From an uncultured Bacteroidia bacterium (GTDB taxonomy: Bacteria > Bacteroidota > Bacteroidia > Bacteroidales > UBA932), in NCBI GenBank assembly GCA_902789245.1, contig CADAND010000006.1, positions 39,741 through 103,740 of the forward strand: a stretch of 64,000 bases of DNA, in the 5' to 3' direction. A program made the translations under genes and the position numbers. The notes under the pieces are model-generated. The model ran no database searches. It saw only the letters and a list, made by a program, of their open reading frames with translations, and was not told the origin of the DNA. Each line of letters begins with the position of its first letter. Within the stretch, counting starts at the first letter, position 1. Shown in pieces: positions 1-64,000 of this stretch.

Positions 1-764
<764 letters not shown>

Positions 765-801
765 GGTTATGGTATTGATTATCTGTTTTCGCGCAATCAG
801 A

Positions 802-809
802 CAAATGTA
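802..809 (-). promoter_or_regulatory. Bacteroidota -7 element for the carboxylesterase
   Basis: On the minus strand the octamer TACATTTG matches the TAnnTTTG consensus exactly. It leaves a leader of roughly 30 bases before the ATG at 764. Confidence 0.65.
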
Positions 810-881
810 GCGTTTTTCGCCAAGAATGTCAATCGTTTCCCGGACCTTTCCCGCCGAAAGTAACTAAATTGAAAATATTTG

Positions 882-889
882 TAACTTCG
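882..889 (+). promoter_or_regulatory. -7 element (TAACTTCG) for the PfkB kinase
   Basis: TAACTTCG is a one-base variant of TAnnTTTG; the same TTCG ending is seen before nqrA. It ends one base before an in-frame GTG at 891, so that GTG lies at or upstream of the expected transcript start. The ATG at 912 is therefore the start. Confidence 0.6.
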
Positions 890-911
890 CGTGAATTCAA
901 TAATAAACGTA

Positions 912-1793
912 ATGCGCGTCATTGGCATAGGAGAAACGGTGCTGGACATCCTCTTCAAGGATGACCAGCCGCAGAAGGCCGTCCCGGGCGGCTCGACTTT
1001 CAACAGCATCATCTCGCTCGGCCGGGCCGGCGTGCCCTGCGCCATGGTCACGGAAGCGGGCGGCGACCACATTGGCGACATCACCTGCCGCTATCTCGAG
1101 GAGAACGGCGTGTCGGCGGAGTACGTCTGCCGCCACGCGGGGGTCAAGTCGCACGTCTCCCTGGCCTTCCTGGACGAGCACAACGACGCGCAGTACATCT
1201 TCTACAAGGATCACGCTTCCGTCTCGATGGACGGCCCCCTGCCCCGGATCACGGCGGAGGACGCGGTGCTCTTCGGCTCCTTCTTCGCCATCAACCCGGC
1301 CATCCGCCCCGTCGTCGGGGGCCTGCTGCATGCAGCCCGCGAGGCCGGCGCCTGGATCTACTACGATGTCAACTTCCGCAAGAACCACATCGCCGACCTG
1401 CCCCGGGTCCTGCCCCTGGCCGAGGAGAACATGGGCCTCGCGGACGTGGTGCGCGGCTCGACGGAAGACTTCGGCTATCTGTACGGCCTGCAGGACGGCG
1501 AGGCCATCTACGCTCGCGTGGGCCGCTTCTGCCGCACGCTCATCCTCACGGACGGCGCGCGAGCGGTCCGCGTCTTCACGCCCGAGGGTTGCGAGACCTT
1601 CCCCGTCCCCGCCATCGAGACGGTCAGCACCGTCGGCGCCGGCGACAACTTCAACGCCGGATACATCTACGCCACCCTCCGGGGCTTTCCCGACCAGGCC
1701 TCCCGCATCGCGATGGCCAGCCGCTGGAGCCAGGACGTCTGCCGCCAGATGGGCAACAACATCAGCCCCGAGCTCGTCGCCTCCCTGAAATAA
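912..1793 (+). CDS. PfkB-family sugar kinase (fructokinase-like)
   Basis: This 293-residue protein has the ribokinase/PfkB fold. The N-terminal substrate signature is GGSTFNSIISLGRAG. The C-terminal signature is TVGAGDNFNAG, whose Asp is the catalytic base and whose Gly-rich turn forms the anion hole. The family transfers phosphate from ATP to a sugar hydroxyl, and length is normal. The sequence does not prove the substrate; fructose is the usual one for cytosolic Bacteroidota members of this type. The ATG at 912 is preferred over a GTG at 891 because a -7 box ends at 889. The gene is convergent with the CE1 operon and shares a bidirectional hairpin terminator with it, so it is a separate transcription unit. 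Confidence 0.85.
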   Translation: MRVIGIGETVLDILFKDDQPQKAVPGGSTFNSIISLGRAGVPCAMVTEAGGDHIGDITCRYLEENGVSAEYVCRHAGVKSHVSLAFLDEHNDAQYIFYKDHASVSMDGPLPRITAEDAVLFGSFFAINPAIRPVVGGLLHAAREAGAWIYYDVNFRKNHIADLPRVLPLAEENMGLADVVRGSTEDFGYLYGLQDGEAIYARVGRFCRTLILTDGARAVRVFTPEGCETFPVPAIETVSTVGAGDNFNAGYIYATLRGFPDQASRIAMASRWSQDVCRQMGNNISPELVASLK

Positions 1794-1820
1794 AAATCCC
1801 CGGCCGGGCCGGGGAATTTT
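1792..1820. terminator. Bidirectional terminator between the kinase and the CE1 operon
   Basis: A GC-rich stem (CCCCGG paired with CCGGGG) is flanked by A-rich and T-rich arms, giving a T-run on either strand. It lies 28 bases wide between two convergent stop codons. Confidence 0.8.
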
Positions 1821-1821
1821 A

Positions 1822-4085
<2,264 letters not shown>

Positions 4086-4676
4086 TTATAAAGTCTCTAC
4101 TTTACGGAAGCCGCCGCTGCCCAGCAGCAGCGCCTGGAAGCCCGCCTGGATGCGGACGTACAGCGTGTCGGAGGGGTAGCGCGTCAGGCGGTTGCAGTGC
4201 GAGCAGCCCGGCATCTCGAAGAGCGTGCCGCCGCTGCCGCAGAGGAAGAAGCTGTCGCGCAGGGGGTCGTAGCTCAGCGAGCAGGGCGTGACGTCCAGCT
4301 CGCCGCGCTCCCCTTCCAGGGTGTACTCCAGCGAACGCGCGCTCCAGACCGTGCCGCGGCTGGAGGTGAAGACGGCCAGATGGCCGTCGGCGTCCAGCCC
4401 GGCCACCATCACGGAGCCGCCGCCGGCCGCCACGGCGCGCCAGCGCATCGTCGGATAGTAGCCCGCGTACTGCGCGTTGAAGTCGAAGACGGTCCAGGCG
4501 ACCCCGTCCGCCGAGCGCAGGATCTCCCCCGCGTCCGTGACGGCCCACTGGGCCCCGTCGGGATCCGCGCAGACAGCCTGCAGCCCGCCCTTAGCGGTCG
4601 TACGCAAATCCTGCCCGTGGGCCGCCAGGGCGCCCACGAGCAGGAAAGCGAACAGTATGCGCAGCCGCACAGCCAT
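4086..4676 (-). CDS. Small secreted protein of unknown function with propeller-like repeats
   Basis: This 196-residue protein begins at the ATG at 4676, which overlaps the GH3 stop codon as TAATG, so translation is probably coupled. A longer open frame upstream is only the antisense-free extension through the GH3 3' end and is not coding. It has a signal peptide (ILFAFLLVGALAAHGQ). The mature part has blade-like segments (AQWAVTDAGEILRSADGVAW, GTVWSARSLE, FFLCGSGGTLFEM) reminiscent of BNR/Ycf48-type beta-propeller repeats, but it is too short for a whole propeller. It contains a CSHC pair. I do not recognise a family. Its position between a GH3 and two CE1 esterases suggests a role in xylan handling, but no function can be assigned. 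Confidence 0.7.
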   Translation of the reverse strand: MAVRLRILFAFLLVGALAAHGQDLRTTAKGGLQAVCADPDGAQWAVTDAGEILRSADGVAWTVFDFNAQYAGYYPTMRWRAVAAGGGSVMVAGLDADGHLAVFTSSRGTVWSARSLEYTLEGERGELDVTPCSLSYDPLRDSFFLCGSGGTLFEMPGCSHCNRLTRYPSDTLYVRIQAGFQALLLGSGGFRKVETL

Positions 4677-7600
4677 TACTTCAGGCCGCGGCTGGAAATC
4701 TTGAAGTCGGTAAAGCCCACCTTCAGCGGTGCGGCCTGCGGCATCTGGAAGCCGCCGCGGCCGGGGCCGCCGAAGCCGCGCATCATCGCGGGCATCTCGC
4801 CTTCGCAGGCGATCACGCCGGCCTGCACGTCCTGCAGGACGGCCTGGGCCGTACCCATCTCGACGAACTTCTTGCCGTCGACGGAGTACGAGGCGGTGTA
4901 GGTGTCGCCCTGCTTGGACAGACGCAGCCAGAGGGTGTTGTCCTGCACGGCGATGCCGTCGAGCGGCAGGGTCACGGAGCTCTTCTGCTGGCCATTCTCC
5001 TCGACCGTCAGCTGCAGCTGGCCCGCGGCGGGGCCGGCGTCGGCCGGACGGCGGAAGTTGAAGGTGGCGGCGTAGACGAATTTCACGAAGTTGTCGTCGC
5101 ACTGGTAGGCCACCAGGCCCGCGTTCTGGGCCGGCGCGGCCGGAGCGGCGAAGCAATGCATCTTCGTCTCCACGGTCCAGTCGCTGTTGGCGCTCTGGAG
5201 CAGGATGTTGGAGGCGTTGTTGGAAGCCACGGCGATGTCGCCCTTGCCGGCGGTCAGCACGAGGCCGTCCGCCGCGGAGAGCGTCCAGGCGGAGGCGTCC
5301 TCGCGGACCCAGTTCCAGGCCTTGTCAAGCGCGCCCTTCTTGAAGCTATCGGAGACGCCCTTCGTGCCGAAGTTCACCACGATCTCGCGGCTGTCGCCGG
5401 TCTGCTCGTCGCAGAGCGTCACCACGGCGGTGCCGGGCACGGCCTCGGCCTGCTTCACCGCCACCTTGATGGCGGGATCGGCGGCCACGGCCTCGACCTT
5501 GGGCGCCTTGCCGGCCTTGAGCACATAGCTCAGGGCGGCGGCGTCACCGGCCTTCACGGCCTTGCCGCCCACCTCCAGGCTGGCAAGCGAGAGGTTCGGC
5601 ATCACCTTCACGGGGAAGGTGTCCTCGACGGTCTTGCTGTCGATGGTCACGGAGCAGGTCACGGTGGCGACACCCATCGAGACGGCCTTCACGGTGCCGT
5701 CGGCGGACACAGTGACCACGGACGGGTTGTTGCTCCGCCAGCTGGCCTGGGCGCCCTCGTAGAAGCTGTCGTCGTTCATGCAGGCGGAGAAGGAAGCCTG
5801 CGCGGTCTGGCCGATGCGGAGCACGGAGGCGTCGCAGCTGGCCCAGACGGTCTTGAGGGCACGCTTCAGCGAGCCGGACATCGTGGCGGTCACGCTGCCG
5901 CGGATGTCCTGCGAGGATGAGCCGAATTCGAAGACGTAGCGGCCCTGGTCGTAGGTCATGCGGTCAGCCTCCATGTCCCAGAACCAGAGGTCGGCGCAGT
6001 TGACGTCGATGCTGACGGTACGGGTCTGGCCACGCGGGATCGTGACGCGCTGGAAGCCCTTCAGGCGCTTGGCGGGACGCTCCAGGGCGGCCGGGCTGTC
6101 CGGCGTGCGGACGTAGATCTGCACCACCTCGTCGGCGCTGTAATCGCCCGTATTGGTCACATCCACGCTGAGGGTGATCTTGTCATTCGGGGTGATCGCG
6201 CTGCGGCTGATGCGGAAGTTGCTGTATTCGAAGGTCGTGTAGCTCAGGCCGTAGCCGAAGGGATAGGAGACCTCCTGGTCGAAGTACCACAGGGTGCGGC
6301 CGGCGTTGCCGGAGCTGCGGCGGAGGTTGTAGTCGGTGATGGCCGGGAGGTCCTTCACGCTCTTGAACCAGGTGGCGTTGAGCTTGCCGCCCGGGGAGAC
6401 TTCGCCGAAGAGCAGGCGCGGGATGGCCTCGCCCTGGGCCTGGCCGTTGTAGCCGGTCCAGAGGATGCCGCCGATGTTCGGGAGGTTGCGGAATTCCTCC
6501 ACCTCCACGCAGCCAAGGGTCTGCATCACCACGATGGTGTGCGGATTCACGGCCGCCACGGCCTTGATCAGGGCCATCTGGTTACCCGGCAGGAGCAGGG
6601 TGAGGCGGTCGGCCTCCTCCGTGGCGGTGTTCTCGTCGGTGCCGACGAACACCACGGCCACGTCGGCCTCCCGCGCGGTCTTGAGCGTCGCCTCGTCGAT
6701 CGGGGCGTCGGTCGGAGCCTTGTAGACGAGATAGAGGGTCTGCGGACCGTTGTAGCCGAGCTTCAGGGCATTGGTCTTCATAGGCATGCTGCCGCCGTAG
6801 ACACCGCCCACGCGCGCGCCGGAGGCCTTCGTGGCCTCGATGCGGCCGATCAGGTTGCCGTCCGGGCCGCCCACGCGGATCTCCACGATGCCGCCCTCGG
6901 TCGGGATGTTCAGGCCGACGGTGATGTTCTCGATGTTGGTGATGTCGATGTTGTCGTAGGCGGTCCAGGCGCCGTCGTCGATGGTGCGGACCTGCTCCTC
7001 CTCGCCCATGCCGGAGCCGACGGTGATGCCGTCGGCGGCCGCGGTGTACTTGGTGGCGTCGTAATGCGTCACGGAGCCGTCGGTCTTCTCGATCTCGAAG
7101 TAGCCGATATAGAGCAGGTTGCTCTTGCTCTTGATGTCGCCGCCCACGGCCAGCTGGACATCCACGTCATAGCCCTTCTGCGCGAGCCAGGCCTTGATGC
7201 CGGCGTACGGAGAAATCATCGCGGAGGCCTCCGGACGGCCGGAGTACGGGCCGAGCTCCACGTCGTCGGCCTGCGGGCCGATGAGCGCGATGCGCTTGAT
7301 GGCCTTGGGATCGATCGGCAGGGCCTTGCCCTCGTTCTTGAGGAGGACCGGCGTGCGGACGGCGATTTCGGCCGCCAGGGCGCGGTGCGCGGCGGAAGCC
7401 ACGCGGGCCGCCTCGAACTTGGTGTAGGGCACCATCTGCTCGGGATCGAATTCGCCCGTGCGCATGCGGATGGTGAACATGTTGATGAGCGCGCGGTCAA
7501 TGTGCGCCATCGGCAGGATGCCCTGCTCGTAGGCGCTGATCGCGTAGCGCTGGTAGATGCTGCCGCAGTCGGAGTCGACGCCGGCCTCGAGGCCCATCGC

Positions 7601-8473
7601 CGTGGCGATTTCGCGCGTGGCGGCGTAGTAGTGGCCGTCGAAGATGTCCTGGATGGCGGCGCAGTCGCCCGTCACGTAGCCCTTCATGCCGTAGGTGCGG
7701 CGGGCCAGGGTGTCGAGGTAGAAGGCGCTGGCGGACGTCGGGACGTGGTTGACGGCGTTGTAGGAGGACATGATGGAAGGGAGCTTCTCGTCCTCGATCA
7801 GGCGCTTGTACGGGTAGAGGTAGAACTCGCGCATGTCGCGGCTGTCCATGTTGGAACTGCTGACGTGGCGGTCGAACTCGCTGTTGTTCGCGAAATAATG
7901 CTTGGCCGTCGGGACGGCCTTGAGGTATTTCGCGTCAGCGCCCATCATGCCGCGCACGAAGCCGCGGGCCATTTCGGCCGCGAGGAACGGATCCTCGCCG
8001 TAGGACTCGCCGGTGCGGCCCCAGCGGGGGTCGCGGACCGGCTCGACGACCGGCGACCAGAAGGTCAGGCCCTTCGTGCCGGTCTGGAAGATGGCGCGGG
8101 CCTCGTCGGCGATGGCGTCCGCCATCCACTCGGCCACGCTGGGATCCCAGGTAGAGCCGATGGCCACGCTGTTCGGGTAGGAAGTCGGGCCGAGCAGGCC
8201 TGCAGAGGGATTGGCGCCGGAGAGCACGCCGTGCAGGGCCTCACTCCAGACGTTGTAGTTCTTGATGCCGAGCCGGGGCACGGCGGCCATGTTGTTGCCC
8301 AGCAGGCTCTGCTTCTCCTCAAGCGTGAGTCGGGAGACCAGGTCCGTCGCACGCTCCTCGAAGGAATAGGCCGTGTTGAGATAGATCGGCAGCTGGCTGT
8401 CCTGCGCCAGCGCGGAAGCGGCGGCGGCAAGCGCCAGCGCTCCGGTCATGAATACTTTACGGATACAGTTCAT
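4676..8473 (-). CDS. Large multidomain GH3 beta-glycosidase (beta-xylosidase/glucosidase type)
   Basis: This 1265-residue secreted enzyme has a signal peptide ending ALAQ. The GH3 TIM-barrel domain spans about residues 30-380: RDPRWGR, AKHY (Lys191-His192), and nucleophile Asp270 in GYVTGD. The second GH3 domain carries TEEADRLTLLLPGNQ and the FGYGLSYTTFEY run into an Fn3-like domain. An extra beta-sandwich at about 450-590 (GLNIPTEGGIVEIRVG, GNLIGRIEATKASG) looks like a CBM6-type insert in the position where other GH3s carry PA14. After Fn3 come a Big_2-like domain (WRSNNPSVVTVSADGTVKAV) and a concanavalin-like C-terminal domain like those of GH43 xylosidases, interrupted by a Gly/Met-rich loop. 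The context favours xylo-oligosaccharides. It is the first gene of a four-gene operon. Confidence 0.92.
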   Translation of the reverse strand: MNCIRKVFMTGALALAAAASALAQDSQLPIYLNTAYSFEERATDLVSRLTLEEKQSLLGNNMAAVPRLGIKNYNVWSEALHGVLSGANPSAGLLGPTSYPNSVAIGSTWDPSVAEWMADAIADEARAIFQTGTKGLTFWSPVVEPVRDPRWGRTGESYGEDPFLAAEMARGFVRGMMGADAKYLKAVPTAKHYFANNSEFDRHVSSSNMDSRDMREFYLYPYKRLIEDEKLPSIMSSYNAVNHVPTSASAFYLDTLARRTYGMKGYVTGDCAAIQDIFDGHYYAATREIATAMGLEAGVDSDCGSIYQRYAISAYEQGILPMAHIDRALINMFTIRMRTGEFDPEQMVPYTKFEAARVASAAHRALAAEIAVRTPVLLKNEGKALPIDPKAIKRIALIGPQADDVELGPYSGRPEASAMISPYAGIKAWLAQKGYDVDVQLAVGGDIKSKSNLLYIGYFEIEKTDGSVTHYDATKYTAAADGITVGSGMGEEEQVRTIDDGAWTAYDNIDITNIENITVGLNIPTEGGIVEIRVGGPDGNLIGRIEATKASGARVGGVYGGSMPMKTNALKLGYNGPQTLYLVYKAPTDAPIDEATLKTAREADVAVVFVGTDENTATEEADRLTLLLPGNQMALIKAVAAVNPHTIVVMQTLGCVEVEEFRNLPNIGGILWTGYNGQAQGEAIPRLLFGEVSPGGKLNATWFKSVKDLPAITDYNLRRSSGNAGRTLWYFDQEVSYPFGYGLSYTTFEYSNFRISRSAITPNDKITLSVDVTNTGDYSADEVVQIYVRTPDSPAALERPAKRLKGFQRVTIPRGQTRTVSIDVNCADLWFWDMEADRMTYDQGRYVFEFGSSSQDIRGSVTATMSGSLKRALKTVWASCDASVLRIGQTAQASFSACMNDDSFYEGAQASWRSNNPSVVTVSADGTVKAVSMGVATVTCSVTIDSKTVEDTFPVKVMPNLSLASLEVGGKAVKAGDAAALSYVLKAGKAPKVEAVAADPAIKVAVKQAEAVPGTAVVTLCDEQTGDSREIVVNFGTKGVSDSFKKGALDKAWNWVREDASAWTLSAADGLVLTAGKGDIAVASNNASNILLQSANSDWTVETKMHCFAAPAAPAQNAGLVAYQCDDNFVKFVYAATFNFRRPADAGPAAGQLQLTVEENGQQKSSVTLPLDGIAVQDNTLWLRLSKQGDTYTASYSVDGKKFVEMGTAQAVLQDVQAGVIACEGEMPAMMRGFGGPGRGGFQMPQAAPLKVGFTDFKISSRGLK

Positions 8474-8520
8474 ATTGGTTTTGTAACAGAGATTATTGGC
8501 TTTGTTTCCGTGTATGTACT

Positions 8521-8528
8521 CAAAGGTA
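8521..8528 (-). promoter_or_regulatory. -7 element of the GH3-CE1 operon
   Basis: TACCTTTG on the minus strand matches TAnnTTTG. The leader to the GH3 ATG is about 45 bases. It lies only 20 bases from the divergent GH51 -7 box. Confidence 0.65.
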
Positions 8529-8548
8529 CGGATTATTCCTTATTTTTC

Positions 8549-8556
8549 TATATTTG
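8549..8556 (+). promoter_or_regulatory. -7 element of GH51
   Basis: TATATTTG is an exact consensus match. An in-frame TTG at 8554 lies inside the box, so the first usable start is the ATG at 8578. Confidence 0.7.
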
Positions 8557-8577
8557 TATGAAACAAATTTTGTCAAA

Positions 8578-11130
8578 ATGATAACACCGAAACGCCTCCT
8601 CCTGCTCGGAGCGCTCCTGGCGGGCTTCGCGGCCCACGCCCAGGACAACGTCAGCCTCCGGGTGGACGCCCGGACCATCAACGGGCACATCGACCCGCTC
8701 ATCTACGGCCAGCTCTTCGAGCACATCTATTTCTCCGCCAACAACGGTGTCTGGCAGGAGATCATCTACGGCCGTTCCTTCGAGCCGGAGCACTATCCCG
8801 GCATCGCCCCGCGCGACGGCTACTTCGACGGCTGGTTCGCCGACGCCGACGAAGTGCTGCACTCGCCCACCCGCTACGAGCAGCCCATCGAGCTGGTGAA
8901 GCTCGACACGGACAGCTACGACATCGAGATGGACGTGAAGTGGCGCGCCTACAAGCTGCCTGGACGGCGTTGGAGCGGCGGTCTGCTGGACCTGCGCTTC
9001 GCCGTGAAGGACCAGGCCGACGGCGAACCGTATTTCCTGCGGCTCTATGACCCCGCCTACGAGGGGCAGCGTTTCACCCTCGCCCAGACCGAGTCCCAGA
9101 TCGAGGCCGACCGGCAGGCGCAGGCCCTCGCCAAGGCCCAGAAGCAGGCCGTGAGCGCCGAGTTCTCCCTCGCCACGAAGGTGGAGAAGGAGGTACCCTT
9201 CTTCGGCGGCCGCACCCGCAAGGTGGTGGCGCTGGAGCCCATGGTCGAGAAGGCAGCCCAAGCCGCGCAGATCGACCAGGAGGCGTGGCACCACGTGAAG
9301 GTCAGCTGCCGCGGCAGGAACGTCACCGTGTGGTGGGACGGCAGGAAGATCCTCTCCAAGAGCGTCCCGACCAGCCGCAAGGAGAACACGATCACCCTCT
9401 GGGAGAATTATACGGAGGCCCTCTACCGCAACATCCGCGTCAGCAGCGGCAAGCAGGTCCTGTTCGCCGGCATGCCGGAGCAGGTCAAAGTGCCCGACGT
9501 GGCCCCCGAGTGGACTGCCTTCGGCGACGCTACGTTCAAGCTCGTCAAGGGCGACGCGGTCAACATGGACTACGCGCAGCAGATCAGCGCCAAGGGCGTC
9601 TCCGGCCTGCAGCAGGGCCCCCAGGCCGTGCGGCCCGGCGACCCTTTCGTGGGCTCCGTCTACGCCAAGGGCGACGGCCGGGCGCGCCTGAGCGTCGGCC
9701 TGCGCAAGGACGGAGAGTGGATTGTCCGCCAGAGCCTGGGCTGCCCGTCTCCCGACTGGCAGAAATATGAGTTCACCCTCGACGCAGGGGCCTACGAAGG
9801 CGATGCGGACTTCGCCATCGCCGCAGAGGACGGCACCCTGCTCGTCGACCAGGCCTCCATGGGCACCCGCGCCGGACAGGCCCTCGGCGGCTTCCGGCCG
9901 GACATCTTCCAGGCGGTCAAGGACCTGCATCCGACCTGCCTGCGCTGGCCGGGCGGCGGCTACGCGGCCCAGTACGACTGGAAATGGGGCGTGGGCCCGC
10001 AGGAGGCCCGCCGGCGCTGGGACCACTGGCAGTGGCTGGACTATGACCAGAACTGTTTCGGCACCGACGAGTTCATCCGCTTCTGCCGCGAGGTCAGGTC
10101 CGAACCCGTAATCGTGGTGAGCGTGGGCTTCGAGCGGCCGGAATCCGAATACGACCAGCTGCTGGAGAACGCCGTGAACTGGCTGCGCTACTGCAACGAG
10201 CCCGCCACGGGCGAATGGGGCGCCAAGCGCGCCGCGAACGGCCATCCGGAGCCCTACAACGTGAAATACTGGGAGATCGACAACGAGATGTGGGAGATGG
10301 GCATCGAGCGCTACGAGAAGTGTGTGCGCGACTACTCCACCGCCATGCGCGCCGTCGATCCCTCCATCAAGATTATTGTCTGCGGCGGCTTCCCCGAGGA
10401 CGAGGCCTTCCTGAACCGCTCCGGCCGCTACTTCGACTACATGTCCCTGCACCACTACGAGCAGCAGGGCGGCTACGCCACCGGTCCCGTCCGCCTGGCC
10501 CAGCAGTACCGGCGCTACGCCGACATGATCGCGAAGTGCCCGAATCCCAACATCAAGCTGTTCATCTCCGAGTGGAACCTCAACAGCACCGACTGGCGCA
10601 CGGGCCTGTTCGCCGGCGGCTTCCTCAACGTCTGCGAGAGCATGGACGTGGTGGCGATGGGCGCCGCGGCGCTCTTCATCCGCCGCACCGACGCCCCCGA
10701 CTGGAACAACGCCTTCATCAACTTCGACTACCGGGGGCTCTTCGTCGCCCCGAACTACCTCGTCACCGAGCTCTGGGAGGACCACTACTCCCCTTACCGC
10801 CTCGCGTATGAGGGCGACACCAAGGAGCTGAGCGTCTCCGCCACGCTGGCGACGAACGCCGGCAGCGTCATCGTCAAGGTGGTCAACCCCACGGACAAGC
10901 CCTACACCCTGACGCTGGAGGGCAACTGGGGTCCGCTGTCCGGCGCCGAGTACGAGTACATCGCCCCGGGCGACCTGCTCGCCGCCAACACCATGGAGCA
11001 GCCCCGCGCCGTCGGCCGCCAGACCGTGTCGCTGCCGCTCAGCGCGGCCTCCGGGCCCGACGCCTCCGACCGCCTGGTGATGAGCGTCGCTCCCCTCTCC
11101 GCCGGCGTCATCACCCTGAATCGGGAATAG
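8578..11130 (+). CDS. GH51 alpha-L-arabinofuranosidase, secreted
   Basis: This 850-residue enzyme has a signal peptide (LLLLGALLAGFAAHAQ). GH51 signatures are clear: INGHIDPLIYGQLFEHIYFS near the N-terminus, acid/base Glu570 in YWEIDNEMW and nucleophile Glu665 in LFISEWN. A jelly-roll region between about residues 110 and 300 is interrupted by an Ala/Lys/Glu-rich, probably helical stretch. A CBM4-like beta-sandwich follows at about 310-430, before the TIM barrel, and an all-beta domain ends the protein. The enzyme removes arabinofuranosyl side chains from arabinoxylan or arabinan. It is divergent from the GH3 operon with back-to-back promoters, so the two units may respond to the same regulator. 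The start is placed by the -7 box and the signal peptide. Confidence 0.92.
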   Translation: MITPKRLLLLGALLAGFAAHAQDNVSLRVDARTINGHIDPLIYGQLFEHIYFSANNGVWQEIIYGRSFEPEHYPGIAPRDGYFDGWFADADEVLHSPTRYEQPIELVKLDTDSYDIEMDVKWRAYKLPGRRWSGGLLDLRFAVKDQADGEPYFLRLYDPAYEGQRFTLAQTESQIEADRQAQALAKAQKQAVSAEFSLATKVEKEVPFFGGRTRKVVALEPMVEKAAQAAQIDQEAWHHVKVSCRGRNVTVWWDGRKILSKSVPTSRKENTITLWENYTEALYRNIRVSSGKQVLFAGMPEQVKVPDVAPEWTAFGDATFKLVKGDAVNMDYAQQISAKGVSGLQQGPQAVRPGDPFVGSVYAKGDGRARLSVGLRKDGEWIVRQSLGCPSPDWQKYEFTLDAGAYEGDADFAIAAEDGTLLVDQASMGTRAGQALGGFRPDIFQAVKDLHPTCLRWPGGGYAAQYDWKWGVGPQEARRRWDHWQWLDYDQNCFGTDEFIRFCREVRSEPVIVVSVGFERPESEYDQLLENAVNWLRYCNEPATGEWGAKRAANGHPEPYNVKYWEIDNEMWEMGIERYEKCVRDYSTAMRAVDPSIKIIVCGGFPEDEAFLNRSGRYFDYMSLHHYEQQGGYATGPVRLAQQYRRYADMIAKCPNPNIKLFISEWNLNSTDWRTGLFAGGFLNVCESMDVVAMGAAALFIRRTDAPDWNNAFINFDYRGLFVAPNYLVTELWEDHYSPYRLAYEGDTKELSVSATLATNAGSVIVKVVNPTDKPYTLTLEGNWGPLSGAEYEYIAPGDLLAANTMEQPRAVGRQTVSLPLSAASGPDASDRLVMSVAPLSAGVITLNRE

Positions 11131-11167
11131 AATACGGCCGGTTTCTGTTACAGAATCGGGAAAAAGT

Positions 11168-11207
11168 AAATCCGGAACTGAAACATTGCGTTTTCAGTTC
11201 CGGATTT
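11168..11207. terminator. Perfect 16-bp inverted repeat, bidirectional terminator
   Basis: The arms at 11168-11183 and 11192-11207 are perfectly complementary with an 8-base loop. AAA and TTT ends flank a CCGG-containing stem. It lies between the convergent GH51 and CE-GH43 genes. Confidence 0.75.
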
Positions 11208-11273
11208 GCTTAGTGGAGTCGGAGCTAAGCGACCCAGGGGGTCCGGGGGGTTAGACCACCGGCGATTAGCCGT
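11208..11273. other. Structured non-coding stretch between terminator and GH43 stop
   Basis: Several short hairpins follow one another: GCTTAG with CTAAGC (11208-11213 and 11225-11230), GACCC with GGGTC (11231-11235 and 11239-11243), and GCTAAGCG with a near-complement ending TTAGC. No tRNA T-loop motif is present and I recognise no RNA family. Confidence 0.3.
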
Positions 11274-13481
11274 CTACCGGAAGGAGATCCAGTCGATCTC
11301 AATGGAGCCGGAGGCGAGCTCGGCGGTGATATCCTGCATGCCGACGGCCTTGCCCTGCTTGGCCGGGAGGACCACCTCGGTCCAGTCCTCGGAAGCCGGG
11401 ATCGTGTAGGCGACGCTCTTGCCGGCACCGACGGTGACGTTCAGCACGGCGCCGTCACCCTTGGCGCGGAAGACGATGCTCTTCGGGGCCTTGGCGCCGA
11501 AGTCCACGTCGTTGAAGCGCACGCGGTCATAAGGCTGGGTGAAGCGGACCTTCCAGCCGGCGAAGTAGTTGTACTCGTCGAGGTAGTCGATCTTCGCTCC
11601 CACGCACTCGCTGTAGCGGTCGATGTTCAGCTCGTCGGTGGACTTGAAGTAGCCCACGCCGCGCCAGGTCGGGACGACCGGGATGATGGTGCCGTCCTCG
11701 CGGAAGTACACCTTGTCCACGCGCACGGAGCGGTTCTTGTCGAAGGTCGGGCTGAAGTCATTGTGGTGGTAGAAGAGGTACCACTCACCCTTGAACTCCA
11801 CGAAGGAATGGTGGTTGGTCCAGCAGCCGACCGGGGACTCCTCCATGAACACACCCTTGAACTCGTACGGACCCAGCGGGTTGTCCGACATGGCGTAGGC
11901 CAGGGTCTCGGTGCCGCCGTCCAGGCGCACCCACGGATAGGTCAGGTAGTATTTGTCGCCGCGGCGGAACATGAACGGGCCCTCGGTCTGGCCCTTCGGG
12001 AAGGTCTCGTCCAGGCGGACGGCCGGGCCCTCGATGGCGGTCATGCTGTCGGCGAGCTTGGCGCCGCGCAGGCCCATGCCGGACCAGATGATGTAGATGG
12101 TACCGTCATTGTCCTTGAAGACGCAGGGATCGATGCCGCCCGTGCCCTGCACGGTGTTCGCCTCGATGGTGAACGGACCGGAGGGGCTGTCGGAGACGGC
12201 CACGCCGATACCGAAGCCGAAGCCGCGGCCGCGCTTGGGAGCGTTCGGGAAGTAGAAGTAGTATTTGCCGTCCTTCTCGACGCAGTCAGGCGCCCACATC
12301 GAGTTGGCCTTCGGGTCGCCCCAGGGGACGTCCTTCTGGTCCACGATGTTGCCGTGGTCGGTCCAGTGGGTCATGTCGTCGGTGGAGAAGACGTGGTAGT
12401 CGGACATGCAGAACCAGGGCTGCACACCCTGGTACTTCACGGTCGGGATGTCGTGGGAAGGATAGAGATACAGGCGGCCGTTGAAGACGTGCGCGGACGG
12501 GTCGGCGGAGAACTGGTTGTTGATGACCGGGTTGGTGCCGGAGATCATGGTGCTGCCCTTCTCGAAGCGGACCTTGTCGAGGAAGTTGGTCATGGAGCGG
12601 AGGGTGTACTCCGTGTACATGTTGAAGCCATGGCCGCCACCATCGACGAGGTAGAGCTCGGCGCGGACGCCGGCATTGTCCAGCAGCTCATAGAAGTGCG
12701 AGCCCTGGCAGTGAGGGACCACGTTGTCGGCCGTGCCGTGGAAGATGGCCACGGGCGGGTCGTTAGCGTCGATGTAGTTGGTGGCGTTGAGCGCCTTGAA
12801 GCGCTCCTCGTTGCCCTTGAAGGAGAAGCCCATCACGGCCTCCTCGGGAGCGTGGTTCCAGGTGTCCTCGGCGGCGCCGCAGCTCATGTAGTTGAGATCC
12901 ACGGGGCCGGACCAGTCGAGGGCCGCGTTCACGCTGCTGCTGAACTCGAGGTTGCCGCCCACGTTGCCTTCCAGCTCCTTCACGCCGCCGCTCGTAGCAG
13001 CCAGCGAGGAGAGGTGACCGCCGGACGAGAAGCCGGACGTGGCCACGAAGGAAGTGTCAAAGCGATACTTGTCGGCATTGGCGCGCACCCAGCGGATGAC
13101 GCCCTTGATGTCCTGGATCTGGGCCGGGAACTTGGCGTCCTGCGAGGAACGGTGGTTCGGGCAGACGACGGCGTAGCCAGCGTCCAGCAGGGCGTTCACG
13201 ATGGTGCCGAGGTCGGCCATGCCCTTGGAGTTGTTGGAGTACCAGGCGCTGCCGTAGATGTGGACCACGACCGGATAGGAAGCCTTCTGCATACGCGGCA
13301 GATAGACATCCAGCTGGTGGTACACCTGGCCGTCGCCCGCGTAGTCGATGTCCTTGAACTCCTGGGAGCAGTGGACGTCGATCTTAGGCATCTGGAAGCC
13401 GCCGAAGCCGCCGGCGGGCTGGGCCTGCAGGGAGATGGCCCCCGCCAGGCCTGCGATCAAAAGCAATATCTTTTTCATCAT
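11274..13481 (-). CDS. Bifunctional esterase-GH43 enzyme with C-terminal CBM6-like domain
   Basis: This 735-residue secreted protein joins two enzymes. After a signal peptide (ending SLQAQ) and a Gly-rich linker, residues about 45-305 form an alpha/beta-hydrolase esterase: nucleophile GFSSG (Ser152), HGTADNVVP (candidate Asp251) and His284 in GGGHGF. Residues about 315-620 are a five-bladed GH43 domain with general base Asp327 (FSADPSAHVF), Asp451 (GGIDPCVFKD) and general acid Glu500 (QTEGPF). Residues about 625-735 are a CBM6-like sandwich. The pairing suggests simultaneous de-esterification and removal of xylose or arabinose from arabinoxylan. Two adjacent ATGs (13481, 13478) could start it; both follow a TATATTTG promoter box. 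It is convergent with GH51 and transcribed alone. Confidence 0.92.
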   Translation of the reverse strand: MMKKILLLIAGLAGAISLQAQPAGGFGGFQMPKIDVHCSQEFKDIDYAGDGQVYHQLDVYLPRMQKASYPVVVHIYGSAWYSNNSKGMADLGTIVNALLDAGYAVVCPNHRSSQDAKFPAQIQDIKGVIRWVRANADKYRFDTSFVATSGFSSGGHLSSLAATSGGVKELEGNVGGNLEFSSSVNAALDWSGPVDLNYMSCGAAEDTWNHAPEEAVMGFSFKGNEERFKALNATNYIDANDPPVAIFHGTADNVVPHCQGSHFYELLDNAGVRAELYLVDGGGHGFNMYTEYTLRSMTNFLDKVRFEKGSTMISGTNPVINNQFSADPSAHVFNGRLYLYPSHDIPTVKYQGVQPWFCMSDYHVFSTDDMTHWTDHGNIVDQKDVPWGDPKANSMWAPDCVEKDGKYYFYFPNAPKRGRGFGFGIGVAVSDSPSGPFTIEANTVQGTGGIDPCVFKDNDGTIYIIWSGMGLRGAKLADSMTAIEGPAVRLDETFPKGQTEGPFMFRRGDKYYLTYPWVRLDGGTETLAYAMSDNPLGPYEFKGVFMEESPVGCWTNHHSFVEFKGEWYLFYHHNDFSPTFDKNRSVRVDKVYFREDGTIIPVVPTWRGVGYFKSTDELNIDRYSECVGAKIDYLDEYNYFAGWKVRFTQPYDRVRFNDVDFGAKAPKSIVFRAKGDGAVLNVTVGAGKSVAYTIPASEDWTEVVLPAKQGKAVGMQDITAELASGSIEIDWISFR

Positions 13482-13510
13482 TAAAAATTGGTTTCGCTCC
13501 GAAATGTGTC

Positions 13511-13518
13511 CAAATATA
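13511..13518 (-). promoter_or_regulatory. -7 element of the esterase-GH43 gene
   Basis: TATATTTG on the minus strand is an exact consensus match, with a leader of about 25 bases to the ATG at 13481. Confidence 0.7.
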
Positions 13519-13598
13519 CTTTTTTTTGGCAGAAATGCCAATCGCCCCCGCGCGAAAAAGGGCATTTTGAGCGAATAATGGTAACCAAAGACGGCAAA

Positions 13599-15359
13599 TT
13601 AGAACTCCCCCTCGTCCAGCCGGCGGCGCCGCTCGGCGGGCGAATCCGGCGCCGGGGCGCTGCGCCGCGCGCGGCAGACGTCGCAGCTGCCGCAGTCCTC
13701 GCTCTCCGCCTGGCCGAAGTAGCGCAGCAGCCAGCGCGAACGGCACTCCTGGGTGCCGGAGGCGTATTCGACCATCGCATCGGCACGGGCCCGCGCGTTC
13801 TCCAGCAGGAAACGGTATTTCTCCTTCTGCAGGTTCACGTTGCCGGGCATCAGGCGGTTGTGGTGCAGGAAAACGACGCTGCAGCGGTCGCCGGGGATGT
13901 AGCGGATCACGTGCTCCAGCGAGGTGCGGTAGAGCAGCTGGCGCAGCTGCGGGATGCTCAGGCCGAGGGCCGCGGCCACGGGCTCCTCGCGGATGGGCAC
14001 GGGCCAGGAGAAGATGCCCGAGTAGCGGCGCATCAGCACCTCCAGCAGCGAGACCATCGCCGGCTCCGGCAGGTCGATGTCGTAGAGCGCGTCGCGGTCC
14101 ACCAGGATGCCCACCTGCGTGGCGATCTCCACGTCCTCCGAGAAGGTCAGGTGCTCCGCCCGCTCGAGGTACCTGAGCGCGTAGTGCACAGGCGCGCGTT
14201 CCAATTTAAAGTGCTTGGCAAAGGCCTCCAGGTCGAATTTCAGCTGGCGCCCCGCGCCGGCCTCGTAGGGGATTTCGAAGAAGACATGCAGCTTCTGGTA
14301 GATGTCCTCGATGTATTCCAGCGAGGGGAAGGTCACCTCGCGCAGCTGCTGCAGGCGGCGCACGTCGGTGGCGTTCCAGAGCAGCACGGCGTAGGCGGGC
14401 TTCCCGTCGCGTCCGGCCCGTCCGGCCTCCTGGAAGTAGGACTCCGGGCTCTCGGGCAGGCCCGTGTGCGCGACGAAGCGCACGTCGGGCTTGTCGATGC
14501 CCATGCCGAAGGCGTTCGTGCAGACCATCACGCGGATCTCCCCGCGCTTCCAGGCCTCCTGGCGCGAGGTGCGCGTCTCGCCGGACAGGCCGGCGTGGTA
14601 GTAGGACGCCACGACGCCGTTCGCCGAGAGGAACGCGGCCGTCTCCTCGCAGCGGCGCCGGTGGCGCATGTACACGATGCCGGAGCCCTCCACCCCGCGG
14701 CAGATGTCCAGCAGCTGCCCGCTCTTGTCCTCGCAGCGGCGCACGATGTAGGACAGGTTGGGCCGCTCGAAGCCGCTGCGCAGCAGCAGCCGCCCGCGGA
14801 ACTCCAGCTTGTCCATGATGTCCTCCGCCACCCGCGGCGTGGCCGTGGCGGTGAGGGCGATCACGGGAGCGTCCACGCTCTTTCGCAACTCACTGATGGT
14901 CAGGTAGTCCGGACGAAAGTCATAGCCCCACTGCGAGATACAGTGCGCCTCGTCCACGACGATGTAGTTGACCGGGAGCAGCGGCAGCCAGGACTGGAAG
15001 AGCGCCGTCCCCAGCCGCTCGGGCGAGACGTACAGGAACTTGAAATCGCCGTAGGCGGCGTTGTTCAGCACGAGCTCCACCTCGCGGCGCTCCATGCCCG
15101 CATGGACGGACAGCGCGCGGATGCCCCGCGCCTCGAGGTTCTGCACCTGGTCTTTCATCAGGGCGATCAGGGGCGTGACCACGAGCGCGATGCCCTCGCG
15201 CATCAGCGCCGGGACCTGGAAGCAGACGGACTTGCCTCCGCCCGTAGGCAGGATGGCGAGCACGTCCTTCCCCTCCGCCGCGGCGGAGATAATCTCCTGC
15301 TGCATCGGACGGAAGGAGTCGTAGCCCCAGTACTGCTGCAGAACTTCCAATGCTTCCAT
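13599..15359 (-). CDS. recQ: RecQ-family ATP-dependent DNA helicase
   Basis: This 586-residue helicase unwinds DNA 3'-5' in recombination and repair. Motif 0 (YWGYDSFRPMQ), Walker A (LPTGGGKSVCF), the DEAH box (VDEAHCISQWGYDFRP) and the C-terminal RecA-like domain (FGMGIDKPDVRFVAHTGLP, YFQEAGRAGRDG) are all present. A winged-helix-like region follows. The Cys cluster (CRSRWLLRYF then CGSCDVC) lies at the very C-terminus. In E. coli RecQ the zinc module precedes the winged helix, and this protein also lacks an HRDC domain, so it belongs to the shorter Bacteroidota type. The start is the ATG at 15359 because motif 0 begins almost at once. A -7 box ends only 5 bases before it, predicting a leaderless transcript. 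Confidence 0.93.
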   Translation of the reverse strand: MEALEVLQQYWGYDSFRPMQQEIISAAAEGKDVLAILPTGGGKSVCFQVPALMREGIALVVTPLIALMKDQVQNLEARGIRALSVHAGMERREVELVLNNAAYGDFKFLYVSPERLGTALFQSWLPLLPVNYIVVDEAHCISQWGYDFRPDYLTISELRKSVDAPVIALTATATPRVAEDIMDKLEFRGRLLLRSGFERPNLSYIVRRCEDKSGQLLDICRGVEGSGIVYMRHRRRCEETAAFLSANGVVASYYHAGLSGETRTSRQEAWKRGEIRVMVCTNAFGMGIDKPDVRFVAHTGLPESPESYFQEAGRAGRDGKPAYAVLLWNATDVRRLQQLREVTFPSLEYIEDIYQKLHVFFEIPYEAGAGRQLKFDLEAFAKHFKLERAPVHYALRYLERAEHLTFSEDVEIATQVGILVDRDALYDIDLPEPAMVSLLEVLMRRYSGIFSWPVPIREEPVAAALGLSIPQLRQLLYRTSLEHVIRYIPGDRCSVVFLHHNRLMPGNVNLQKEKYRFLLENARARADAMVEYASGTQECRSRWLLRYFGQAESEDCGSCDVCRARRSAPAPDSPAERRRRLDEGEF

Positions 15360-15364
15360 CAGGG

Positions 15365-15372
15365 CAAATGTA
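15365..15372 (-). promoter_or_regulatory. -7 element of recQ, 5 bases from the ATG
   Basis: TACATTTG on the minus strand is separated from the recQ ATG by CCCTG only. The expected transcription start falls at or within one or two bases of the start codon. Confidence 0.65.
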
Positions 15373-15430
15373 GGAAATTTTCCCAGAAACTCTCCGAACC
15401 GCAGGCTTTGGAATTCTCGCGGAAAATTAC

Positions 15431-15438
15431 TATATTTG
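15431..15438 (+). promoter_or_regulatory. -7 element of pckA
   Basis: TATATTTG is an exact consensus match, leaving a leader of about 55-60 bases. Confidence 0.7.
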
Positions 15439-15439
15439 C

Positions 15440-15457
15440 CCGATTCTAAGGAATCGG
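15440..15457. promoter_or_regulatory. Palindrome overlapping the predicted pckA transcription start
   Basis: CCGATTC, a 4-base loop and GAATCGG form a perfect 7-bp inverted repeat. It begins two bases after the -7 box, the position expected for a repressor operator. A 5' mRNA hairpin is the alternative. Confidence 0.4.
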
Positions 15458-15500
15458 CAAAAAGCAAGTTATTCAAATAAAGTTTTAAAACATAAAAGTT

Positions 15501-17105
15501 ATGGCTAAGATCGATTTAAGCAAGTACGGCATCAAGGGAGTGACCGAGGTCCTCTACAATCCTACTTATGAAGTCCTCTACAACGAGGAGACCAAGCCCG
15601 AGCTCGAGGGCTATGACAAAGGTCAGGTGACCGAACTCGGCGCCATCAACGTCATGACCGGTGTCTACACCGGACGTTCCCCTAAGGACAAGTACATCGT
15701 GATGGACAAGAACTCCAAGGACACCGTGTGGTGGAACACCCCGGACTATCCGAACGACAATCACGAGATGTCCGAGAAGGTCTGGAAAGAGGTCCGCAAC
15801 CTGGCTGTCAAGCAGCTCAGCGGCAAGCGCCTCTTCGTGGTGGACGGCTTCTGCGGCACCCACAAGGACACCCGCATGAAGATCCGCTTCATCATGGAGG
15901 TGGCCTGGCAGGCCCACTTCGTGACCAACATGTTCATCCGTCCGATGAACCAGGCCGAGTTCGACCAGGATCCCGACTTCGTGGTGTACTGCGCCGCCAA
16001 GGCCAAGGTCGACAACTACGAGGAACTGGGTCTCCGCTCCGACACCTGCGTCGCCTTCAACGTGACCAGCAAGGAGCAGGTCATCCTCAACACCTGGTAC
16101 GGCGGTGAGATGAAGAAGGGTATGTTCTCCATGATGAACTACTTCCTCCCGCTGAAGGGCATCGCCGCGATGCACTGCTCCGCCAACACCGACATGAACG
16201 GCGAGAACACCGCCATCTTCTTCGGTCTGTCCGGCACCGGCAAGACCACCCTCTCCACCGACCCGAAGCGTCTGCTCATCGGCGACGACGAGCACGGCTG
16301 GGACGACGAGGGCGTCTTCAACTTCGAAGGCGGCTGCTACGCCAAGGTCATCAAGCTCGACAAGGAGTCTGAGCCCGATATCTACAACGCCATCCGCCGC
16401 GACGCGCTCCTCGAGAACGTGACCGTCGACGCCGAGGGCAAGATCGACTTCAACGACAAGAGCGTCACCGAGAACACCCGCGTGTCCTACCCGATCTACC
16501 ACATCAACAAGATCGTCCGCCCGGTGTCCCAGGGTCCTGCCGCCAAGCAGGTCATCTTCCTGTCCGCCGACGCTTTCGGCGTGCTGCCTCCCGTCTCCAT
16601 CCTGACCCCGGAGCAGACCAAGTACTACTTCCTGAGCGGCTTCACCGCCAAGCTCGCCGGTACTGAGCGCGGCATCACCGAGCCGACTCCGACCTTCTCC
16701 GCCTGCTTCGGCCAGGCCTTCCTGGAGCTGCACCCGACCAAGTACGCCGAGGAGCTCGTCAAGCGCATGGAGAAGAGCGGCGCCAAGGCTTACCTCGTGA
16801 ACACCGGCTGGAACGGCACCGGCAAGCGCATCTCCATCAAGGATACGCGCGGAATCATCGACGCCATCCTGGACGGCAGCATCGACAAGGCTCCGACCAA
16901 GAAGATCCCTTACTTCAACTTCGAGGTTCCCACCGAGCTCAAGGGCGTCGACACCGGCATCCTCGATCCTCGCGACACCTACGCCGACGCGAAGGTCTGG
17001 GAGGAGAAGGCCAAGGATCTCGCCGGCCGCTTCATCAAGAACTTCCACAAGTACGAGAGCAACGAAGCTGGTAAGGCCCTGGTGGCCGCCGGTCCTCAGC
17101 TCTAG
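15501..17105 (+). CDS. pckA: Phosphoenolpyruvate carboxykinase (ATP)
   Basis: This 534-residue cytosolic enzyme interconverts oxaloacetate plus ATP with PEP, CO2 and ADP. In fermentative Bacteroidota it usually runs in the carboxylating direction toward succinate. It has RSPKDKYIV in the N-terminal part, the kinase-1a P-loop [14 protein letters not shown], the metal-binding [20 protein letters not shown] and the adenine-region NTGWNG. The length matches the ATP-dependent family. The gene is monocistronic, between its own promoter and a strong terminator. Its codons look highly optimised (runs of ACC, CTC, AAG and CCG), consistent with high expression. Confidence 0.97.
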
Positions 17106-17108
17106 TCC

Positions 17109-17136
17109 TGTCATCCTGAGCGAAAGCGAAGGATCT
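17109..17136. repeat. Interspersed-repeat-like imperfect palindrome after pckA
   Basis: The stretch reads TGTCATCCTGAGCG then AAAGCGAAGGATCT, with ATCCT and AGGAT arms around an inner GC-GAAA-GC. I recall very similar TCATCCTGAGCGAAGCGAAGGAT-type repeats scattered in many bacterial genomes; I could not verify this. There is one copy in the window. Confidence 0.5.
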
Positions 17137-17138
17137 GT

Positions 17139-17167
17139 AAAAAACCGCTCCGCAGGGGCGGTTTTTT
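17139..17167 (+). terminator. Intrinsic terminator of pckA
   Basis: An A-run and CCGCTCC pair with GGGGCGG and a T-run of seven around a 3-base GCA loop. Confidence 0.85.
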
Positions 17168-17179
17168 TGTTTTTATTCC

Positions 17180-17187
17180 TATCTTTA
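17180..17187 (+). promoter_or_regulatory. Probable -7 element of the lemA-DUF2207 unit
   Basis: TATCTTTA differs from consensus only in the last base. The leader is about 30 bases. Confidence 0.4.
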
Positions 17188-17224
17188 TGGTCCTTAATTG
17201 AACTAAACCTATAATAAAAACATT

Positions 17225-17773
17225 ATGACCCTTATCATTGTCATTGCTGTCATCGCCCTCCTTGTCCTGTGGGTGATCTCCGTCCAGCGCAAGCTCGTCA
17301 ACCAGGATGAACTTTGCAAGAACTCCATGAGCACCATCGGTGTCCAGCAGGAAAGCCGCTGGGACGCCCTGACCGGCATGGTCGAGCTCATCAAGTCCTA
17401 CAACGAGCATGAGTACAACACCCTGCGCGACGTGATCGCCCAGCGCCGCCCGATCGACGGCAACAGCACCGCCGAGGAAGCGGACATGCAGGAAAGCCTC
17501 ATGGGCCAGGTGGCCAGCCGCCTGAACGTCGTGATCGAGCAGTATCCCGACATCAAGGCCAACGAGAACTACGGCAAGGCGATGGACGCCGTCGACAAAT
17601 ACACCAACATGGTGCGTACCAGCAAGATGGTGTACAACGACACGGCCACCAACTACAACAAGCTCATCCGTCAGATCCCGGATTCCATCGTGGCGAGCCT
17701 CTTCGGCTTCAAGGTGCGTGAGTACCTCAAGATCGAGGACCAGAAGACGGGGATGCCTTCCCTCTCGATCTAA
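17225..17773 (+). CDS. lemA: LemA family protein
   Basis: This 182-residue protein has one N-terminal membrane helix (LIIVIAVIALLVLWVISVQ). A long helical domain with the LemA hallmarks follows: QRKLVNQDELCKNSMSTIGVQQESRWD and ENYGKAMDAVDKYTNMVRTSK. LemA proteins are single-span membrane proteins of unclear function, often encoded beside TPM or DUF2207 proteins. Here the DUF2207 gene starts 2 bases after its stop. The two probably act together at the membrane. Confidence 0.9.
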   Translation: MTLIIVIAVIALLVLWVISVQRKLVNQDELCKNSMSTIGVQQESRWDALTGMVELIKSYNEHEYNTLRDVIAQRRPIDGNSTAEEADMQESLMGQVASRLNVVIEQYPDIKANENYGKAMDAVDKYTNMVRTSKMVYNDTATNYNKLIRQIPDSIVASLFGFKVREYLKIEDQKTGMPSLSI

Positions 17774-17775
17774 GC

Positions 17776-19485
17776 ATGAAGCAGTGGATTACCTTATTGG
17801 CGGCATTGGTTACGACCTTTGCCGCTTTTGCCGATGAGCAGCGGGTGTACGACCTGGACATCACGGTCACCCTCTACTCGTCGGGCATCGCCGGCGTCCA
17901 CGAGGTCTGGGACCTCGACACCGGCGACGGCATCACGGAGTGGTACCTCCCCCGCGAGAACCTCGGCGACATCGAAATCTCCAAGCTCAAGGTCCTGGAC
18001 GAGCAGTACAACGGCGGCCAGCCCTTCTCCGACGTCGGCGAGTGGGATGTGGACCTGAGCCGGCGGCAGAAGACCGGCAAGAGCGGCATCGTCCACAAGT
18101 ACGACGGCGTCGAGCTCTGCTGGGGCATCGGCGACTACGGGCACCACGTCTTCCATGTCTTCTACACCATGAAGAACGCCGTCAAGACCCTGAACGACTA
18201 CGACATGTTCCACATGCAGCTGGTCAACGACGAGCTGAAGTCTCCCCCGGAGCATGTGCGCGTGACCATCGAGACCGACCAGAAGTCCGTGAAAGCCGTG
18301 CTGGACACCGTCAACACGCGCATCTGGGGCTTCGGCTACGAGGGTACGACCGCCTTCATGGATGACGGCACCGTGGTCTTCGAGTCCTCCGAACCCTTCG
18401 GCTACTACAGCTCGGTGATCGCCCTGCTGCGCTTCGACAAGGGGATGTTCAACTCCCCCAGCGTGCAGGAGCGCGACTTCCAGGCCGTGCTGGACCGCGC
18501 GATGGAGGGGGCGGACTTCGGCCCCCGCGGGGACAGCTACGATGACGACGAAGATGACGACTGGTGGGCTTCCCTGATCGCCATCCTGCTGATGTTCTTC
18601 GGCTCCAAGAAAGCCCTCAACAAGGGCATGGGCAAGGTCAGCAAGCGCGAGAAGAAGAAATTCATGGGCGCCAAGGAGAGCGAGGTCAGCTGGTACCGCG
18701 ACGTCCCGATGGACGGCGACCTGATCGCCGCCGACTACGCCCTCTCCCGCCTCGGCGAGGACCGCAAGCAGAACGCCCTCGCCTCCGCGGAGATCCTCCG
18801 CATGATCTACCAGGGCTATCTGGACGTGCGCAAGGACGCCAGCGGCAAGATCGAGATCACCTTCGCCGACAGCAAGTACGGCAAGGGCGAGATGGATTCG
18901 ATCGGCAGCGACCTCTGGAGCATGATGCTGGAGGCCTCCGGCGACGACCGCGTCCTCCAGGACAAGGAGTTCTCCGCCTGGTCGAGAAAAAACAAGAAGC
19001 GGCTCTACAGCTGGACCGAGAAGATGACCCTGATGGGAAAGAAACGCTTCCGCGACAACGGCTGGATGCAGACGGTCAGCTCGAAGACCACGCCCGAGGG
19101 ACAGCTGGAGGTCCAGCACCTCGTGGGCTTCCGCAAGTTCCTGGAAGACTTCACCCTGACCGGCCAGCGCGAGACCATCGAGGTCCACCTGTGGCAGGAC
19201 TACCTCGTCTACGGCGCCCTGCTGGGCATCGCCGACAAGGTGGCCAAGCAGCTCAAGGACATCGATCCGGTACTCTTCGAGCAGACCGTCGGCTACGACT
19301 ACACCACCTTCGACGGTGCGCTCCGCTCCCTGAACAGCCTGTCGCGCTCCATCACGAGCGCCAACCGCGCCTACGCTGCGTCCACCTATTCCGGCGGCAG
19401 CGGCTGGAGCGGCGGTGGCGGCCACAGCTCTTTCGGCGGTGGCGGCGGCTTCAGCGGCGGCGGCCACGGCGGCGGCGGACGGTAG
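17776..19485 (+). CDS. DUF2207-family membrane protein with Gly-rich tail
   Basis: This 569-residue protein has a signal peptide (LLAALVTTFAAFA). A large extracytoplasmic DUF2207-type domain follows (VYDLDITVTLYSSGIAGVHE, ITEWYLPREN), then an acidic stretch (YDDDEDDDWW) and a membrane segment around residues 257-272. A cytoplasmic-looking helical region precedes a tail of Gly and Ser with scattered His and Phe, a hallmark of this family and of the YgcG/TPM group. The function is unknown. It follows lemA by 2 bases, an arrangement common for these families, and the conserved pairing suggests an envelope-associated complex. Confidence 0.85.
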   Translation: MKQWITLLAALVTTFAAFADEQRVYDLDITVTLYSSGIAGVHEVWDLDTGDGITEWYLPRENLGDIEISKLKVLDEQYNGGQPFSDVGEWDVDLSRRQKTGKSGIVHKYDGVELCWGIGDYGHHVFHVFYTMKNAVKTLNDYDMFHMQLVNDELKSPPEHVRVTIETDQKSVKAVLDTVNTRIWGFGYEGTTAFMDDGTVVFESSEPFGYYSSVIALLRFDKGMFNSPSVQERDFQAVLDRAMEGADFGPRGDSYDDDEDDDWWASLIAILLMFFGSKKALNKGMGKVSKREKKKFMGAKESEVSWYRDVPMDGDLIAADYALSRLGEDRKQNALASAEILRMIYQGYLDVRKDASGKIEITFADSKYGKGEMDSIGSDLWSMMLEASGDDRVLQDKEFSAWSRKNKKRLYSWTEKMTLMGKKRFRDNGWMQTVSSKTTPEGQLEVQHLVGFRKFLEDFTLTGQRETIEVHLWQDYLVYGALLGIADKVAKQLKDIDPVLFEQTVGYDYTTFDGALRSLNSLSRSITSANRAYAASTYSGGSGWSGGGGHSSFGGGGGFSGGGHGGGGR

Positions 19486-19506
19486 TCCCGCACCGGCTGA
19501 AACGGC

Positions 19507-19564
19507 AGTTGCCCCCGGAAAGCTGAAAAATTCCCCGCTGGGGAGAAGCTTTCCGGGGGCAACT
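19507..19564. terminator. Perfect 18-bp inverted repeat with inner hairpin between DUF2207 and recG
   Basis: The arms at 19507-19524 and 19547-19564 are exactly complementary. A second small hairpin (TTCCCC with GGGGAG) fills the loop. It lies between convergent stops and can end transcription from both sides, although there is no clear T-run. Its CAGTTGCCCCCG edge matches the outer stem of the palindromic element inside uvrD. Confidence 0.55.
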
Positions 19565-19581
19565 CCGTATTCAGCCTCCGT

Positions 19582-21861
19582 TTAGGAAATCTGGCTGTAA
19601 TCTTTTACTACGTATTTCTCCTTGCGGAGTTCCCGCACCAGCGGGGCGTTCTGCGGCGCGGAGAGCGTCGGATCGGCATCCAGGACCTGCCCCGCGTAGA
19701 TGCGGGCTTCGGTGAGCAGCTGGCCGTCCTTGGCCAGCGAGGCGATGTTCAGGCTGATGGGCAGGCCGCTCTGCTGCGTGCCCTCCAGGTCGCCGGGGCC
19801 GCGCATCTTCATGTCCTGCTCGGCGATCTCGAAGCCGTCCTCCGTCTGGCACATCAGGTTCAGGCGCTGCTCGGCCTCCTTGGACGTCTTGACGTCCCTG
19901 ACCAGGATGCAATAGGACTTCTCGGCGCCGCGCCCCACGCGGCCGCGCAGCTGGTGGAGCTGGCTCAGGCCGAAGCGCTGGGCGCTCTCGATCACCATCA
20001 CGGAGGCGTTGGGCACGTCCACGCCGACCTCGATCACCGTCGTGGACACCAGGATGTTGGCGCGGCCCGCCACGAAGGCGGACATGTTGAAATTCTTCTC
20101 CTCGCTGCTCTGCTGCCCGTGGACGATGGCCACCTTGTAGTCCGGCAGCGGGAAGGCGTTGACGATCTCCTCGTAGCCCTTCTCCAGGTTCTGCAGGTCC
20201 ATCTTCTCGCTCTCGAAGATGAGCGGGAAGACCACGAAGACCTGGCGGCCGCGGGCGATCTCCGCCCGCATGAACTTGTACATCGACGCCCGGTCGTTCT
20301 GCCTGATGCACATCGTCTGGACGGGCTTGCGGCCCGGCGGCATCTCGTCGATGACCGACACGTCGAGGTCGCCGTAGAGGGTCATCGCCAGCGTCCGCGG
20401 AATAGGCGTCGCCGTCATTACGAGCACGTGCGGCGGGACCCGGTCGGCCTGGTCGGCAGAGGCCTGTCTCGGAAAACCGTGGCCACCCATGGCCTCGTAA
20501 ATGGGGGGGACCCGCTGCTCCGCAGTGGGGGGGATGAGCGTAGCGAAGTTTTCGGGGACAGGGCCTCTGCCGACCAGCGGCCCTTTCGACCAGAGCTTCG
20601 AACGCTGCTCGACGCCGAAGCGGTGCTGCTCGTCAATGACGGCGAGGCCCAGGTTGCGGAAGACGACGTTGTCCTCCAGCAGCGCGTGCGTGCCGACGAT
20701 GATGCCCAGCGAGCCGTCCTCGAGGGCGGCGTGGATGGCGCGCCGCTCCTTCTGCGTCGTGCTGCCGGTCAGCAGCGCACACTGCACGGCAGTGGGCTTG
20801 AGATATTTCTGGATATTGGCGTAGTGCTGCTGCGCAAGCACCTCGGTCGGCGCCATGATACAGGTCTGGTAGCCGTTGCCGATGGCCAGCAGGCAGCTCA
20901 GCACGGCCACCATCGTCTTGCCGGAACCCACGTCGCCCTGCAGCAGGCGGTTCATCTGGTGCCCGCTGGTCAGGTCGGCGCGGATCTCCTTGATCACGCG
21001 CTGCTGCGCACCCGTCAGCGAATACGGGAGGGCGTTGTAGCACGCGTGGAAGTCCGGCCCCACCTTGGGCATCAGCAGGCCGCGCTCGCCGCGCGAACGG
21101 ACATATTTCTGCTTCAGCAGCGAGAGCTGCAGGAAGAAGAGCTCCTCGAACTTGAGGCGGTAGGTCGCCTTCTGGAGAGCGTAGGAGTCCTTCGGGAAAT
21201 GGATGTTCTTGAGCGCGTACGGCAGCGAGACGAGCCCGCGGTCGCGCAGGATGTACTCCGGCAGCGTCTCCACTACCTCCGGCAGGCAGAGCGACAGGGC
21301 GGCCGCCTGGAGCTTGCACATCACCTTGCCGGTGATGCCGCCCGTCTTGAGCTTCTCCGTGCTCGGATACACGCCCGTCAGCGCGCCCTGCGAGAGGGCG
21401 CCGTCCTGCGGCACGTCCACCTCGGGATGGACGATGTTCATGCGCGTACCGAAGGCCTGCGGCTTGCCGAAGAAGAGGAAGGTGGCGCCGGGCACCAGCC
21501 GCTGGTAGTTCCACTTGATCCCCTTGAAAAACACCATCTCCATGCGCCCGGAGGCGTCTTCGACCATGACCGACAGGCGCTTGCAGGCGCCGAAATGGAT
21601 GGGATTGTCGTCCTGGGAGACGATGGATCCGGAGGGGCCGTAGAGGGTGCGGGTCAGGACCGTGGCCTGCAGCTGGACGAAGGCGAGGTCGGGCGCCACC
21701 TGCGCGATGGGCGTGATCCCGCTGCGGTCGATGTAGCGGAACGGGTACAGGTGGATGAGGTCCGAGAGGGTCTCGATCCCGAGCTCGCGCCGCAGGAGCT
21801 CGGCCCGCTTGGGACCGACCCCGGCGAGGTACTGTATGCTGCTGTCCAGTTCCTTGGCCAT
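19582..21861 (-). CDS. recG: ATP-dependent DNA helicase RecG, carrying an in-frame palindromic insertion
   Basis: This 759-residue protein remodels stalled replication forks and branched DNA. It has the N-terminal wedge/OB domain (about 1-250), Walker A (LLQGDVGSGKTMVA), motif II (VIDEQHRFGVEQR), motif III (MTATPIPRTLAM) and the C-terminal helicase and TRG regions. Residues about 430-471, between motifs II and III, are a Pro/Gly-rich insertion (GPVPENFATLIPPTAEQR and following). It is encoded by a 125-bp palindromic repeat with no stop in this frame. Other RecG proteins join KLW.K almost directly to PPHVLVMTATP, so the protein is about 40 residues longer than expected. The start at 21861 gives the conserved N-terminus; a -7 box ends 5 bases upstream of it, so the mRNA is probably leaderless. 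Confidence 0.93.
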   Translation of the reverse strand: MAKELDSSIQYLAGVGPKRAELLRRELGIETLSDLIHLYPFRYIDRSGITPIAQVAPDLAFVQLQATVLTRTLYGPSGSIVSQDDNPIHFGACKRLSVMVEDASGRMEMVFFKGIKWNYQRLVPGATFLFFGKPQAFGTRMNIVHPEVDVPQDGALSQGALTGVYPSTEKLKTGGITGKVMCKLQAAALSLCLPEVVETLPEYILRDRGLVSLPYALKNIHFPKDSYALQKATYRLKFEELFFLQLSLLKQKYVRSRGERGLLMPKVGPDFHACYNALPYSLTGAQQRVIKEIRADLTSGHQMNRLLQGDVGSGKTMVAVLSCLLAIGNGYQTCIMAPTEVLAQQHYANIQKYLKPTAVQCALLTGSTTQKERRAIHAALEDGSLGIIVGTHALLEDNVVFRNLGLAVIDEQHRFGVEQRSKLWSKGPLVGRGPVPENFATLIPPTAEQRVPPIYEAMGGHGFPRQASADQADRVPPHVLVMTATPIPRTLAMTLYGDLDVSVIDEMPPGRKPVQTMCIRQNDRASMYKFMRAEIARGRQVFVVFPLIFESEKMDLQNLEKGYEEIVNAFPLPDYKVAIVHGQQSSEEKNFNMSAFVAGRANILVSTTVIEVGVDVPNASVMVIESAQRFGLSQLHQLRGRVGRGAEKSYCILVRDVKTSKEAEQRLNLMCQTEDGFEIAEQDMKMRGPGDLEGTQQSGLPISLNIASLAKDGQLLTEARIYAGQVLDADPTLSAPQNAPLVRELRKEKYVVKDYSQIS
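20451..20575 (+). repeat. 125-bp palindromic element inserted in frame in recG
   Basis: The outer arms GGTCGGCAGAGGCCTGTC (20451-20468) and its near-complement (20557-20575) pair over 18 bases with one bulged C. Inside are the hairpin GGCCA-CCCA-TGGCC, the core TCGTAAATGGGGGGG, the hairpin CCCGCTGC-TCC-GCAGTGGG, then GGGATGAG and a small GC-GTA-GC hairpin. The core and hairpin order match the element in uvrD. Oriented by the core, it is antisense to recG, yet remains open in the recG frame. No transposase or obvious target duplication is visible. Confidence 0.8.
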
Positions 21862-21866
21862 ACCCA

Positions 21867-21874
21867 CAAATATA
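21867..21874 (-). promoter_or_regulatory. -7 element of recG, 5 bases from the ATG
   Basis: TATATTTG on the minus strand is followed by TGGGT and then the recG ATG. Confidence 0.65.
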
Positions 21875-21897
21875 CGAAAAACCGGCCGAAAAATTAT

Positions 21898-21905
21898 TAT
21901 CTTTG
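21898..21905 (+). promoter_or_regulatory. -7 element of the S9 peptidase
   Basis: TATCTTTG is an exact consensus match and is divergent from the recG box. An in-frame upstream start at 21903 lies inside the box, so the ATG at 21933 is used. Confidence 0.65.
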
Positions 21906-21932
21906 TATTTCCAATACAAAAGACCCTCAAGC

Positions 21933-24152
21933 ATGAAACGTGCATTCATCGCATTAACCTGTCTCATTATGGCAATCAGTTGTGCTAAGAAAACCGACGA
22001 GAGCGGCTACATAGGTCCGTCCGACATCCAGATCGAGGACGGCGTGATGACCCCCGAGACGCTGCTCGCGTTCGGACGCCTGTCCGACCCGCAGCTCTCC
22101 CCCGACGGCAGCCGCATCCTCTATGGTGTTTCCTATACCGACGTCGCGCAGAACCGAAGCTGCCGCAACCTCTTCCTCTGCGAGCCCGACGGCTCCGGCA
22201 AGGTCCAGCTGACGCGCTACGCCAAGAGCGTCAGCTGCGCACGCTGGGCGCTGGACGGGCAGAGCATCTTCTTCCTGCAGGACGGCCAGCTCTGGAAGGC
22301 CCCGCTGAAGGGCAACCAACTCGGCAAGCGCGAGCAGCTGAGCGACGTCCCCAACGGGATCAGCGACTTCAAGCTCTCCCCGGACCAGCAGCAGGTGATC
22401 TACGTCAGCAGCATCAAGAACACGGCCCTGCAGCAGCCCGCCGACACCTACGAGGACCTCGACAAGGCGCAGGCCTACGCCACCGAGGACCTGATGTACC
22501 GCCACTGGGACCACTGGGTGACCGACGTGCCGCGCAGCTACGTAGCTCCGCTCGGCAGGAAGATGATCACCCCGGAAAACTCCGTGGACATCCTCGACAC
22601 CGAAGAGCTCTTCGAGCTGCCCACCGAGCCGTTCGGCGGCGCGGAGCAGCTGGACTGGGCCCCGGACAACCGCCACATCGTCTATTCCTGCCGCAAGAAG
22701 GTGGGCAAGCAGTACGCCTTCAGCACCAACACCGGCATCTATATTTATGACACCCTGACCGGCGCCACCGTCGAAGTCAAGACGGACGGCGGCTACGACA
22801 CCAACCCCATCTGGAGCGCCGACGGCAAGCACATCGCCTGGGTCTCCATGGCCCGCGACGGCTATGAGGCGGACCGGCAGCGGCTGTTCGTCGCCGACGT
22901 CGAACTGGTTGACATCGAGGACGGACAGAACTCCGGCGTCCAGGTCCTGAGCATGCGCGAACTGCTGCCGGCCTTCGACCACGACGTGGCCGACCCGGTC
23001 TGGCACGGCGACGACGAGATCTTCTTCAACGCCCTCGTAGGCGAAGGCATCCAGGCGCTCTACTGCGCCGACCTGACGGGCGACGTGCAGCGCATCACCC
23101 AGCCCGGCTGGAACTTCGACTTTTTCTCCCCCTTCGCCATCATCGACCGCGCCAGCAGCGTGGAACTGCTGACTTCCTACTACTGCATGAAGTTCCCGAC
23201 CGAGCTGGTGTCCATCAACATCACCGCCTACGGCGTGACCTACAACCAGATCACCCGCGAGAACGAGCGCATCATCTCCCAGCTCGCCGACGTCAAGGAC
23301 GAGCGCGTGTTCGTGGAGACAGTCGACTACCAGAAGATGCTCTGCTGGGTGCTCTATCCCCCGCAGTTCGACCCGGCCAAGAAGTATCCGGCCATCGAAA
23401 TCGTGCTCGGAGGCCCGCAGGGCAGCAATTCCCAGGATTGGAGCTACCGCTGGTGCTACCGCCTGATGGCCCAGCAGGGCTACATCGTCATCCTCCCGAA
23501 CCGCCGCGGCACCACCGCCTTCGGCCAGGCTTGGAAAGAGCAGATCTCCGGCGACTACCCCGGCCTCAACATGCAGGACTACCTGAGCGCCGGCCGCTAC
23601 ATCAAGAGTCAGCCCTACGTGAGCAAGCTCGCCTGCGTGGGCGCCTCCTACGGCGGCTACTCCGCCTACATGCTGGAGGGCATGCACGGCAACCTGTTCG
23701 ACTGCTTCATCGCGCACGCCGGCATCTTCGACGAGAAGCAGCTGTGGTACACCACGGAAGAGATGTGGTTCGCCAACTGGGACAACGGCGGCCTGACCCA
23801 GTACGCCTACACCCCAGGCCAGACGGGCCCTTCCTACGACGGCGTCACCTTCGGCGGCATGCAGCAGGCCGGCGCGCCTTACGCCATGACGTCGAAGGCC
23901 CAGCGCCACTACGCCAACTCCCCGTCCTCGATGGTTACGAAGTGGCACACCCCGATCCTCTGCATCCACGGCATGATGGACTACCGCATCCCCTATGAGC
24001 AGGGCATGGCGGCCTTCAATGCTGCGCAGATGATGGGTGTCCCCTCGAAACTGGTGGTCTTCCCGGAGGAGAACCACTGGATCCTCCAGCCGCAGAACTC
24101 CCTGTACTGGTACCGCGTCTTCTTCGACTGGCTCGACCGCTGGATGAAGTAG
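21933..24152 (+). CDS. S9-family prolyl-oligopeptidase-type serine peptidase, lipoprotein
   Basis: This 739-residue protein begins with a lipoprotein signal (ALTCLIMAISC). An N-terminal seven-bladed propeller of TolB-like repeats (RLSDPQLSPDGSRILY, LDWAPDNRHIVYSCRK, YDTNPIWSADGKHIAWVS) gates a C-terminal alpha/beta hydrolase. The triad is Ser572 in GASYGGY, Asp683 in HGMMDYRIP and His715 in EENHW. The family cleaves oligopeptides, often at dipeptidyl or acylaminoacyl N-termini. As a lipoprotein it acts at the periplasmic or outer-membrane face, probably in peptide scavenging. It is monocistronic and ends 6 bases from the convergent thioesterase stop. Confidence 0.92.
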   Translation: MKRAFIALTCLIMAISCAKKTDESGYIGPSDIQIEDGVMTPETLLAFGRLSDPQLSPDGSRILYGVSYTDVAQNRSCRNLFLCEPDGSGKVQLTRYAKSVSCARWALDGQSIFFLQDGQLWKAPLKGNQLGKREQLSDVPNGISDFKLSPDQQQVIYVSSIKNTALQQPADTYEDLDKAQAYATEDLMYRHWDHWVTDVPRSYVAPLGRKMITPENSVDILDTEELFELPTEPFGGAEQLDWAPDNRHIVYSCRKKVGKQYAFSTNTGIYIYDTLTGATVEVKTDGGYDTNPIWSADGKHIAWVSMARDGYEADRQRLFVADVELVDIEDGQNSGVQVLSMRELLPAFDHDVADPVWHGDDEIFFNALVGEGIQALYCADLTGDVQRITQPGWNFDFFSPFAIIDRASSVELLTSYYCMKFPTELVSINITAYGVTYNQITRENERIISQLADVKDERVFVETVDYQKMLCWVLYPPQFDPAKKYPAIEIVLGGPQGSNSQDWSYRWCYRLMAQQGYIVILPNRRGTTAFGQAWKEQISGDYPGLNMQDYLSAGRYIKSQPYVSKLACVGASYGGYSAYMLEGMHGNLFDCFIAHAGIFDEKQLWYTTEEMWFANWDNGGLTQYAYTPGQTGPSYDGVTFGGMQQAGAPYAMTSKAQRHYANSPSSMVTKWHTPILCIHGMMDYRIPYEQGMAAFNAAQMMGVPSKLVVFPEENHWILQPQNSLYWYRVFFDWLDRWMK

Positions 24153-24158
24153 CTGCTG

Positions 24159-24914
24159 CTACTGCTCGAAGAGCAGTTTCTCGATGAATACCTGATGATC
24201 CTCGACGCGCCCCTCGATGATGTGGGCGCCGTCGGGGTCCAGGGTGTGCCAGAGCTCGACGGTCTCGCCGGGCCGGGCCTCGCGGTTGAAATTGATGGTC
24301 AGCTCTTTGAGCATCCTCTCATGGACCAGCTCCTCCGGCAGGGCGTCCATCGCCCAGACGGTGTACCGGACGTTGTTGGCGTGCTGGTTGTAGTCGATGT
24401 CGGACCAGCGGACCGTGTGCCTGTCCAGCAGTTCCAGAGCGGCGCCGCGCGGCACCACCACCTTGCCCGCAGGGGCTTCGATGGCAAAGTCGGGGCTCTG
24501 CGGATCCATCGAGGTGAACTCCGACAGGAAGTCGGGCCGGACCAGGCGCCGCTCCTCGATGTTCATCACCACCCAGGAGCTGGTGGAGTTGACCGCCGGC
24601 TTGCCGTCGGCGCCCAGGATCTGGTAGTCACGCAGGAAGAACAGCCCCTGCATCCCCTTGTGCCAGGTCAGCACCCGGCAGGATTCCTTGTGCATCACGG
24701 GACGCTCGAAGCGGACGTGCTGCCGCGCCAGGACCCAGGTGCAGCCATAGGGGCCGAGCTGTTCGTCGCCGAAATTCAGTTTGTCTGCGCCGTACACGGC
24801 CATGTGCTGGGCCATGTCGAGGAAGGCGGCGGGGCGCAGGATATGCCGCCGGTCCACCTGGTAGCAGGTGGCAGTGAAGTCTTCGTAAAACTTATCTTTC
24901 AGGTAGTCCGTCAT
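24159..24914 (-). CDS. Acyl-ACP thioesterase family protein
   Basis: This 251-residue cytosolic protein has the double hot-dog fold of PF01643-type acyl-ACP thioesterases. The first hot-dog carries YQVDRRHILRPAAFLDMAQ and TWVLARQHVRFERPV. The second carries SDIDYNQHANNVRYTVW, which matches the conserved D.NxHxNNxxY active-site region. The family releases fatty acids from acyl carrier protein; chain-length preference cannot be told. Its start overlaps the end of the NIF3 gene by 23 bases, so the two are co-transcribed. Confidence 0.87.
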   Translation of the reverse strand: MTDYLKDKFYEDFTATCYQVDRRHILRPAAFLDMAQHMAVYGADKLNFGDEQLGPYGCTWVLARQHVRFERPVMHKESCRVLTWHKGMQGLFFLRDYQILGADGKPAVNSTSSWVVMNIEERRLVRPDFLSEFTSMDPQSPDFAIEAPAGKVVVPRGAALELLDRHTVRWSDIDYNQHANNVRYTVWAMDALPEELVHERMLKELTINFNREARPGETVELWHTLDPDGAHIIEGRVEDHQVFIEKLLFEQ

Positions 24915-25686
24915 AGCAAATCGGGTTGGTGTCGAGCTCGGTCTTGACGACCTCGACGCCAGGACAGTTCACCTGCAGGTACTCCTGCAGCAGGTCCTGG
25001 GTATATTGTTCGCTCTGGTAGTGGCCGAGCTCCGCGAGGAGCATGCCGGCGGTCTCGAAATAGTCGTGGTAGTGGAATTCGCCGCTGAGGAAGCAGTCGG
25101 CGCCGGCGCGGATGGCGTCGCGCAGCAGGAAGGCGCCGGCACCGCCGCACAGGGCCACACGCCGGATCTCCCGCCCGTCGAGGGCGGAATGGCGCAGGCA
25201 CTGCACGCCGAAGCTGCGCTTCACGCGGGCGAAGAAGTCCGCGTCGCGCTCCGGCTGCGGCAGTTCGCCGACCAGGCCGGAGCCGGCGTCCTCCCCTTCC
25301 AGGGGCGAAAGCCAGCGGAGTTCCTGCAAGCCGAGCAAAGCGGCAATCCTGTGGTTCACCCCACCGGGGGCGTTGTCCAGGCTGGTGTGGGCGGAATAGA
25401 TGGAGACGCCGGCAGAGAGGGCCTTGACCACGCAGCGCTGCTGGTAGGTGGCGTCAGAGACCTGGCGGAGCGCCTTGAATAGCAGCGGATGATGCGAAAC
25501 AATTAAGTTACATTTCTTCGTAACCGCCTCTTCCACAACAGCTTCCGTGACATCCAGGCAGACCAGCACACGGCTGACTTCCGCATCCGGGAAACCGACC
25601 TGCAGACCCGAGTTGTCCCACTCGTCCTGCAGCTTCAGGGGCGCCAGCCGCTCCAGCGCGGCGATGATTTCTCGCAGTTTTGCCAT
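24892..25686 (-). CDS. NIF3 / YbgI-family dinuclear-metal protein
   Basis: This 264-residue protein has the paired metal-binding motifs of the family: LIVSHHPLLF near residue 65, YSAHTSLDN near 100 and GEFHYHDYF near 215. The family was once annotated GTP cyclohydrolase I type 2; its real substrate is uncertain. The start is the ATG at 25686 (MAKLREII), 22 bases after a -7 box. A GTG three codons upstream is possible but less likely. It heads a two-gene unit with the thioesterase. Confidence 0.88.
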   Translation of the reverse strand: MAKLREIIAALERLAPLKLQDEWDNSGLQVGFPDAEVSRVLVCLDVTEAVVEEAVTKKCNLIVSHHPLLFKALRQVSDATYQQRCVVKALSAGVSIYSAHTSLDNAPGGVNHRIAALLGLQELRWLSPLEGEDAGSGLVGELPQPERDADFFARVKRSFGVQCLRHSALDGREIRRVALCGGAGAFLLRDAIRAGADCFLSGEFHYHDYFETAGMLLAELGHYQSEQYTQDLLQEYLQVNCPGVEVVKTELDTNPICYDGLPER

Positions 25687-25708
25687 ACGCTTCACGTTTT
25701 TGCAAACG

Positions 25709-25716
25709 CGAAGGTA
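25709..25716 (-). promoter_or_regulatory. -7 element (TACCTTCG) of the NIF3-thioesterase unit
   Basis: A one-base TTCG variant of TAnnTTTG, with a leader of about 17 bases. Confidence 0.5.
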
Positions 25717-25783
25717 CGCAAATTATTCCAGATAGCGCGCGCGAAGGGTCCGGATATCCTCGTCGGTGAGCCCGATCGGGGTT

Positions 25784-26644
25784 TTATACGATACAATCCT
25801 TGATCAGACGCCGGAGCATCATGCTGAAGAAAATCTTCTCCGGCATGCTGGGAGGTATGAACTCATAACGGACCACCAGGTCCATGGCGGCGTAGCAGCG
25901 GGCCTGGGTGTCGAATGCCGCGTGCTCCTCCTGGCCGGCGTAGGCCTTGGCGAAGGCATCCCAGAAGCGGCGCAGCTGCGCCTCGTCCATGTGGAAGATG
26001 CCCTGCACCTGCTTCAGGGGAGCATAGTAACTGCAGATCAGATACAGATGGCCGATGTCGAACATCGGACTGCCGTAGCCGAAACGCTCCAGGTCGATCC
26101 AGTAGAAGCGATCGTCCGAAAGAATCAGATTGCCCATATTGAGGTCGCCGTGGCTGCAGGTCGTGACCTCCGGGATGGTCTCGGCGAACGCACGCAGGAG
26201 GATGCGGTTCTTCTCCCCGATGAACTGCACCTTGTCCATCGCCCGCATCAGCTGCACCTTCCGGTTGGGGAAGAAATCCGTATTGCAGGGCGTCTCGGAG
26301 AGGATTTTGAACTTTTCGCACAGCAGCCGGGCCATCTCCTCCGTACGGCCGGGATCGTCGGCGCAGATGCGCGCGAGGGACCGCTTCTGCCGGACGCGCT
26401 CGGAGAGGGTGCCGTAGGCGTCCCCGACGCAGACCATCTCATGCATCCGGGGGGTCGGAATGCCCAGGCCCTCCACGGCCTTGGACACTTCGAATTCGTG
26501 CCGGACAAATACCTCCGTGCAGAGCCCCGGTCTGTTGACCTTCAGGATAACGTCCGGTTCGGACTGATTCGCGTAGACGCTGCCGTTTCCGCCCTCGCCT
26601 ACCTTAGACCAGGTGCGGATGTCGATGCTTCTGTATTCGCTCAT
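25784..26644 (-). CDS. Aminoglycoside/choline-kinase-like phosphotransferase (TIGR02172-like)
   Basis: This 286-residue protein has the kinase-like APH fold. The Gly-rich loop is GEGGNGSVYAN. The catalytic Brenner motif is SHGDLNMGNLIL and the metal-binding Asp is in YWIDLERFGYG. The C-terminal DIGHLYLIC segment and overall layout resemble the TIGR02172 paralogue family, named for Fibrobacter, which also occurs in gut anaerobes. The small-molecule substrate is unknown; antibiotic resistance should not be assumed. It is transcribed alone, from a promoter that abuts the terminator of the upstream gene. Confidence 0.82.
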   Translation of the reverse strand: MSEYRSIDIRTWSKVGEGGNGSVYANQSEPDVILKVNRPGLCTEVFVRHEFEVSKAVEGLGIPTPRMHEMVCVGDAYGTLSERVRQKRSLARICADDPGRTEEMARLLCEKFKILSETPCNTDFFPNRKVQLMRAMDKVQFIGEKNRILLRAFAETIPEVTTCSHGDLNMGNLILSDDRFYWIDLERFGYGSPMFDIGHLYLICSYYAPLKQVQGIFHMDEAQLRRFWDAFAKAYAGQEEHAAFDTQARCYAAMDLVVRYEFIPPSMPEKIFFSMMLRRLIKDCIV

Positions 26645-26671
26645 ACGAATAATAGTAGTATCATGTTTCTA

Positions 26672-26679
26672 CAAATATA
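26672..26679 (-). promoter_or_regulatory. -7 element of the APH-like kinase
   Basis: TATATTTG on the minus strand is an exact consensus match. It directly follows the T-run of the upstream terminator. Confidence 0.65.
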
Positions 26680-26707
26680 TAAAAAAATCCCGGGTTGCCC
26701 CGGGATT
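26680..26707 (-). terminator. Intrinsic terminator of the outer-membrane barrel gene
   Basis: AATCCCGGG and CCCGGGATT pair around a 4-base loop. On the minus strand a run of Ts follows and leads straight into the next promoter box. Confidence 0.85.
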
Positions 26708-26737
26708 CCTTATATTTCCTTTTGATACGTCCCTGGA

Positions 26738-27328
26738 CTAGAGATAGTATCTCCAGCAGAGGGAACCGGAGTTCAGGCTGAACGAGAAGTAATTGCTCCT
26801 GTCGATGACATCGGCACCGTCCTTGTACTTGAAGTTCTCGTAGTACAGCTCGCCGAGCGCGAGCCCGATGGCCATCCTGGCATTCACCCGGATTTCGAAA
26901 TAGATCGGGTAAAGATACGTGTAGAAGCCGTTGTACTTGCCGTTGACGAGGACCGTGGAAGGAGTCTTGTACTTGAAAGAGCCCAGCTCAAAGCCGACGC
27001 CGAGTTCCGGGGTGTAGTAGATGTTGTCCGCCAGCTTGAAATAGTAAGCGACATTCGGATTGAAGTAGACACCGATGTTGTTCTGCTTCAGGTTTTCAGT
27101 GCCCACCTTGCTGAGAACCGTGGAGCTGAAAGGCAGACCCACGGCAAACGACGTGCGCAAGTTGTCGACTACGAAATAGCCGAACTCAGCCTGGAGGTTG
27201 AGAGAGGCGGACGGGATGGTGGAGAAATTGAACCCGGCATAAAAGGAGACGCTCTTGTCGCCCTGCTGCTGGGCCGAAAGGCTCACGCATGCGGTGAGGG
27301 CCAGGAGAACACAAAGAATACGTTTCAT
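26738..27328 (-). CDS. Small outer-membrane beta-barrel protein
   Basis: This 196-residue protein has a signal peptide (CVLLALTACVSLSAQQ). The mature part is a series of alternating amphipathic strands rich in Tyr, Phe, Gly and Asn (VSFYAGFNFS, GVYFNPNVAYYFK, IYYTPELGVGFELG), ending in a cluster of aromatics (CWRYYL). This fits an eight-stranded OmpA- or OmpW-like barrel of the kind common in Bacteroidota. No ligand can be inferred. It is monocistronic with its own promoter and terminator. Confidence 0.75.
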   Translation of the reverse strand: MKRILCVLLALTACVSLSAQQQGDKSVSFYAGFNFSTIPSASLNLQAEFGYFVVDNLRTSFAVGLPFSSTVLSKVGTENLKQNNIGVYFNPNVAYYFKLADNIYYTPELGVGFELGSFKYKTPSTVLVNGKYNGFYTYLYPIYFEIRVNARMAIGLALGELYYENFKYKDGADVIDRSNYFSFSLNSGSLCWRYYL

Positions 27329-27354
27329 AAGTTAATAATTTTGGATGGGTACGG

Positions 27355-27362
27355 CAAAGATA
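27355..27362 (-). promoter_or_regulatory. -7 element of the outer-membrane barrel gene
   Basis: TATCTTTG on the minus strand is an exact consensus match, with a leader of about 20 bases. Confidence 0.65.
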
Positions 27363-27382
27363 GGAATTCTTTTTCAATTATC

Positions 27383-28759
27383 TCAAATAGCTTTATCCAG
27401 CCACTTCTTCCTGTGGATGTACACCACGCACTGGATCCAGATGCACAGCGCATAGACGCCGTCGGCCGTCCAGCACACGGCCACGTTGGATTTCAGGATG
27501 CCGATGATGACGGTGCAGTAAACGGCATAGATGCACAGGGCCACGGCATCGATGCGCAGGCAGACGCGCGTATTTCCGGTTCCCGCCACAGACTGCAGAT
27601 AGACATTCCACGGCAAGGTCAGCAGGGCGGCCGCGCACATCACCCGCAGCGTCGGGACGGAACCCTGGATCAGCGAAGGGATATCGGTAAACAGGCTGAT
27701 AATCCAGTGCGGGAAAATGGCGAAGAAAGCGAGCAGCGGCACCATCGTCACGGCGCAGAGCACCAGCACCCGCCGGATCACCGGCATCACGCCTTCGGGA
27801 TGGCCCTCGCCGATGATGTTGCTCACCAGCGTCGCCGCCGTGGAGGCGAAGGCCGCCGAGAAGACGAACGGCACTTCGGAGATGCTCCGCACGATGTTGG
27901 CGATGGCCAGATCCTCCTCGCCCAGATGCTCGATGAAGAGGAAGAAAAGCAGCCACACGGAGACATTCAGGACATACTCCAGCATGACCCAGGAGGCGGT
28001 GGAGAAGATCTGCCTGAGTTCCTTCCACACGGGCCCGACCAGCTTCTGCAGGCCATATTTCCTGTCGGCCGTGAAGAAGGTCCAGACGACGAAGAAGAGG
28101 AAGGAAATGCCTTCGGCGATCGTCGAAGCCAGGGCGGCGCCCTTGATGCCCATCGCCGGTGCGCCCAGCTTGCCGAAGATGAGCACCCAGTCCAGGAAGA
28201 TATTGCTCGCCACGAGCACGAGGGAATTCCAGGTGAGGCTCTTCGTCTCCCGCGTCCCCACGTAGAATGCACGGAACAGCGCCGTCATGAAGGCGAAGAG
28301 CAGTCCCGGGATTCTCCAGTTCACATAGACCACGGACGCCCTGAAGATGTTCTCCGACTGCAGCAGCCCACGGAGCAAAGGCGGGGACAGCAGGTACGAA
28401 AGGAGCATGGTCACAAGCGCCAGCCCCGCCAGGAACCAGACGCCCTGCCAGAACACGCGCCCGATGGCGCCGAAGTCCGTCCCGCGCTCGCAGGCCTCCC
28501 CGTTGCGCCGGCCGATGATAATCTGGACCCCGATGGAGAAGCCGAACCCCAGCATGTACAGGACGGTGAAATACACGCCCGCGATGGCCGAGGCGCCCAG
28601 CTCCACCTCCCCCACCCGGCCCAGGAAGGCCGTGTCGGTCATGCCCAGCAACTCCTCCATCACCAGGGCTACCAGGATGGGGAAAGTGATCTTCCAAATG
28701 GATTTGAAAGAATACTGCTGCGGGAGTTTGTATGTGGATACGCCTTCCTGCATTGCCAC
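27383..28759 (-). CDS. MATE-family multidrug/metabolite exporter
   Basis: This 458-residue inner-membrane protein has about 12 hydrophobic segments and the MATE opening pattern: FPILVALVMEELLGMTDTAFLGRVGEVELGA is readable over its first helices. The symmetric second half begins near TIAEGISFLFFVVWTFF. MATE transporters export cationic drugs or metabolites by Na+ or H+ antiport. It lies 89 bases downstream of the last gene of the esterase/amidohydrolase operon on the same strand. I see no clear promoter in that gap, so read-through is possible and it could export products of that operon (inference). Confidence 0.9.
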   Translation of the reverse strand: MAMQEGVSTYKLPQQYSFKSIWKITFPILVALVMEELLGMTDTAFLGRVGEVELGASAIAGVYFTVLYMLGFGFSIGVQIIIGRRNGEACERGTDFGAIGRVFWQGVWFLAGLALVTMLLSYLLSPPLLRGLLQSENIFRASVVYVNWRIPGLLFAFMTALFRAFYVGTRETKSLTWNSLVLVASNIFLDWVLIFGKLGAPAMGIKGAALASTIAEGISFLFFVVWTFFTADRKYGLQKLVGPVWKELRQIFSTASWVMLEYVLNVSVWLLFFLFIEHLGEEDLAIANIVRSISEVPFVFSAAFASTAATLVSNIIGEGHPEGVMPVIRRVLVLCAVTMVPLLAFFAIFPHWIISLFTDIPSLIQGSVPTLRVMCAAALLTLPWNVYLQSVAGTGNTRVCLRIDAVALCIYAVYCTVIIGILKSNVAVCWTADGVYALCIWIQCVVYIHRKKWLDKAI

Positions 28760-28848
28760 TTTACTTCAATTCTAATTTGGTCATCTCGAAATCAGTACTT
28801 TTTTCATTTGTTATCGTTCTCCAAAATCTTTCAATCCAGATATTGCCC

Positions 28849-30480
28849 TTACTCGCGCGCGGCGATGATGTCCAGAAGGTAGTGAGGGGTAAAGTAGTTG
28901 TCCATAAACTGGTAGTAGCCCAGCAGAGGAAGGACGGCCTTATACTGCTCGGCCAGAAGGCCCTTTTTGATACGTATGTCACCCGGCCCGGCGATGTCAA
29001 GGACGTTCTGGTCGTCGGCCGAGTACGCCTTCCATTCCACCTTGTCAGTGGAAGGGTTGCCGCAGCGTGCGAAATTGGTCCACATCTGCATGACGGACGT
29101 GAAGATCTCATCCGAGTTGTTGGTGCCGTTGAAGGCGCTGCTTGTCCCGAAGCCGCGCATATTGAACACGAACATGAGCTCCACGGAATGGGCTGCGCCA
29201 ATCTCCGGATTGCTGCCCGGATACGACCAGTAGTAGCAGAACGTTTTGTTGAACGCGCTCTGCACGTCGAGCTGCTGGAGCATGGGGACCCTGAACATGA
29301 GCTCATTGATGAACTCCGTCTCGATAAGTCCCGGCTCCTGGGTACGGCAGACCCGCCAGAATTCTTCGTAATACTTCCTGTCCTCTCCCTTCAGGCAGCA
29401 GGCCGCATCGCCCACGGCGCGCGTGGCAAACAACTTTTGTTCTTCCATGCTCAGCATCGCACCCTCACCCATGAACAGCCTAGCCTCGTCGGCCGTGCTG
29501 CCGGCCATGATGGAGATGTGCTTCGCGTAGCCCTTCCTGTACAGCTCGATGGGCGCCTCCGGGAGCACCTCCGTTCCATAGTAGGGGCAGGATGTGAACT
29601 GGCCGACCGCTTCGAGGTACGCCTTCTGGAGCTCCTCTTCGCTCAGCGCCATGATCTCGTCCATGGTCTTGCAGCCGGTGTACTCGAGCAGCGCCCGGGT
29701 CTTGCCCTGCGCGGACTCGCAGCCGACCGGGAAGGCCAGGGTGGTCGAGCCGCTCTGGGCGATGACCTTCTGGAAATACCGGTTCGCCTCCTTCATGACG
29801 GGCAGGATGGAGACCGAGCCGCCGCCGGCACTCTGTCCGAAGATGGTGACGTTGTCCGGGTCGCCGCCGAAAGCGGCGATGTTCTCGTGCACCCACCGGA
29901 GCGCCATGGCCTGGTCCAGCAGGCCGTTGCAGGGCGCCGTCTTGAAGTTTTCGCCGCCGGGCACCGACGAGAAGTCCATGAAGCCGTACATGTTCAGGCG
30001 GTAGTTGATATTCACAAAGATGATGTCACTATGCTCCTGGACGAGGTTGGCGCCACTGTAGGAGGCCTCCGAACCCGAGCCGACGACGTACGCTCCGCCG
30101 TGGATCCAGACCATCACCGGCTTCTTCGCCGTCTTGTCGTCGGCATTGAGCCAAATGTTCAGGTAGAGGCAGTCCTCGGACATCAGCTTCTGTATGCAAT
30201 CCGGGTAGCCCAGGGAGCCATATGCACCCTTTCCGTAGTACTTGGCCTCGAAGATCCGCTCGCTCGCATCCACGTACTCCGGCGCCTTGAAGCGGCGCGC
30301 GCCCACGGGCGGCTTCGCGTAAGGGATGCCCAGCCACGACGCGACCCCGTGCTCCTCGGTTCCGACGAAAGTGCCGTTCACGCACTTCACGGCATGGCCC
30401 TTGTCGTAACTTCCCTTGATCTCACTGTTCAAGCATTCATATTGCTCGAATCGGACTAAATCCTTGAATTCCCTTTTCAT
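28849..30480 (-). CDS. Type B carboxylesterase, cytoplasmic (second of two in the operon)
   Basis: This 543-residue protein has no signal peptide. Carboxylesterase/lipase motifs are complete: LGIPYAKPPVGARRF, SEDCLYLNIW, VWIHGGAYVVGSG (oxyanion hole), DPDNVTIFGQSAGGGSV with the nucleophile Ser in GQSAG, and His in AAHSVELMFVFN. The C-terminal MWTNFARCGNPS is a family hallmark. It hydrolyses carboxylic esters of small molecules; the substrate is unknown. It is probably the last gene of a seven-gene leftward operon, 35 bases after the phosphoglycerate-mutase-like gene. A paralogue lies at 32160-33710. Confidence 0.9.
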   Translation of the reverse strand: MKREFKDLVRFEQYECLNSEIKGSYDKGHAVKCVNGTFVGTEEHGVASWLGIPYAKPPVGARRFKAPEYVDASERIFEAKYYGKGAYGSLGYPDCIQKLMSEDCLYLNIWLNADDKTAKKPVMVWIHGGAYVVGSGSEASYSGANLVQEHSDIIFVNINYRLNMYGFMDFSSVPGGENFKTAPCNGLLDQAMALRWVHENIAAFGGDPDNVTIFGQSAGGGSVSILPVMKEANRYFQKVIAQSGSTTLAFPVGCESAQGKTRALLEYTGCKTMDEIMALSEEELQKAYLEAVGQFTSCPYYGTEVLPEAPIELYRKGYAKHISIMAGSTADEARLFMGEGAMLSMEEQKLFATRAVGDAACCLKGEDRKYYEEFWRVCRTQEPGLIETEFINELMFRVPMLQQLDVQSAFNKTFCYYWSYPGSNPEIGAAHSVELMFVFNMRGFGTSSAFNGTNNSDEIFTSVMQMWTNFARCGNPSTDKVEWKAYSADDQNVLDIAGPGDIRIKKGLLAEQYKAVLPLLGYYQFMDNYFTPHYLLDIIAARE

Positions 30481-30515
30481 ATCAGTTATTGTTTTAGGAT
30501 TTCACGAGATAATTA

Positions 30516-32147
30516 TTAATTATAAATCAAGCATCGTCCGGTCATTTCCACGGGTTGTTCCAGGCCCATAATGCGGAGGATGGAAGGGGCCACGTCGGCC
30601 AGAACGCCGTCCTGCACCGTTGCGTTCCCGTTCTCCGTAACATATATGAAAGGAACCGGGTTCGTGGAATGGGCCGTATTGGGCGTTCCATCGGCATTGA
30701 GGGCGTGGTCGGCATTCCCGTGGTCGGCCGTAATAATGGTTTCATAGCCCATAGCCCTGGCGGTTTCCACCACTTCATTCAGGCAGTTATCAATCACCTT
30801 CACGGCCGTCTCAATCGCGGGGTATACGCCCGTGTGACCCACCATATCGGCATTGGCGAAATTCACCACAATCCAATCATATTTGTTTGTCTTGAGCGCC
30901 TCTACCAGTTTGTCCCTCACCTCGTAGGCAGACATTTCGGGCTTGAGATCATAGGTGGCCACCGCGGGAGAAGTCACAAGGATACGTTCCTCCCCTTCAA
31001 ACGGTTCTTCACGGCCTCCATTGATGAAGGAGGTCACGTGGGCGTATTTCTCGGTCTCGGCAATATGCAGCTGCTTCAAACCCTTGCCGGCGATGTATTC
31101 GCCCAGGGTATTATCCAAGTTCTCCTTGGGGAAAAGGACGTGAACGCCCGTGAAGGAATCGTCATACGGCGTCATGCAGTAGTACTGGAGATTGGGGATG
31201 GTTGTCATGCCCTGCTCCGGCATGTCCTGCTGCGTGAGCGCAACGGTGAGTTCTTTGGCACGGTCGCTGCGGAAGTTGAAGAAGATGACTGCGTCACCCT
31301 CCTTGATGCGGCCGTCAATGTTACTGTTGACCAGCGGCTCCATAAACTCGTCGGTGTTCTTGTGCTCCTCGGTGTGGCTATCGTAGCACGACTGCACACC
31401 CGCCACTATGTCATCCAGCTCGCGGCCCTTGCCATTTACGATGAGGTCGTAGGCCAGTTTGATTCGGTCCCAATGCTGGTCACGGTCCATAGCATAATAT
31501 CGGCCGATGACGGTGGCCACCACGCCGGTGCCAGCTGTCTGCATATGCTGCTGCAGGTCGATGATGAAGCCCTTGCCGGCCATAGGGTCGGTGTCGCGGC
31601 CGTCCATGAAGCAGTGGACGTAGCAGTTGGAGATGCCATACAGGGCGGCGATATCGATGAGCTTCTTGAGGTGGTCAAGCGAAGAGTGAACGCCGCCGGT
31701 GGACGTGAGGCCCATCAGGTGCAGGCTCCTGCCGCTGGACTTGGCATAACTGTACGCCGCTTTGATTCCCGGGTTCTCCAGGATGGAATTGTCGTCGCAG
31801 GCGCGGTTGATCTTCACCAGGTCCTGATATACCACGCGCCCGGCGCCGATGTTCAAATGGCCCGTCTCCGAGTTGCCCATCTGTCCGTCAGGAAGCCCCA
31901 CGTACTCGCCCGAAGCCTGCAGTTGGGAATGAGGAGAGCTGGCGGCCAGGTAGTCCATATACGGGGTGGTCGTCTGTGAAATCACGTCGTCTTTGCCCTT
32001 GTCGCCAATTCCCCACCCGTCCAGAATGATCAACAGCACTTTCTTGCCGACGTCTCCGGGCTCACCCCCGTTGCTCCTTGTGCACGCAGAAAACGCACCC
32101 ACGCTGCAAACGAGGGCGGTGCAAAGAAGCATGCGGAGAAGTTTCAT
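30516..32147 (-). CDS. gpmI: 2,3-BPG-independent phosphoglycerate mutase with a lipoprotein signal
   Basis: This 543-residue protein matches cofactor-independent phosphoglycerate mutase over its whole length: [18 protein letters not shown], the phospho-accepting Ser in [45 protein letters not shown] and the second metal site [10 protein letters not shown]. The normal cytosolic enzyme begins almost at the ILDGWG strand. Here about 36 extra residues precede it: basic MKLLR, a hydrophobic run and FSAC (Cys22), then a polar linker. This reads as a lipoprotein signal. If exported, it would not meet cytosolic 3-phosphoglycerate and may act on another phosphorylated compound. A mis-set start is unlikely, because no Met lies between the signal and the first catalytic strand. 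It sits inside the esterase/amidohydrolase operon, not with glycolytic genes. Confidence 0.88.
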
Positions 32148-32159
32148 GTTCTCAGTTTA

Positions 32160-33710
32160 TTAACACACCCGCTTGGAAGATCCGTTCCCGAGGCGCTCCG
32201 CCCAGGACATCATCAGGTCTTCCCGCCTGCCGAACAGATCCTTCTGCATGCCGATGGCGTCGTCGAAGACCATGGTCTGGCGGTCGTCGCCGGAGAACTT
32301 CTTCCACGCGTATTTGCCGGTGGAGGGGTTGCCCGTCCGGGCGAAATTGGTCCACATCTCCTTGACGACATGGCGGAACTCGCAGTCTTCGGTCGAGACG
32401 ATTTCTCCGCTCCCCATCGGGTCCGGAATGGGATTGTCGAACAGGTACGGAAGCTCGGCCGCGTGTGCGGCACCAAGCTGGGGGGTTGTCACCGGCTTCT
32501 TGATGAAGTACATATAGGTATTGCCGCCGGCGGCAGCGTGCCGGATGGCCATATCGGTGTTGCCCGCGCGGAAGTTGATGTCGTTGCAGTATTGCTCCAG
32601 CCGGCTCCCCTCGCTTTCGCCTGCGAGCGTGGCCATGAACTCGTCGTACATGGCCTTCTCCTGCTCGCTGAGCAGCGCGCGGTCCCGCTTCGTAATCCAC
32701 CTCAACGTATTCAGGAAGCCTTCCTCGCCGCCCTCGTACGGGACGAAGTACCTGATTTCGTCCAGGTTGGATCCGATCATCAGATCGATCCTGGCCCGCT
32801 TCGCGTCTCCCCACATCTTGTACAGATCCGCCCGGTCCTCGGGCAGCGTGACGCCGTCGAGGAGCGGGAAGTTGGCACCTCCCAGAAGGCTGTTCTTGTC
32901 AATGAGCGCCGCTTTCAGATAGGCATCCACAAGCTGCCCGGTGGTGAGCGCCATCAGCTCGTCCATGGTCTGGCAGCCCGTCGCGGTCAGGAAGTTCTGC
33001 GTGACGTGGATGCCGTGCTCCATGGTGTCGGTGTAGGCGATGTTGGCGCTTTGGGCGATGACTCTCTTGAAGAGCCCTTCGCTTCCCGCGATGAGCGGCA
33101 GGAACGTGACGCTGGCCGAGCCGGCCGACTCGCCGAAAATGGTCACGTTGTCCGGATCGCCGCCGAAGCCGGCGATGTTCTTCTGCACCCACCTGAGGGC
33201 CTCCAGCTGGTCCAGCAGGCCGAGGTTTCCGGCCTCCTTGAAGTTCTCTCCGCCCGGGACCCGCTCGAAGTTCATAAATCCCAAAAAGCCCAGGCGGTAG
33301 TCGATGGACACGAACAGGATGTCGGGGCACTGTTTGGAGATATTGGCCAGGTTATACAGGGGCGAAGCCTGGGATTCTGCACAGAATCCGCCGCCGTGAA
33401 TCCATACCATGACCGGCTTCCTGCTGTCCGTGCAGCGGGTATTGGAATAGATGTTCAGCACGAGGCAGTCCTCGCCGAACTCCGCCGTCCCCCCCGAGTC
33501 GTTTGCGGGGCCGATGGGCACGTGGCCGGGCCTGGTGGCGTCGTACACGCCGTCATCGTCGGCGGCCGGGAGGGCCTTCTGCCAACGAAGCTTCCCCACC
33601 GGCTGCGTTGCGTAGGGGATGCCCTTCCAGATAATCAGCTCGTCCGTCTCCTTGCCGACGAAAGTACCGTTATTGCATTTGACGGCCAGTTTTGTATTGT
33701 CTTGTTTCAT
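32160..33710 (-). CDS. Type B carboxylesterase, cytoplasmic (first of two in the operon)
   Basis: This 516-residue protein lacks a signal peptide (MKQDNTKLAVKCNNGTFVG). The family core is intact: WKGIPYATQPVGKLRW, GEDCLVLNIY, VWIHGGGFCAES, the nucleophile elbow DPDNVTIFGESAGSASV and His in AAHAAELPYLF. The end has MWTNFARTGNPS. It is a distant paralogue of the 28.8 kb copy, sharing its domain order but not its N-terminus. It lies 31 bases after an amidohydrolase gene and 12 bases before the mutase gene. The combination of ester and amide-bond hydrolases suggests stepwise breakdown of a small imported compound (inference). Confidence 0.9.
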   Translation of the reverse strand: MKQDNTKLAVKCNNGTFVGKETDELIIWKGIPYATQPVGKLRWQKALPAADDDGVYDATRPGHVPIGPANDSGGTAEFGEDCLVLNIYSNTRCTDSRKPVMVWIHGGGFCAESQASPLYNLANISKQCPDILFVSIDYRLGFLGFMNFERVPGGENFKEAGNLGLLDQLEALRWVQKNIAGFGGDPDNVTIFGESAGSASVTFLPLIAGSEGLFKRVIAQSANIAYTDTMEHGIHVTQNFLTATGCQTMDELMALTTGQLVDAYLKAALIDKNSLLGGANFPLLDGVTLPEDRADLYKMWGDAKRARIDLMIGSNLDEIRYFVPYEGGEEGFLNTLRWITKRDRALLSEQEKAMYDEFMATLAGESEGSRLEQYCNDINFRAGNTDMAIRHAAAGGNTYMYFIKKPVTTPQLGAAHAAELPYLFDNPIPDPMGSGEIVSTEDCEFRHVVKEMWTNFARTGNPSTGKYAWKKFSGDDRQTMVFDDAIGMQKDLFGRREDLMMSWAERLGNGSSKRVC

Positions 33711-33741
33711 GAATTGAATTCTCCGTTATATTGTATAGGAA

Positions 33742-35379
33742 TTACGCCCTGAATGCCTCTTCTCCGTCCACGATGGTAGCGATGATGTTAGCCGCAGCCA
33801 CCTTGTCCAGGCTGTCATGGAGGAAATCGCAGTCAAACACCGTCATGTTGGCTATCTTTCCAAATTCGATGGAACCCACGCGGTGCTCCTGATGCCAGAC
33901 CCGGGCAATGTTGATGGTCATAGCCTCAAGCGCCTGCTCGCGGGTAACGGCTTCGGAGGGATTCAGTGGCATGGCTCCGAGGCCCGGGAACAGTTCTTCC
34001 GGAACATTGCGCGCCTCCGCCATATAGAAACTCAATTTGACGCTCATCATGGGCGAGACCGGATAGTCTGAATGGAAGACCACATTGGCGCCTGCGTCAA
34101 AGAACGACTTGATCGGATAAGCTTTGTTGGCCAGCTCTTCACCTACATAAGAGGACTCCATGGCAAAGGCCGCCGGAATCTTGGTTACCCAGAGCGGCGG
34201 CACAGCAGGGATGGAGCCGGTTTCCGCCATCCGGCGAATATCCTCTTCCGTCACAAAGTGCAGGTGCGCCAGCACGTTGTTCTGCTTCCTGTCTCCGGTA
34301 ATCTTTATCGCGTCCTCTATGCAGCCCAGCATAAAGTGTGTGGCGCCACCGCCTTCGGAGTGGCAATGGACGGCAAACCCTTCCTTGTCGGCCTCCACGA
34401 TGAGCCGCACCATCTTGTCGTGACTGTTGAAACGTTCCACGCCATGATAACCCGGCTGGTCGGCGTAATCCTGGTTCTGCCAGCCGGTATGCGCCTCCGT
34501 AACACCATCCAGGAAGCATTTGATGCCCACAATGTGCAAATAGTCGCTGTCATATTTGGCGCGCAGTTCAGTTGCACGGGCAACCTCCGCCTTCGGGTCT
34601 TCCACGTTGTCGGGAGATAATGCATACGCATACGTGCGCAGTTTCAGTTTGCCCTCTTCCTCCAATTCATGGAAGGCCTGGGCACATTCCGGGTAGAACA
34701 GTTCCATACCTGCATCGGCCACACCGGTAAAACCGTTGCCCAGGGCAAAATCCTGCCAGGCGAGAAGGTACTTCTTAGCGTCCGCCATACTCTTCGGAAG
34801 ATTATCCAACACCCGCAGTACCGGGGTCTCGCAGATATAGCCGTCCGGTTCTCCCTTTTCGTCCACATGAACCTGGGCGCAACCCACTTTCCTGGCATAT
34901 TCTGCATCGATACCCGCCCATTCCAGCGCCTTCGAATTGAGCAGCATGGAATGTCCGCCGCCGGTTTGCATGATAAGGATCTTATCGGAGCAGATTTCGT
35001 CCAGATACGCTTTGCTCACGTATTCCTCCGTTTCATTCCACCCGGCAGCCACATAAAAGGAGCGATTTGGATTCTTGGCAATGAAGTCCTTGATGATCTC
35101 GCGGTATTTGGCATAATCGGCCAGCCCTACTTGTGCCAGGTTTGCCTGTCCCACAAGGCGGTCACCGGCAAAATACGGGTGGCAGTGGGACTCCAGGAAA
35201 CCGGGATAGATAAAGTTTTCACCGTAATCCAGCACCTGGGCATCTGCGCCGGCAAGCTTCCTTGCTTCCTCAGCGCTGCCTATATAGGCAAATACGCCGT
35301 CCTTTACATATGCAGCCTTGGCAAGGGGGCGCTTTTTATCCACCGTGATGATGTTGCCAAGAATAAGTGACTTTTTCAT
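33742..35379 (-). CDS. YtcJ-type metal-dependent amidohydrolase, copy 2
   Basis: This 545-residue cytosolic protein belongs to the amidohydrolase_3 group. It has the N-terminal beta-sandwich (LILGNIITVDKKRPLAKAAY), the first metal pair in PGFLESHCHPYF, later ligands in VHCHSEGGGATHF and HLHFVTEEDI, and the catalytic Asp region NVVFHSDYPVSPM. Family members hydrolyse C-N bonds of amides, cyclic amides or related rings; the substrate is unassigned. It is about the same length as the neighbour at 35396-37051 and has the same layout, but the two are clearly diverged. Spacing is 16 bases to its upstream neighbour and 31 to the next gene. Confidence 0.9.
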   Translation of the reverse strand: MKKSLILGNIITVDKKRPLAKAAYVKDGVFAYIGSAEEARKLAGADAQVLDYGENFIYPGFLESHCHPYFAGDRLVGQANLAQVGLADYAKYREIIKDFIAKNPNRSFYVAAGWNETEEYVSKAYLDEICSDKILIMQTGGGHSMLLNSKALEWAGIDAEYARKVGCAQVHVDEKGEPDGYICETPVLRVLDNLPKSMADAKKYLLAWQDFALGNGFTGVADAGMELFYPECAQAFHELEEEGKLKLRTYAYALSPDNVEDPKAEVARATELRAKYDSDYLHIVGIKCFLDGVTEAHTGWQNQDYADQPGYHGVERFNSHDKMVRLIVEADKEGFAVHCHSEGGGATHFMLGCIEDAIKITGDRKQNNVLAHLHFVTEEDIRRMAETGSIPAVPPLWVTKIPAAFAMESSYVGEELANKAYPIKSFFDAGANVVFHSDYPVSPMMSVKLSFYMAEARNVPEELFPGLGAMPLNPSEAVTREQALEAMTINIARVWHQEHRVGSIEFGKIANMTVFDCDFLHDSLDKVAAANIIATIVDGEEAFRA

Positions 35380-35395
35380 AATGATCCAGGATTTT

Positions 35396-37051
35396 TTAAT
35401 TCACCTTCTTTCCGTTGATAAACACATCCGTCGGCAGGTTGTGGCTGAAGCCTTCGTGCTCTGCCGTCAGGAGATCCTTGTCGAACACCAGGAAGTCGGC
35501 GTCCTTGCCCACTTCGATGGAGCCCTTCTTCGCCTCGATGCCCAGCTGCTTGGCGCCGTTGATGGTGTAGCCGATGAGCATTTCCTCTGCGCTCATCCTT
35601 TCCTCTGCCGGCGGATTGAGCAAGGGAGAAATGCAGTACGCAGGGACGTTGGTCTTCTCCGAAATGGTGCGGGTCATACCGATCTCCATCCCCAGATAAG
35701 GGCTCCAGGTGGTGAAGTCACCGTAGGCCACGTTGTCGCTGGACCAGGCCACCAGGGCGCCGGTGTTCCAGACCGTCTTGCAGCGGTACATGTGCGTGGC
35801 ACGCTTCTCTCCCAGCATGGGGGTCAGGATGCCCGGGCCGCCGCCGTTATGCCACCAGGGAGTATAATTCGCGAATACGCCCAGCTTGGCAAAGCGCGTG
35901 AGGTCTTCGTCGGCCTGCACCTCCAGGTGGGCGCAGGTGACCTTGACATGGTACTTGTCTCCCAGTTCCTTCCGGGCCAGCTCCACGCCGTCCAGGATCA
36001 CGCGGGACGCTGCAGCGCCGACGGTGTGGACGTGAAGGTCAAGGCCGGCCTCGTTGAGGGCCTTGAGGATTTCGGCCACCTGAGCGGGCTTGAAGGCGGT
36101 CGTGCCCGTGGCGCCGGTGTCCACATAAGGTTCTACCTGGGCCGCGGTTTCAATCTTGAGGGTACCGTCCATGAAGATCTTCAAGGTGTGCACCTTCAGG
36201 TGCTCCGAGTTGAACTTACGGTTGAAGCGCTTCACTTCCTCGATGGCTTCGTGCATCTTGCTGGGACGGGTGAGCACGTAGCAGCCGTCGATGTAGGTGG
36301 CAAGCTTGCCTTCCTTGTCCATCTTGCACAGAACGTCATACATCCGCTCGTGGACGGGATTGTGCTCCGGGAAGCCGGCGTCGAAGACCGCGCTGACGCC
36401 CACCTTTTTGGAATACTCGACCCAGCGTTCGAGAGACGCCCGCATCTGCTCTTCCGTCAAATCGTTGACGCCGTCGAAGAGGATAGGCCAGCTGGCGGTT
36501 TCGAACGAATTGCCGGTCACGTGGCCGTCCTTGCGGACGTAGTAGGCCAGCCCCGGAACGGGGTCCGGCGTGTCATCGTGGATTCCCATCCTTTCCAGGA
36601 CCTTGGAGTTCACCCAGTTGCTATGGCATTCGCCTTCCAGGAGGATAAGTTCGCTGTCGGGACAGATGGCGTCCAGGTCTTCCTTGGTGATCTCCTCCCC
36701 TTTCAGGTAGTGGCGCTCCAACAGGAAGCGGTAGCACTTCTGGCCGGGATGCTCCTTGACATAGCCCGCCATGAATTCCATGGCGCCCTTCTTTCCGTCG
36801 GGTTCGAAACGGACGCCCAGGTCGGCGTAGTCAAATGCGACCGGAATGGTCACATGGACGTGACTGTCGATGATGCCGGGCATGATGAATTTACCGCCGA
36901 GGTCCGTGACTTCGCCTTCAAAACCCTTGAGGCCGGCCTCGTCGCCGACATAAACGAATTTGCCGTCCTTTACCGCCAGGGCAGTGGCCTGCGGATGGTT
37001 CTTGTCAGAAGTGAAGATTTTTGCGTTTTTAATGATGCGGTCAGCTTTCAT
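35396..37051 (-). CDS. YtcJ-type metal-dependent amidohydrolase, copy 1
   Basis: This 551-residue protein is a second amidohydrolase_3 member: RIIKNAKIFTSDKNHPQATA, first metal motif MPGIIDSHVHVTI, second in LHVHTVGAAASRV, third in KVTCAHLEVQADED, and the Asp region LVAWSSDNVAYGDF. The C-terminal sandwich (GSIEVGKDADFLVFDKDLL) is typical. It lacks a signal peptide, so it acts in the cytosol. It lies 34 bases after the six-TM protein gene and 16 bases before the other amidohydrolase gene, in one operon. Confidence 0.9.
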   Translation of the reverse strand: MKADRIIKNAKIFTSDKNHPQATALAVKDGKFVYVGDEAGLKGFEGEVTDLGGKFIMPGIIDSHVHVTIPVAFDYADLGVRFEPDGKKGAMEFMAGYVKEHPGQKCYRFLLERHYLKGEEITKEDLDAICPDSELILLEGECHSNWVNSKVLERMGIHDDTPDPVPGLAYYVRKDGHVTGNSFETASWPILFDGVNDLTEEQMRASLERWVEYSKKVGVSAVFDAGFPEHNPVHERMYDVLCKMDKEGKLATYIDGCYVLTRPSKMHEAIEEVKRFNRKFNSEHLKVHTLKIFMDGTLKIETAAQVEPYVDTGATGTTAFKPAQVAEILKALNEAGLDLHVHTVGAAASRVILDGVELARKELGDKYHVKVTCAHLEVQADEDLTRFAKLGVFANYTPWWHNGGGPGILTPMLGEKRATHMYRCKTVWNTGALVAWSSDNVAYGDFTTWSPYLGMEIGMTRTISEKTNVPAYCISPLLNPPAEERMSAEEMLIGYTINGAKQLGIEAKKGSIEVGKDADFLVFDKDLLTAEHEGFSHNLPTDVFINGKKVN

Positions 37052-37085
37052 GGTTTTAGTGTTTTTAATTATGTTGATTTGTTGA

Positions 37086-37646
37086 TTATTGTTCTTTCGT
37101 CTCTTTGACGTAACAGGCCACCAGACCGTAGCTGATGGTGGGACGGATCCAGATCTCCACCATCATGTAGGTGGTGAATTCGTCGGTGGGCTCCAGCAGG
37201 ATGTCGATGTTGTAGAGGAGCGCGATGAGCATATCGACGATGCAGATCAGCCAGAGGTTGCGCTTGGAGTAGGTTTTCCAGTCCTTCCGGGCATAGAAAA
37301 AGGTGAGCAGCAGGACCAGGGCCACCGAGAGTGTCAGGCAGGCCAGGTGCAGGGAGTAGTACGCCAGGGGCGGCGCGAACAGGATGTCGCGCAGCAGGAC
37401 CGTGACGCCCAGGCAGACGGTGCACCAGTAGTTGAACTGCTTGGTGGTGATGCCGCATTGGAAGAAATACATCCCGATCATCACCAGGCAGGCGATGTAG
37501 AAGAGGTTGAGCACCAGCTCGGGCCAGGTCTGGCTCAGGCCGAAATGCAGCACACCAAAGAGCATCATCCCTACGGAGACGATCGCGAAAAGAATGGTCA
37601 ACAGGACATTGAAGATGTCCGATTTGTTCTTGAATCTTACACTCAT
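37086..37646 (-). CDS. Six-helix membrane protein of unknown function
   Basis: This 186-residue protein consists mainly of six hydrophobic segments (for example NVLLTILFAIVSVGMMLFGV, LNLFYIACLVMIGMYFF, CLTLSVALVLLLTFFYA, LICIVDMLIALLYNI) with short charged loops. The N-terminus is basic and the C-terminus ends VKETKEQ. No family motif is recognisable. The gene is 11 bases downstream of the MscS gene and 34 bases upstream of the first amidohydrolase gene, so it is co-transcribed. A permease or channel-accessory role is possible but unproved. Confidence 0.75.
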   Translation of the reverse strand: MSVRFKNKSDIFNVLLTILFAIVSVGMMLFGVLHFGLSQTWPELVLNLFYIACLVMIGMYFFQCGITTKQFNYWCTVCLGVTVLLRDILFAPPLAYYSLHLACLTLSVALVLLLTFFYARKDWKTYSKRNLWLICIVDMLIALLYNIDILLEPTDEFTTYMMVEIWIRPTISYGLVACYVKETKEQ

Positions 37647-37657
37647 GGTTATTAGTT

Positions 37658-40324
37658 TTATTTTTTGGCATCAATCATATGCACATCGCGCTGCGGGAAC
37701 GGGATGGTGATGTTGTTCTCCGCAAGGATCTTATAGATGAGCTCTTTGCATTGATACCTGTATTCAATTTGCTCTGATACCAGCACATACTGTCTCACCG
37801 CCACATTCACGGAACTGTCACCGAAGTCGTCGAAACGGATATAATGCCCATACGTGGGCTCAACGATATCCCGGCCGAACTTGTCCTTGGTCTTAAGTAC
37901 CTCCAGCCCCTTCTCCAACGCTTCCCTCACTTTCTGGAAGTCGGTGCCGTAGGCCACGCCCACCTTGATGATGGTAAGTTCGTAAGCATTGTTACGGGTC
38001 AGGTTGGTGAAGTTCTTGCCGAAGAGGGAAGCGTTCAGGAAGGCGACCTGGGTGCCGAAGAGCGTCTCCACCAGCGTGGTCTGGTAGTTGATGTCCACCA
38101 CCCTGCCCCGGATGCCGTCGCAGTCGATCCAGTCTCCGACCCGCAGGCGACCACCCATGAGCTGGATACCGTAGATGAAGTTGTTCAGGATATCCTTGAG
38201 GGCCAGACCGATACCGGCCGACAAACCGCCGGCGACGAGCCCCAGCGAGTCGGTGGGAATGTTCAGCGTGACAATGAAGAGGTCGGCATACACGAACCAG
38301 ACGAACACGCTGATGAGGCTGTTGCCCAGAGCCAGGTTGATCTCGTTGCCCCGCACCGTCTTCCGGTTGTTCTTCCGCATGAAGCGTCGGTACCTGAACG
38401 TCTGCCACAAGGCGTGGATCGCCTTGTTCGCGTAGCGGAACACGACGAAAACCGCACCCAGGAACAAGAGGTTATAGACGGATACCTGGAAACCGCCCTG
38501 CGTGTAGAAGGGCTCCCGGAACATGGCGCGGTAAAGGTCGTTGAATTCAAAAATGTTCAGCGCCCAATAGACGCAGGCGGGGATGGAGCCGATCACGAGC
38601 AGCGGAATCACGACCTCCCGGATCAGATCGTAGAACCAGGTGGCGCCGAACATCAGATTGTCCTTGGTCGCTCCCGCCACGTAGGTGATCTTGGCTTTCT
38701 GGGACGAAATCCGCCTGTCCAGACGCTTTTTCTTGTACAGTTGCGTCAGGTCCCAGACGGAGGCGATGGCGAGGATGAGCGCCAGCTGGAAATACCACCA
38801 CGCCAGGACGATAAGCGACAGGAAAACATAGCCCAGGAAGCTAACAATCAGGGCAATAGCCGTAACTCCAAAGGAAACCCACGCAATCGCCACATCGGTC
38901 TTGTCCGTCTTCCCGCTGTGCCTCAGGTTTACCAGCAGCTGCCACAGCGCCATCGCCAGGAGCAGCGGCGTGAGGATGATATTCAGGAAGGCGTTGGGTA
39001 TGAACAGCACACGGCAGCTGATCACAACCAGGGCCGTAAAAATGGTGGGCAAATAGATCCGGACGCTGTATTGGAGTTTAGCCGGTTCCAGCCGGATGAG
39101 CAGGGCCGTGTTGATGGCCAGGAGCAGCAAGATGAAGGTATGCGCGATGCTGATGCTCTTGCGCACGATATCGTCATCCGAACTCTCATTACTGAGAACA
39201 ACGAACAGGACGCAGGCCAGCAGGATGGCTAGGAAGAGTTTCTGCTCCTTGGCCACCCGATTCCCCAGCGGCTTCACAAAGCGATACAGCGGCATCAGCA
39301 GAAGGTACGACAGCCCCCACAGGACGAAAAACGCCAGGAAATAGACGAACAGCCAGTAAATCCTCGCCGAGTTGGTCATTTGATTGTCTTTTGCAATCTC
39401 TCCATTCCTGTCGACCTGCTCCTTCTCGGCCAGCTTCTTCATGAAAGAGGAGAAGTTGTATTTCTCGGCCATGGCCCGCCAGGCTTCTTTCCAGTACTCT
39501 TTGGGTTGGGCCAGGATGGACTTCCAGGGAGTCTGCCCCTCCTTGAAAACCTTGTCTTGAAGAAGCGAGGAGTAATCCCGGGCGTAGTTGTACGATTCCG
39601 CCATCCTCAACTGCGCCTCCCGGTAATGGGTGCTGTCGGCCATCACCAGCTCACGAGTCTCCGCATACAACTTCAGCAGTTCGGAGGCATACAGGAGGCA
39701 GGAGTCGCGGTCGGTCTGTCCGTCTTCGCTCAGGATGAACACGGAGGGATGCTCCGCGGCAGCGACGGCAACAGCCAGCAGGGATTCCAGCTGCGCGTTC
39801 AGCTCCTGCTGCAGGAGGCTCTCATTCGCCATCAGGTGCGCGTCCAGCGTGTCGTTATGGTACGCCAGACTGTCCGGCACCACTTCCACGTCCCGGAGCT
39901 CCGGCGGAAGCCGGCGGAGAGACTCGATCAGGCGCGCGTAGCGGTTGATCTCCACGTCGAGGCTGGACACGATACGGTCATACGGCAAACGGTTGGCGTT
40001 GAATTCATCGTATTCCTGCGTCACCTTCTCCAGCGCATAGCTGATGTCGAACGTGTAGTCCTGCTTCTGGGAATAAAGCATCAGGGACAGGTCATTGCAC
40101 TTTTTGACAATGTCAACCATCTTCTGGTGCTGCACTTCGTACTTGCTTCCCAGTTGTTCCCGCGTTTCGCTGATCAGCAGATAGTCATGATACAGCTCCC
40201 GGCGCAAGTTGGAAAGCGTCGCATCCAGGTCCATACCTGTAAATACAGCCAAGGCGGGCACTGCAAAAATGCTCAGCGCCGCAAGGATGTTGATAAGCTT
40301 GCGTTTTCTAGTGTTGGTTACCAT
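37658..40324 (-). CDS. Large MscS-family mechanosensitive channel (MscK/MscM-like layout)
   Basis: This 888-residue protein has an N-terminal membrane or signal helix (ILAALSIFAVPALAVFTG). A predicted alpha-helical extracytoplasmic domain follows to about residue 310, then roughly ten membrane helices. The C-terminal MscS core has the pore helix (LVAGGLSAGIGLALKDILNN), the beta domain (RLRVGDWIDCDGIRGRVVDI) and the alpha/beta exit domain (VGVAYGTDFQKVREALEKG, EYRYQCKELIYKIL). Such channels open on membrane tension to release solutes. It is the first gene of the operon, just downstream of a -7 box and AraC-type repeats. In this setting it might release or sense a metabolite rather than serve general osmoprotection (inference). 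Confidence 0.9.
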   Translation of the reverse strand: MVTNTRKRKLINILAALSIFAVPALAVFTGMDLDATLSNLRRELYHDYLLISETREQLGSKYEVQHQKMVDIVKKCNDLSLMLYSQKQDYTFDISYALEKVTQEYDEFNANRLPYDRIVSSLDVEINRYARLIESLRRLPPELRDVEVVPDSLAYHNDTLDAHLMANESLLQQELNAQLESLLAVAVAAAEHPSVFILSEDGQTDRDSCLLYASELLKLYAETRELVMADSTHYREAQLRMAESYNYARDYSSLLQDKVFKEGQTPWKSILAQPKEYWKEAWRAMAEKYNFSSFMKKLAEKEQVDRNGEIAKDNQMTNSARIYWLFVYFLAFFVLWGLSYLLLMPLYRFVKPLGNRVAKEQKLFLAILLACVLFVVLSNESSDDDIVRKSISIAHTFILLLLAINTALLIRLEPAKLQYSVRIYLPTIFTALVVISCRVLFIPNAFLNIILTPLLLAMALWQLLVNLRHSGKTDKTDVAIAWVSFGVTAIALIVSFLGYVFLSLIVLAWWYFQLALILAIASVWDLTQLYKKKRLDRRISSQKAKITYVAGATKDNLMFGATWFYDLIREVVIPLLVIGSIPACVYWALNIFEFNDLYRAMFREPFYTQGGFQVSVYNLLFLGAVFVVFRYANKAIHALWQTFRYRRFMRKNNRKTVRGNEINLALGNSLISVFVWFVYADLFIVTLNIPTDSLGLVAGGLSAGIGLALKDILNNFIYGIQLMGGRLRVGDWIDCDGIRGRVVDINYQTTLVETLFGTQVAFLNASLFGKNFTNLTRNNAYELTIIKVGVAYGTDFQKVREALEKGLEVLKTKDKFGRDIVEPTYGHYIRFDDFGDSSVNVAVRQYVLVSEQIEYRYQCKELIYKILAENNITIPFPQRDVHMIDAKK

Positions 40325-40394
40325 TTTAGTATTATCAAAATGTGGTCTGAAATACTAATGATACATAGTTAGCCAGAATTCCTTAAAATCACAA

Positions 40395-40402
40395 TAAAGA
40401 TA
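40395..40402 (-). promoter_or_regulatory. Probable -7 element of the MscS-amidohydrolase-esterase operon
   Basis: TATCTTTA on the minus strand is one base off consensus, giving a leader of about 65 bases. The operator-like repeats lie immediately upstream. Confidence 0.5.
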
Positions 40403-40404
40403 GG

Positions 40405-40459
40405 GTTCCAGCTTGCATTATTTGCAAATTCTGGAACTCTTTTGCAGATTCTGAAACTC
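40405..40459. promoter_or_regulatory. Tandem and inverted repeats: candidate AraC operator
   Basis: Two direct repeats, TTTGCAAATTCTGGAACTC (40421-40439) and TTTGCAGATTCTGAAACTC (40441-40459), match at 17 of 19 positions with a 20-base period. This suits an AraC dimer on one DNA face. In addition GTTCCAG (40405-40411) and CTGGAAC (40431-40437) form an inverted repeat with inner TTGCA/TGCAA. They cover the region just upstream of the -7 box of the MscS operon. Confidence 0.6.
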
Positions 40460-40474
40460 CCGAAGGGGAAAAAG

Positions 40475-41578
40475 CTACTTGTCCGGATCGCGCATCCAGG
40501 CCGAAACCGTCTGTCCCGTGACCTGCTTGAACGATGCCGCGAAGGTGCTGTAGCTGTGGAATCCGCTCTCGTACGCGAGCTGCTGGGCGGTGAAAATGCG
40601 CAGCTCAGAGACAGCATCATGGTACAGGCGGATGAAGTGCCGGACACGCAGGCCGTTGATATAAGCGTTGTACGTTAGCCCCTGCTGGGCGAAGAAGCGG
40701 CTCAGGTAACTGTGGTTGGTGCCGATGGTCTGGGCGAGCTGCGCCAGGGTGAGGTCGTGCTGCAAGTAAAGCTGCGCCGCCTCGCACTTCATTTCGAGCA
40801 GCGGGCCGATGTTGGCCGGGATCAACGTTGACGCAGCCATCCGCTCGGCTTCTGCCGGATCTTCCTCCGGCAGGGCGCCGCCGCCCAGCTCCTGCAGCGT
40901 TTCCACGCGCCAGAGCAACAATCCGATCAGGACGAGCACGTCCACTTGCAGCAGATAGGTGACAACCAGGCCGGTATCTGAATTCTCGTAGATGACGAAG
41001 AAGATCAGGAAAACCGCCAGCACCAGAAGACTCAACCGGATCTCCTTGTGCTCCAGGTCGGCATAGTTGTCCTGCAGCCAGCGCCCATAGCGCCGGACAG
41101 CGAAAACTATATACAAAGCAAAGAGAACGATCAGCACCAGGAGATAGATGCGCAGCGGCAGGATAACGGACGTGTCCGCGCGGAGAAAGTAGATGCCTGA
41201 CAGGGCGAAAACGGGCAGCAGGGAGACGCAGACCGGCCAGAAAGGACGCCGCCGGTCCTGGAGCATGGCCAGCAGCGTACCCATCATCGTGGGAAGCATC
41301 GTGATCACGTCCAGGAAACAGACAATCCAATAGGCGGTCATCATGTCTTCCTGCGAGTCGATGGAGTTGGCAGCAATCATCCACCATACATGGCTGAGCG
41401 CCACGGCAAGCAGAAAAGCAGCGGCCCAGCGGCGCAGGCGGACGGGAGACGTCACATCGGGTGCGATGGCGTTCGCCTTCCTGAACAGGAGAAAGAGGGC
41501 GGCCGCCACGCCCAGCAGCGTCACGCCGCCGCAGAGCATCACGAAGTAAACGTCTTGAAGAAGTTGCTGATAGTCCAT
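40475..41578 (-). CDS. AraC-family regulator with N-terminal multi-pass membrane domain
   Basis: This 367-residue protein has seven or eight hydrophobic segments over residues about 10-235 (for example VMLCGGVTLLGVAAALFLLF, IYLLVLIVLFALYIVFAV). A C-terminal AraC double helix-turn-helix of about 100 residues follows (LTLAQLAQTIGTNHSYLSRF, then ELRIFTAQQLAYESGFHSYS and FKQVTGQTVSAWM). Bacteroidota often have such membrane-tethered AraC proteins, presumably sensing a membrane or envelope signal. It lies 11 bases after uvrD, so it may be read through from the uvrD promoter. It lies 150 bases upstream of the MscS operon, whose control region carries matching tandem repeats. It is the obvious candidate regulator of that operon. 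Confidence 0.85.
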   Translation of the reverse strand: MDYQQLLQDVYFVMLCGGVTLLGVAAALFLLFRKANAIAPDVTSPVRLRRWAAAFLLAVALSHVWWMIAANSIDSQEDMMTAYWIVCFLDVITMLPTMMGTLLAMLQDRRRPFWPVCVSLLPVFALSGIYFLRADTSVILPLRIYLLVLIVLFALYIVFAVRRYGRWLQDNYADLEHKEIRLSLLVLAVFLIFFVIYENSDTGLVVTYLLQVDVLVLIGLLLWRVETLQELGGGALPEEDPAEAERMAASTLIPANIGPLLEMKCEAAQLYLQHDLTLAQLAQTIGTNHSYLSRFFAQQGLTYNAYINGLRVRHFIRLYHDAVSELRIFTAQQLAYESGFHSYSTFAASFKQVTGQTVSAWMRDPDK

Positions 41579-41589
41579 ACTATTTTGTT

Positions 41590-44097
41590 CTATGCCAGCG
41601 GGCGGATCTTGGCGTATTTGAGCAGCAGGAGCTTCTCGCCGTGGTCGTCGAAACGGATCTTGGCCTTCATCTCGGGGGCGCGACCGGAGAGTTCGAGGAT
41701 GGTCCCAGCGCCGAAACGGTTATGTTCTATGCGCTGTCCGACAGACAGTTCCGTCATGGGTACTCCCACAAAGTTTGCATCCGCCAGAGCTCTGCCGGCG
41801 GGAGAGCCAGCTTGCCCCCGGCCGGGTTCGGCCTTCGGCCTCATCCCTCCCACAGCCTGCGGCTGCGGGCCCCTCCCGTTTACGAAGCCACGGGTGGCTA
41901 CGCCCGTCGGGGGCAACTGGCTCTCCGACCGGCTGAAAACATCCGAGCGACGCTGCATCGGGGCAACGTGGCTCTGCGGCGAAGCACTGCGGCGCTCATA
42001 CCGAACACCGGACGACTGGCCATAGTTACCATTCCCCGTGCCGAAGCGGTCGAGCCGGCCGCCGGAGAAGCGGCTGCCGAAGCCGCCCCACTCGTGCGTA
42101 ACGCCCGCATTGTCAAAATCTTCCTCCTCCAGCGGATTCTCGATATAGCGCGGATCGATCTCCTTCAGGAAACGCGACGGCGCATTCGACTCATGCTTGC
42201 CGTTGCGCATGCGCGTCCCGGCGAAAGACAGCCGAACCGCCTTCTTGGCGCGCGTCATCGCCACGTAGAAAAGCCGCCGCTCCTCCTCCACCTCGGGCTT
42301 CGCCGACAGCATCGACACGCTCGGGAAAAGATTCTCCTCCATCCCGGCCACGAACACGTACGGGAACTCCAGGCCCTTGGAAGAATGCGCGGTCATCAGC
42401 GCGACCTTGTTGTTCGTATCCTCGTCCTCGCTCACATCCACGTTGCTGAGCAGGGAGACATTCTCCAGGAAGTCGTCCAGCGTGAACACGCCGACCTCTC
42501 CCCCCTCGGCCTCGTAGTCCTCGGCCTCCTCCCCACGCTCCTCGACGAACTGCGCCACGCTGTTGATGAGCTCCTCGAGGTTCGCCACGCGGGAGAGGCC
42601 CTCGATCGAAGTGTCCAGCTTGTAGAAAGCGTACAGGCCGCTCTCGTCGGCGATGCGCTTGGCCAGCTCCCAGGCGTCGGTCGTCGGCACGAGCGCGCTT
42701 AGCTTCGCGATCATCTCGCAGAAAGGCAACACCTTGGGCACCTCGCGCGCCGCCTGGAAAAGCGGCCAGCCCTGCTGGCGCGCCACGGCCTCGATGGCCT
42801 CCATCGCCTTGTCGCCGACACCGCGGGCGGGCTTGTTGACCACCCGGCGGAAGGACTCGTCGTCGCGCGGGTTGACGACCAGCTTGAAGTAGGCCATCAT
42901 GTCCTTGACCTCGGCGCGGTCGAAGAAGGAATTGCCCGAATAAATCATATAAGGGATATTGCGCCGGCGGAGCTGCTCCTCCAGCGCGCGCGACTGCGCG
43001 TTCGTGCGGTACAGGATGGCGAAATCCTGATACTGCGCCCGCGCCGTGCGCATCCGGTCCAGGATCTCGGAGACGATCATCACCGCCTCCTCCGTCTCCG
43101 TATAGGCCTTCAGCAGGCGGATCGGCTCCCCGTCCTCGCCCACGGCGTAGCACTCCTTGGGGATGCGCCCCTCGTTGTGGGCGATGAGCGAATTGGCGGC
43201 GTCCACGATGACCTGCGTGGAGCGGTAGTTGCGCTCCAGGCGGTAGATCTTGCATTCGGGGTAATCCTTCTTGAAACTGAGGATGTTCTCGATGCGCGCG
43301 CCGCGGAAGGCGTAGATGGACTGGCTGTCGTCGCCCACCACGCAGATGTTGTGGTGGCGCTGGGCCAGCTTCTTCAGGATCAGGTACTGCGCCTGGTTCG
43401 TGTCCTGGTACTCGTCCACCATCAGGTGCGTGAAGCGCCCGGAGATGGAAGCGAGGGCCTCCGGGTTGTCCCGGAGCAGGTAATTCATGTTCAGCAGGAT
43501 GTCGTCGAAATCCATCACCCCGCTCTGCTTGAGCTTCTCCTGGTAGCGCTGGTAGACCTCCCCCAGGCGCGGGCGCTTGGCGTGGTAATCCTGCGTCTGA
43601 AGCTCCTGGGCGGCCTGGTAGGCCGTGTACGTGATGAGGTTATTCTTGGCCATGGAGATGCGGGAGAGCACCTCGCGCGGCTTGTAGATCTTGTCGTCGA
43701 GTCCCATCTCCTTCACGCAGGCCTTGATCGCGCTCTGCGAGTCGGAGGTATCGTAGATGGTGAAATTGGCCGGATAGCCCAGCGATTCGGCGTACTCGCG
43801 CAGGAAACGCACGAACACGGCGTGGAAGGTGCCCATCACCACGCGGCGCACGTTCCCGTCGCCCACCATCGCCGCGATCCGCTCCTTCATCTCGCCGGCC
43901 GCCTTCTTCGTAAAGGTCAGCGCCAGGATGCGCGCATCTTCCTGTAAAGCCAGTATATACGCCACCCGGCTGGTCAGCACGCGGGTTTTCCCGGATCCCG
44001 CTCCCGCCACGATTAGCACCGGCCCGTCCACCTGGCAGACGGCTCTTTTCTGCTCCTCGTTCAAATCTTCCAAAATCGTGTTCACTTTATCCATCAT
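41590..44097 (-). CDS. UvrD/PcrA/Rep-family DNA helicase with an in-frame palindromic insertion
   Basis: This 835-residue SF1 helicase acts in repair and in clearing recombination intermediates. It has Walker A (VAGAGSGKTRVLTSRVAY), motif II (MVDEYQDTNQAQY), GDDSQSIYAFRGA, YRTNAQSR and the motif VI region MTRAKKAVRLSF. The C-terminal Tudor-like end (VGQRIEHNRFGAGTILEL) is characteristic of PcrA/UvrD. The variable linker before it contains residues about 725-766 encoded by a 126-bp palindromic repeat (PTGVATRGFVNGRGPQPQAV and following). The start is the first of two tandem ATGs; the -7 box ends 7 bases upstream, so the leader is absent or tiny. It is divergent from nqrA, and the AraC gene follows after 11 bases. 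Confidence 0.93.
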   Translation of the reverse strand: MMDKVNTILEDLNEEQKRAVCQVDGPVLIVAGAGSGKTRVLTSRVAYILALQEDARILALTFTKKAAGEMKERIAAMVGDGNVRRVVMGTFHAVFVRFLREYAESLGYPANFTIYDTSDSQSAIKACVKEMGLDDKIYKPREVLSRISMAKNNLITYTAYQAAQELQTQDYHAKRPRLGEVYQRYQEKLKQSGVMDFDDILLNMNYLLRDNPEALASISGRFTHLMVDEYQDTNQAQYLILKKLAQRHHNICVVGDDSQSIYAFRGARIENILSFKKDYPECKIYRLERNYRSTQVIVDAANSLIAHNEGRIPKECYAVGEDGEPIRLLKAYTETEEAVMIVSEILDRMRTARAQYQDFAILYRTNAQSRALEEQLRRRNIPYMIYSGNSFFDRAEVKDMMAYFKLVVNPRDDESFRRVVNKPARGVGDKAMEAIEAVARQQGWPLFQAAREVPKVLPFCEMIAKLSALVPTTDAWELAKRIADESGLYAFYKLDTSIEGLSRVANLEELINSVAQFVEERGEEAEDYEAEGGEVGVFTLDDFLENVSLLSNVDVSEDEDTNNKVALMTAHSSKGLEFPYVFVAGMEENLFPSVSMLSAKPEVEEERRLFYVAMTRAKKAVRLSFAGTRMRNGKHESNAPSRFLKEIDPRYIENPLEEEDFDNAGVTHEWGGFGSRFSGGRLDRFGTGNGNYGQSSGVRYERRSASPQSHVAPMQRRSDVFSRSESQLPPTGVATRGFVNGRGPQPQAVGGMRPKAEPGRGQAGSPAGRALADANFVGVPMTELSVGQRIEHNRFGAGTILELSGRAPEMKAKIRFDDHGEKLLLLKYAKIRPLA
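41801..41926 (-). repeat. 126-bp palindromic element inserted in frame in uvrD
   Basis: The outer arms at 41801-41822 and 41906-41926 pair over about 20 bases with one bulged C; after two mismatches pairing extends to 41794-41798 with 41929-41933. Read on the minus strand it has the hairpin AGCCA-CCCG-TGGCT, core TCGTAAACGGGAGGG, hairpin CCCGCAGCC-GCA-GGCTGTGGG, GGGATGAG, then GGCC-GAA-GGCC. The same modules in the same order make up the recG element. Here the core is in sense with the host gene. It lies in the flexible linker before the Tudor-like domain. Confidence 0.8.
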
Positions 44098-44104
44098 AGC
44101 GGCA

Positions 44105-44112
44105 CGAAATTA
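44105..44112 (-). promoter_or_regulatory. -7 element (TAATTTCG) of uvrD, 7 bases from the ATG
   Basis: A TTCG variant of the -7 box. Its last base is separated by TGCCGCT from the first of two tandem ATGs. Confidence 0.5.
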
Positions 44113-44125
44113 CAAAAAAAAGTGG

Positions 44126-44133
44126 TATCTTCG
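44126..44133 (+). promoter_or_regulatory. -7 element (TATCTTCG) of the nqr operon
   Basis: A TTCG variant of TAnnTTTG. The leader of about 30 bases contains a TTCGC/GCGAA inverted repeat. Confidence 0.6.
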
Positions 44134-44168
44134 CGTCGCGTTTTGCGAAAACTTATAAAGCTATATTC

Positions 44169-45530
44169 ATGTCACAAACTTTCGTTTTGAAAAAGGGTCT
44201 GAACATCCCCCTCGCGGGAGAAGCAGAACTCCGTGTCTCAAAGACGATTGCGCCGGGCATCGTGGCCGTCCAACCGACGGACTTCAAGGGTTTCCTCCCG
44301 AGACTTCTGGTCAAGGAGGGTGACCCCGTGCTCTGCGGTTCCCCCGTCGCTGCAGACAAAAAGAACGCCGACATCCTCCTGACCTCCCCCGTGAGCGGTA
44401 CGGTCAAGGAGATTGTCCGTGGCGAGAAACGCAAGCTGCTGGCCATCCTGATCGAATCGGACGACAAGCGGCAGTGCGTCGACTTCGGAGTCAAGGACGC
44501 AAGCAAGCTGGACGCCGCGCAGGTGCGCGAGGCGCTTCTCCAGAGCGGCCTGTGGCCCTGGCTGATCCAGCGCCCGTACGGCATCCTCGCCAATCCCGAG
44601 GAGCGTCCGCGCGACATCTTCGTCTCCACCTTCAGCACCGCTCCGCTGGCCGCGGACGCCGCTTTCTGCTTCGGCAGCGAGCTGGAAGCCGCCCAGGCGG
44701 GCATCTGCGCCCTCACCAAGCTGACGGACGGCAAAGTCTACGTCGGCCTGGACGGCAACGCCAAAGCCTCTGCCTTCGCGGGCCTGAAGCACTGCGAACT
44801 GAACACCTTCCGCGGCCCGCATCCCGCAGGCAACGTGGGTGTGCAGATCAGCCACATCGCTCCGATCTGCAAGGGCGACACCGTCTGGACCGTCTCCCTC
44901 GCCGGCCTCGTCGCCATCGGCAAGCTCTTCACCACGGGCAAGTACGACGTGCGCCGCAAGGTCGCCGTCACCGGCCCGATGGCTGTCCAGCCGTCCTACG
45001 TCGAAGCCCTCCCGGGCACCCCGATGCAGGATCTCACCGCCTTCTTCGGCAACACCCCCGCCGAGCAGCTCCGCGTCATCAGCGGCGACGCGCTCAGCGG
45101 CACGGCCGTGGGCGCAGCAGGCTACCTCGGCTACTTCGACACGCAGGTCACGGTCCTGCGCGAAGGCACCGACCAGGAGCTCCTCGGCTGGATCCGTCCT
45201 TTCCGCTTCAACCAGTACAGCGCCGACCGCAGCTACTTCTCCTGGCTCCTGCCGAAGAAGAAGTACGCCATGAGCACCAACCTGCACGGCGGTCCCCGCG
45301 CGTTCCTGATGAACGACGGCTACTACGCCAAGGTCCTCCCGATGGACCTCTACCCCGTCTACCTCGCCAAGGCCTGCCTCGCGGGCGAAATCGAGAAGAT
45401 GGAGAAGTTCGGCATCTACGAAGTGCTCCCCGAGGACCTCGCCACCTGCGAGTTCGTCGACCCGAGCAAGAATAATATCCAGGCAATGATCGAACAGGGC
45501 ATCGACCTGATGCTCAAGGAAATGGCTTAA
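44169..45530 (+). CDS. nqrA: Na+-translocating NADH:quinone reductase subunit A
   Basis: This 453-residue soluble subunit has the NqrA pattern: LKKGLNIPLAGEAELRVSK, KGFLPRLLVKEGDPVLCGSP and the barrel-sandwich LTSPVSGTVKEIVRGEKRKL. The middle carries GPHPAGNVGVQISHIAPI and the C-terminal half LPMDLYPVYLAKACLAGEIE. It caps the complex on the cytoplasmic side, close to the quinone site. It is the first gene of nqrABCDEF, 4 bases ahead of nqrB. The presence of NqrA, which RNF lacks, identifies the complex as NQR. Confidence 0.97.
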   Translation: MSQTFVLKKGLNIPLAGEAELRVSKTIAPGIVAVQPTDFKGFLPRLLVKEGDPVLCGSPVAADKKNADILLTSPVSGTVKEIVRGEKRKLLAILIESDDKRQCVDFGVKDASKLDAAQVREALLQSGLWPWLIQRPYGILANPEERPRDIFVSTFSTAPLAADAAFCFGSELEAAQAGICALTKLTDGKVYVGLDGNAKASAFAGLKHCELNTFRGPHPAGNVGVQISHIAPICKGDTVWTVSLAGLVAIGKLFTTGKYDVRRKVAVTGPMAVQPSYVEALPGTPMQDLTAFFGNTPAEQLRVISGDALSGTAVGAAGYLGYFDTQVTVLREGTDQELLGWIRPFRFNQYSADRSYFSWLLPKKKYAMSTNLHGGPRAFLMNDGYYAKVLPMDLYPVYLAKACLAGEIEKMEKFGIYEVLPEDLATCEFVDPSKNNIQAMIEQGIDLMLKEMA

Positions 45531-45534
45531 AAGT

Positions 45535-46650
45535 ATGAACAGTAATTTCGAAAAAGGCGGCAAATTCTACTGGCTGCACTCTACGGTTGACGCTTTTGAG
45601 ACCTTCCTGCACGTGCCGGGAACCGTCACCAAGAAGGGTTCCCACGTCCGTGATTCCATCGATCTCAAGCGCATCCTCATCCTCGTGGTGATCGCCGCCG
45701 TGCCCGCAGCCCTCTTCGGCATGTGGAACGTCGGTTATCAGCACGGCCTCGCCATCGGCGACAGCTCCCTTAACATTCTGGGCAACTTCTGGTACGGATT
45801 CCTCCGGGTCCTGCCGCTGTACCTGGTTTCCTACATCGTGGGTCTCGGCATCGAGTTCGCCTCCAGCCAGATCCGCGGCGAAGAAGTGAGCGAGGGCTAC
45901 CTCGTGTCCGGTTTCTTCATTCCCCTCATCGTCCCGGTGGACATCCCCCTGTGGATGCTCGGCGTCGCCGTCGCGTTCGCCGTCATCTTCGGCAAGGAGG
46001 TCTTCGGCGGCACGGGCATGAACATCGTCAACCCGGCGATCCTGACGCGCGCCTTCCTCTTCTTCTCCTACCCGAACTACATGTCCGGCTCCAACTGCTG
46101 GATCCACTACAAACCGACCGAGCAGCTCGTGGACGGCTTCACCGGCGCCACCCCGCTCGCGCTGGACGGCGCTTCCGCGCAGTACGGCACCGGTTTCTGG
46201 GATCTCTTCATCGGTACGGTCCCGGGCTCCGTGGGCGAGACTTCCGTGATCGCCATCCTGCTGGGTGCCATCATCCTGATCTGGACGGGCATCGCCAGCT
46301 GGAAGATCATGCTCAGCGGCGTCCTCGGCGTCCTCTTCGTGGGCGGCATCGGCGACCTGGCCGGCATCACCACGATCCCCTGCTACATGCAGCTCCTCTA
46401 CGGCGGCTTCGCCTTCGGTATCGTCTTCATGGCGACCGACCCGGTGACCTCCGCCCAGACCGAGTGCGGCAAGTGGATCTACGGCTTCCTGATCGGCGCC
46501 CTCTGTATGACTGTGCGCCTCTTCAACCCCGGCTACGCCGAGGGTATGATGCTCGCCATCCTGCTCTGCAACGTCTTCGCTCCGCTGATTGACCATGTCG
46601 TGACCAGCACGCACATTTCCCGTCGGGCAAAGAAACTCAAAACCGCCTAG
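45535..46650 (+). CDS. nqrB: Na+-translocating NADH:quinone reductase subunit B
   Basis: This 371-residue integral membrane subunit has about ten helices. It carries the FMN attachment region DGFTGATPLALDG (Thr about 206) and the conserved GGTGMNIVNPAILTRAFLFF. NqrB carries covalently bound FMN plus riboflavin and is part of the Na+ path. It is slightly shorter than the proteobacterial protein. It overlaps no neighbour: 4 bases from nqrA and 4 bases from nqrC. Confidence 0.96.
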   Translation: MNSNFEKGGKFYWLHSTVDAFETFLHVPGTVTKKGSHVRDSIDLKRILILVVIAAVPAALFGMWNVGYQHGLAIGDSSLNILGNFWYGFLRVLPLYLVSYIVGLGIEFASSQIRGEEVSEGYLVSGFFIPLIVPVDIPLWMLGVAVAFAVIFGKEVFGGTGMNIVNPAILTRAFLFFSYPNYMSGSNCWIHYKPTEQLVDGFTGATPLALDGASAQYGTGFWDLFIGTVPGSVGETSVIAILLGAIILIWTGIASWKIMLSGVLGVLFVGGIGDLAGITTIPCYMQLLYGGFAFGIVFMATDPVTSAQTECGKWIYGFLIGALCMTVRLFNPGYAEGMMLAILLCNVFAPLIDHVVTSTHISRRAKKLKTA

Positions 46651-46654
46651 CCGT

Positions 46655-47434
46655 ATGAATACCAATAGCAACGCATATACTGTCATCTACACCACCCTGG
46701 TGGTCGTAGTCGTGGCGGCTGTCCTGGCTTTTGCCGCCATGCAGCTCAAGCCCGCGCAGAGTGCCAACGCCAAGGCGGAAACCCTGCGCCAGATGATGTC
46801 CGCGGCCGGTATCAAGTCGACGGACGAACTCTACGCCACCAAGAACGCCGATATCCTGCAGCTCTACGCCGACAACATCGACCAGGCCTACACCATCGGC
46901 CTGGACGGCGAGCAGAACGGCACCCTGTCCACCGACAAAGCCAACATCGAGCTGGTGGACAACCTCAAGCCGCAGAACAAGGGTATCAAGGAGAGCACCG
47001 AGGTGACCCTCCCGGTCTATATCTTCAAGAGCGGCATCGCCGTGATGCCGATCTACGGAGCCGGCCTCTGGGGCCCGGTCTGGGGCTACGTCGCCTTCCA
47101 GCCGGACCACTACACCATCGCCGGCGCCTACTTCGACCATGAGTCCGAGACCCCGGGCCTCGGCGCCAAGATCAAGGACGAAGCCTGGTTCCGCGAGAAG
47201 TTCATCGGCAAGAAGGTCGAGTGGGGCAATGAGCCCGCCTTCCGCCTCGAGAAGAACGCCGAGGCTACCGGCGCCGAAAACACCGTGGACGCCATCACCG
47301 GCGCCACGATGACCTCCAAGGGCCTGAACGAGGCGCTGAACGTCTGGTTCAAGGCCTACGAGAAGCACTTCGGCCTGGGGGCATTCTTCGGCATGCTCGA
47401 AGATCACGCAATCAATAACGAAGAGGAGGAATAA
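46655..47434 (+). CDS. nqrC: Na+-translocating NADH:quinone reductase subunit C
   Basis: This 259-residue subunit has one N-terminal membrane helix (VIYTTLVVVVVAAVLAFAAM) and a periplasmic FMN-binding domain. The covalent FMN site is DAITGATMTSKG, with the attachment Thr at position 220. The C-terminal EEEE is encoded by a GAGGAGGA stretch that also acts as a Shine-Dalgarno-like site for nqrD, two bases downstream. It is the third gene of the operon. Confidence 0.96.
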   Translation: MNTNSNAYTVIYTTLVVVVVAAVLAFAAMQLKPAQSANAKAETLRQMMSAAGIKSTDELYATKNADILQLYADNIDQAYTIGLDGEQNGTLSTDKANIELVDNLKPQNKGIKESTEVTLPVYIFKSGIAVMPIYGAGLWGPVWGYVAFQPDHYTIAGAYFDHESETPGLGAKIKDEAWFREKFIGKKVEWGNEPAFRLEKNAEATGAENTVDAITGATMTSKGLNEALNVWFKAYEKHFGLGAFFGMLEDHAINNEEEE

Positions 47435-47436
47435 TT

Positions 47437-48048
<612 letters not shown>

Positions 48049-48060
48049 TCGCGAAGCCCT

Positions 48061-48675
48061 ATGGAATATATCAGCTTATTCGTCAAGTCAATCTTTGTTG
48101 ACAACATGATCTTCGCATACTTCCTGGGTATGTGCTCATACCTGGCGGTATCGAAGAATGTGAAGACAGCCAACGGCCTGGGCCTCGCTGTGATCTTCGT
48201 GCTCTTCTTCACCCTCCCCATCAACTGGGTCCTGAACACCTACGTGCTTCAGCCGGGCGCCCTCAAGTGGCTCGGCCCCCAGTTCGCCGAGGTGGACCTG
48301 AGCTTCCTGAGTTTCATCGTCTTCATCGCGGTGATCGCCGCCTTCGTGCAGATCGTCGAGATGATCGTCGAGAAATACCTCCCCTCGCTGTACTCCTCGC
48401 TGGGTATCTTCCTGCCGCTGATCGCGGTGAACTGCTCCATCCTGGGCGGTTCCCTCTTCATGCAGCAGCGTGACTTCCCCTCCATCGGCGAACCGCTCGT
48501 CTATGCGCTGGGTTCCGGCATCGGCTGGTACCTCGCCATCGTCTGCCTCGCCGCCATCCGCGAGAAGATGTCCTACAGCAACGTGCCCGCACCGCTCAAG
48601 GGCGTCGGCATCACCTTCATCACGGTGGGCCTGATGGGCATGGCGTTCATGATTTTCATGGGTATTCAATTATAG
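48061..48675 (+). CDS. nqrE: Na+-translocating NADH:quinone reductase subunit E
   Basis: This 204-residue membrane subunit is the inverted-topology partner of NqrD. Diagnostic stretches are [20 protein letters not shown] and [15 protein letters not shown], each with the conserved Cys that helps ligate the Fe centre between NqrD and NqrE. The length is normal. It is the fifth gene of the operon; an AGGAGGA site follows its stop, ahead of nqrF. Confidence 0.96.
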
Positions 48676-48680
48676 GAGGA
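48674..48680 (+). promoter_or_regulatory. Shine-Dalgarno-like site of nqrF
   Basis: AGGAGGA lies 7 bases before the nqrF ATG. Such sites are uncommon in Bacteroidota; a similar GAGGAGGA precedes nqrD. Confidence 0.5.
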
Positions 48681-48687
48681 ACGCGCT

Positions 48688-49962
48688 ATGACACCTACAA
48701 TCTTAGCTTCTATCGCAGTGATCGTCCTCGTGACGCTGCTGCTGGTGGTCCTCCTGCTCGTGATCAAGGGCATCGTGACCCCGAAGAGTACTATCCAAAT
48801 CGACATCAACAACGGCAAGAAGACCCTCTCCGTCAATCCGGGCAACTCCCTGATGAACACGCTCGCCGAGCAGAAGATCTTCCTCCCCTCCGCCTGCGGC
48901 GGCAAGGCCAACTGCGGCCAGTGCAAGGTCCAGGTGCTCGAGGGCGGCGGTGAGATCCTCCCGACCGAGACCGGCTTCTTCAACCGCAAGCAGATCAAGG
49001 ATGGCTGGCGCCTGGGCTGCCAGGTAAAGGTCAAGGACAACCTGAAGATCCAGGTGGCCGAGTCCGCCCTCTCCGTGAAGAAACTCGAGTGCGAAGTGAT
49101 CTCCAACGAGAACGTCGCGACGTTCATCAAGGAGTTCACCGTCCGCCTCCCCGAAGGCGAGGAGCTCGAATTCAAGAGCGGCGAGTACATCCAGATCGAC
49201 ATCCCCGCCTACGAGGCCGACTTCGCCGACATGGGCGTGGCCGACATCTACAAGGGCGACTGGGAGAAGTACGGCATCACCGGGCTCAAGTTCAAGAACG
49301 ACGTCCCGACGATCCGCGCCTACTCCATGGCTTCCTATCCCGGCGAGAAGGGCATCATCAAGCTCAACGTGCGTATCGCGACCCCGCCGTTCGACCGCAC
49401 GCAGCCGAAGGGCGTCTTCAAGTTCGTCCCCGGCGTCCCTCCGGGAATCGCGTCCACGTACGTGTTCTCCCGCAAGCCGGGCGACAAGGTCATGATCAGC
49501 GGTCCTTACGGTGAGTTCCTCCTCCCGAAGAACGATCCCGAGGACATGGAATACATCTTCGTGGGCGGCGGCGCCGGCATGGCTCCGCTCCGCAGCCACA
49601 TCATGCAGCTGTTCAAGACCCTCAAGACCGGCCGCAAGGTCCGCTTCTTCTACGGCGCCCGCGCCCTCGTCGAGGCCTTCTACCTGGAGGACTTCGCCGA
49701 GATCGAGAAGGAGTTCCCGAACTTCCACTTCACCCTGGCCCTGGACCGTCCGGACCCGGCAGCCGATGCCGCCGGCGTCAAGTACACCCCGGGCTTCGTG
49801 CACAACGTGATGTACGAGACCTACCTCAAGGACCACGAGGCCCCCGAGGACATCAAGTACTTCATGTGCGGCCCTCCTATGATGGTCAAGTGCGTGAACG
49901 AGTTGCTCGACTCCCTCGGCGTCCCGCCGGAGAACGTCCTTTACGACAACTTCGGAGGTTAA
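48688..49962 (+). CDS. nqrF: Na+-translocating NADH:quinone reductase subunit F
   Basis: This 424-residue subunit takes electrons from NADH. It has an N-terminal membrane helix (LVTLLLVVLLLVIKGIV). A plant-type 2Fe-2S ferredoxin domain carries Cys70, Cys76, Cys79 and Cys111. An FAD domain has the FAD-binding RAYSMASYP. An NADH domain has GGGAGMAPLRSHI and MCGPPMM near the end. Length and spacing are normal. It is the last nqr gene, followed by a strong terminator. Confidence 0.97.
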   Translation: MTPTILASIAVIVLVTLLLVVLLLVIKGIVTPKSTIQIDINNGKKTLSVNPGNSLMNTLAEQKIFLPSACGGKANCGQCKVQVLEGGGEILPTETGFFNRKQIKDGWRLGCQVKVKDNLKIQVAESALSVKKLECEVISNENVATFIKEFTVRLPEGEELEFKSGEYIQIDIPAYEADFADMGVADIYKGDWEKYGITGLKFKNDVPTIRAYSMASYPGEKGIIKLNVRIATPPFDRTQPKGVFKFVPGVPPGIASTYVFSRKPGDKVMISGPYGEFLLPKNDPEDMEYIFVGGGAGMAPLRSHIMQLFKTLKTGRKVRFFYGARALVEAFYLEDFAEIEKEFPNFHFTLALDRPDPAADAAGVKYTPGFVHNVMYETYLKDHEAPEDIKYFMCGPPMMVKCVNELLDSLGVPPENVLYDNFGG

Positions 49963-49970
49963 TCCCACTG

Positions 49971-50003
49971 AAAACAGCCCGCAAAAATGCGGGCTGTTTT
50001 TTT
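49971..50003 (+). terminator. Intrinsic terminator of the nqr operon
   Basis: AAAACAGCCCGCA and TGCGGGCTGTTTT pair perfectly around AAAA, followed by three more Ts. Confidence 0.9.
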
Positions 50004-50084
50004 CAAAATCGGAAAATCGGGAATTATTTCACAATTACCCCCTGACAAATCTTACAGGTTCTTGGAGCATTGACCGGGTCCGGC

Positions 50085-50092
50085 TACATTTG
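50085..50092 (+). promoter_or_regulatory. -7 element of the Mfa2-like gene, 5 bases from the ATG
   Basis: TACATTTG is an exact consensus match, separated from the ATG by CCGCC. Confidence 0.6.
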
Positions 50093-50097
50093 CCGCC

Positions 50098-51051
50098 ATG
50101 AAAAACCAAAACCAACCCCGGAGCCGGCAACCCCACTCCCAAAACCTGTTGAATGACCCCTTTCGGCATGGACGCCTTCTGCGCCACGCAGGGTCGCATC
50201 TCGCATTTTGCGCTTTATTATGTGTCTTTTCCCTGTTGCCGGCTCTGCTGGGTTCCTGCCAGCGGGAGCCGCTGCCGGGCTATGACGATCCCGAAGAACC
50301 GCTTCCCCTGCCGGTGGATTCCGTCCTCACCCGCATCCGCGTACAGGCGGACGGCCACGCCGTACACACGCTCGATCTCTTCGTTTACGGCGCGGACGGG
50401 CTCCGCTCGCTGGAGCGGCAGATCACACTGGAGGAACCCCAGGACACGGTCCAGCTCCCCACCCTGCCCGGCGAGAAGATCCTCGTCGGCATCGCCAACA
50501 GCCCGCGCCGCTTCAACCGCAAGGCGCTGGAGCGCTATGACGCCATGGAGCAGCTCAGCTTCAACTTCGCCGATGACAGCCCGGCCCGGCCCATCCTGGG
50601 CGGCTTCTGCACCACGGTGAACCATGACGGAGAAATCCGCCTGCAGCCGCTGCTCTGCCGCATCGTGCTCACGAAAGTCTGCAACACCATGGACGGCTAC
50701 GACCTGCTCGAGGACCCGCAGGTGAGGCTGCGCGACCTGCCGGACGCCGCGGAGATCCTCCGGCAGGAGGAGTTCCGCCCCACGGAGCTGATCGACAGCG
50801 ACAAATGGGCCCGGCTCCCCTGCGACGTGGGCTATTTCCCGCAGGAGCCGCACATCGAGCTCTGGTGCTACCCCAACGACACGCCGGAGGACGTGCTGGG
50901 CGTGCCGCGCCCCTCGCTGGAGCTCCAGTGCAGCATCCGCGGGCAGCGCTGCACCTTCGAAGTACCGCTCCCGCCCCTGCCCCGCGGCTGTACGAAGAAG
51001 GTGGAGATCACCATCGATGGCCCCGGCAACTTCCGCTACACCGTGCATTGA
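50098..51051 (+). CDS. FimB/Mfa2-like fimbrial anchor lipoprotein
   Basis: This 317-residue protein has a long basic N-terminus, then a hydrophobic stretch ending ALLGSC, the lipoprotein cleavage site at about residue 54. The mature part resembles the FimB/Mfa2 family of fimbrial anchor or assembly proteins: VHTLDLFVYGADGLRSLERQ, then PGEKILVGIANSPRRF and a C-terminal beta-rich half. Such proteins anchor or limit type V fimbriae at the cell surface. The unusually long region before the lipobox, plus a -7 box ending 5 bases before the ATG, leaves the true start open: leaderless from this ATG, or a later start. I see no clear in-frame alternative near the hydrophobic core. The gene is transcribed alone. 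Confidence 0.65.
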   Translation: MKNQNQPRSRQPHSQNLLNDPFRHGRLLRHAGSHLAFCALLCVFSLLPALLGSCQREPLPGYDDPEEPLPLPVDSVLTRIRVQADGHAVHTLDLFVYGADGLRSLERQITLEEPQDTVQLPTLPGEKILVGIANSPRRFNRKALERYDAMEQLSFNFADDSPARPILGGFCTTVNHDGEIRLQPLLCRIVLTKVCNTMDGYDLLEDPQVRLRDLPDAAEILRQEEFRPTELIDSDKWARLPCDVGYFPQEPHIELWCYPNDTPEDVLGVPRPSLELQCSIRGQRCTFEVPLPPLPRGCTKKVEITIDGPGNFRYTVH

Positions 51052-51113
51052 TCCCGGATCACCGACCGGAATGGAGTTGTTTCCCGGACCATCGTAATAC
51101 TATTTTATTTGCG

Positions 51114-51121
51114 TAAATTTG
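51114..51121 (+). promoter_or_regulatory. -7 element of the GT4 gene, 4 bases from the ATG
   Basis: TAAATTTG is an exact consensus match, followed by CGCT and the ATG. Confidence 0.6.
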
Positions 51122-51125
51122 CGCT

Positions 51126-52208
51126 ATGAAAATATTCTACCTGGCTAACACCATTTACAATTCGGCGGGGATGGAGAGAGTGCTGATCCTGAAGGCAAAC
51201 CTGCTCGCCACGAGATATGGTTACGAAGTAGTCATCGTCACGAATCACCAGAAAGGAAGGCCCACCTTTTTTCCGCTGGACCCTCATGTGAGGCATATCG
51301 ATCTGGGCGTCAACATCCATATGCCGTGGAACATAGGCCGCTATATGCGCGCCTTGAAAAACCTCATCAAAAAAGAGAAACCAGATATCGTCAATTCACT
51401 GGTATTCAGAGAATTCACCCACCTGCACAAACTCAAGGGCCTATGCCCGGTCATCATGGCCGAACTGCACTTCGCCCATGACAGCTACCTCGTTAAAGGG
51501 AAACGCATCAGACTGCGCCACTACGAAAAAGCGTCGGCCGGTCTGGACTGCTTCGTCGTGCTCACTAAAGAGGACAAGCAGACATGGAGCCCCTACTGCC
51601 CCAACCTGGAGCAGATTTACAACCCCATCACCTTCATGTCCGCCGGGCAAGCCCCGCTGGAGGCGAACCACGCCATCAGCGCCGGCCGCTTCGAAAAGCA
51701 GAAAAACTACGCCAGCATGGTTTACGTCTGGAAAAAAGTGCACGAGCGCCACCCGGACTGGATCCTGGACCTGTACGGCAACGGCAAAAAGAAAGGGAAG
51801 ATCGTCCGCCTCATCAGGAAAGAAGGCCTGGAAGACGTGATCAAAGTGCATCCCGCCACCTCCAACATCATGTCCGAGATGCTCAAAAGCTCGATGTACC
51901 TGATGACTTCCCTGTACGAGGGCTTCCCCATGGTGCTGTTGGAGACAGCCGCCGTCGGTCTGCCCTGCGTGTGTATGCGCTGCCCCTGCGGCCCGTCCGA
52001 GTTCATTGAAGACGGCGTCAGCGGGATGCTGGCCGACCAGGGAGACATCGACACCATGGCCGACAAGATCTGCGCGCTCATCGAGGACCCCGGGCTGCGT
52101 CGCAGCATGGGCCGTTCGGCAAACGACAAGACGGCGGATTTCACGCAGGAGAAAATCCTGGACCAGTGGGACCGGCTCTTTAAACGCCTAGTAGCTTCAA
52201 AGGCATAG
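51126..52208 (+). CDS. GT4-family glycosyltransferase
   Basis: This 360-residue GT-B enzyme has an N-terminal acceptor domain (MKIFYLANTIYNSAGMERV). The C-terminal nucleotide-sugar domain carries HAISAGRFEKQKNYASMV, WILDLYGNGKKKGKI and the EX7E-type motif EGFPMVLLETAAVGLPCV. It transfers a sugar from an activated donor to a growing glycan; donor and acceptor are unknown. Codon use is less GC-rich than in the neighbouring housekeeping genes, typical of capsule or O-antigen loci. Its 3' end overlaps the convergent GT2 gene by 29 bases. The start is fixed by the conserved MKIFY opening, which places it 4 bases after a -7 box. Confidence 0.9.
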   Translation: MKIFYLANTIYNSAGMERVLILKANLLATRYGYEVVIVTNHQKGRPTFFPLDPHVRHIDLGVNIHMPWNIGRYMRALKNLIKKEKPDIVNSLVFREFTHLHKLKGLCPVIMAELHFAHDSYLVKGKRIRLRHYEKASAGLDCFVVLTKEDKQTWSPYCPNLEQIYNPITFMSAGQAPLEANHAISAGRFEKQKNYASMVYVWKKVHERHPDWILDLYGNGKKKGKIVRLIRKEGLEDVIKVHPATSNIMSEMLKSSMYLMTSLYEGFPMVLLETAAVGLPCVCMRCPCGPSEFIEDGVSGMLADQGDIDTMADKICALIEDPGLRRSMGRSANDKTADFTQEKILDQWDRLFKRLVASKA

Positions 52209-53028
52209 GCGCTTCCGCTTTCAGGAAAGGATATTCAACGAACAGGGAACGGTCGTATCGGAAAGCATTCCACGCGGCCTTTCTTATGATGCTCTTGCGC
52301 ACGGCCGGGATCTCGGGACCGCCGTTCACGCAAAGGTCCAGGATATTACGGGCCGACTGCACCCGCCGCATACGGCGCGCCACGCGGGAAGCGGAAGAGG
52401 CGTTGGTGCGGCGATAATGGATGAGCGGAAGGCTGAGCTGGGCGATGGAAGATGCCCGCCAGATGAGCTGCGTGGAGAAAACGATATCTTCGTGCATATT
52501 GTAGGTGGGCACGAAGATGTTCTCGTACAGCGAACGCTTGCAGAACTTGCACCAGACATAGCCATAGGCACCATCATTGTACAGGCGGTTCATCCATCGG
52601 ACTTTGCTCGCTACGGTATAGGACCTCTCGTGATCCAGCTTGCTGCGATTGCCGTATTCCTTCCAGAAGTCGCAGTAAACAAGGTCGGCACCGGTGCGCT
52701 GGGCCTCGTCCACCAGCTTTTCGACGGCATCGGCCTCAATCCAGTCGTCGGCGTCCACGTGCATCACGTAGTCCCCGGTGGCTACGTCGAGGCCACTTTT
52801 GCGGGCCATCGGCAGTCCGGCGTTGTCCTTGTCCACGATGCGGACGTCGCGACGCGGGAAGTCCTTCAGCACATCGGCGAGGATATCCATGGAGGCATCC
52901 TTCGTGCCGTCGTTCACAAAGATGAATTCCACGTTTTCATACGTCTGGGCCAATACCGAACGGGCGCACTGTCCGATATACGGCTCCACCCCGTAGATGG
53001 GGACAATCAGCGAAACAAGGGGATTCAT
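52180..53028 (-). CDS. GT2-family glycosyltransferase
   Basis: This 282-residue GT-A enzyme opens with VSLIVPIYGVEPYIGQCARS, followed by QTYENVEFIFVNDGT and the metal-binding HVDADDW with its DxD-like acids. The protein then continues through NAGLPMARKSGLDVATGDY. These are hallmarks of inverting GT2 enzymes of exopolysaccharide and O-antigen assembly; the sugar specificity is unknown. It is the last gene of the wza-wzz-uvrA-GT operon. Its ATG immediately follows the upstream TAG stop. Confidence 0.9.
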   Translation of the reverse strand: MNPLVSLIVPIYGVEPYIGQCARSVLAQTYENVEFIFVNDGTKDASMDILADVLKDFPRRDVRIVDKDNAGLPMARKSGLDVATGDYVMHVDADDWIEADAVEKLVDEAQRTGADLVYCDFWKEYGNRSKLDHERSYTVASKVRWMNRLYNDGAYGYVWCKFCKRSLYENIFVPTYNMHEDIVFSTQLIWRASSIAQLSLPLIHYRRTNASSASRVARRMRRVQSARNILDLCVNGGPEIPAVRKSIIRKAAWNAFRYDRSLFVEYPFLKAEAPMPLKLLGV

Positions 53029-53861
53029 CTAGACAATATCCTGAAAGCGTTCGGGGATGCGCACGACGATGCGGAGTTCCAGCATCGCCGGCTTGTTGAG
53101 CGCGTAGGGCGGACGGCAGATCGTCTGGCAGATGCGCGCGAAACGCGTCCAGCGGTCGAAGTCGCGCGCCGGCAGGTCCGTGCAGTAGCGGATGGTGCGG
53201 GCGCGCTTCTGCATGTGGGCGCCCCAGCCCTGGATGAGCCGGTCGGCGTCCTGGAAGCGGTCCTGCAGACGTTTCATGTCGAAGTAGCCGAAATGCAGCA
53301 GGTACAGGTCCTTGCCGATATGGAAATTATGCCCCTTGATGCGGTGGAAGCCCGATCCCCACACGCAGGGCCGCGCGACGATGGAGGGCTTGGTATAGCG
53401 GGTGCCGATCTGCGCGTAGTGCCGCTGCTGCAGGAAAGGACGGTCCTCCGTGACGTCGGGCTCCTCCCCCAGTTTCTGTCCGAAGTCCAGGCCCAGGGCC
53501 GACAGCGAGGTGCCGATCTTCTGCGCACTGAGGTACTCCCGGAGCGAGACGCCCAGCCTGGGGTCCACGACCACGAATTCGTCGGCATCGACGCCGATCA
53601 CCAGGTCGTAGCCGTCCGCGAGCAGCGCGGCGGCCTGGTCTGAGAGGAACTTCAGGCGTCCCTTCTCGGCGGAGACCACCTGCGTGCCTATCTTCTCGTG
53701 CAGCTGCGCGTGCGTGCCGGCGCAGAAATCAGCGATGGTCTGGTCCGTGCCGTCGAACCAGATGTAGAGGTTCTCCCGGCCCAACTGCGCGCCGTAGTAC
53801 TCCACCCATTTGCGCAGGTAGAAGTCATCGTTGCGGACCATCGTCAGAGCGGCAATCTTTT

Positions 53862-53865
<4 letters not shown>
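53029..53865 (-). CDS. Glycosyltransferase family 2-like protein (Glyco_tranf_2_4 type)
   Basis: This 278-residue protein starts IAALTMVRNDDFYLRKWVEYY, the hallmark of the GT2-related Glyco_tranf_2_4/GT92-like group. The acidic motif LVIGVDADEFVV and the downstream KGHNFHIGKDLYLLHFGYF with conserved histidines fit that group. It probably adds a sugar in surface-glycan assembly; the substrate is unknown. The ATG overlaps the uvrA stop as ATGA, so it is translationally coupled to uvrA, and the next GT gene begins at once after its stop. Confidence 0.82.
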
Positions 53866-56651
<2,786 letters not shown>

Positions 56652-57794
56652 TTAGGCCTTGGCGGGAGCTGCCGCTTCCTCGTCCTTCTTCTTGAAATTC
56701 GCGATGGTGTCACGACCCCAGAGAATCCAGACGGCAGCGACCATGGCGCCCAGGAAGATGCACACGAACAAGATCTTCGCCTTGGAAGGCTTGGTGCGCT
56801 GGAGCGGCACCTGCGGCGGGTTGATGATCGTGAAGACAGGCGTCTCCTGCTGCACCTTCGCCCGGGCGCTCTGCAGCTGCTGGGCGCAGGCGTTGTAGAG
56901 CTGGTAATTGAGATTCATCTCGTTCTGCAGTCGCTCCTGCTCGGTCTTGACGCGCTGGAGGATGACGCCCTGGTTGCGGTCCACGTAGCTGGCATAACGC
57001 TGCTGGGACTCGAAATAGGCCGCCTTGGACTCCTCGTAGAGGGTCTCATAGTAGGAAAGGTCCTGGCGGGACTTCTCCGTCCGGTAGTTGGTCACATAGG
57101 TCTTCAGGCGGGAGATCAGCTCCTCGGAGATCCGGGCGGCGACCTTCGGGTCCTGGGCCGTGACGGTCAGCGAGATGATGGAAGTCTTCTTGTCCACGGA
57201 GAGCACGATACTCTTCCGGATGGCCTTGGCGATCTTCTCCTGCTCGTAGGTCAGCTCCTTGGGATTCAGGGAGGCATACCCTTCCACCTTTTCCGGCTTC
57301 TCGCGGAACAGGCCCATGAACCAGCCGAGCGCCTGCATCGGAGCGGAAACGACCGCTCCCCACCATGGACTCTTGTTATATTCCTTCAGGTAGGTGTAGT
57401 AGTCGGTGGTCATCAGCTCCTTCTTGTGCTTGAACTCCACCTGCACCGGGAAGAGCTCCACGACGAACGGCGTGGAATTCACGATGTCCGGGTAGAGGTC
57501 GGGATAGACTGCATCGGCCGTGCTGACCGAACCCAGGTTGATGCCGGCCAGGCTGGCCAGGGAGCTCAGGCTGCCGCCTCCGCTCCTGGACACGCTCTCG
57601 GGCGCCAGCTTGGAATCGACGGTGTACTGCTTGGGCAGGCTGAAACCGACCACGAGACCCACGACGGCGGCGATGCCGCACCACTTCACGATCAGGCGCC
57701 ACTCTTTGAAGAGTTTGCGCAGCAGCTCCATGATGTCGATCTCGTCGTATTCTTCTTCCACGTACTGGGGCTGGGTATATTTATTCTCTTCCAT
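56652..57794 (-). CDS. Wzz-family polysaccharide chain-length determinant / copolymerase
   Basis: This 380-residue inner-membrane protein has the Wzz topology: an N-terminal cytoplasmic acidic stretch ([20 protein letters not shown]), then TM1 ([18 protein letters not shown]). A large, partly coiled-coil periplasmic domain follows, with the [14 protein letters not shown] loop before TM2 ([20 protein letters not shown]) and a short cytoplasmic tail. There is no tyrosine-kinase domain. It probably sets glycan chain length together with the Wza-like exporter encoded one base upstream. uvrA follows without a gap. Confidence 0.9.
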
Positions 57795-57795
57795 C

Positions 57796-60399
57796 TTATT
57801 TCTTCAGCGTGTTAATCAGAGATACGACCACCATGGCCAGGGAGGCCGTGGAGGAGCTCAGGGATATGACTTCACCGGCGGACATGCCCTTGCGATCCGG
57901 CTTGGTCGGCACGATGATCTCGCAGCCCGGCTCGATCCGCAGGCTGCCCATTTTCTTCACGGCGGAGCTGCCGTTCATATAGACGACGTGCACCTTGCTG
58001 CGCTGCGCACGCTCGCCGTAACCGCCCGCGGCGCTGATGTAGTAGTCCAGCGACTTGCCGGGTACGTACACGACCGTATTCGGATACATCACGTTGCCGC
58101 TGATGCGCACGGTGCTGAGCTGCTCGGGCACGAAGATGCGGTCGCCCTCGCGCAGGATCAGGTCATACTCCGAACCGGGCCGCTGCACGGCCTTGTCCAG
58201 TTCGATACCGACCGCGTAGGTGGATCCCAACTGGGTCCGCTGCAGCTGGATGCGGAGCGAATCGCGGGAAGCCCCGCCCTGCGCCATGCGCTGCTTGGCC
58301 TCCTGGATTTTCCGCTCCTCATCGGAGGTCTCGCGCGTAAGCGTGGCGCCGTGCAGGAACGCCTGGCCCGTGGGGCCGCCGGCACGCTTCACCAGCGACG
58401 AGACACGCTCGCCCTCGCTGAGCAGCACATACTCACCCGGGAAGGCCACTTCACCTTCGATCTTGACGAACTGCTGGGCCTTGAAGCCCGGGCTCTGGCG
58501 CACGGACACGATGTCGTAAGGCTGCAGGATGAAACGGTCGCCGCCGTCCAGCGCCAGGCCGTCCTGGAGCGGGAAGGCGAAGGTCTCGCCGATCTCGTCG
58601 GTCGGCATCAGGCTGGCAGGATCCACGATGCGGCGGGCCACGTCCACGCGCGCGGTCGAGGCGCCGTCAAGCAGGCCGCCGGCCAGCAGGATCAGGTCTT
58701 CCACCGTCGTGTTGGCGCTGAAGGGGAAGACGCCCGGGGTCTTCACCATGCCGTTGATGGTCAGCGTGCCCGGATCGTTGAGATCCTTCTGGCTGGAAAT
58801 GGTCAGGATATCGTTTTTGCGAAGGACCACATCGCTCGCCGCCCCGGACAGGATGCCCGCCAGGTCGACGCTCTGGGATTCGAAAGTCAGGTCGTCCTTT
58901 TCGCGGACGATCACGGCGCGGCCGGTGAAGGCGTCCTCCTTCAGGCCGCCCGCCGCGCGGACCAGCTGCCGGACCGTGGCGATGTCGCCGCCCAGCTCGT
59001 ACATGCCGGGACGGAACACGGCGCCCTTGACCTCCACCTTGTTGGCGAAGCGCTCCAGGGTCTCGCCCACGAATACCTCGTCGCCGTCCGCCATCGCGAA
59101 GGAGGCGGCGGCGTCCTTGCGGACCGTGAAGATCTGGCGCTCGGCGCCCAGCTGGCGGATCACGCGCACGTCATCCTGGAACGCCTTGCTGGAGAAACCG
59201 CCCGCATACAGGATGAGGTCGGAGAGGGTCTCCCCTTCCGCCAGCTCGTAGAACATCGGGCGCTTGACGTTGCCCGCCGCCTGCACGAGGTTGACGTAAG
59301 GCGGCACGATGATCACGTCGCCCTCCTTGAGGGTGATGTCGCTGTCGGAACGGCCGTTGAACAGGTAGCCGTACACGTCCACGACGGCATAGGGCTCGCC
59401 GCCGCGGATCACCTTGATGGCGCGCAGGGAGCCGTTCTCGGTCACGCCGCCGGCGTTATACAGGGCATTGAAGACCGTGGCGAACGGGGACAGCCGGAAG
59501 GTGCCCGGCATTTCCACTTCGCCCATGATGTTCACCTGGATGGTGCGGATGTTGCGCAGGGTGATGCTGACGGTGGAATTCGGATTGCTGCCGCCCACGC
59601 TGGCATACTTGGATACCAGGGCACGGCGCAGCTTCTCCTTGGCCTCCTTGATGGTGAGGCCGCCGAGCTGCACCTGGCCGATCTGGCTGATATTGATGTT
59701 CCCCTCCGGGGAAATCGTCTTGCTGTAGGAGCCTTCGCTGTAGCCGAAGATCTCAATGAGCAGCTGGTCGCCGGGACCGAGCTGGTAGCTCTCCGGCGTG
59801 GCCAGGTTCTCGTTCGGCTCGAAGGAGAGCTCGTCGCCCTCGAACATGTCATGGCCGAAGATCAGCAGGCTGTCGGGGATCTCCTCTTCTTCCGGAGTCA
59901 GAGACTTGAGCATGTCGGTGAGGGTCTCCTTGTCTTTGTTCTTCTCCTTCTCCAACTGCGCCCGCTGCAGCTCGAAACTGCTCAGATCGCGGTTCTTGTC
60001 CGTCTTGACGTTGCGGCGGGACTTCGTCTTGGGCTGGACCTTACGCTGGTTGTCGAAGTACTCATCCTCGAAGGTGCCTTCGCGCAGCGTGCTCCGGCTG
60101 CCGGTCTGCGTGCGGCGGGAGCCGGCTCCGGAATTGCGGGTGAAACCGTCTTCGTCGCCGAATGCATTCTCACTTCCCTGGGCGGAAAGCGCGCCGGACT
60201 GGACGCGGGCCTTGATACGCTCGGCCTGTTCCTGCGTGACGCCACGAAGCAGCAGCTCTTTGGTAATGTCCTCCTGGCTCTTGCCTGCGGCAGAGGCCGT
60301 CTTCACGTACTCAATCACCTGGTCGTCAGACATCTGTGCGTACGAAGCGAGGGAAACGGAGCATAGCAGCGCGGCTGCAATCAAAGCAATTTTTCTCAT
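57796..60399 (-). CDS. Wza-like polysaccharide export protein with multiple SLBB domains
   Basis: This 867-residue protein has a signal peptide (LIAAALLCSVSLASYAQ). An N-terminal helical region of low complexity precedes the export domain, which begins about residue 205 (YQLGPGDQLLIEIFGYSEG). At least five soluble-ligand-binding beta-grasp (SLBB) repeats follow (VNIMGEVEMPGTFRLSP, VKGAVFRPGMYELGG, TINGMVKTPGVFPFSA, VKIEGEVAFPGEYVLLS, RISGNVMYPNTVVYVPG). The C-terminus has a hydrophobic helix. It is much larger than E. coli Wza and lacks a clear lipobox, as is usual for Bacteroidota. It forms the outer-membrane channel for capsule or exopolysaccharide. The ATG at 60399 is used because an upstream extension runs through the promoter. 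Confidence 0.9.
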   Translation of the reverse strand: MRKIALIAAALLCSVSLASYAQMSDDQVIEYVKTASAAGKSQEDITKELLLRGVTQEQAERIKARVQSGALSAQGSENAFGDEDGFTRNSGAGSRRTQTGSRSTLREGTFEDEYFDNQRKVQPKTKSRRNVKTDKNRDLSSFELQRAQLEKEKNKDKETLTDMLKSLTPEEEEIPDSLLIFGHDMFEGDELSFEPNENLATPESYQLGPGDQLLIEIFGYSEGSYSKTISPEGNINISQIGQVQLGGLTIKEAKEKLRRALVSKYASVGGSNPNSTVSITLRNIRTIQVNIMGEVEMPGTFRLSPFATVFNALYNAGGVTENGSLRAIKVIRGGEPYAVVDVYGYLFNGRSDSDITLKEGDVIIVPPYVNLVQAAGNVKRPMFYELAEGETLSDLILYAGGFSSKAFQDDVRVIRQLGAERQIFTVRKDAAASFAMADGDEVFVGETLERFANKVEVKGAVFRPGMYELGGDIATVRQLVRAAGGLKEDAFTGRAVIVREKDDLTFESQSVDLAGILSGAASDVVLRKNDILTISSQKDLNDPGTLTINGMVKTPGVFPFSANTTVEDLILLAGGLLDGASTARVDVARRIVDPASLMPTDEIGETFAFPLQDGLALDGGDRFILQPYDIVSVRQSPGFKAQQFVKIEGEVAFPGEYVLLSEGERVSSLVKRAGGPTGQAFLHGATLTRETSDEERKIQEAKQRMAQGGASRDSLRIQLQRTQLGSTYAVGIELDKAVQRPGSEYDLILREGDRIFVPEQLSTVRISGNVMYPNTVVYVPGKSLDYYISAAGGYGERAQRSKVHVVYMNGSSAVKKMGSLRIEPGCEIIVPTKPDRKGMSAGEVISLSSSTASLAMVVVSLINTLKK

Positions 60400-60442
60400 A
60401 TACCTGATTCTATCGTTTTCGCGTGATTTATATATAATCGTA

Positions 60443-60450
60443 CAAAGATA
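60443..60450 (-). promoter_or_regulatory. -7 element of the wza-wzz-uvrA-GT operon
   Basis: TATCTTTG on the minus strand is an exact consensus match, with a leader of about 40 bases to the ATG at 60399. Confidence 0.65.
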
Positions 60451-60470
60451 AAGAAAATCCTTTTCGTAAC

Positions 60471-60507
60471 AAAAAATAACCGCCAGCCCCGGCGCGGGGT
60501 TGGCGGT
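60471..60507 (-). terminator. Intrinsic terminator of the surface-protein genes
   Basis: On the minus strand ACCGCCA-CCCCG pairs with CGGGG-TGGCGGT around CGC, followed by a T-rich tract. It separates the beta-helix-type protein gene from the wza promoter. Confidence 0.85.
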
Positions 60508-60527
60508 CAAACAGACCTCGGACAGGC

Positions 60528-63074
60528 TTACTGCTGCCCGGCAGCGGCACCCTTGAGCTTGAGGTAGCCGCGGAAGCCCTTCATCGGTCCCTCATCGGAC
60601 GGGAAGGACAGTTTCCCGTCACCTGTAAAGAAGAGGACGGTCTTGTCCCGGACCGTGAATCCGGTGGGATTGATGACAGGTATGAAATCCGCGAACGTGG
60701 TTTCCGTCGTGGCGGTACTCTTGTTAATAGTAACAGTGTCAAATCTGGGCTCTGCCACATTGGCCGCAGGCTTAATCAGGTATGCCTTTCCGGCCTCGAT
60801 GGAGGTAACTGCCTCAAATGTGAGCGAGAGAGCGCCATCCGCGTAAGACGACCCCGTCAACTTCTTGACAACCACGCCGCTGCCAAAGACGCTGGCAACC
60901 ATCCCAGCACTGATAGCGAACGGAGCAGAGAAGCTGTTCCATTTACCGCCCTGGAGCGTGCGGCCCAGGATCACGGTATGCTGTTTCCCGTTTTCCTTTC
61001 CAATGATATCAGCACTGCTGTCACTATCCATCAAATACAGCAGGCCATTGTACGAGATGTACACGGAAACCTCTTCCCAATCAAGCACTGAGAGGTCCAC
61101 GGTAAGCATGTAGTGATCGTTGGTACCGGTTTTCTCCGTACCGGACAGGGTCCCGTGATTGGCAGTATAGGAGGCTACGGGCTCTCCCTTACTCAGAAGC
61201 AGCTTCACATCCTTATTGTTTGCACCCCACAGTTGCGAGCCGTATTTTATGCCGGGATTCTCAGAATAGACGGTGATTCCGGAAACGTTGTAAGCGGTTT
61301 CCGTTCCCTCCATTGCAACGGTGACACCATCCCTGCCAGCAACGCTATACGTCTGCGTGCCCTGAGCAGTCAGATTCCCATTATTGACGCTCAACTTGAT
61401 GGTCATTTGATCCAAATAGTAATAGCTATTGTCGAGGGTTACAACAGCATCGCTCTTGCCGCCGACAAATACGTAGAACTTCTTATCGTAATCCTCACCG
61501 CCACCCTTGATGGTGAGAAGGCCATCGCTCAACATGTGCTGGAAGACACAATCCTTCAGGGTGACTGTTGAGCCGGACTGCGCATACCCCACAAATCCAC
61601 CGCCGCCATAGCCTTTGGAAGGTAACGGAAAAATAAAAGAAGAAGCGCTGTAGGTGAAATTCCCAGAGAAGGAACACCCTGTGATGGTAAGGGACTTGCC
61701 TTGATTGACGCGGGCGACATAACCACCGCCACCTACATTATTCTCTTCATCGAAACTGGACGATATGAAAACTGAATTCTTGCAGTTCACAATGGCAGAA
61801 TTCTCAATCACGAAGGCGGCAAGACCGGCAGGACGGATATTGGTAGTAGAAACAGAACCGTCCAGAACCAGATTCTTGATGGTGGCATTACTAAGGCAGG
61901 CAAAAGGAGCAAGATAATCCCCTGCTCCATCAAGATCGAGGGTAAGGGTGTGGCCTTTCCCGTCGAAGGTGCCGGCGAAGGGCCGCGTGGCTCCGCCTTC
62001 CACATAGCTGCCGGCCATATTTTCTATCGTGATATCCTGGGTTAACTCAAGATATTTACCGGCAAACGACACCTGGTTGGCAATCTGGTGTACCATATAG
62101 TTCCAGTTTTCCTTCGAGGAGATCTTGTAAGGATTACCCACCGATCCGTCTCCGTTGTACTTCGTCACTTCAAGAAGTATCGGCACGGCTTCGCCCCCAA
62201 TCACATCCCACTGTCCTCCAAGACTGGCGGCCAAATCGCTGGCACTCATCGAAGAAGCATTAGTTCCCTGCGGTGTACCCATAGGAGTGAAATAGTAACA
62301 CTTGTCCAAAGTGAGCGATTCCGGGGATCCCATGCGCACAAGCGTAGCACAATGGGCCGTGGTCACATCCACCTCTGACGGTTTAAAGATGCAGTTCTTG
62401 AGGGTAACCTTTCCGTCTGCCTTTCCCACCAGGCCGCCACTGTAGTCTACCCAGTCCTTTTCGGACATCTTTCCATCGAAACGGCAATTTTCCAAAGTCA
62501 GGTCAGAATCAGGGCCGAGTGCCTCTGCTACTATACCACCATTGTACGCGTCCGTATAATCTCTGGGGCCGGTGGTATTTATATGCATACTTACCCAGCA
62601 ATTGCGGATAACGACCTTTTTGCTGGCCCGCGCCACCAGGCCGGCTATATACCGCTCGTAAGACTGTGCTATCCCTTGGACACGCAGGTTTTTGATAACG
62701 GCACCGTCTCCCACATAGCGGAACGGAGCAAGATACTTCAAAACTCTTCCGCTGCCTTGTTCGCCGGCATAACTTGTAAAAGTGAGGGTGTGGCCATTCC
62801 CGTCAAAATTACCCATGAAAGGATGATAAGCAGACCAGCCTATCACGTTATCGTCGTAATACTCATCAATTACCGAAATATCGGCCACAAGCCTGAAGTA
62901 TTTGCCCTCATGGGTGATGTCTTTGAACCTGGAATCTTCATACAACTGCTTCCAGTCTGACGCAGACTTGATAAGATAAGGGTCCTCCGCAGTTCCTTTG
63001 CCGTCAAAGGCAAAGGCCGGCTGCAAAGCCGACAGCAGGAAAAGCGCCGCAACGATATATAGAATTCTTTTCAT
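60528..63074 (-). CDS. Secreted surface protein with GLUG/beta-helix-type repeats
   Basis: This 848-residue protein has a signal peptide (VAALFLLSALQPAFAF). It contains repeated units of the GLUG/right-handed beta-helix kind: GTAEDPYLIKSASDWKQL, then FMGNFDGNGHTLTF, AGTFDGKGHTLTLDL, and ladders such as AVIKNLRVQG, VVIRNCWVSM, LTLENCRFDG, VTLKNCIF and VTLKDCVF. The C-terminal third is beta-rich and lacks a clear sorting domain. Similar proteins in gut Bacteroidota are surface or adhesin-like and of unknown ligand. It lies 22 bases after the fimbrillin-like gene and is probably co-transcribed with it. Confidence 0.8.
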   Translation of the reverse strand: MKRILYIVAALFLLSALQPAFAFDGKGTAEDPYLIKSASDWKQLYEDSRFKDITHEGKYFRLVADISVIDEYYDDNVIGWSAYHPFMGNFDGNGHTLTFTSYAGEQGSGRVLKYLAPFRYVGDGAVIKNLRVQGIAQSYERYIAGLVARASKKVVIRNCWVSMHINTTGPRDYTDAYNGGIVAEALGPDSDLTLENCRFDGKMSEKDWVDYSGGLVGKADGKVTLKNCIFKPSEVDVTTAHCATLVRMGSPESLTLDKCYYFTPMGTPQGTNASSMSASDLAASLGGQWDVIGGEAVPILLEVTKYNGDGSVGNPYKISSKENWNYMVHQIANQVSFAGKYLELTQDITIENMAGSYVEGGATRPFAGTFDGKGHTLTLDLDGAGDYLAPFACLSNATIKNLVLDGSVSTTNIRPAGLAAFVIENSAIVNCKNSVFISSSFDEENNVGGGGYVARVNQGKSLTITGCSFSGNFTYSASSFIFPLPSKGYGGGGFVGYAQSGSTVTLKDCVFQHMLSDGLLTIKGGGEDYDKKFYVFVGGKSDAVVTLDNSYYYLDQMTIKLSVNNGNLTAQGTQTYSVAGRDGVTVAMEGTETAYNVSGITVYSENPGIKYGSQLWGANNKDVKLLLSKGEPVASYTANHGTLSGTEKTGTNDHYMLTVDLSVLDWEEVSVYISYNGLLYLMDSDSSADIIGKENGKQHTVILGRTLQGGKWNSFSAPFAISAGMVASVFGSGVVVKKLTGSSYADGALSLTFEAVTSIEAGKAYLIKPAANVAEPRFDTVTINKSTATTETTFADFIPVINPTGFTVRDKTVLFFTGDGKLSFPSDEGPMKGFRGYLKLKGAAAGQQ

Positions 63075-63096
63075 CTCTATTGGAAAGTTAAGTTCA

Positions 63097-63954
63097 TTAA
63101 AGTGCTTCGCTCACGGAAGAACCGCCGTAACCATAGGGATAATCGGAAGGATCAGGCGAATCGAGCCACGTAACGGACAGACTGCTTATGGGCTGCTTGC
63201 TCAGCGAGGTCGTCACCCGGTAAAAGTTGCCGTTATCGAACGATACGCCGGTTTTTGTGAGGTCATAATAGCCGTCGGCAGCGCTGGCAGACAAGGTAAC
63301 CGTTTGCCCTGCGATAGCCGGGACGGCCACATAGAGCGTGCTGTTGGCCGAAATCGGGTTCACGGTATACGTGGTAGCGCCATAGTTGAACAGGAACTGG
63401 GTGGCCTCCAAAGGATTGGAACCACCGGACTTTACGAGCGAAAACTTCACGATGGCCTGCTGGCTCACGAAATGGGCCGGGGTGGTCTGGATGGACTTGC
63501 CCGCGACCTCCGTCACGGTAACCGTGGCCGTAGCATAGTCGCAGTTGGCGGCGATATACGCCAGCGTTCCATCCTGGCCGGCATAGTTATTCGTCTTGAA
63601 CTTGAGCGTCAGGGCGTCTCCTACCGTCGGAGCGGTCGTCAGCTCGCCGGACAAGGTGGTCGTGGAGGTGCTGCTGACTGCCGCGATCAGCGTTCCCAGG
63701 TGGGTGTCGCCGGCACTGTACACTTCCACGTTATCCCCTGCCGCCCAGGAAGATGTCAGCGTCGTGCCGGCATCCGTCAGGGCCTTGGTGTCCTCCCCCT
63801 TCACGGCTTCCACCGTCAGGGTGTACGCGGACGCCGCCCCCGGCTCCTGCGGAACCTGCGGCTGCAGTTCGTTTTCGACTTTGTTGCAAGCGTAGAAAAC
63901 CGTGACGGCCGTCAGTGCGGCGGCAAGCATCACAAAAAGGGTATTCTTTTTCAT
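63097..63954 (-). CDS. Fimbrillin-like surface lipoprotein
   Basis: This 285-residue protein has a lipoprotein signal (ALTAVTVFYAC, then NKVE). The mature part starts YTLTVEAVKGEDTKALTDAG, the TKA-containing opening of fimbrillin-family lipoproteins. It continues with WAAGDNVEVYSAG, TLSGELTTAPTVGDAL, LAYIAANCDYATA and FVSQQAIVKFSLVKSGG, in the order typical of Mfa1/FimA-like beta-sandwich proteins. The tail is Gly/Tyr-rich (YPYGYGGSS). It may be a fimbrial subunit or tip adhesin. It is the gene upstream of the beta-helix-type protein. Confidence 0.8.
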   Translation of the reverse strand: MKKNTLFVMLAAALTAVTVFYACNKVENELQPQVPQEPGAASAYTLTVEAVKGEDTKALTDAGTTLTSSWAAGDNVEVYSAGDTHLGTLIAAVSSTSTTTLSGELTTAPTVGDALTLKFKTNNYAGQDGTLAYIAANCDYATATVTVTEVAGKSIQTTPAHFVSQQAIVKFSLVKSGGSNPLEATQFLFNYGATTYTVNPISANSTLYVAVPAIAGQTVTLSASAADGYYDLTKTGVSFDNGNFYRVTTSLSKQPISSLSVTWLDSPDPSDYPYGYGGSSVSEAL

Positions 63955-63971
63955 CTTCCCATCCCTCCCGT

Positions 63972-64000
63972 TTAAGGCTGGTCAGGCCAGACATACTCTC
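63972..64000 (-). CDS. Possible 3' end of a further surface-protein gene at the right edge
   Basis: Reading leftward from the edge, one frame ends EYVWPDQP followed by TAA, 17 bases before the fimbrillin-like ATG. This spacing fits an operon, but nine codons cannot prove a gene. Confidence 0.3.

Follow-up and report, generated by a model that had tools for sequence, protein, structure and literature searches.

The window, a stretch of 64,000 nucleotides from an uncultured Bacteroidia bacterium, carries two copies (E1 and E2) of what is probably a non-autonomous mobile palindromic element, which would act like the Rickettsia palindromic elements (RPEs) and have its folded strand recognised in trans. 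Both belong to a large, apparently undescribed family of roughly 135-letter mobile repeats in Bacteroidales.

E1, on the plus strand, sits in frame in recG (19582-21945, minus strand) and antisense to it, whereas E2, on the minus strand, lies sense and in frame in the variable C-terminal linker of uvrD/pcrA (41590-44097, minus strand), both gene names being taken from motifs recognised in the translations. Their outer limits are approximate, about 20442-20582 for E1 and about 41795-41931 for E2, core and both arms included. E1 consists of a left arm (20442-20471), a core (20472-20553) and a right arm (20554-20582). Its core matches the covariance model R1 with an E-value of 3.9e-19 in the source genome, and the core of E2 (41821-41908) does so with an E-value of 1.6e-16. 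A 21-base motif common to the two copies has exactly two matches in the window, against 0.04 expected from shuffles when up to three mismatches are allowed. Compared with 200 shuffles, the E1 and E2 stretches fold with z scores of -4.2 and -5.0 as RNA, and of -4.8 and -4.3 as DNA. Both elements reported by an earlier, sequence-only reading of this DNA are therefore real. Elsewhere in the window, the three diverged direct repeats at 127-258, 29795-29926 and 33091-33222, with an identity of 71-77% to the reference, are probably paralogous genes.

As for the fold, the core is an H-type pseudoknot of stems S1 and S2, followed by two GGGRGGG tracts that enclose a variable hairpin (P2) and by a dispensable hairpin P3, the whole measuring about 70-130 nt and mostly about 80. 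In E1, S1 spans 20478-20497 (20478-20484 pairing with 20491-20497, with a T·T mismatch at 20480/20495, as read from the sequence and the pair counts of 261 copies), S2 spans 20486-20505 (CCCAT at 20486-20490 with ATGGG at 20501-20505) and P2 occupies 20511-20529. In E2, the inner four pairs of S1 lie within 41886-41899 (AGCC at 41896-41899 with GGCT at 41886-41889), S2 within 41875-41894 (CCCGT at 41890-41894 with ACGGG at 41875-41879) and P2 at 41849-41869. The sequence-only reading had described a simple core hairpin, GGCCA/TGGCC in one copy and AGCCA/TGGCT in the other. These letters are present as claimed and the inner pairs (GGCC/GGCC or AGCC/GGCT) hold, but the structure is a pseudoknot, and the T taken as closing the hairpin belongs instead to the second helix, CCCAT/ATGGG or CCCGT/ACGGG. 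Its middle hairpin, CTGC/GCAG versus CAGCC/GGCTG, was correctly read, but also includes the adjoining CCC/GGG.

Covariation was counted in three ways. Among 23 copies, a set used for both the covariance model and this first count and from which long-P2 copies were excluded, 96.9% of the cells are paired in the pseudoknot structure vs. 78.7 in shuffles, and 14 of the 23 pairs are altered on both sides; the 98 doubly changed cells compare with 27.8 after shuffling, none of 500 shuffles reaching 98 and slid versions of the structure giving 2 to 14. Among 109 matches with S1 omitted, 424 compensated cells were found vs. 121.5 in shuffles, a count that favours the model, since the alignment was fitted to it. 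A model-free count on 261 copies relied on a pattern that takes only the standard S1/S2 spacing and fixes the CCC, GGGRGGG and CC letters, while leaving the S1 letters and the variable S2 letters free: the two variable S2 pairs are Watson-Crick in 520 of 522 cases (shuffled mean 231, maximum 273), and those of S1 in 1546 of 1827 (shuffled mean 1228, maximum 1261). In a 256-copy set, the variable S2 pairs are Watson-Crick in 510 of 512. The compensatory change from which the sequence-only reading had deduced a family of structured coding repeats is thus borne out.

Covariation was found in the closing stem as well as in S1, S2 and P2. As many as seven pairs make up S1, the third of them weak, and the S2 pair types are TC/GA, GT/AC, AT/AT and GC/GC, plus rarer ones; the CCC/GGG pairs of S2 and P2 are almost invariant. 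Two more GGG tracts, without a partner in the model, flank P2 and might take part in a putative G-quadruplex or triplex. P2 itself may be as short as about four pairs or exceed 60 nt, and some copies lack P3. At L398 (G082, a site orthologous to L054), the S1-S2 loop is larger by about 55 nt and holds its own hairpin, S2 being kept.

Concerning the size of the family, a search of the source genome with E2 as the query gave 24 places, and the covariance model based on 23 cores detected 30 copies at E ≤ 0.01; the exact pattern has nine matches there, and its reversed control none. In a survey of 61 related genomes, filtered more strictly than the source-genome search, copies occur in 33 of the 37 genomes of the genus (source genome included) and in none of the 24 from other families. 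The covariance search that the earlier reading had suggested thus finds many more than two copies, along with the compensatory excess. A wider model, applied at E ≤ 1e-4 to 393 genomes from the order, found copies in five: the source genome, one genome from another genus of the same family and three from other families. It gave none in two other species of the genus, which are weak misses with 11 candidates scored per genome. Scanning a species-genome collection with the pattern yielded at least 118 stretches, and the 80 matches listed are all from Bacteroidales, Bacteroidaceae or Bacteroidia, two of them from Candidatus Cryptobacteroides.

The exact pattern has no match in viral contigs, and E2 alone gave none against plasmid and phage records by distant blastn. 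A Rfam scan of the window returned no match, and one of eight loci at E ≤ 5 returned eight rows, all below the gathering threshold and none over an element core. No description of the family was found in Rfam or in the literature listings searched, among them that of PMC8040213 on structured RNA candidates from human microbiomes. Two arrangements of copies were also observed. One locus (L092, G013:C2) bears three divergent copies in tandem, at 54, 359 and 665, with a spacing of about 305 bp. Two loci (L502 and L507) of G088, a genome from another bacterial family, share downstream sequence, one of the copies being at a contig start, and are probably carried inside a longer repeat.

According to a codon model for which 19 ORFs of the window were the training set (four of these had a negative score, or a higher one on the opposite strand), 16 of the 30 source-genome copies are in frame and open in a gene, seven with the core in sense and nine in antisense. 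The occurrence of both orientations in genes argues against the fold being maintained for the RNA of the host gene. This bears on the reading of each copy as a cis-acting RNA, regulator or ribozyme, of its own host gene. Such a role would suit the RNA-like fold, the pseudoknot and one P2 pair with G·T in 124 copies (the P2 counts use 241 of the 256 copies), but the copies occupy unrelated genes in both orientations and are often absent from orthologues of the host genes, which makes it very unlikely. Under the preferred explanation of a mobile palindrome, a trans-acting enzyme would recognise the folded core strand, either RNA or single-stranded DNA, and it is during mobilisation that selection on the fold would operate, given that genes harbour copies in both orientations; the cell would tolerate insertions in loops and linkers.

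Evidence for movement came from sister species. For 20 of the 30 source-genome sites, the two flanks were joined and searched for in three of them, at about 82-85% DNA identity, and several sister sites have gaps of about 43-68 where the source genome has 181-229. At most of these short-gap sites, core and arms are absent from the sister sequences, the others showing intermediate gaps, remnants or a different element. For ordinary copies, the near-empty sites give a net insert of 117-139; two copies with a long P2 give 183 and 186, and the poorly aligned L049 gives 168. In a closer pair, G023 and G071 (89%), 16 G071 and two G023 sites were searched, one G071 site at a contig end being dropped. 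Eleven of the 13 G023 loci match the locus of a G071 copy, and six of the 16 G071 sites have a short gap in G023. Five of these six were inspected: the element is cleanly absent at L350 and L351 and nearly so at L347, L338 is a bare hairpin where G071 has an element (L490), and L345 is ambiguous.

L350/L469 is the cleanest case: the sister reads AACT followed directly by AAGAA, and between these G071 has 116 nt, made up of two 20-bp arms and the core. The arms therefore arrive together with the core and are not made from the target. An origin of each arm through inverted copying of the target flank was likewise ruled out by clean empty sites devoid of either arm. No target duplication is present at L350/L469, the one clean site, the remaining ones being too diverged. 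A bare hairpin also occurs in the window at 19495-19576, where two 30-nt arms, 87% complementary and 22 nt apart, enclose no core; it adjoins the 3' side of a plus-strand ORF ending at 19485, and its arms look like the element arms of this genome (CGGCAGTTGCCCCCGG).

Sites shared between species showed a different picture. Relative to the flanks, the core orientation is flipped in two pairs of sister-species loci (L311/L331 and L312/L342). The recG linker has 11-12 residues in 24 of 30 orthologues vs. 56 in the source genome, and at the recG site the arms are wholly different in G000 and G082, which have the same core form, and in G015, where the core has the opposite orientation; in G027 and G009, recG has other inserts at the linker site. 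In uvrD, the arms are wholly different between G000 and G008, and also between G071 and G072, whose cores are one base apart in about 80. The uvrD of G023 is 57 nt shorter than that of G071 and lacks most of the core while keeping the arms, probably through a deletion between short GC repeats. That several species repeatedly and independently received insertions at one recG codon is hard to believe, and inverted cores and wholly different arms at shared sites fall outside the prediction of simple insertion. In that same recG linker, G027 has a different but similar-looking motif (GGTGC..GAGCGATAGCG..) at L096, which is also found in the flank of L050 and may belong to a sister family of folded, coding repeats.

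Flanking the core and pairing with one another, the arms measure about 20-30 bp and evolve much faster than the cores, shared sites included. Three G007 copies (L271, L272 and L274) have an identical core and P2, from which L273 is one base off, yet their near-perfect palindromic arms differ. Among 50 copy pairs with identical 53-nt core segments, some of which are orthologues, the mean arm identity is 12.9 of 20 vs. a background of 8.5 (sd 2.0), which indicates that arms are partly inherited, chiefly near the core, yet quick to diverge. The bias in left-arm base composition extends about 25 nt from the core and levels off thereafter (233 of 252 copies), and this suggests the length of the arm. 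The identical-core, composition and polarity counts all preselect copies with a complementary S2. A bulged C, which the sequence-only reading had noticed in the arms of both elements, recurs in many source-genome arms but is absent from those of G007.

These arms distinguish the family from an ordinary MITE, in which terminal inverted repeats are recognised by a DDE transposase. The short, non-autonomous length and the inverted ends are MITE-like. However, arm sequence is unconserved between copies, even those with identical cores, the conserved part is the centre and not the ends, and the one clean site lacks a target duplication, so that this explanation is highly improbable.

Strand polarity was then read from the mismatched pairs of the 244 of 254 copies with good arm alignment. 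Within 25 nt of the core, and on the core strand, the arms contain 164 G·T vs. 50 A·C pairs (p about 2e-15, the copies not being independent), while beyond 25 nt the two are equal, at 87 each. The excess of G·T is seen in nine of 10 sets of loci; G016 shows none (2 vs. 3) and G000 a slight one (12 vs. 9). By orientation in genes, the G·T to A·C counts are small, namely 5 to 0 in antisense and 3 to 1 in sense; within these small numbers, antisense copies look no less structured than sense ones, contrary to what a cis-acting RNA of the host gene would predict. In the distal P2 pairs the polarity is opposite to that of the arms, with A·C 25 vs. G·T 7. The G·T excess in the arms and the equality outside them point to one strand, as RNA or single-stranded DNA, as the folding form, in line with the earlier view that such a folded molecule matters. 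Single-stranded DNA also tolerates G·T, and the polarity is therefore no proof of RNA.

The same counts weigh on a further explanation, according to which the palindromes are kept after insertion by DNA template switching (quasipalindrome correction) alone, with no role for RNA or for single-stranded DNA of a particular strand. Template switching has been reported, in the parts of the sources consulted, to homogenise inverted-repeat arms, invert spacers and produce multibase compensatory changes (PMC8604942, PMC8794818). It would fit the cores inverted between sisters at the two pairs of loci above and the outermost arm bases, which at L039 and L054 mirror the coding sequence of the host. Yet it should be strand-neutral, in contrast to the polarity of the arms, it does not by itself give the covariation of the pseudoknot, and it creates no new sequence. 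As the sole explanation it is quite unlikely; within that of a mobile palindrome, template switching at the palindrome may flip cores and homogenise arms.

The origin of new arm sequence was also searched for. As to capture from phages, three arm stretches (20, 20 and 18 bases) looked for as exact matches in 2.9 million viral contigs gave 0, 0 and 1 match, the single one coming from the 18-base stretch. As to copying from other parts of the genome, 107 14-mer matches of 267 arms were found outside recognised elements in 2.15 Mb, a search of low power in which the matches include overlapping loci and element remnants, and for which a rough hand estimate of the random expectation is about 40. 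Tentatively, the pseudoknotted single-strand fold may be the only conserved part of the element, new self-complementary arms of about 20-25 nt being acquired or rebuilt during spread or during renewal in place, so that pairing would be inherited and sequence would not. We know of no mobile element of any kind whose ends are renewed like this by the element itself.

With regard to the mobilising enzyme, the sequence-only reading had proposed a REP-type or IS200-like one and the presence of a RAYT/TnpA-like gene. A PF01797 search gave weak Y1 matches in the genus, and most of those inspected form one divergent family, about 305 aa in length and bearing HUH (MxDHxH) and YxxNN motifs. It is present in 25 of the 37 genus genomes and, weakly, in one of the 24 others. 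All 14 aligned members match both PF01797 and NF047646 (REP_Tyr_transpos, NCBIfam), with an NF047646 score of 46 bits in the member shown and a cut-off of 80. A HUH subclass with a YIxNNP motif is described in Cyanobacteria and Bacteroidetes, and a Bacteroidetes subclass with atypical secondary structures is described too, in the part of PMC6006769 consulted. The single HUH gene of the source genome is 1.7 kb from an element copy.

A RAYT-like HUH (Y1) transposase that mobilises the element as single-stranded DNA, as proposed for REP/REPIN, would be one route within the mobile-palindrome explanation. Its presence in the genus and the gene near a source-genome copy speak for it, but the covariance model R1 found no match at E ≤ 10 in 20 Y1 loci (63,297 bases; the source-genome gene is not among them, and L432 and L437 belong to another Y1 subfamily). 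Co-occurrence is also weak: the family is found in 24 of 33 genomes with elements and one of four others (Fisher p = 0.09), and its association with copy number (medians 12 and 3.5) has p = 0.025, or p = 0.27 for 22 strong genomes, all uncorrected for completeness. Moreover, 34 copies occur in G016 (98% complete), where no HUH match is found at 1e-10, while G010 (63% complete) has two HUH genes, no element copy being found there. The RAYT-like family that had been anticipated thus exists in the genus, but is not clearly linked to the elements; it is the best single candidate mobiliser, not a finding, and as a route it is plausible though somewhat doubtful. By our judgement, a route through RNA, with a reverse-transcriptase or ribozyme step, would be slightly less likely, and some third route about as likely as the HUH one. 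Arrays of short CACAAA/TTTGTG palindromes were observed in the flank of L353 and at G023:C25 and G071:C52, and might be a REP-like family and the true partner of the HUH genes.

Among known systems, REP/REPIN-RAYT (TnpAREP) repeats are likewise hairpins hypothesised to be mobilised by RAYT, and intragenic ones, several of them in repair genes such as the UvrD/Rep helicase, appear in the part of PMC3733652 consulted. Their unit, however, measures 20-40 bp and has a GTAG or CGTC tag unpaired at one end, vs. about 135 bp and a pseudoknot here, where a GTRG at core columns 11-14 varies and sits in stem S1; moreover, RAYT genes are flanked by repeats, unlike the Y1 loci above. For the REP-type or IS200-like mobilisation initially proposed, the HUH family in the genus is favourable, but the tested tag, size and flanking-repeat features differ, and membership of either class is not established by this evidence.

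The closest likeness is to RPEs, as they are described in the consulted part of PMC2229807 (the comparison being one of descriptions): long palindromic folds, in frame in conserved genes, and of similar size (105-146 bp for RPEs; net inserts here mostly of 117-139, with 116 at L350 and some sites intermediate). Unlike that description, the present family has a conserved pseudoknotted core and variable arms, and the 80 matches listed are all from Bacteroidia. Nematomorpha mitochondrial genes also hold long inverted repeats inside coding sequence (PMC6649704), although the part of that source consulted makes no mention of a mobile conserved core.

Intragenic bacterial palindromes have been known since the RPEs, and this family offers hundreds of copies, empty sister sites and a fold that can be probed. 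Its strand polarity says that one single strand matters, and conserved repair proteins bear linkers coded by a parasite. Arms that change wholesale and yet remain paired are explained by none of the mechanisms considered.
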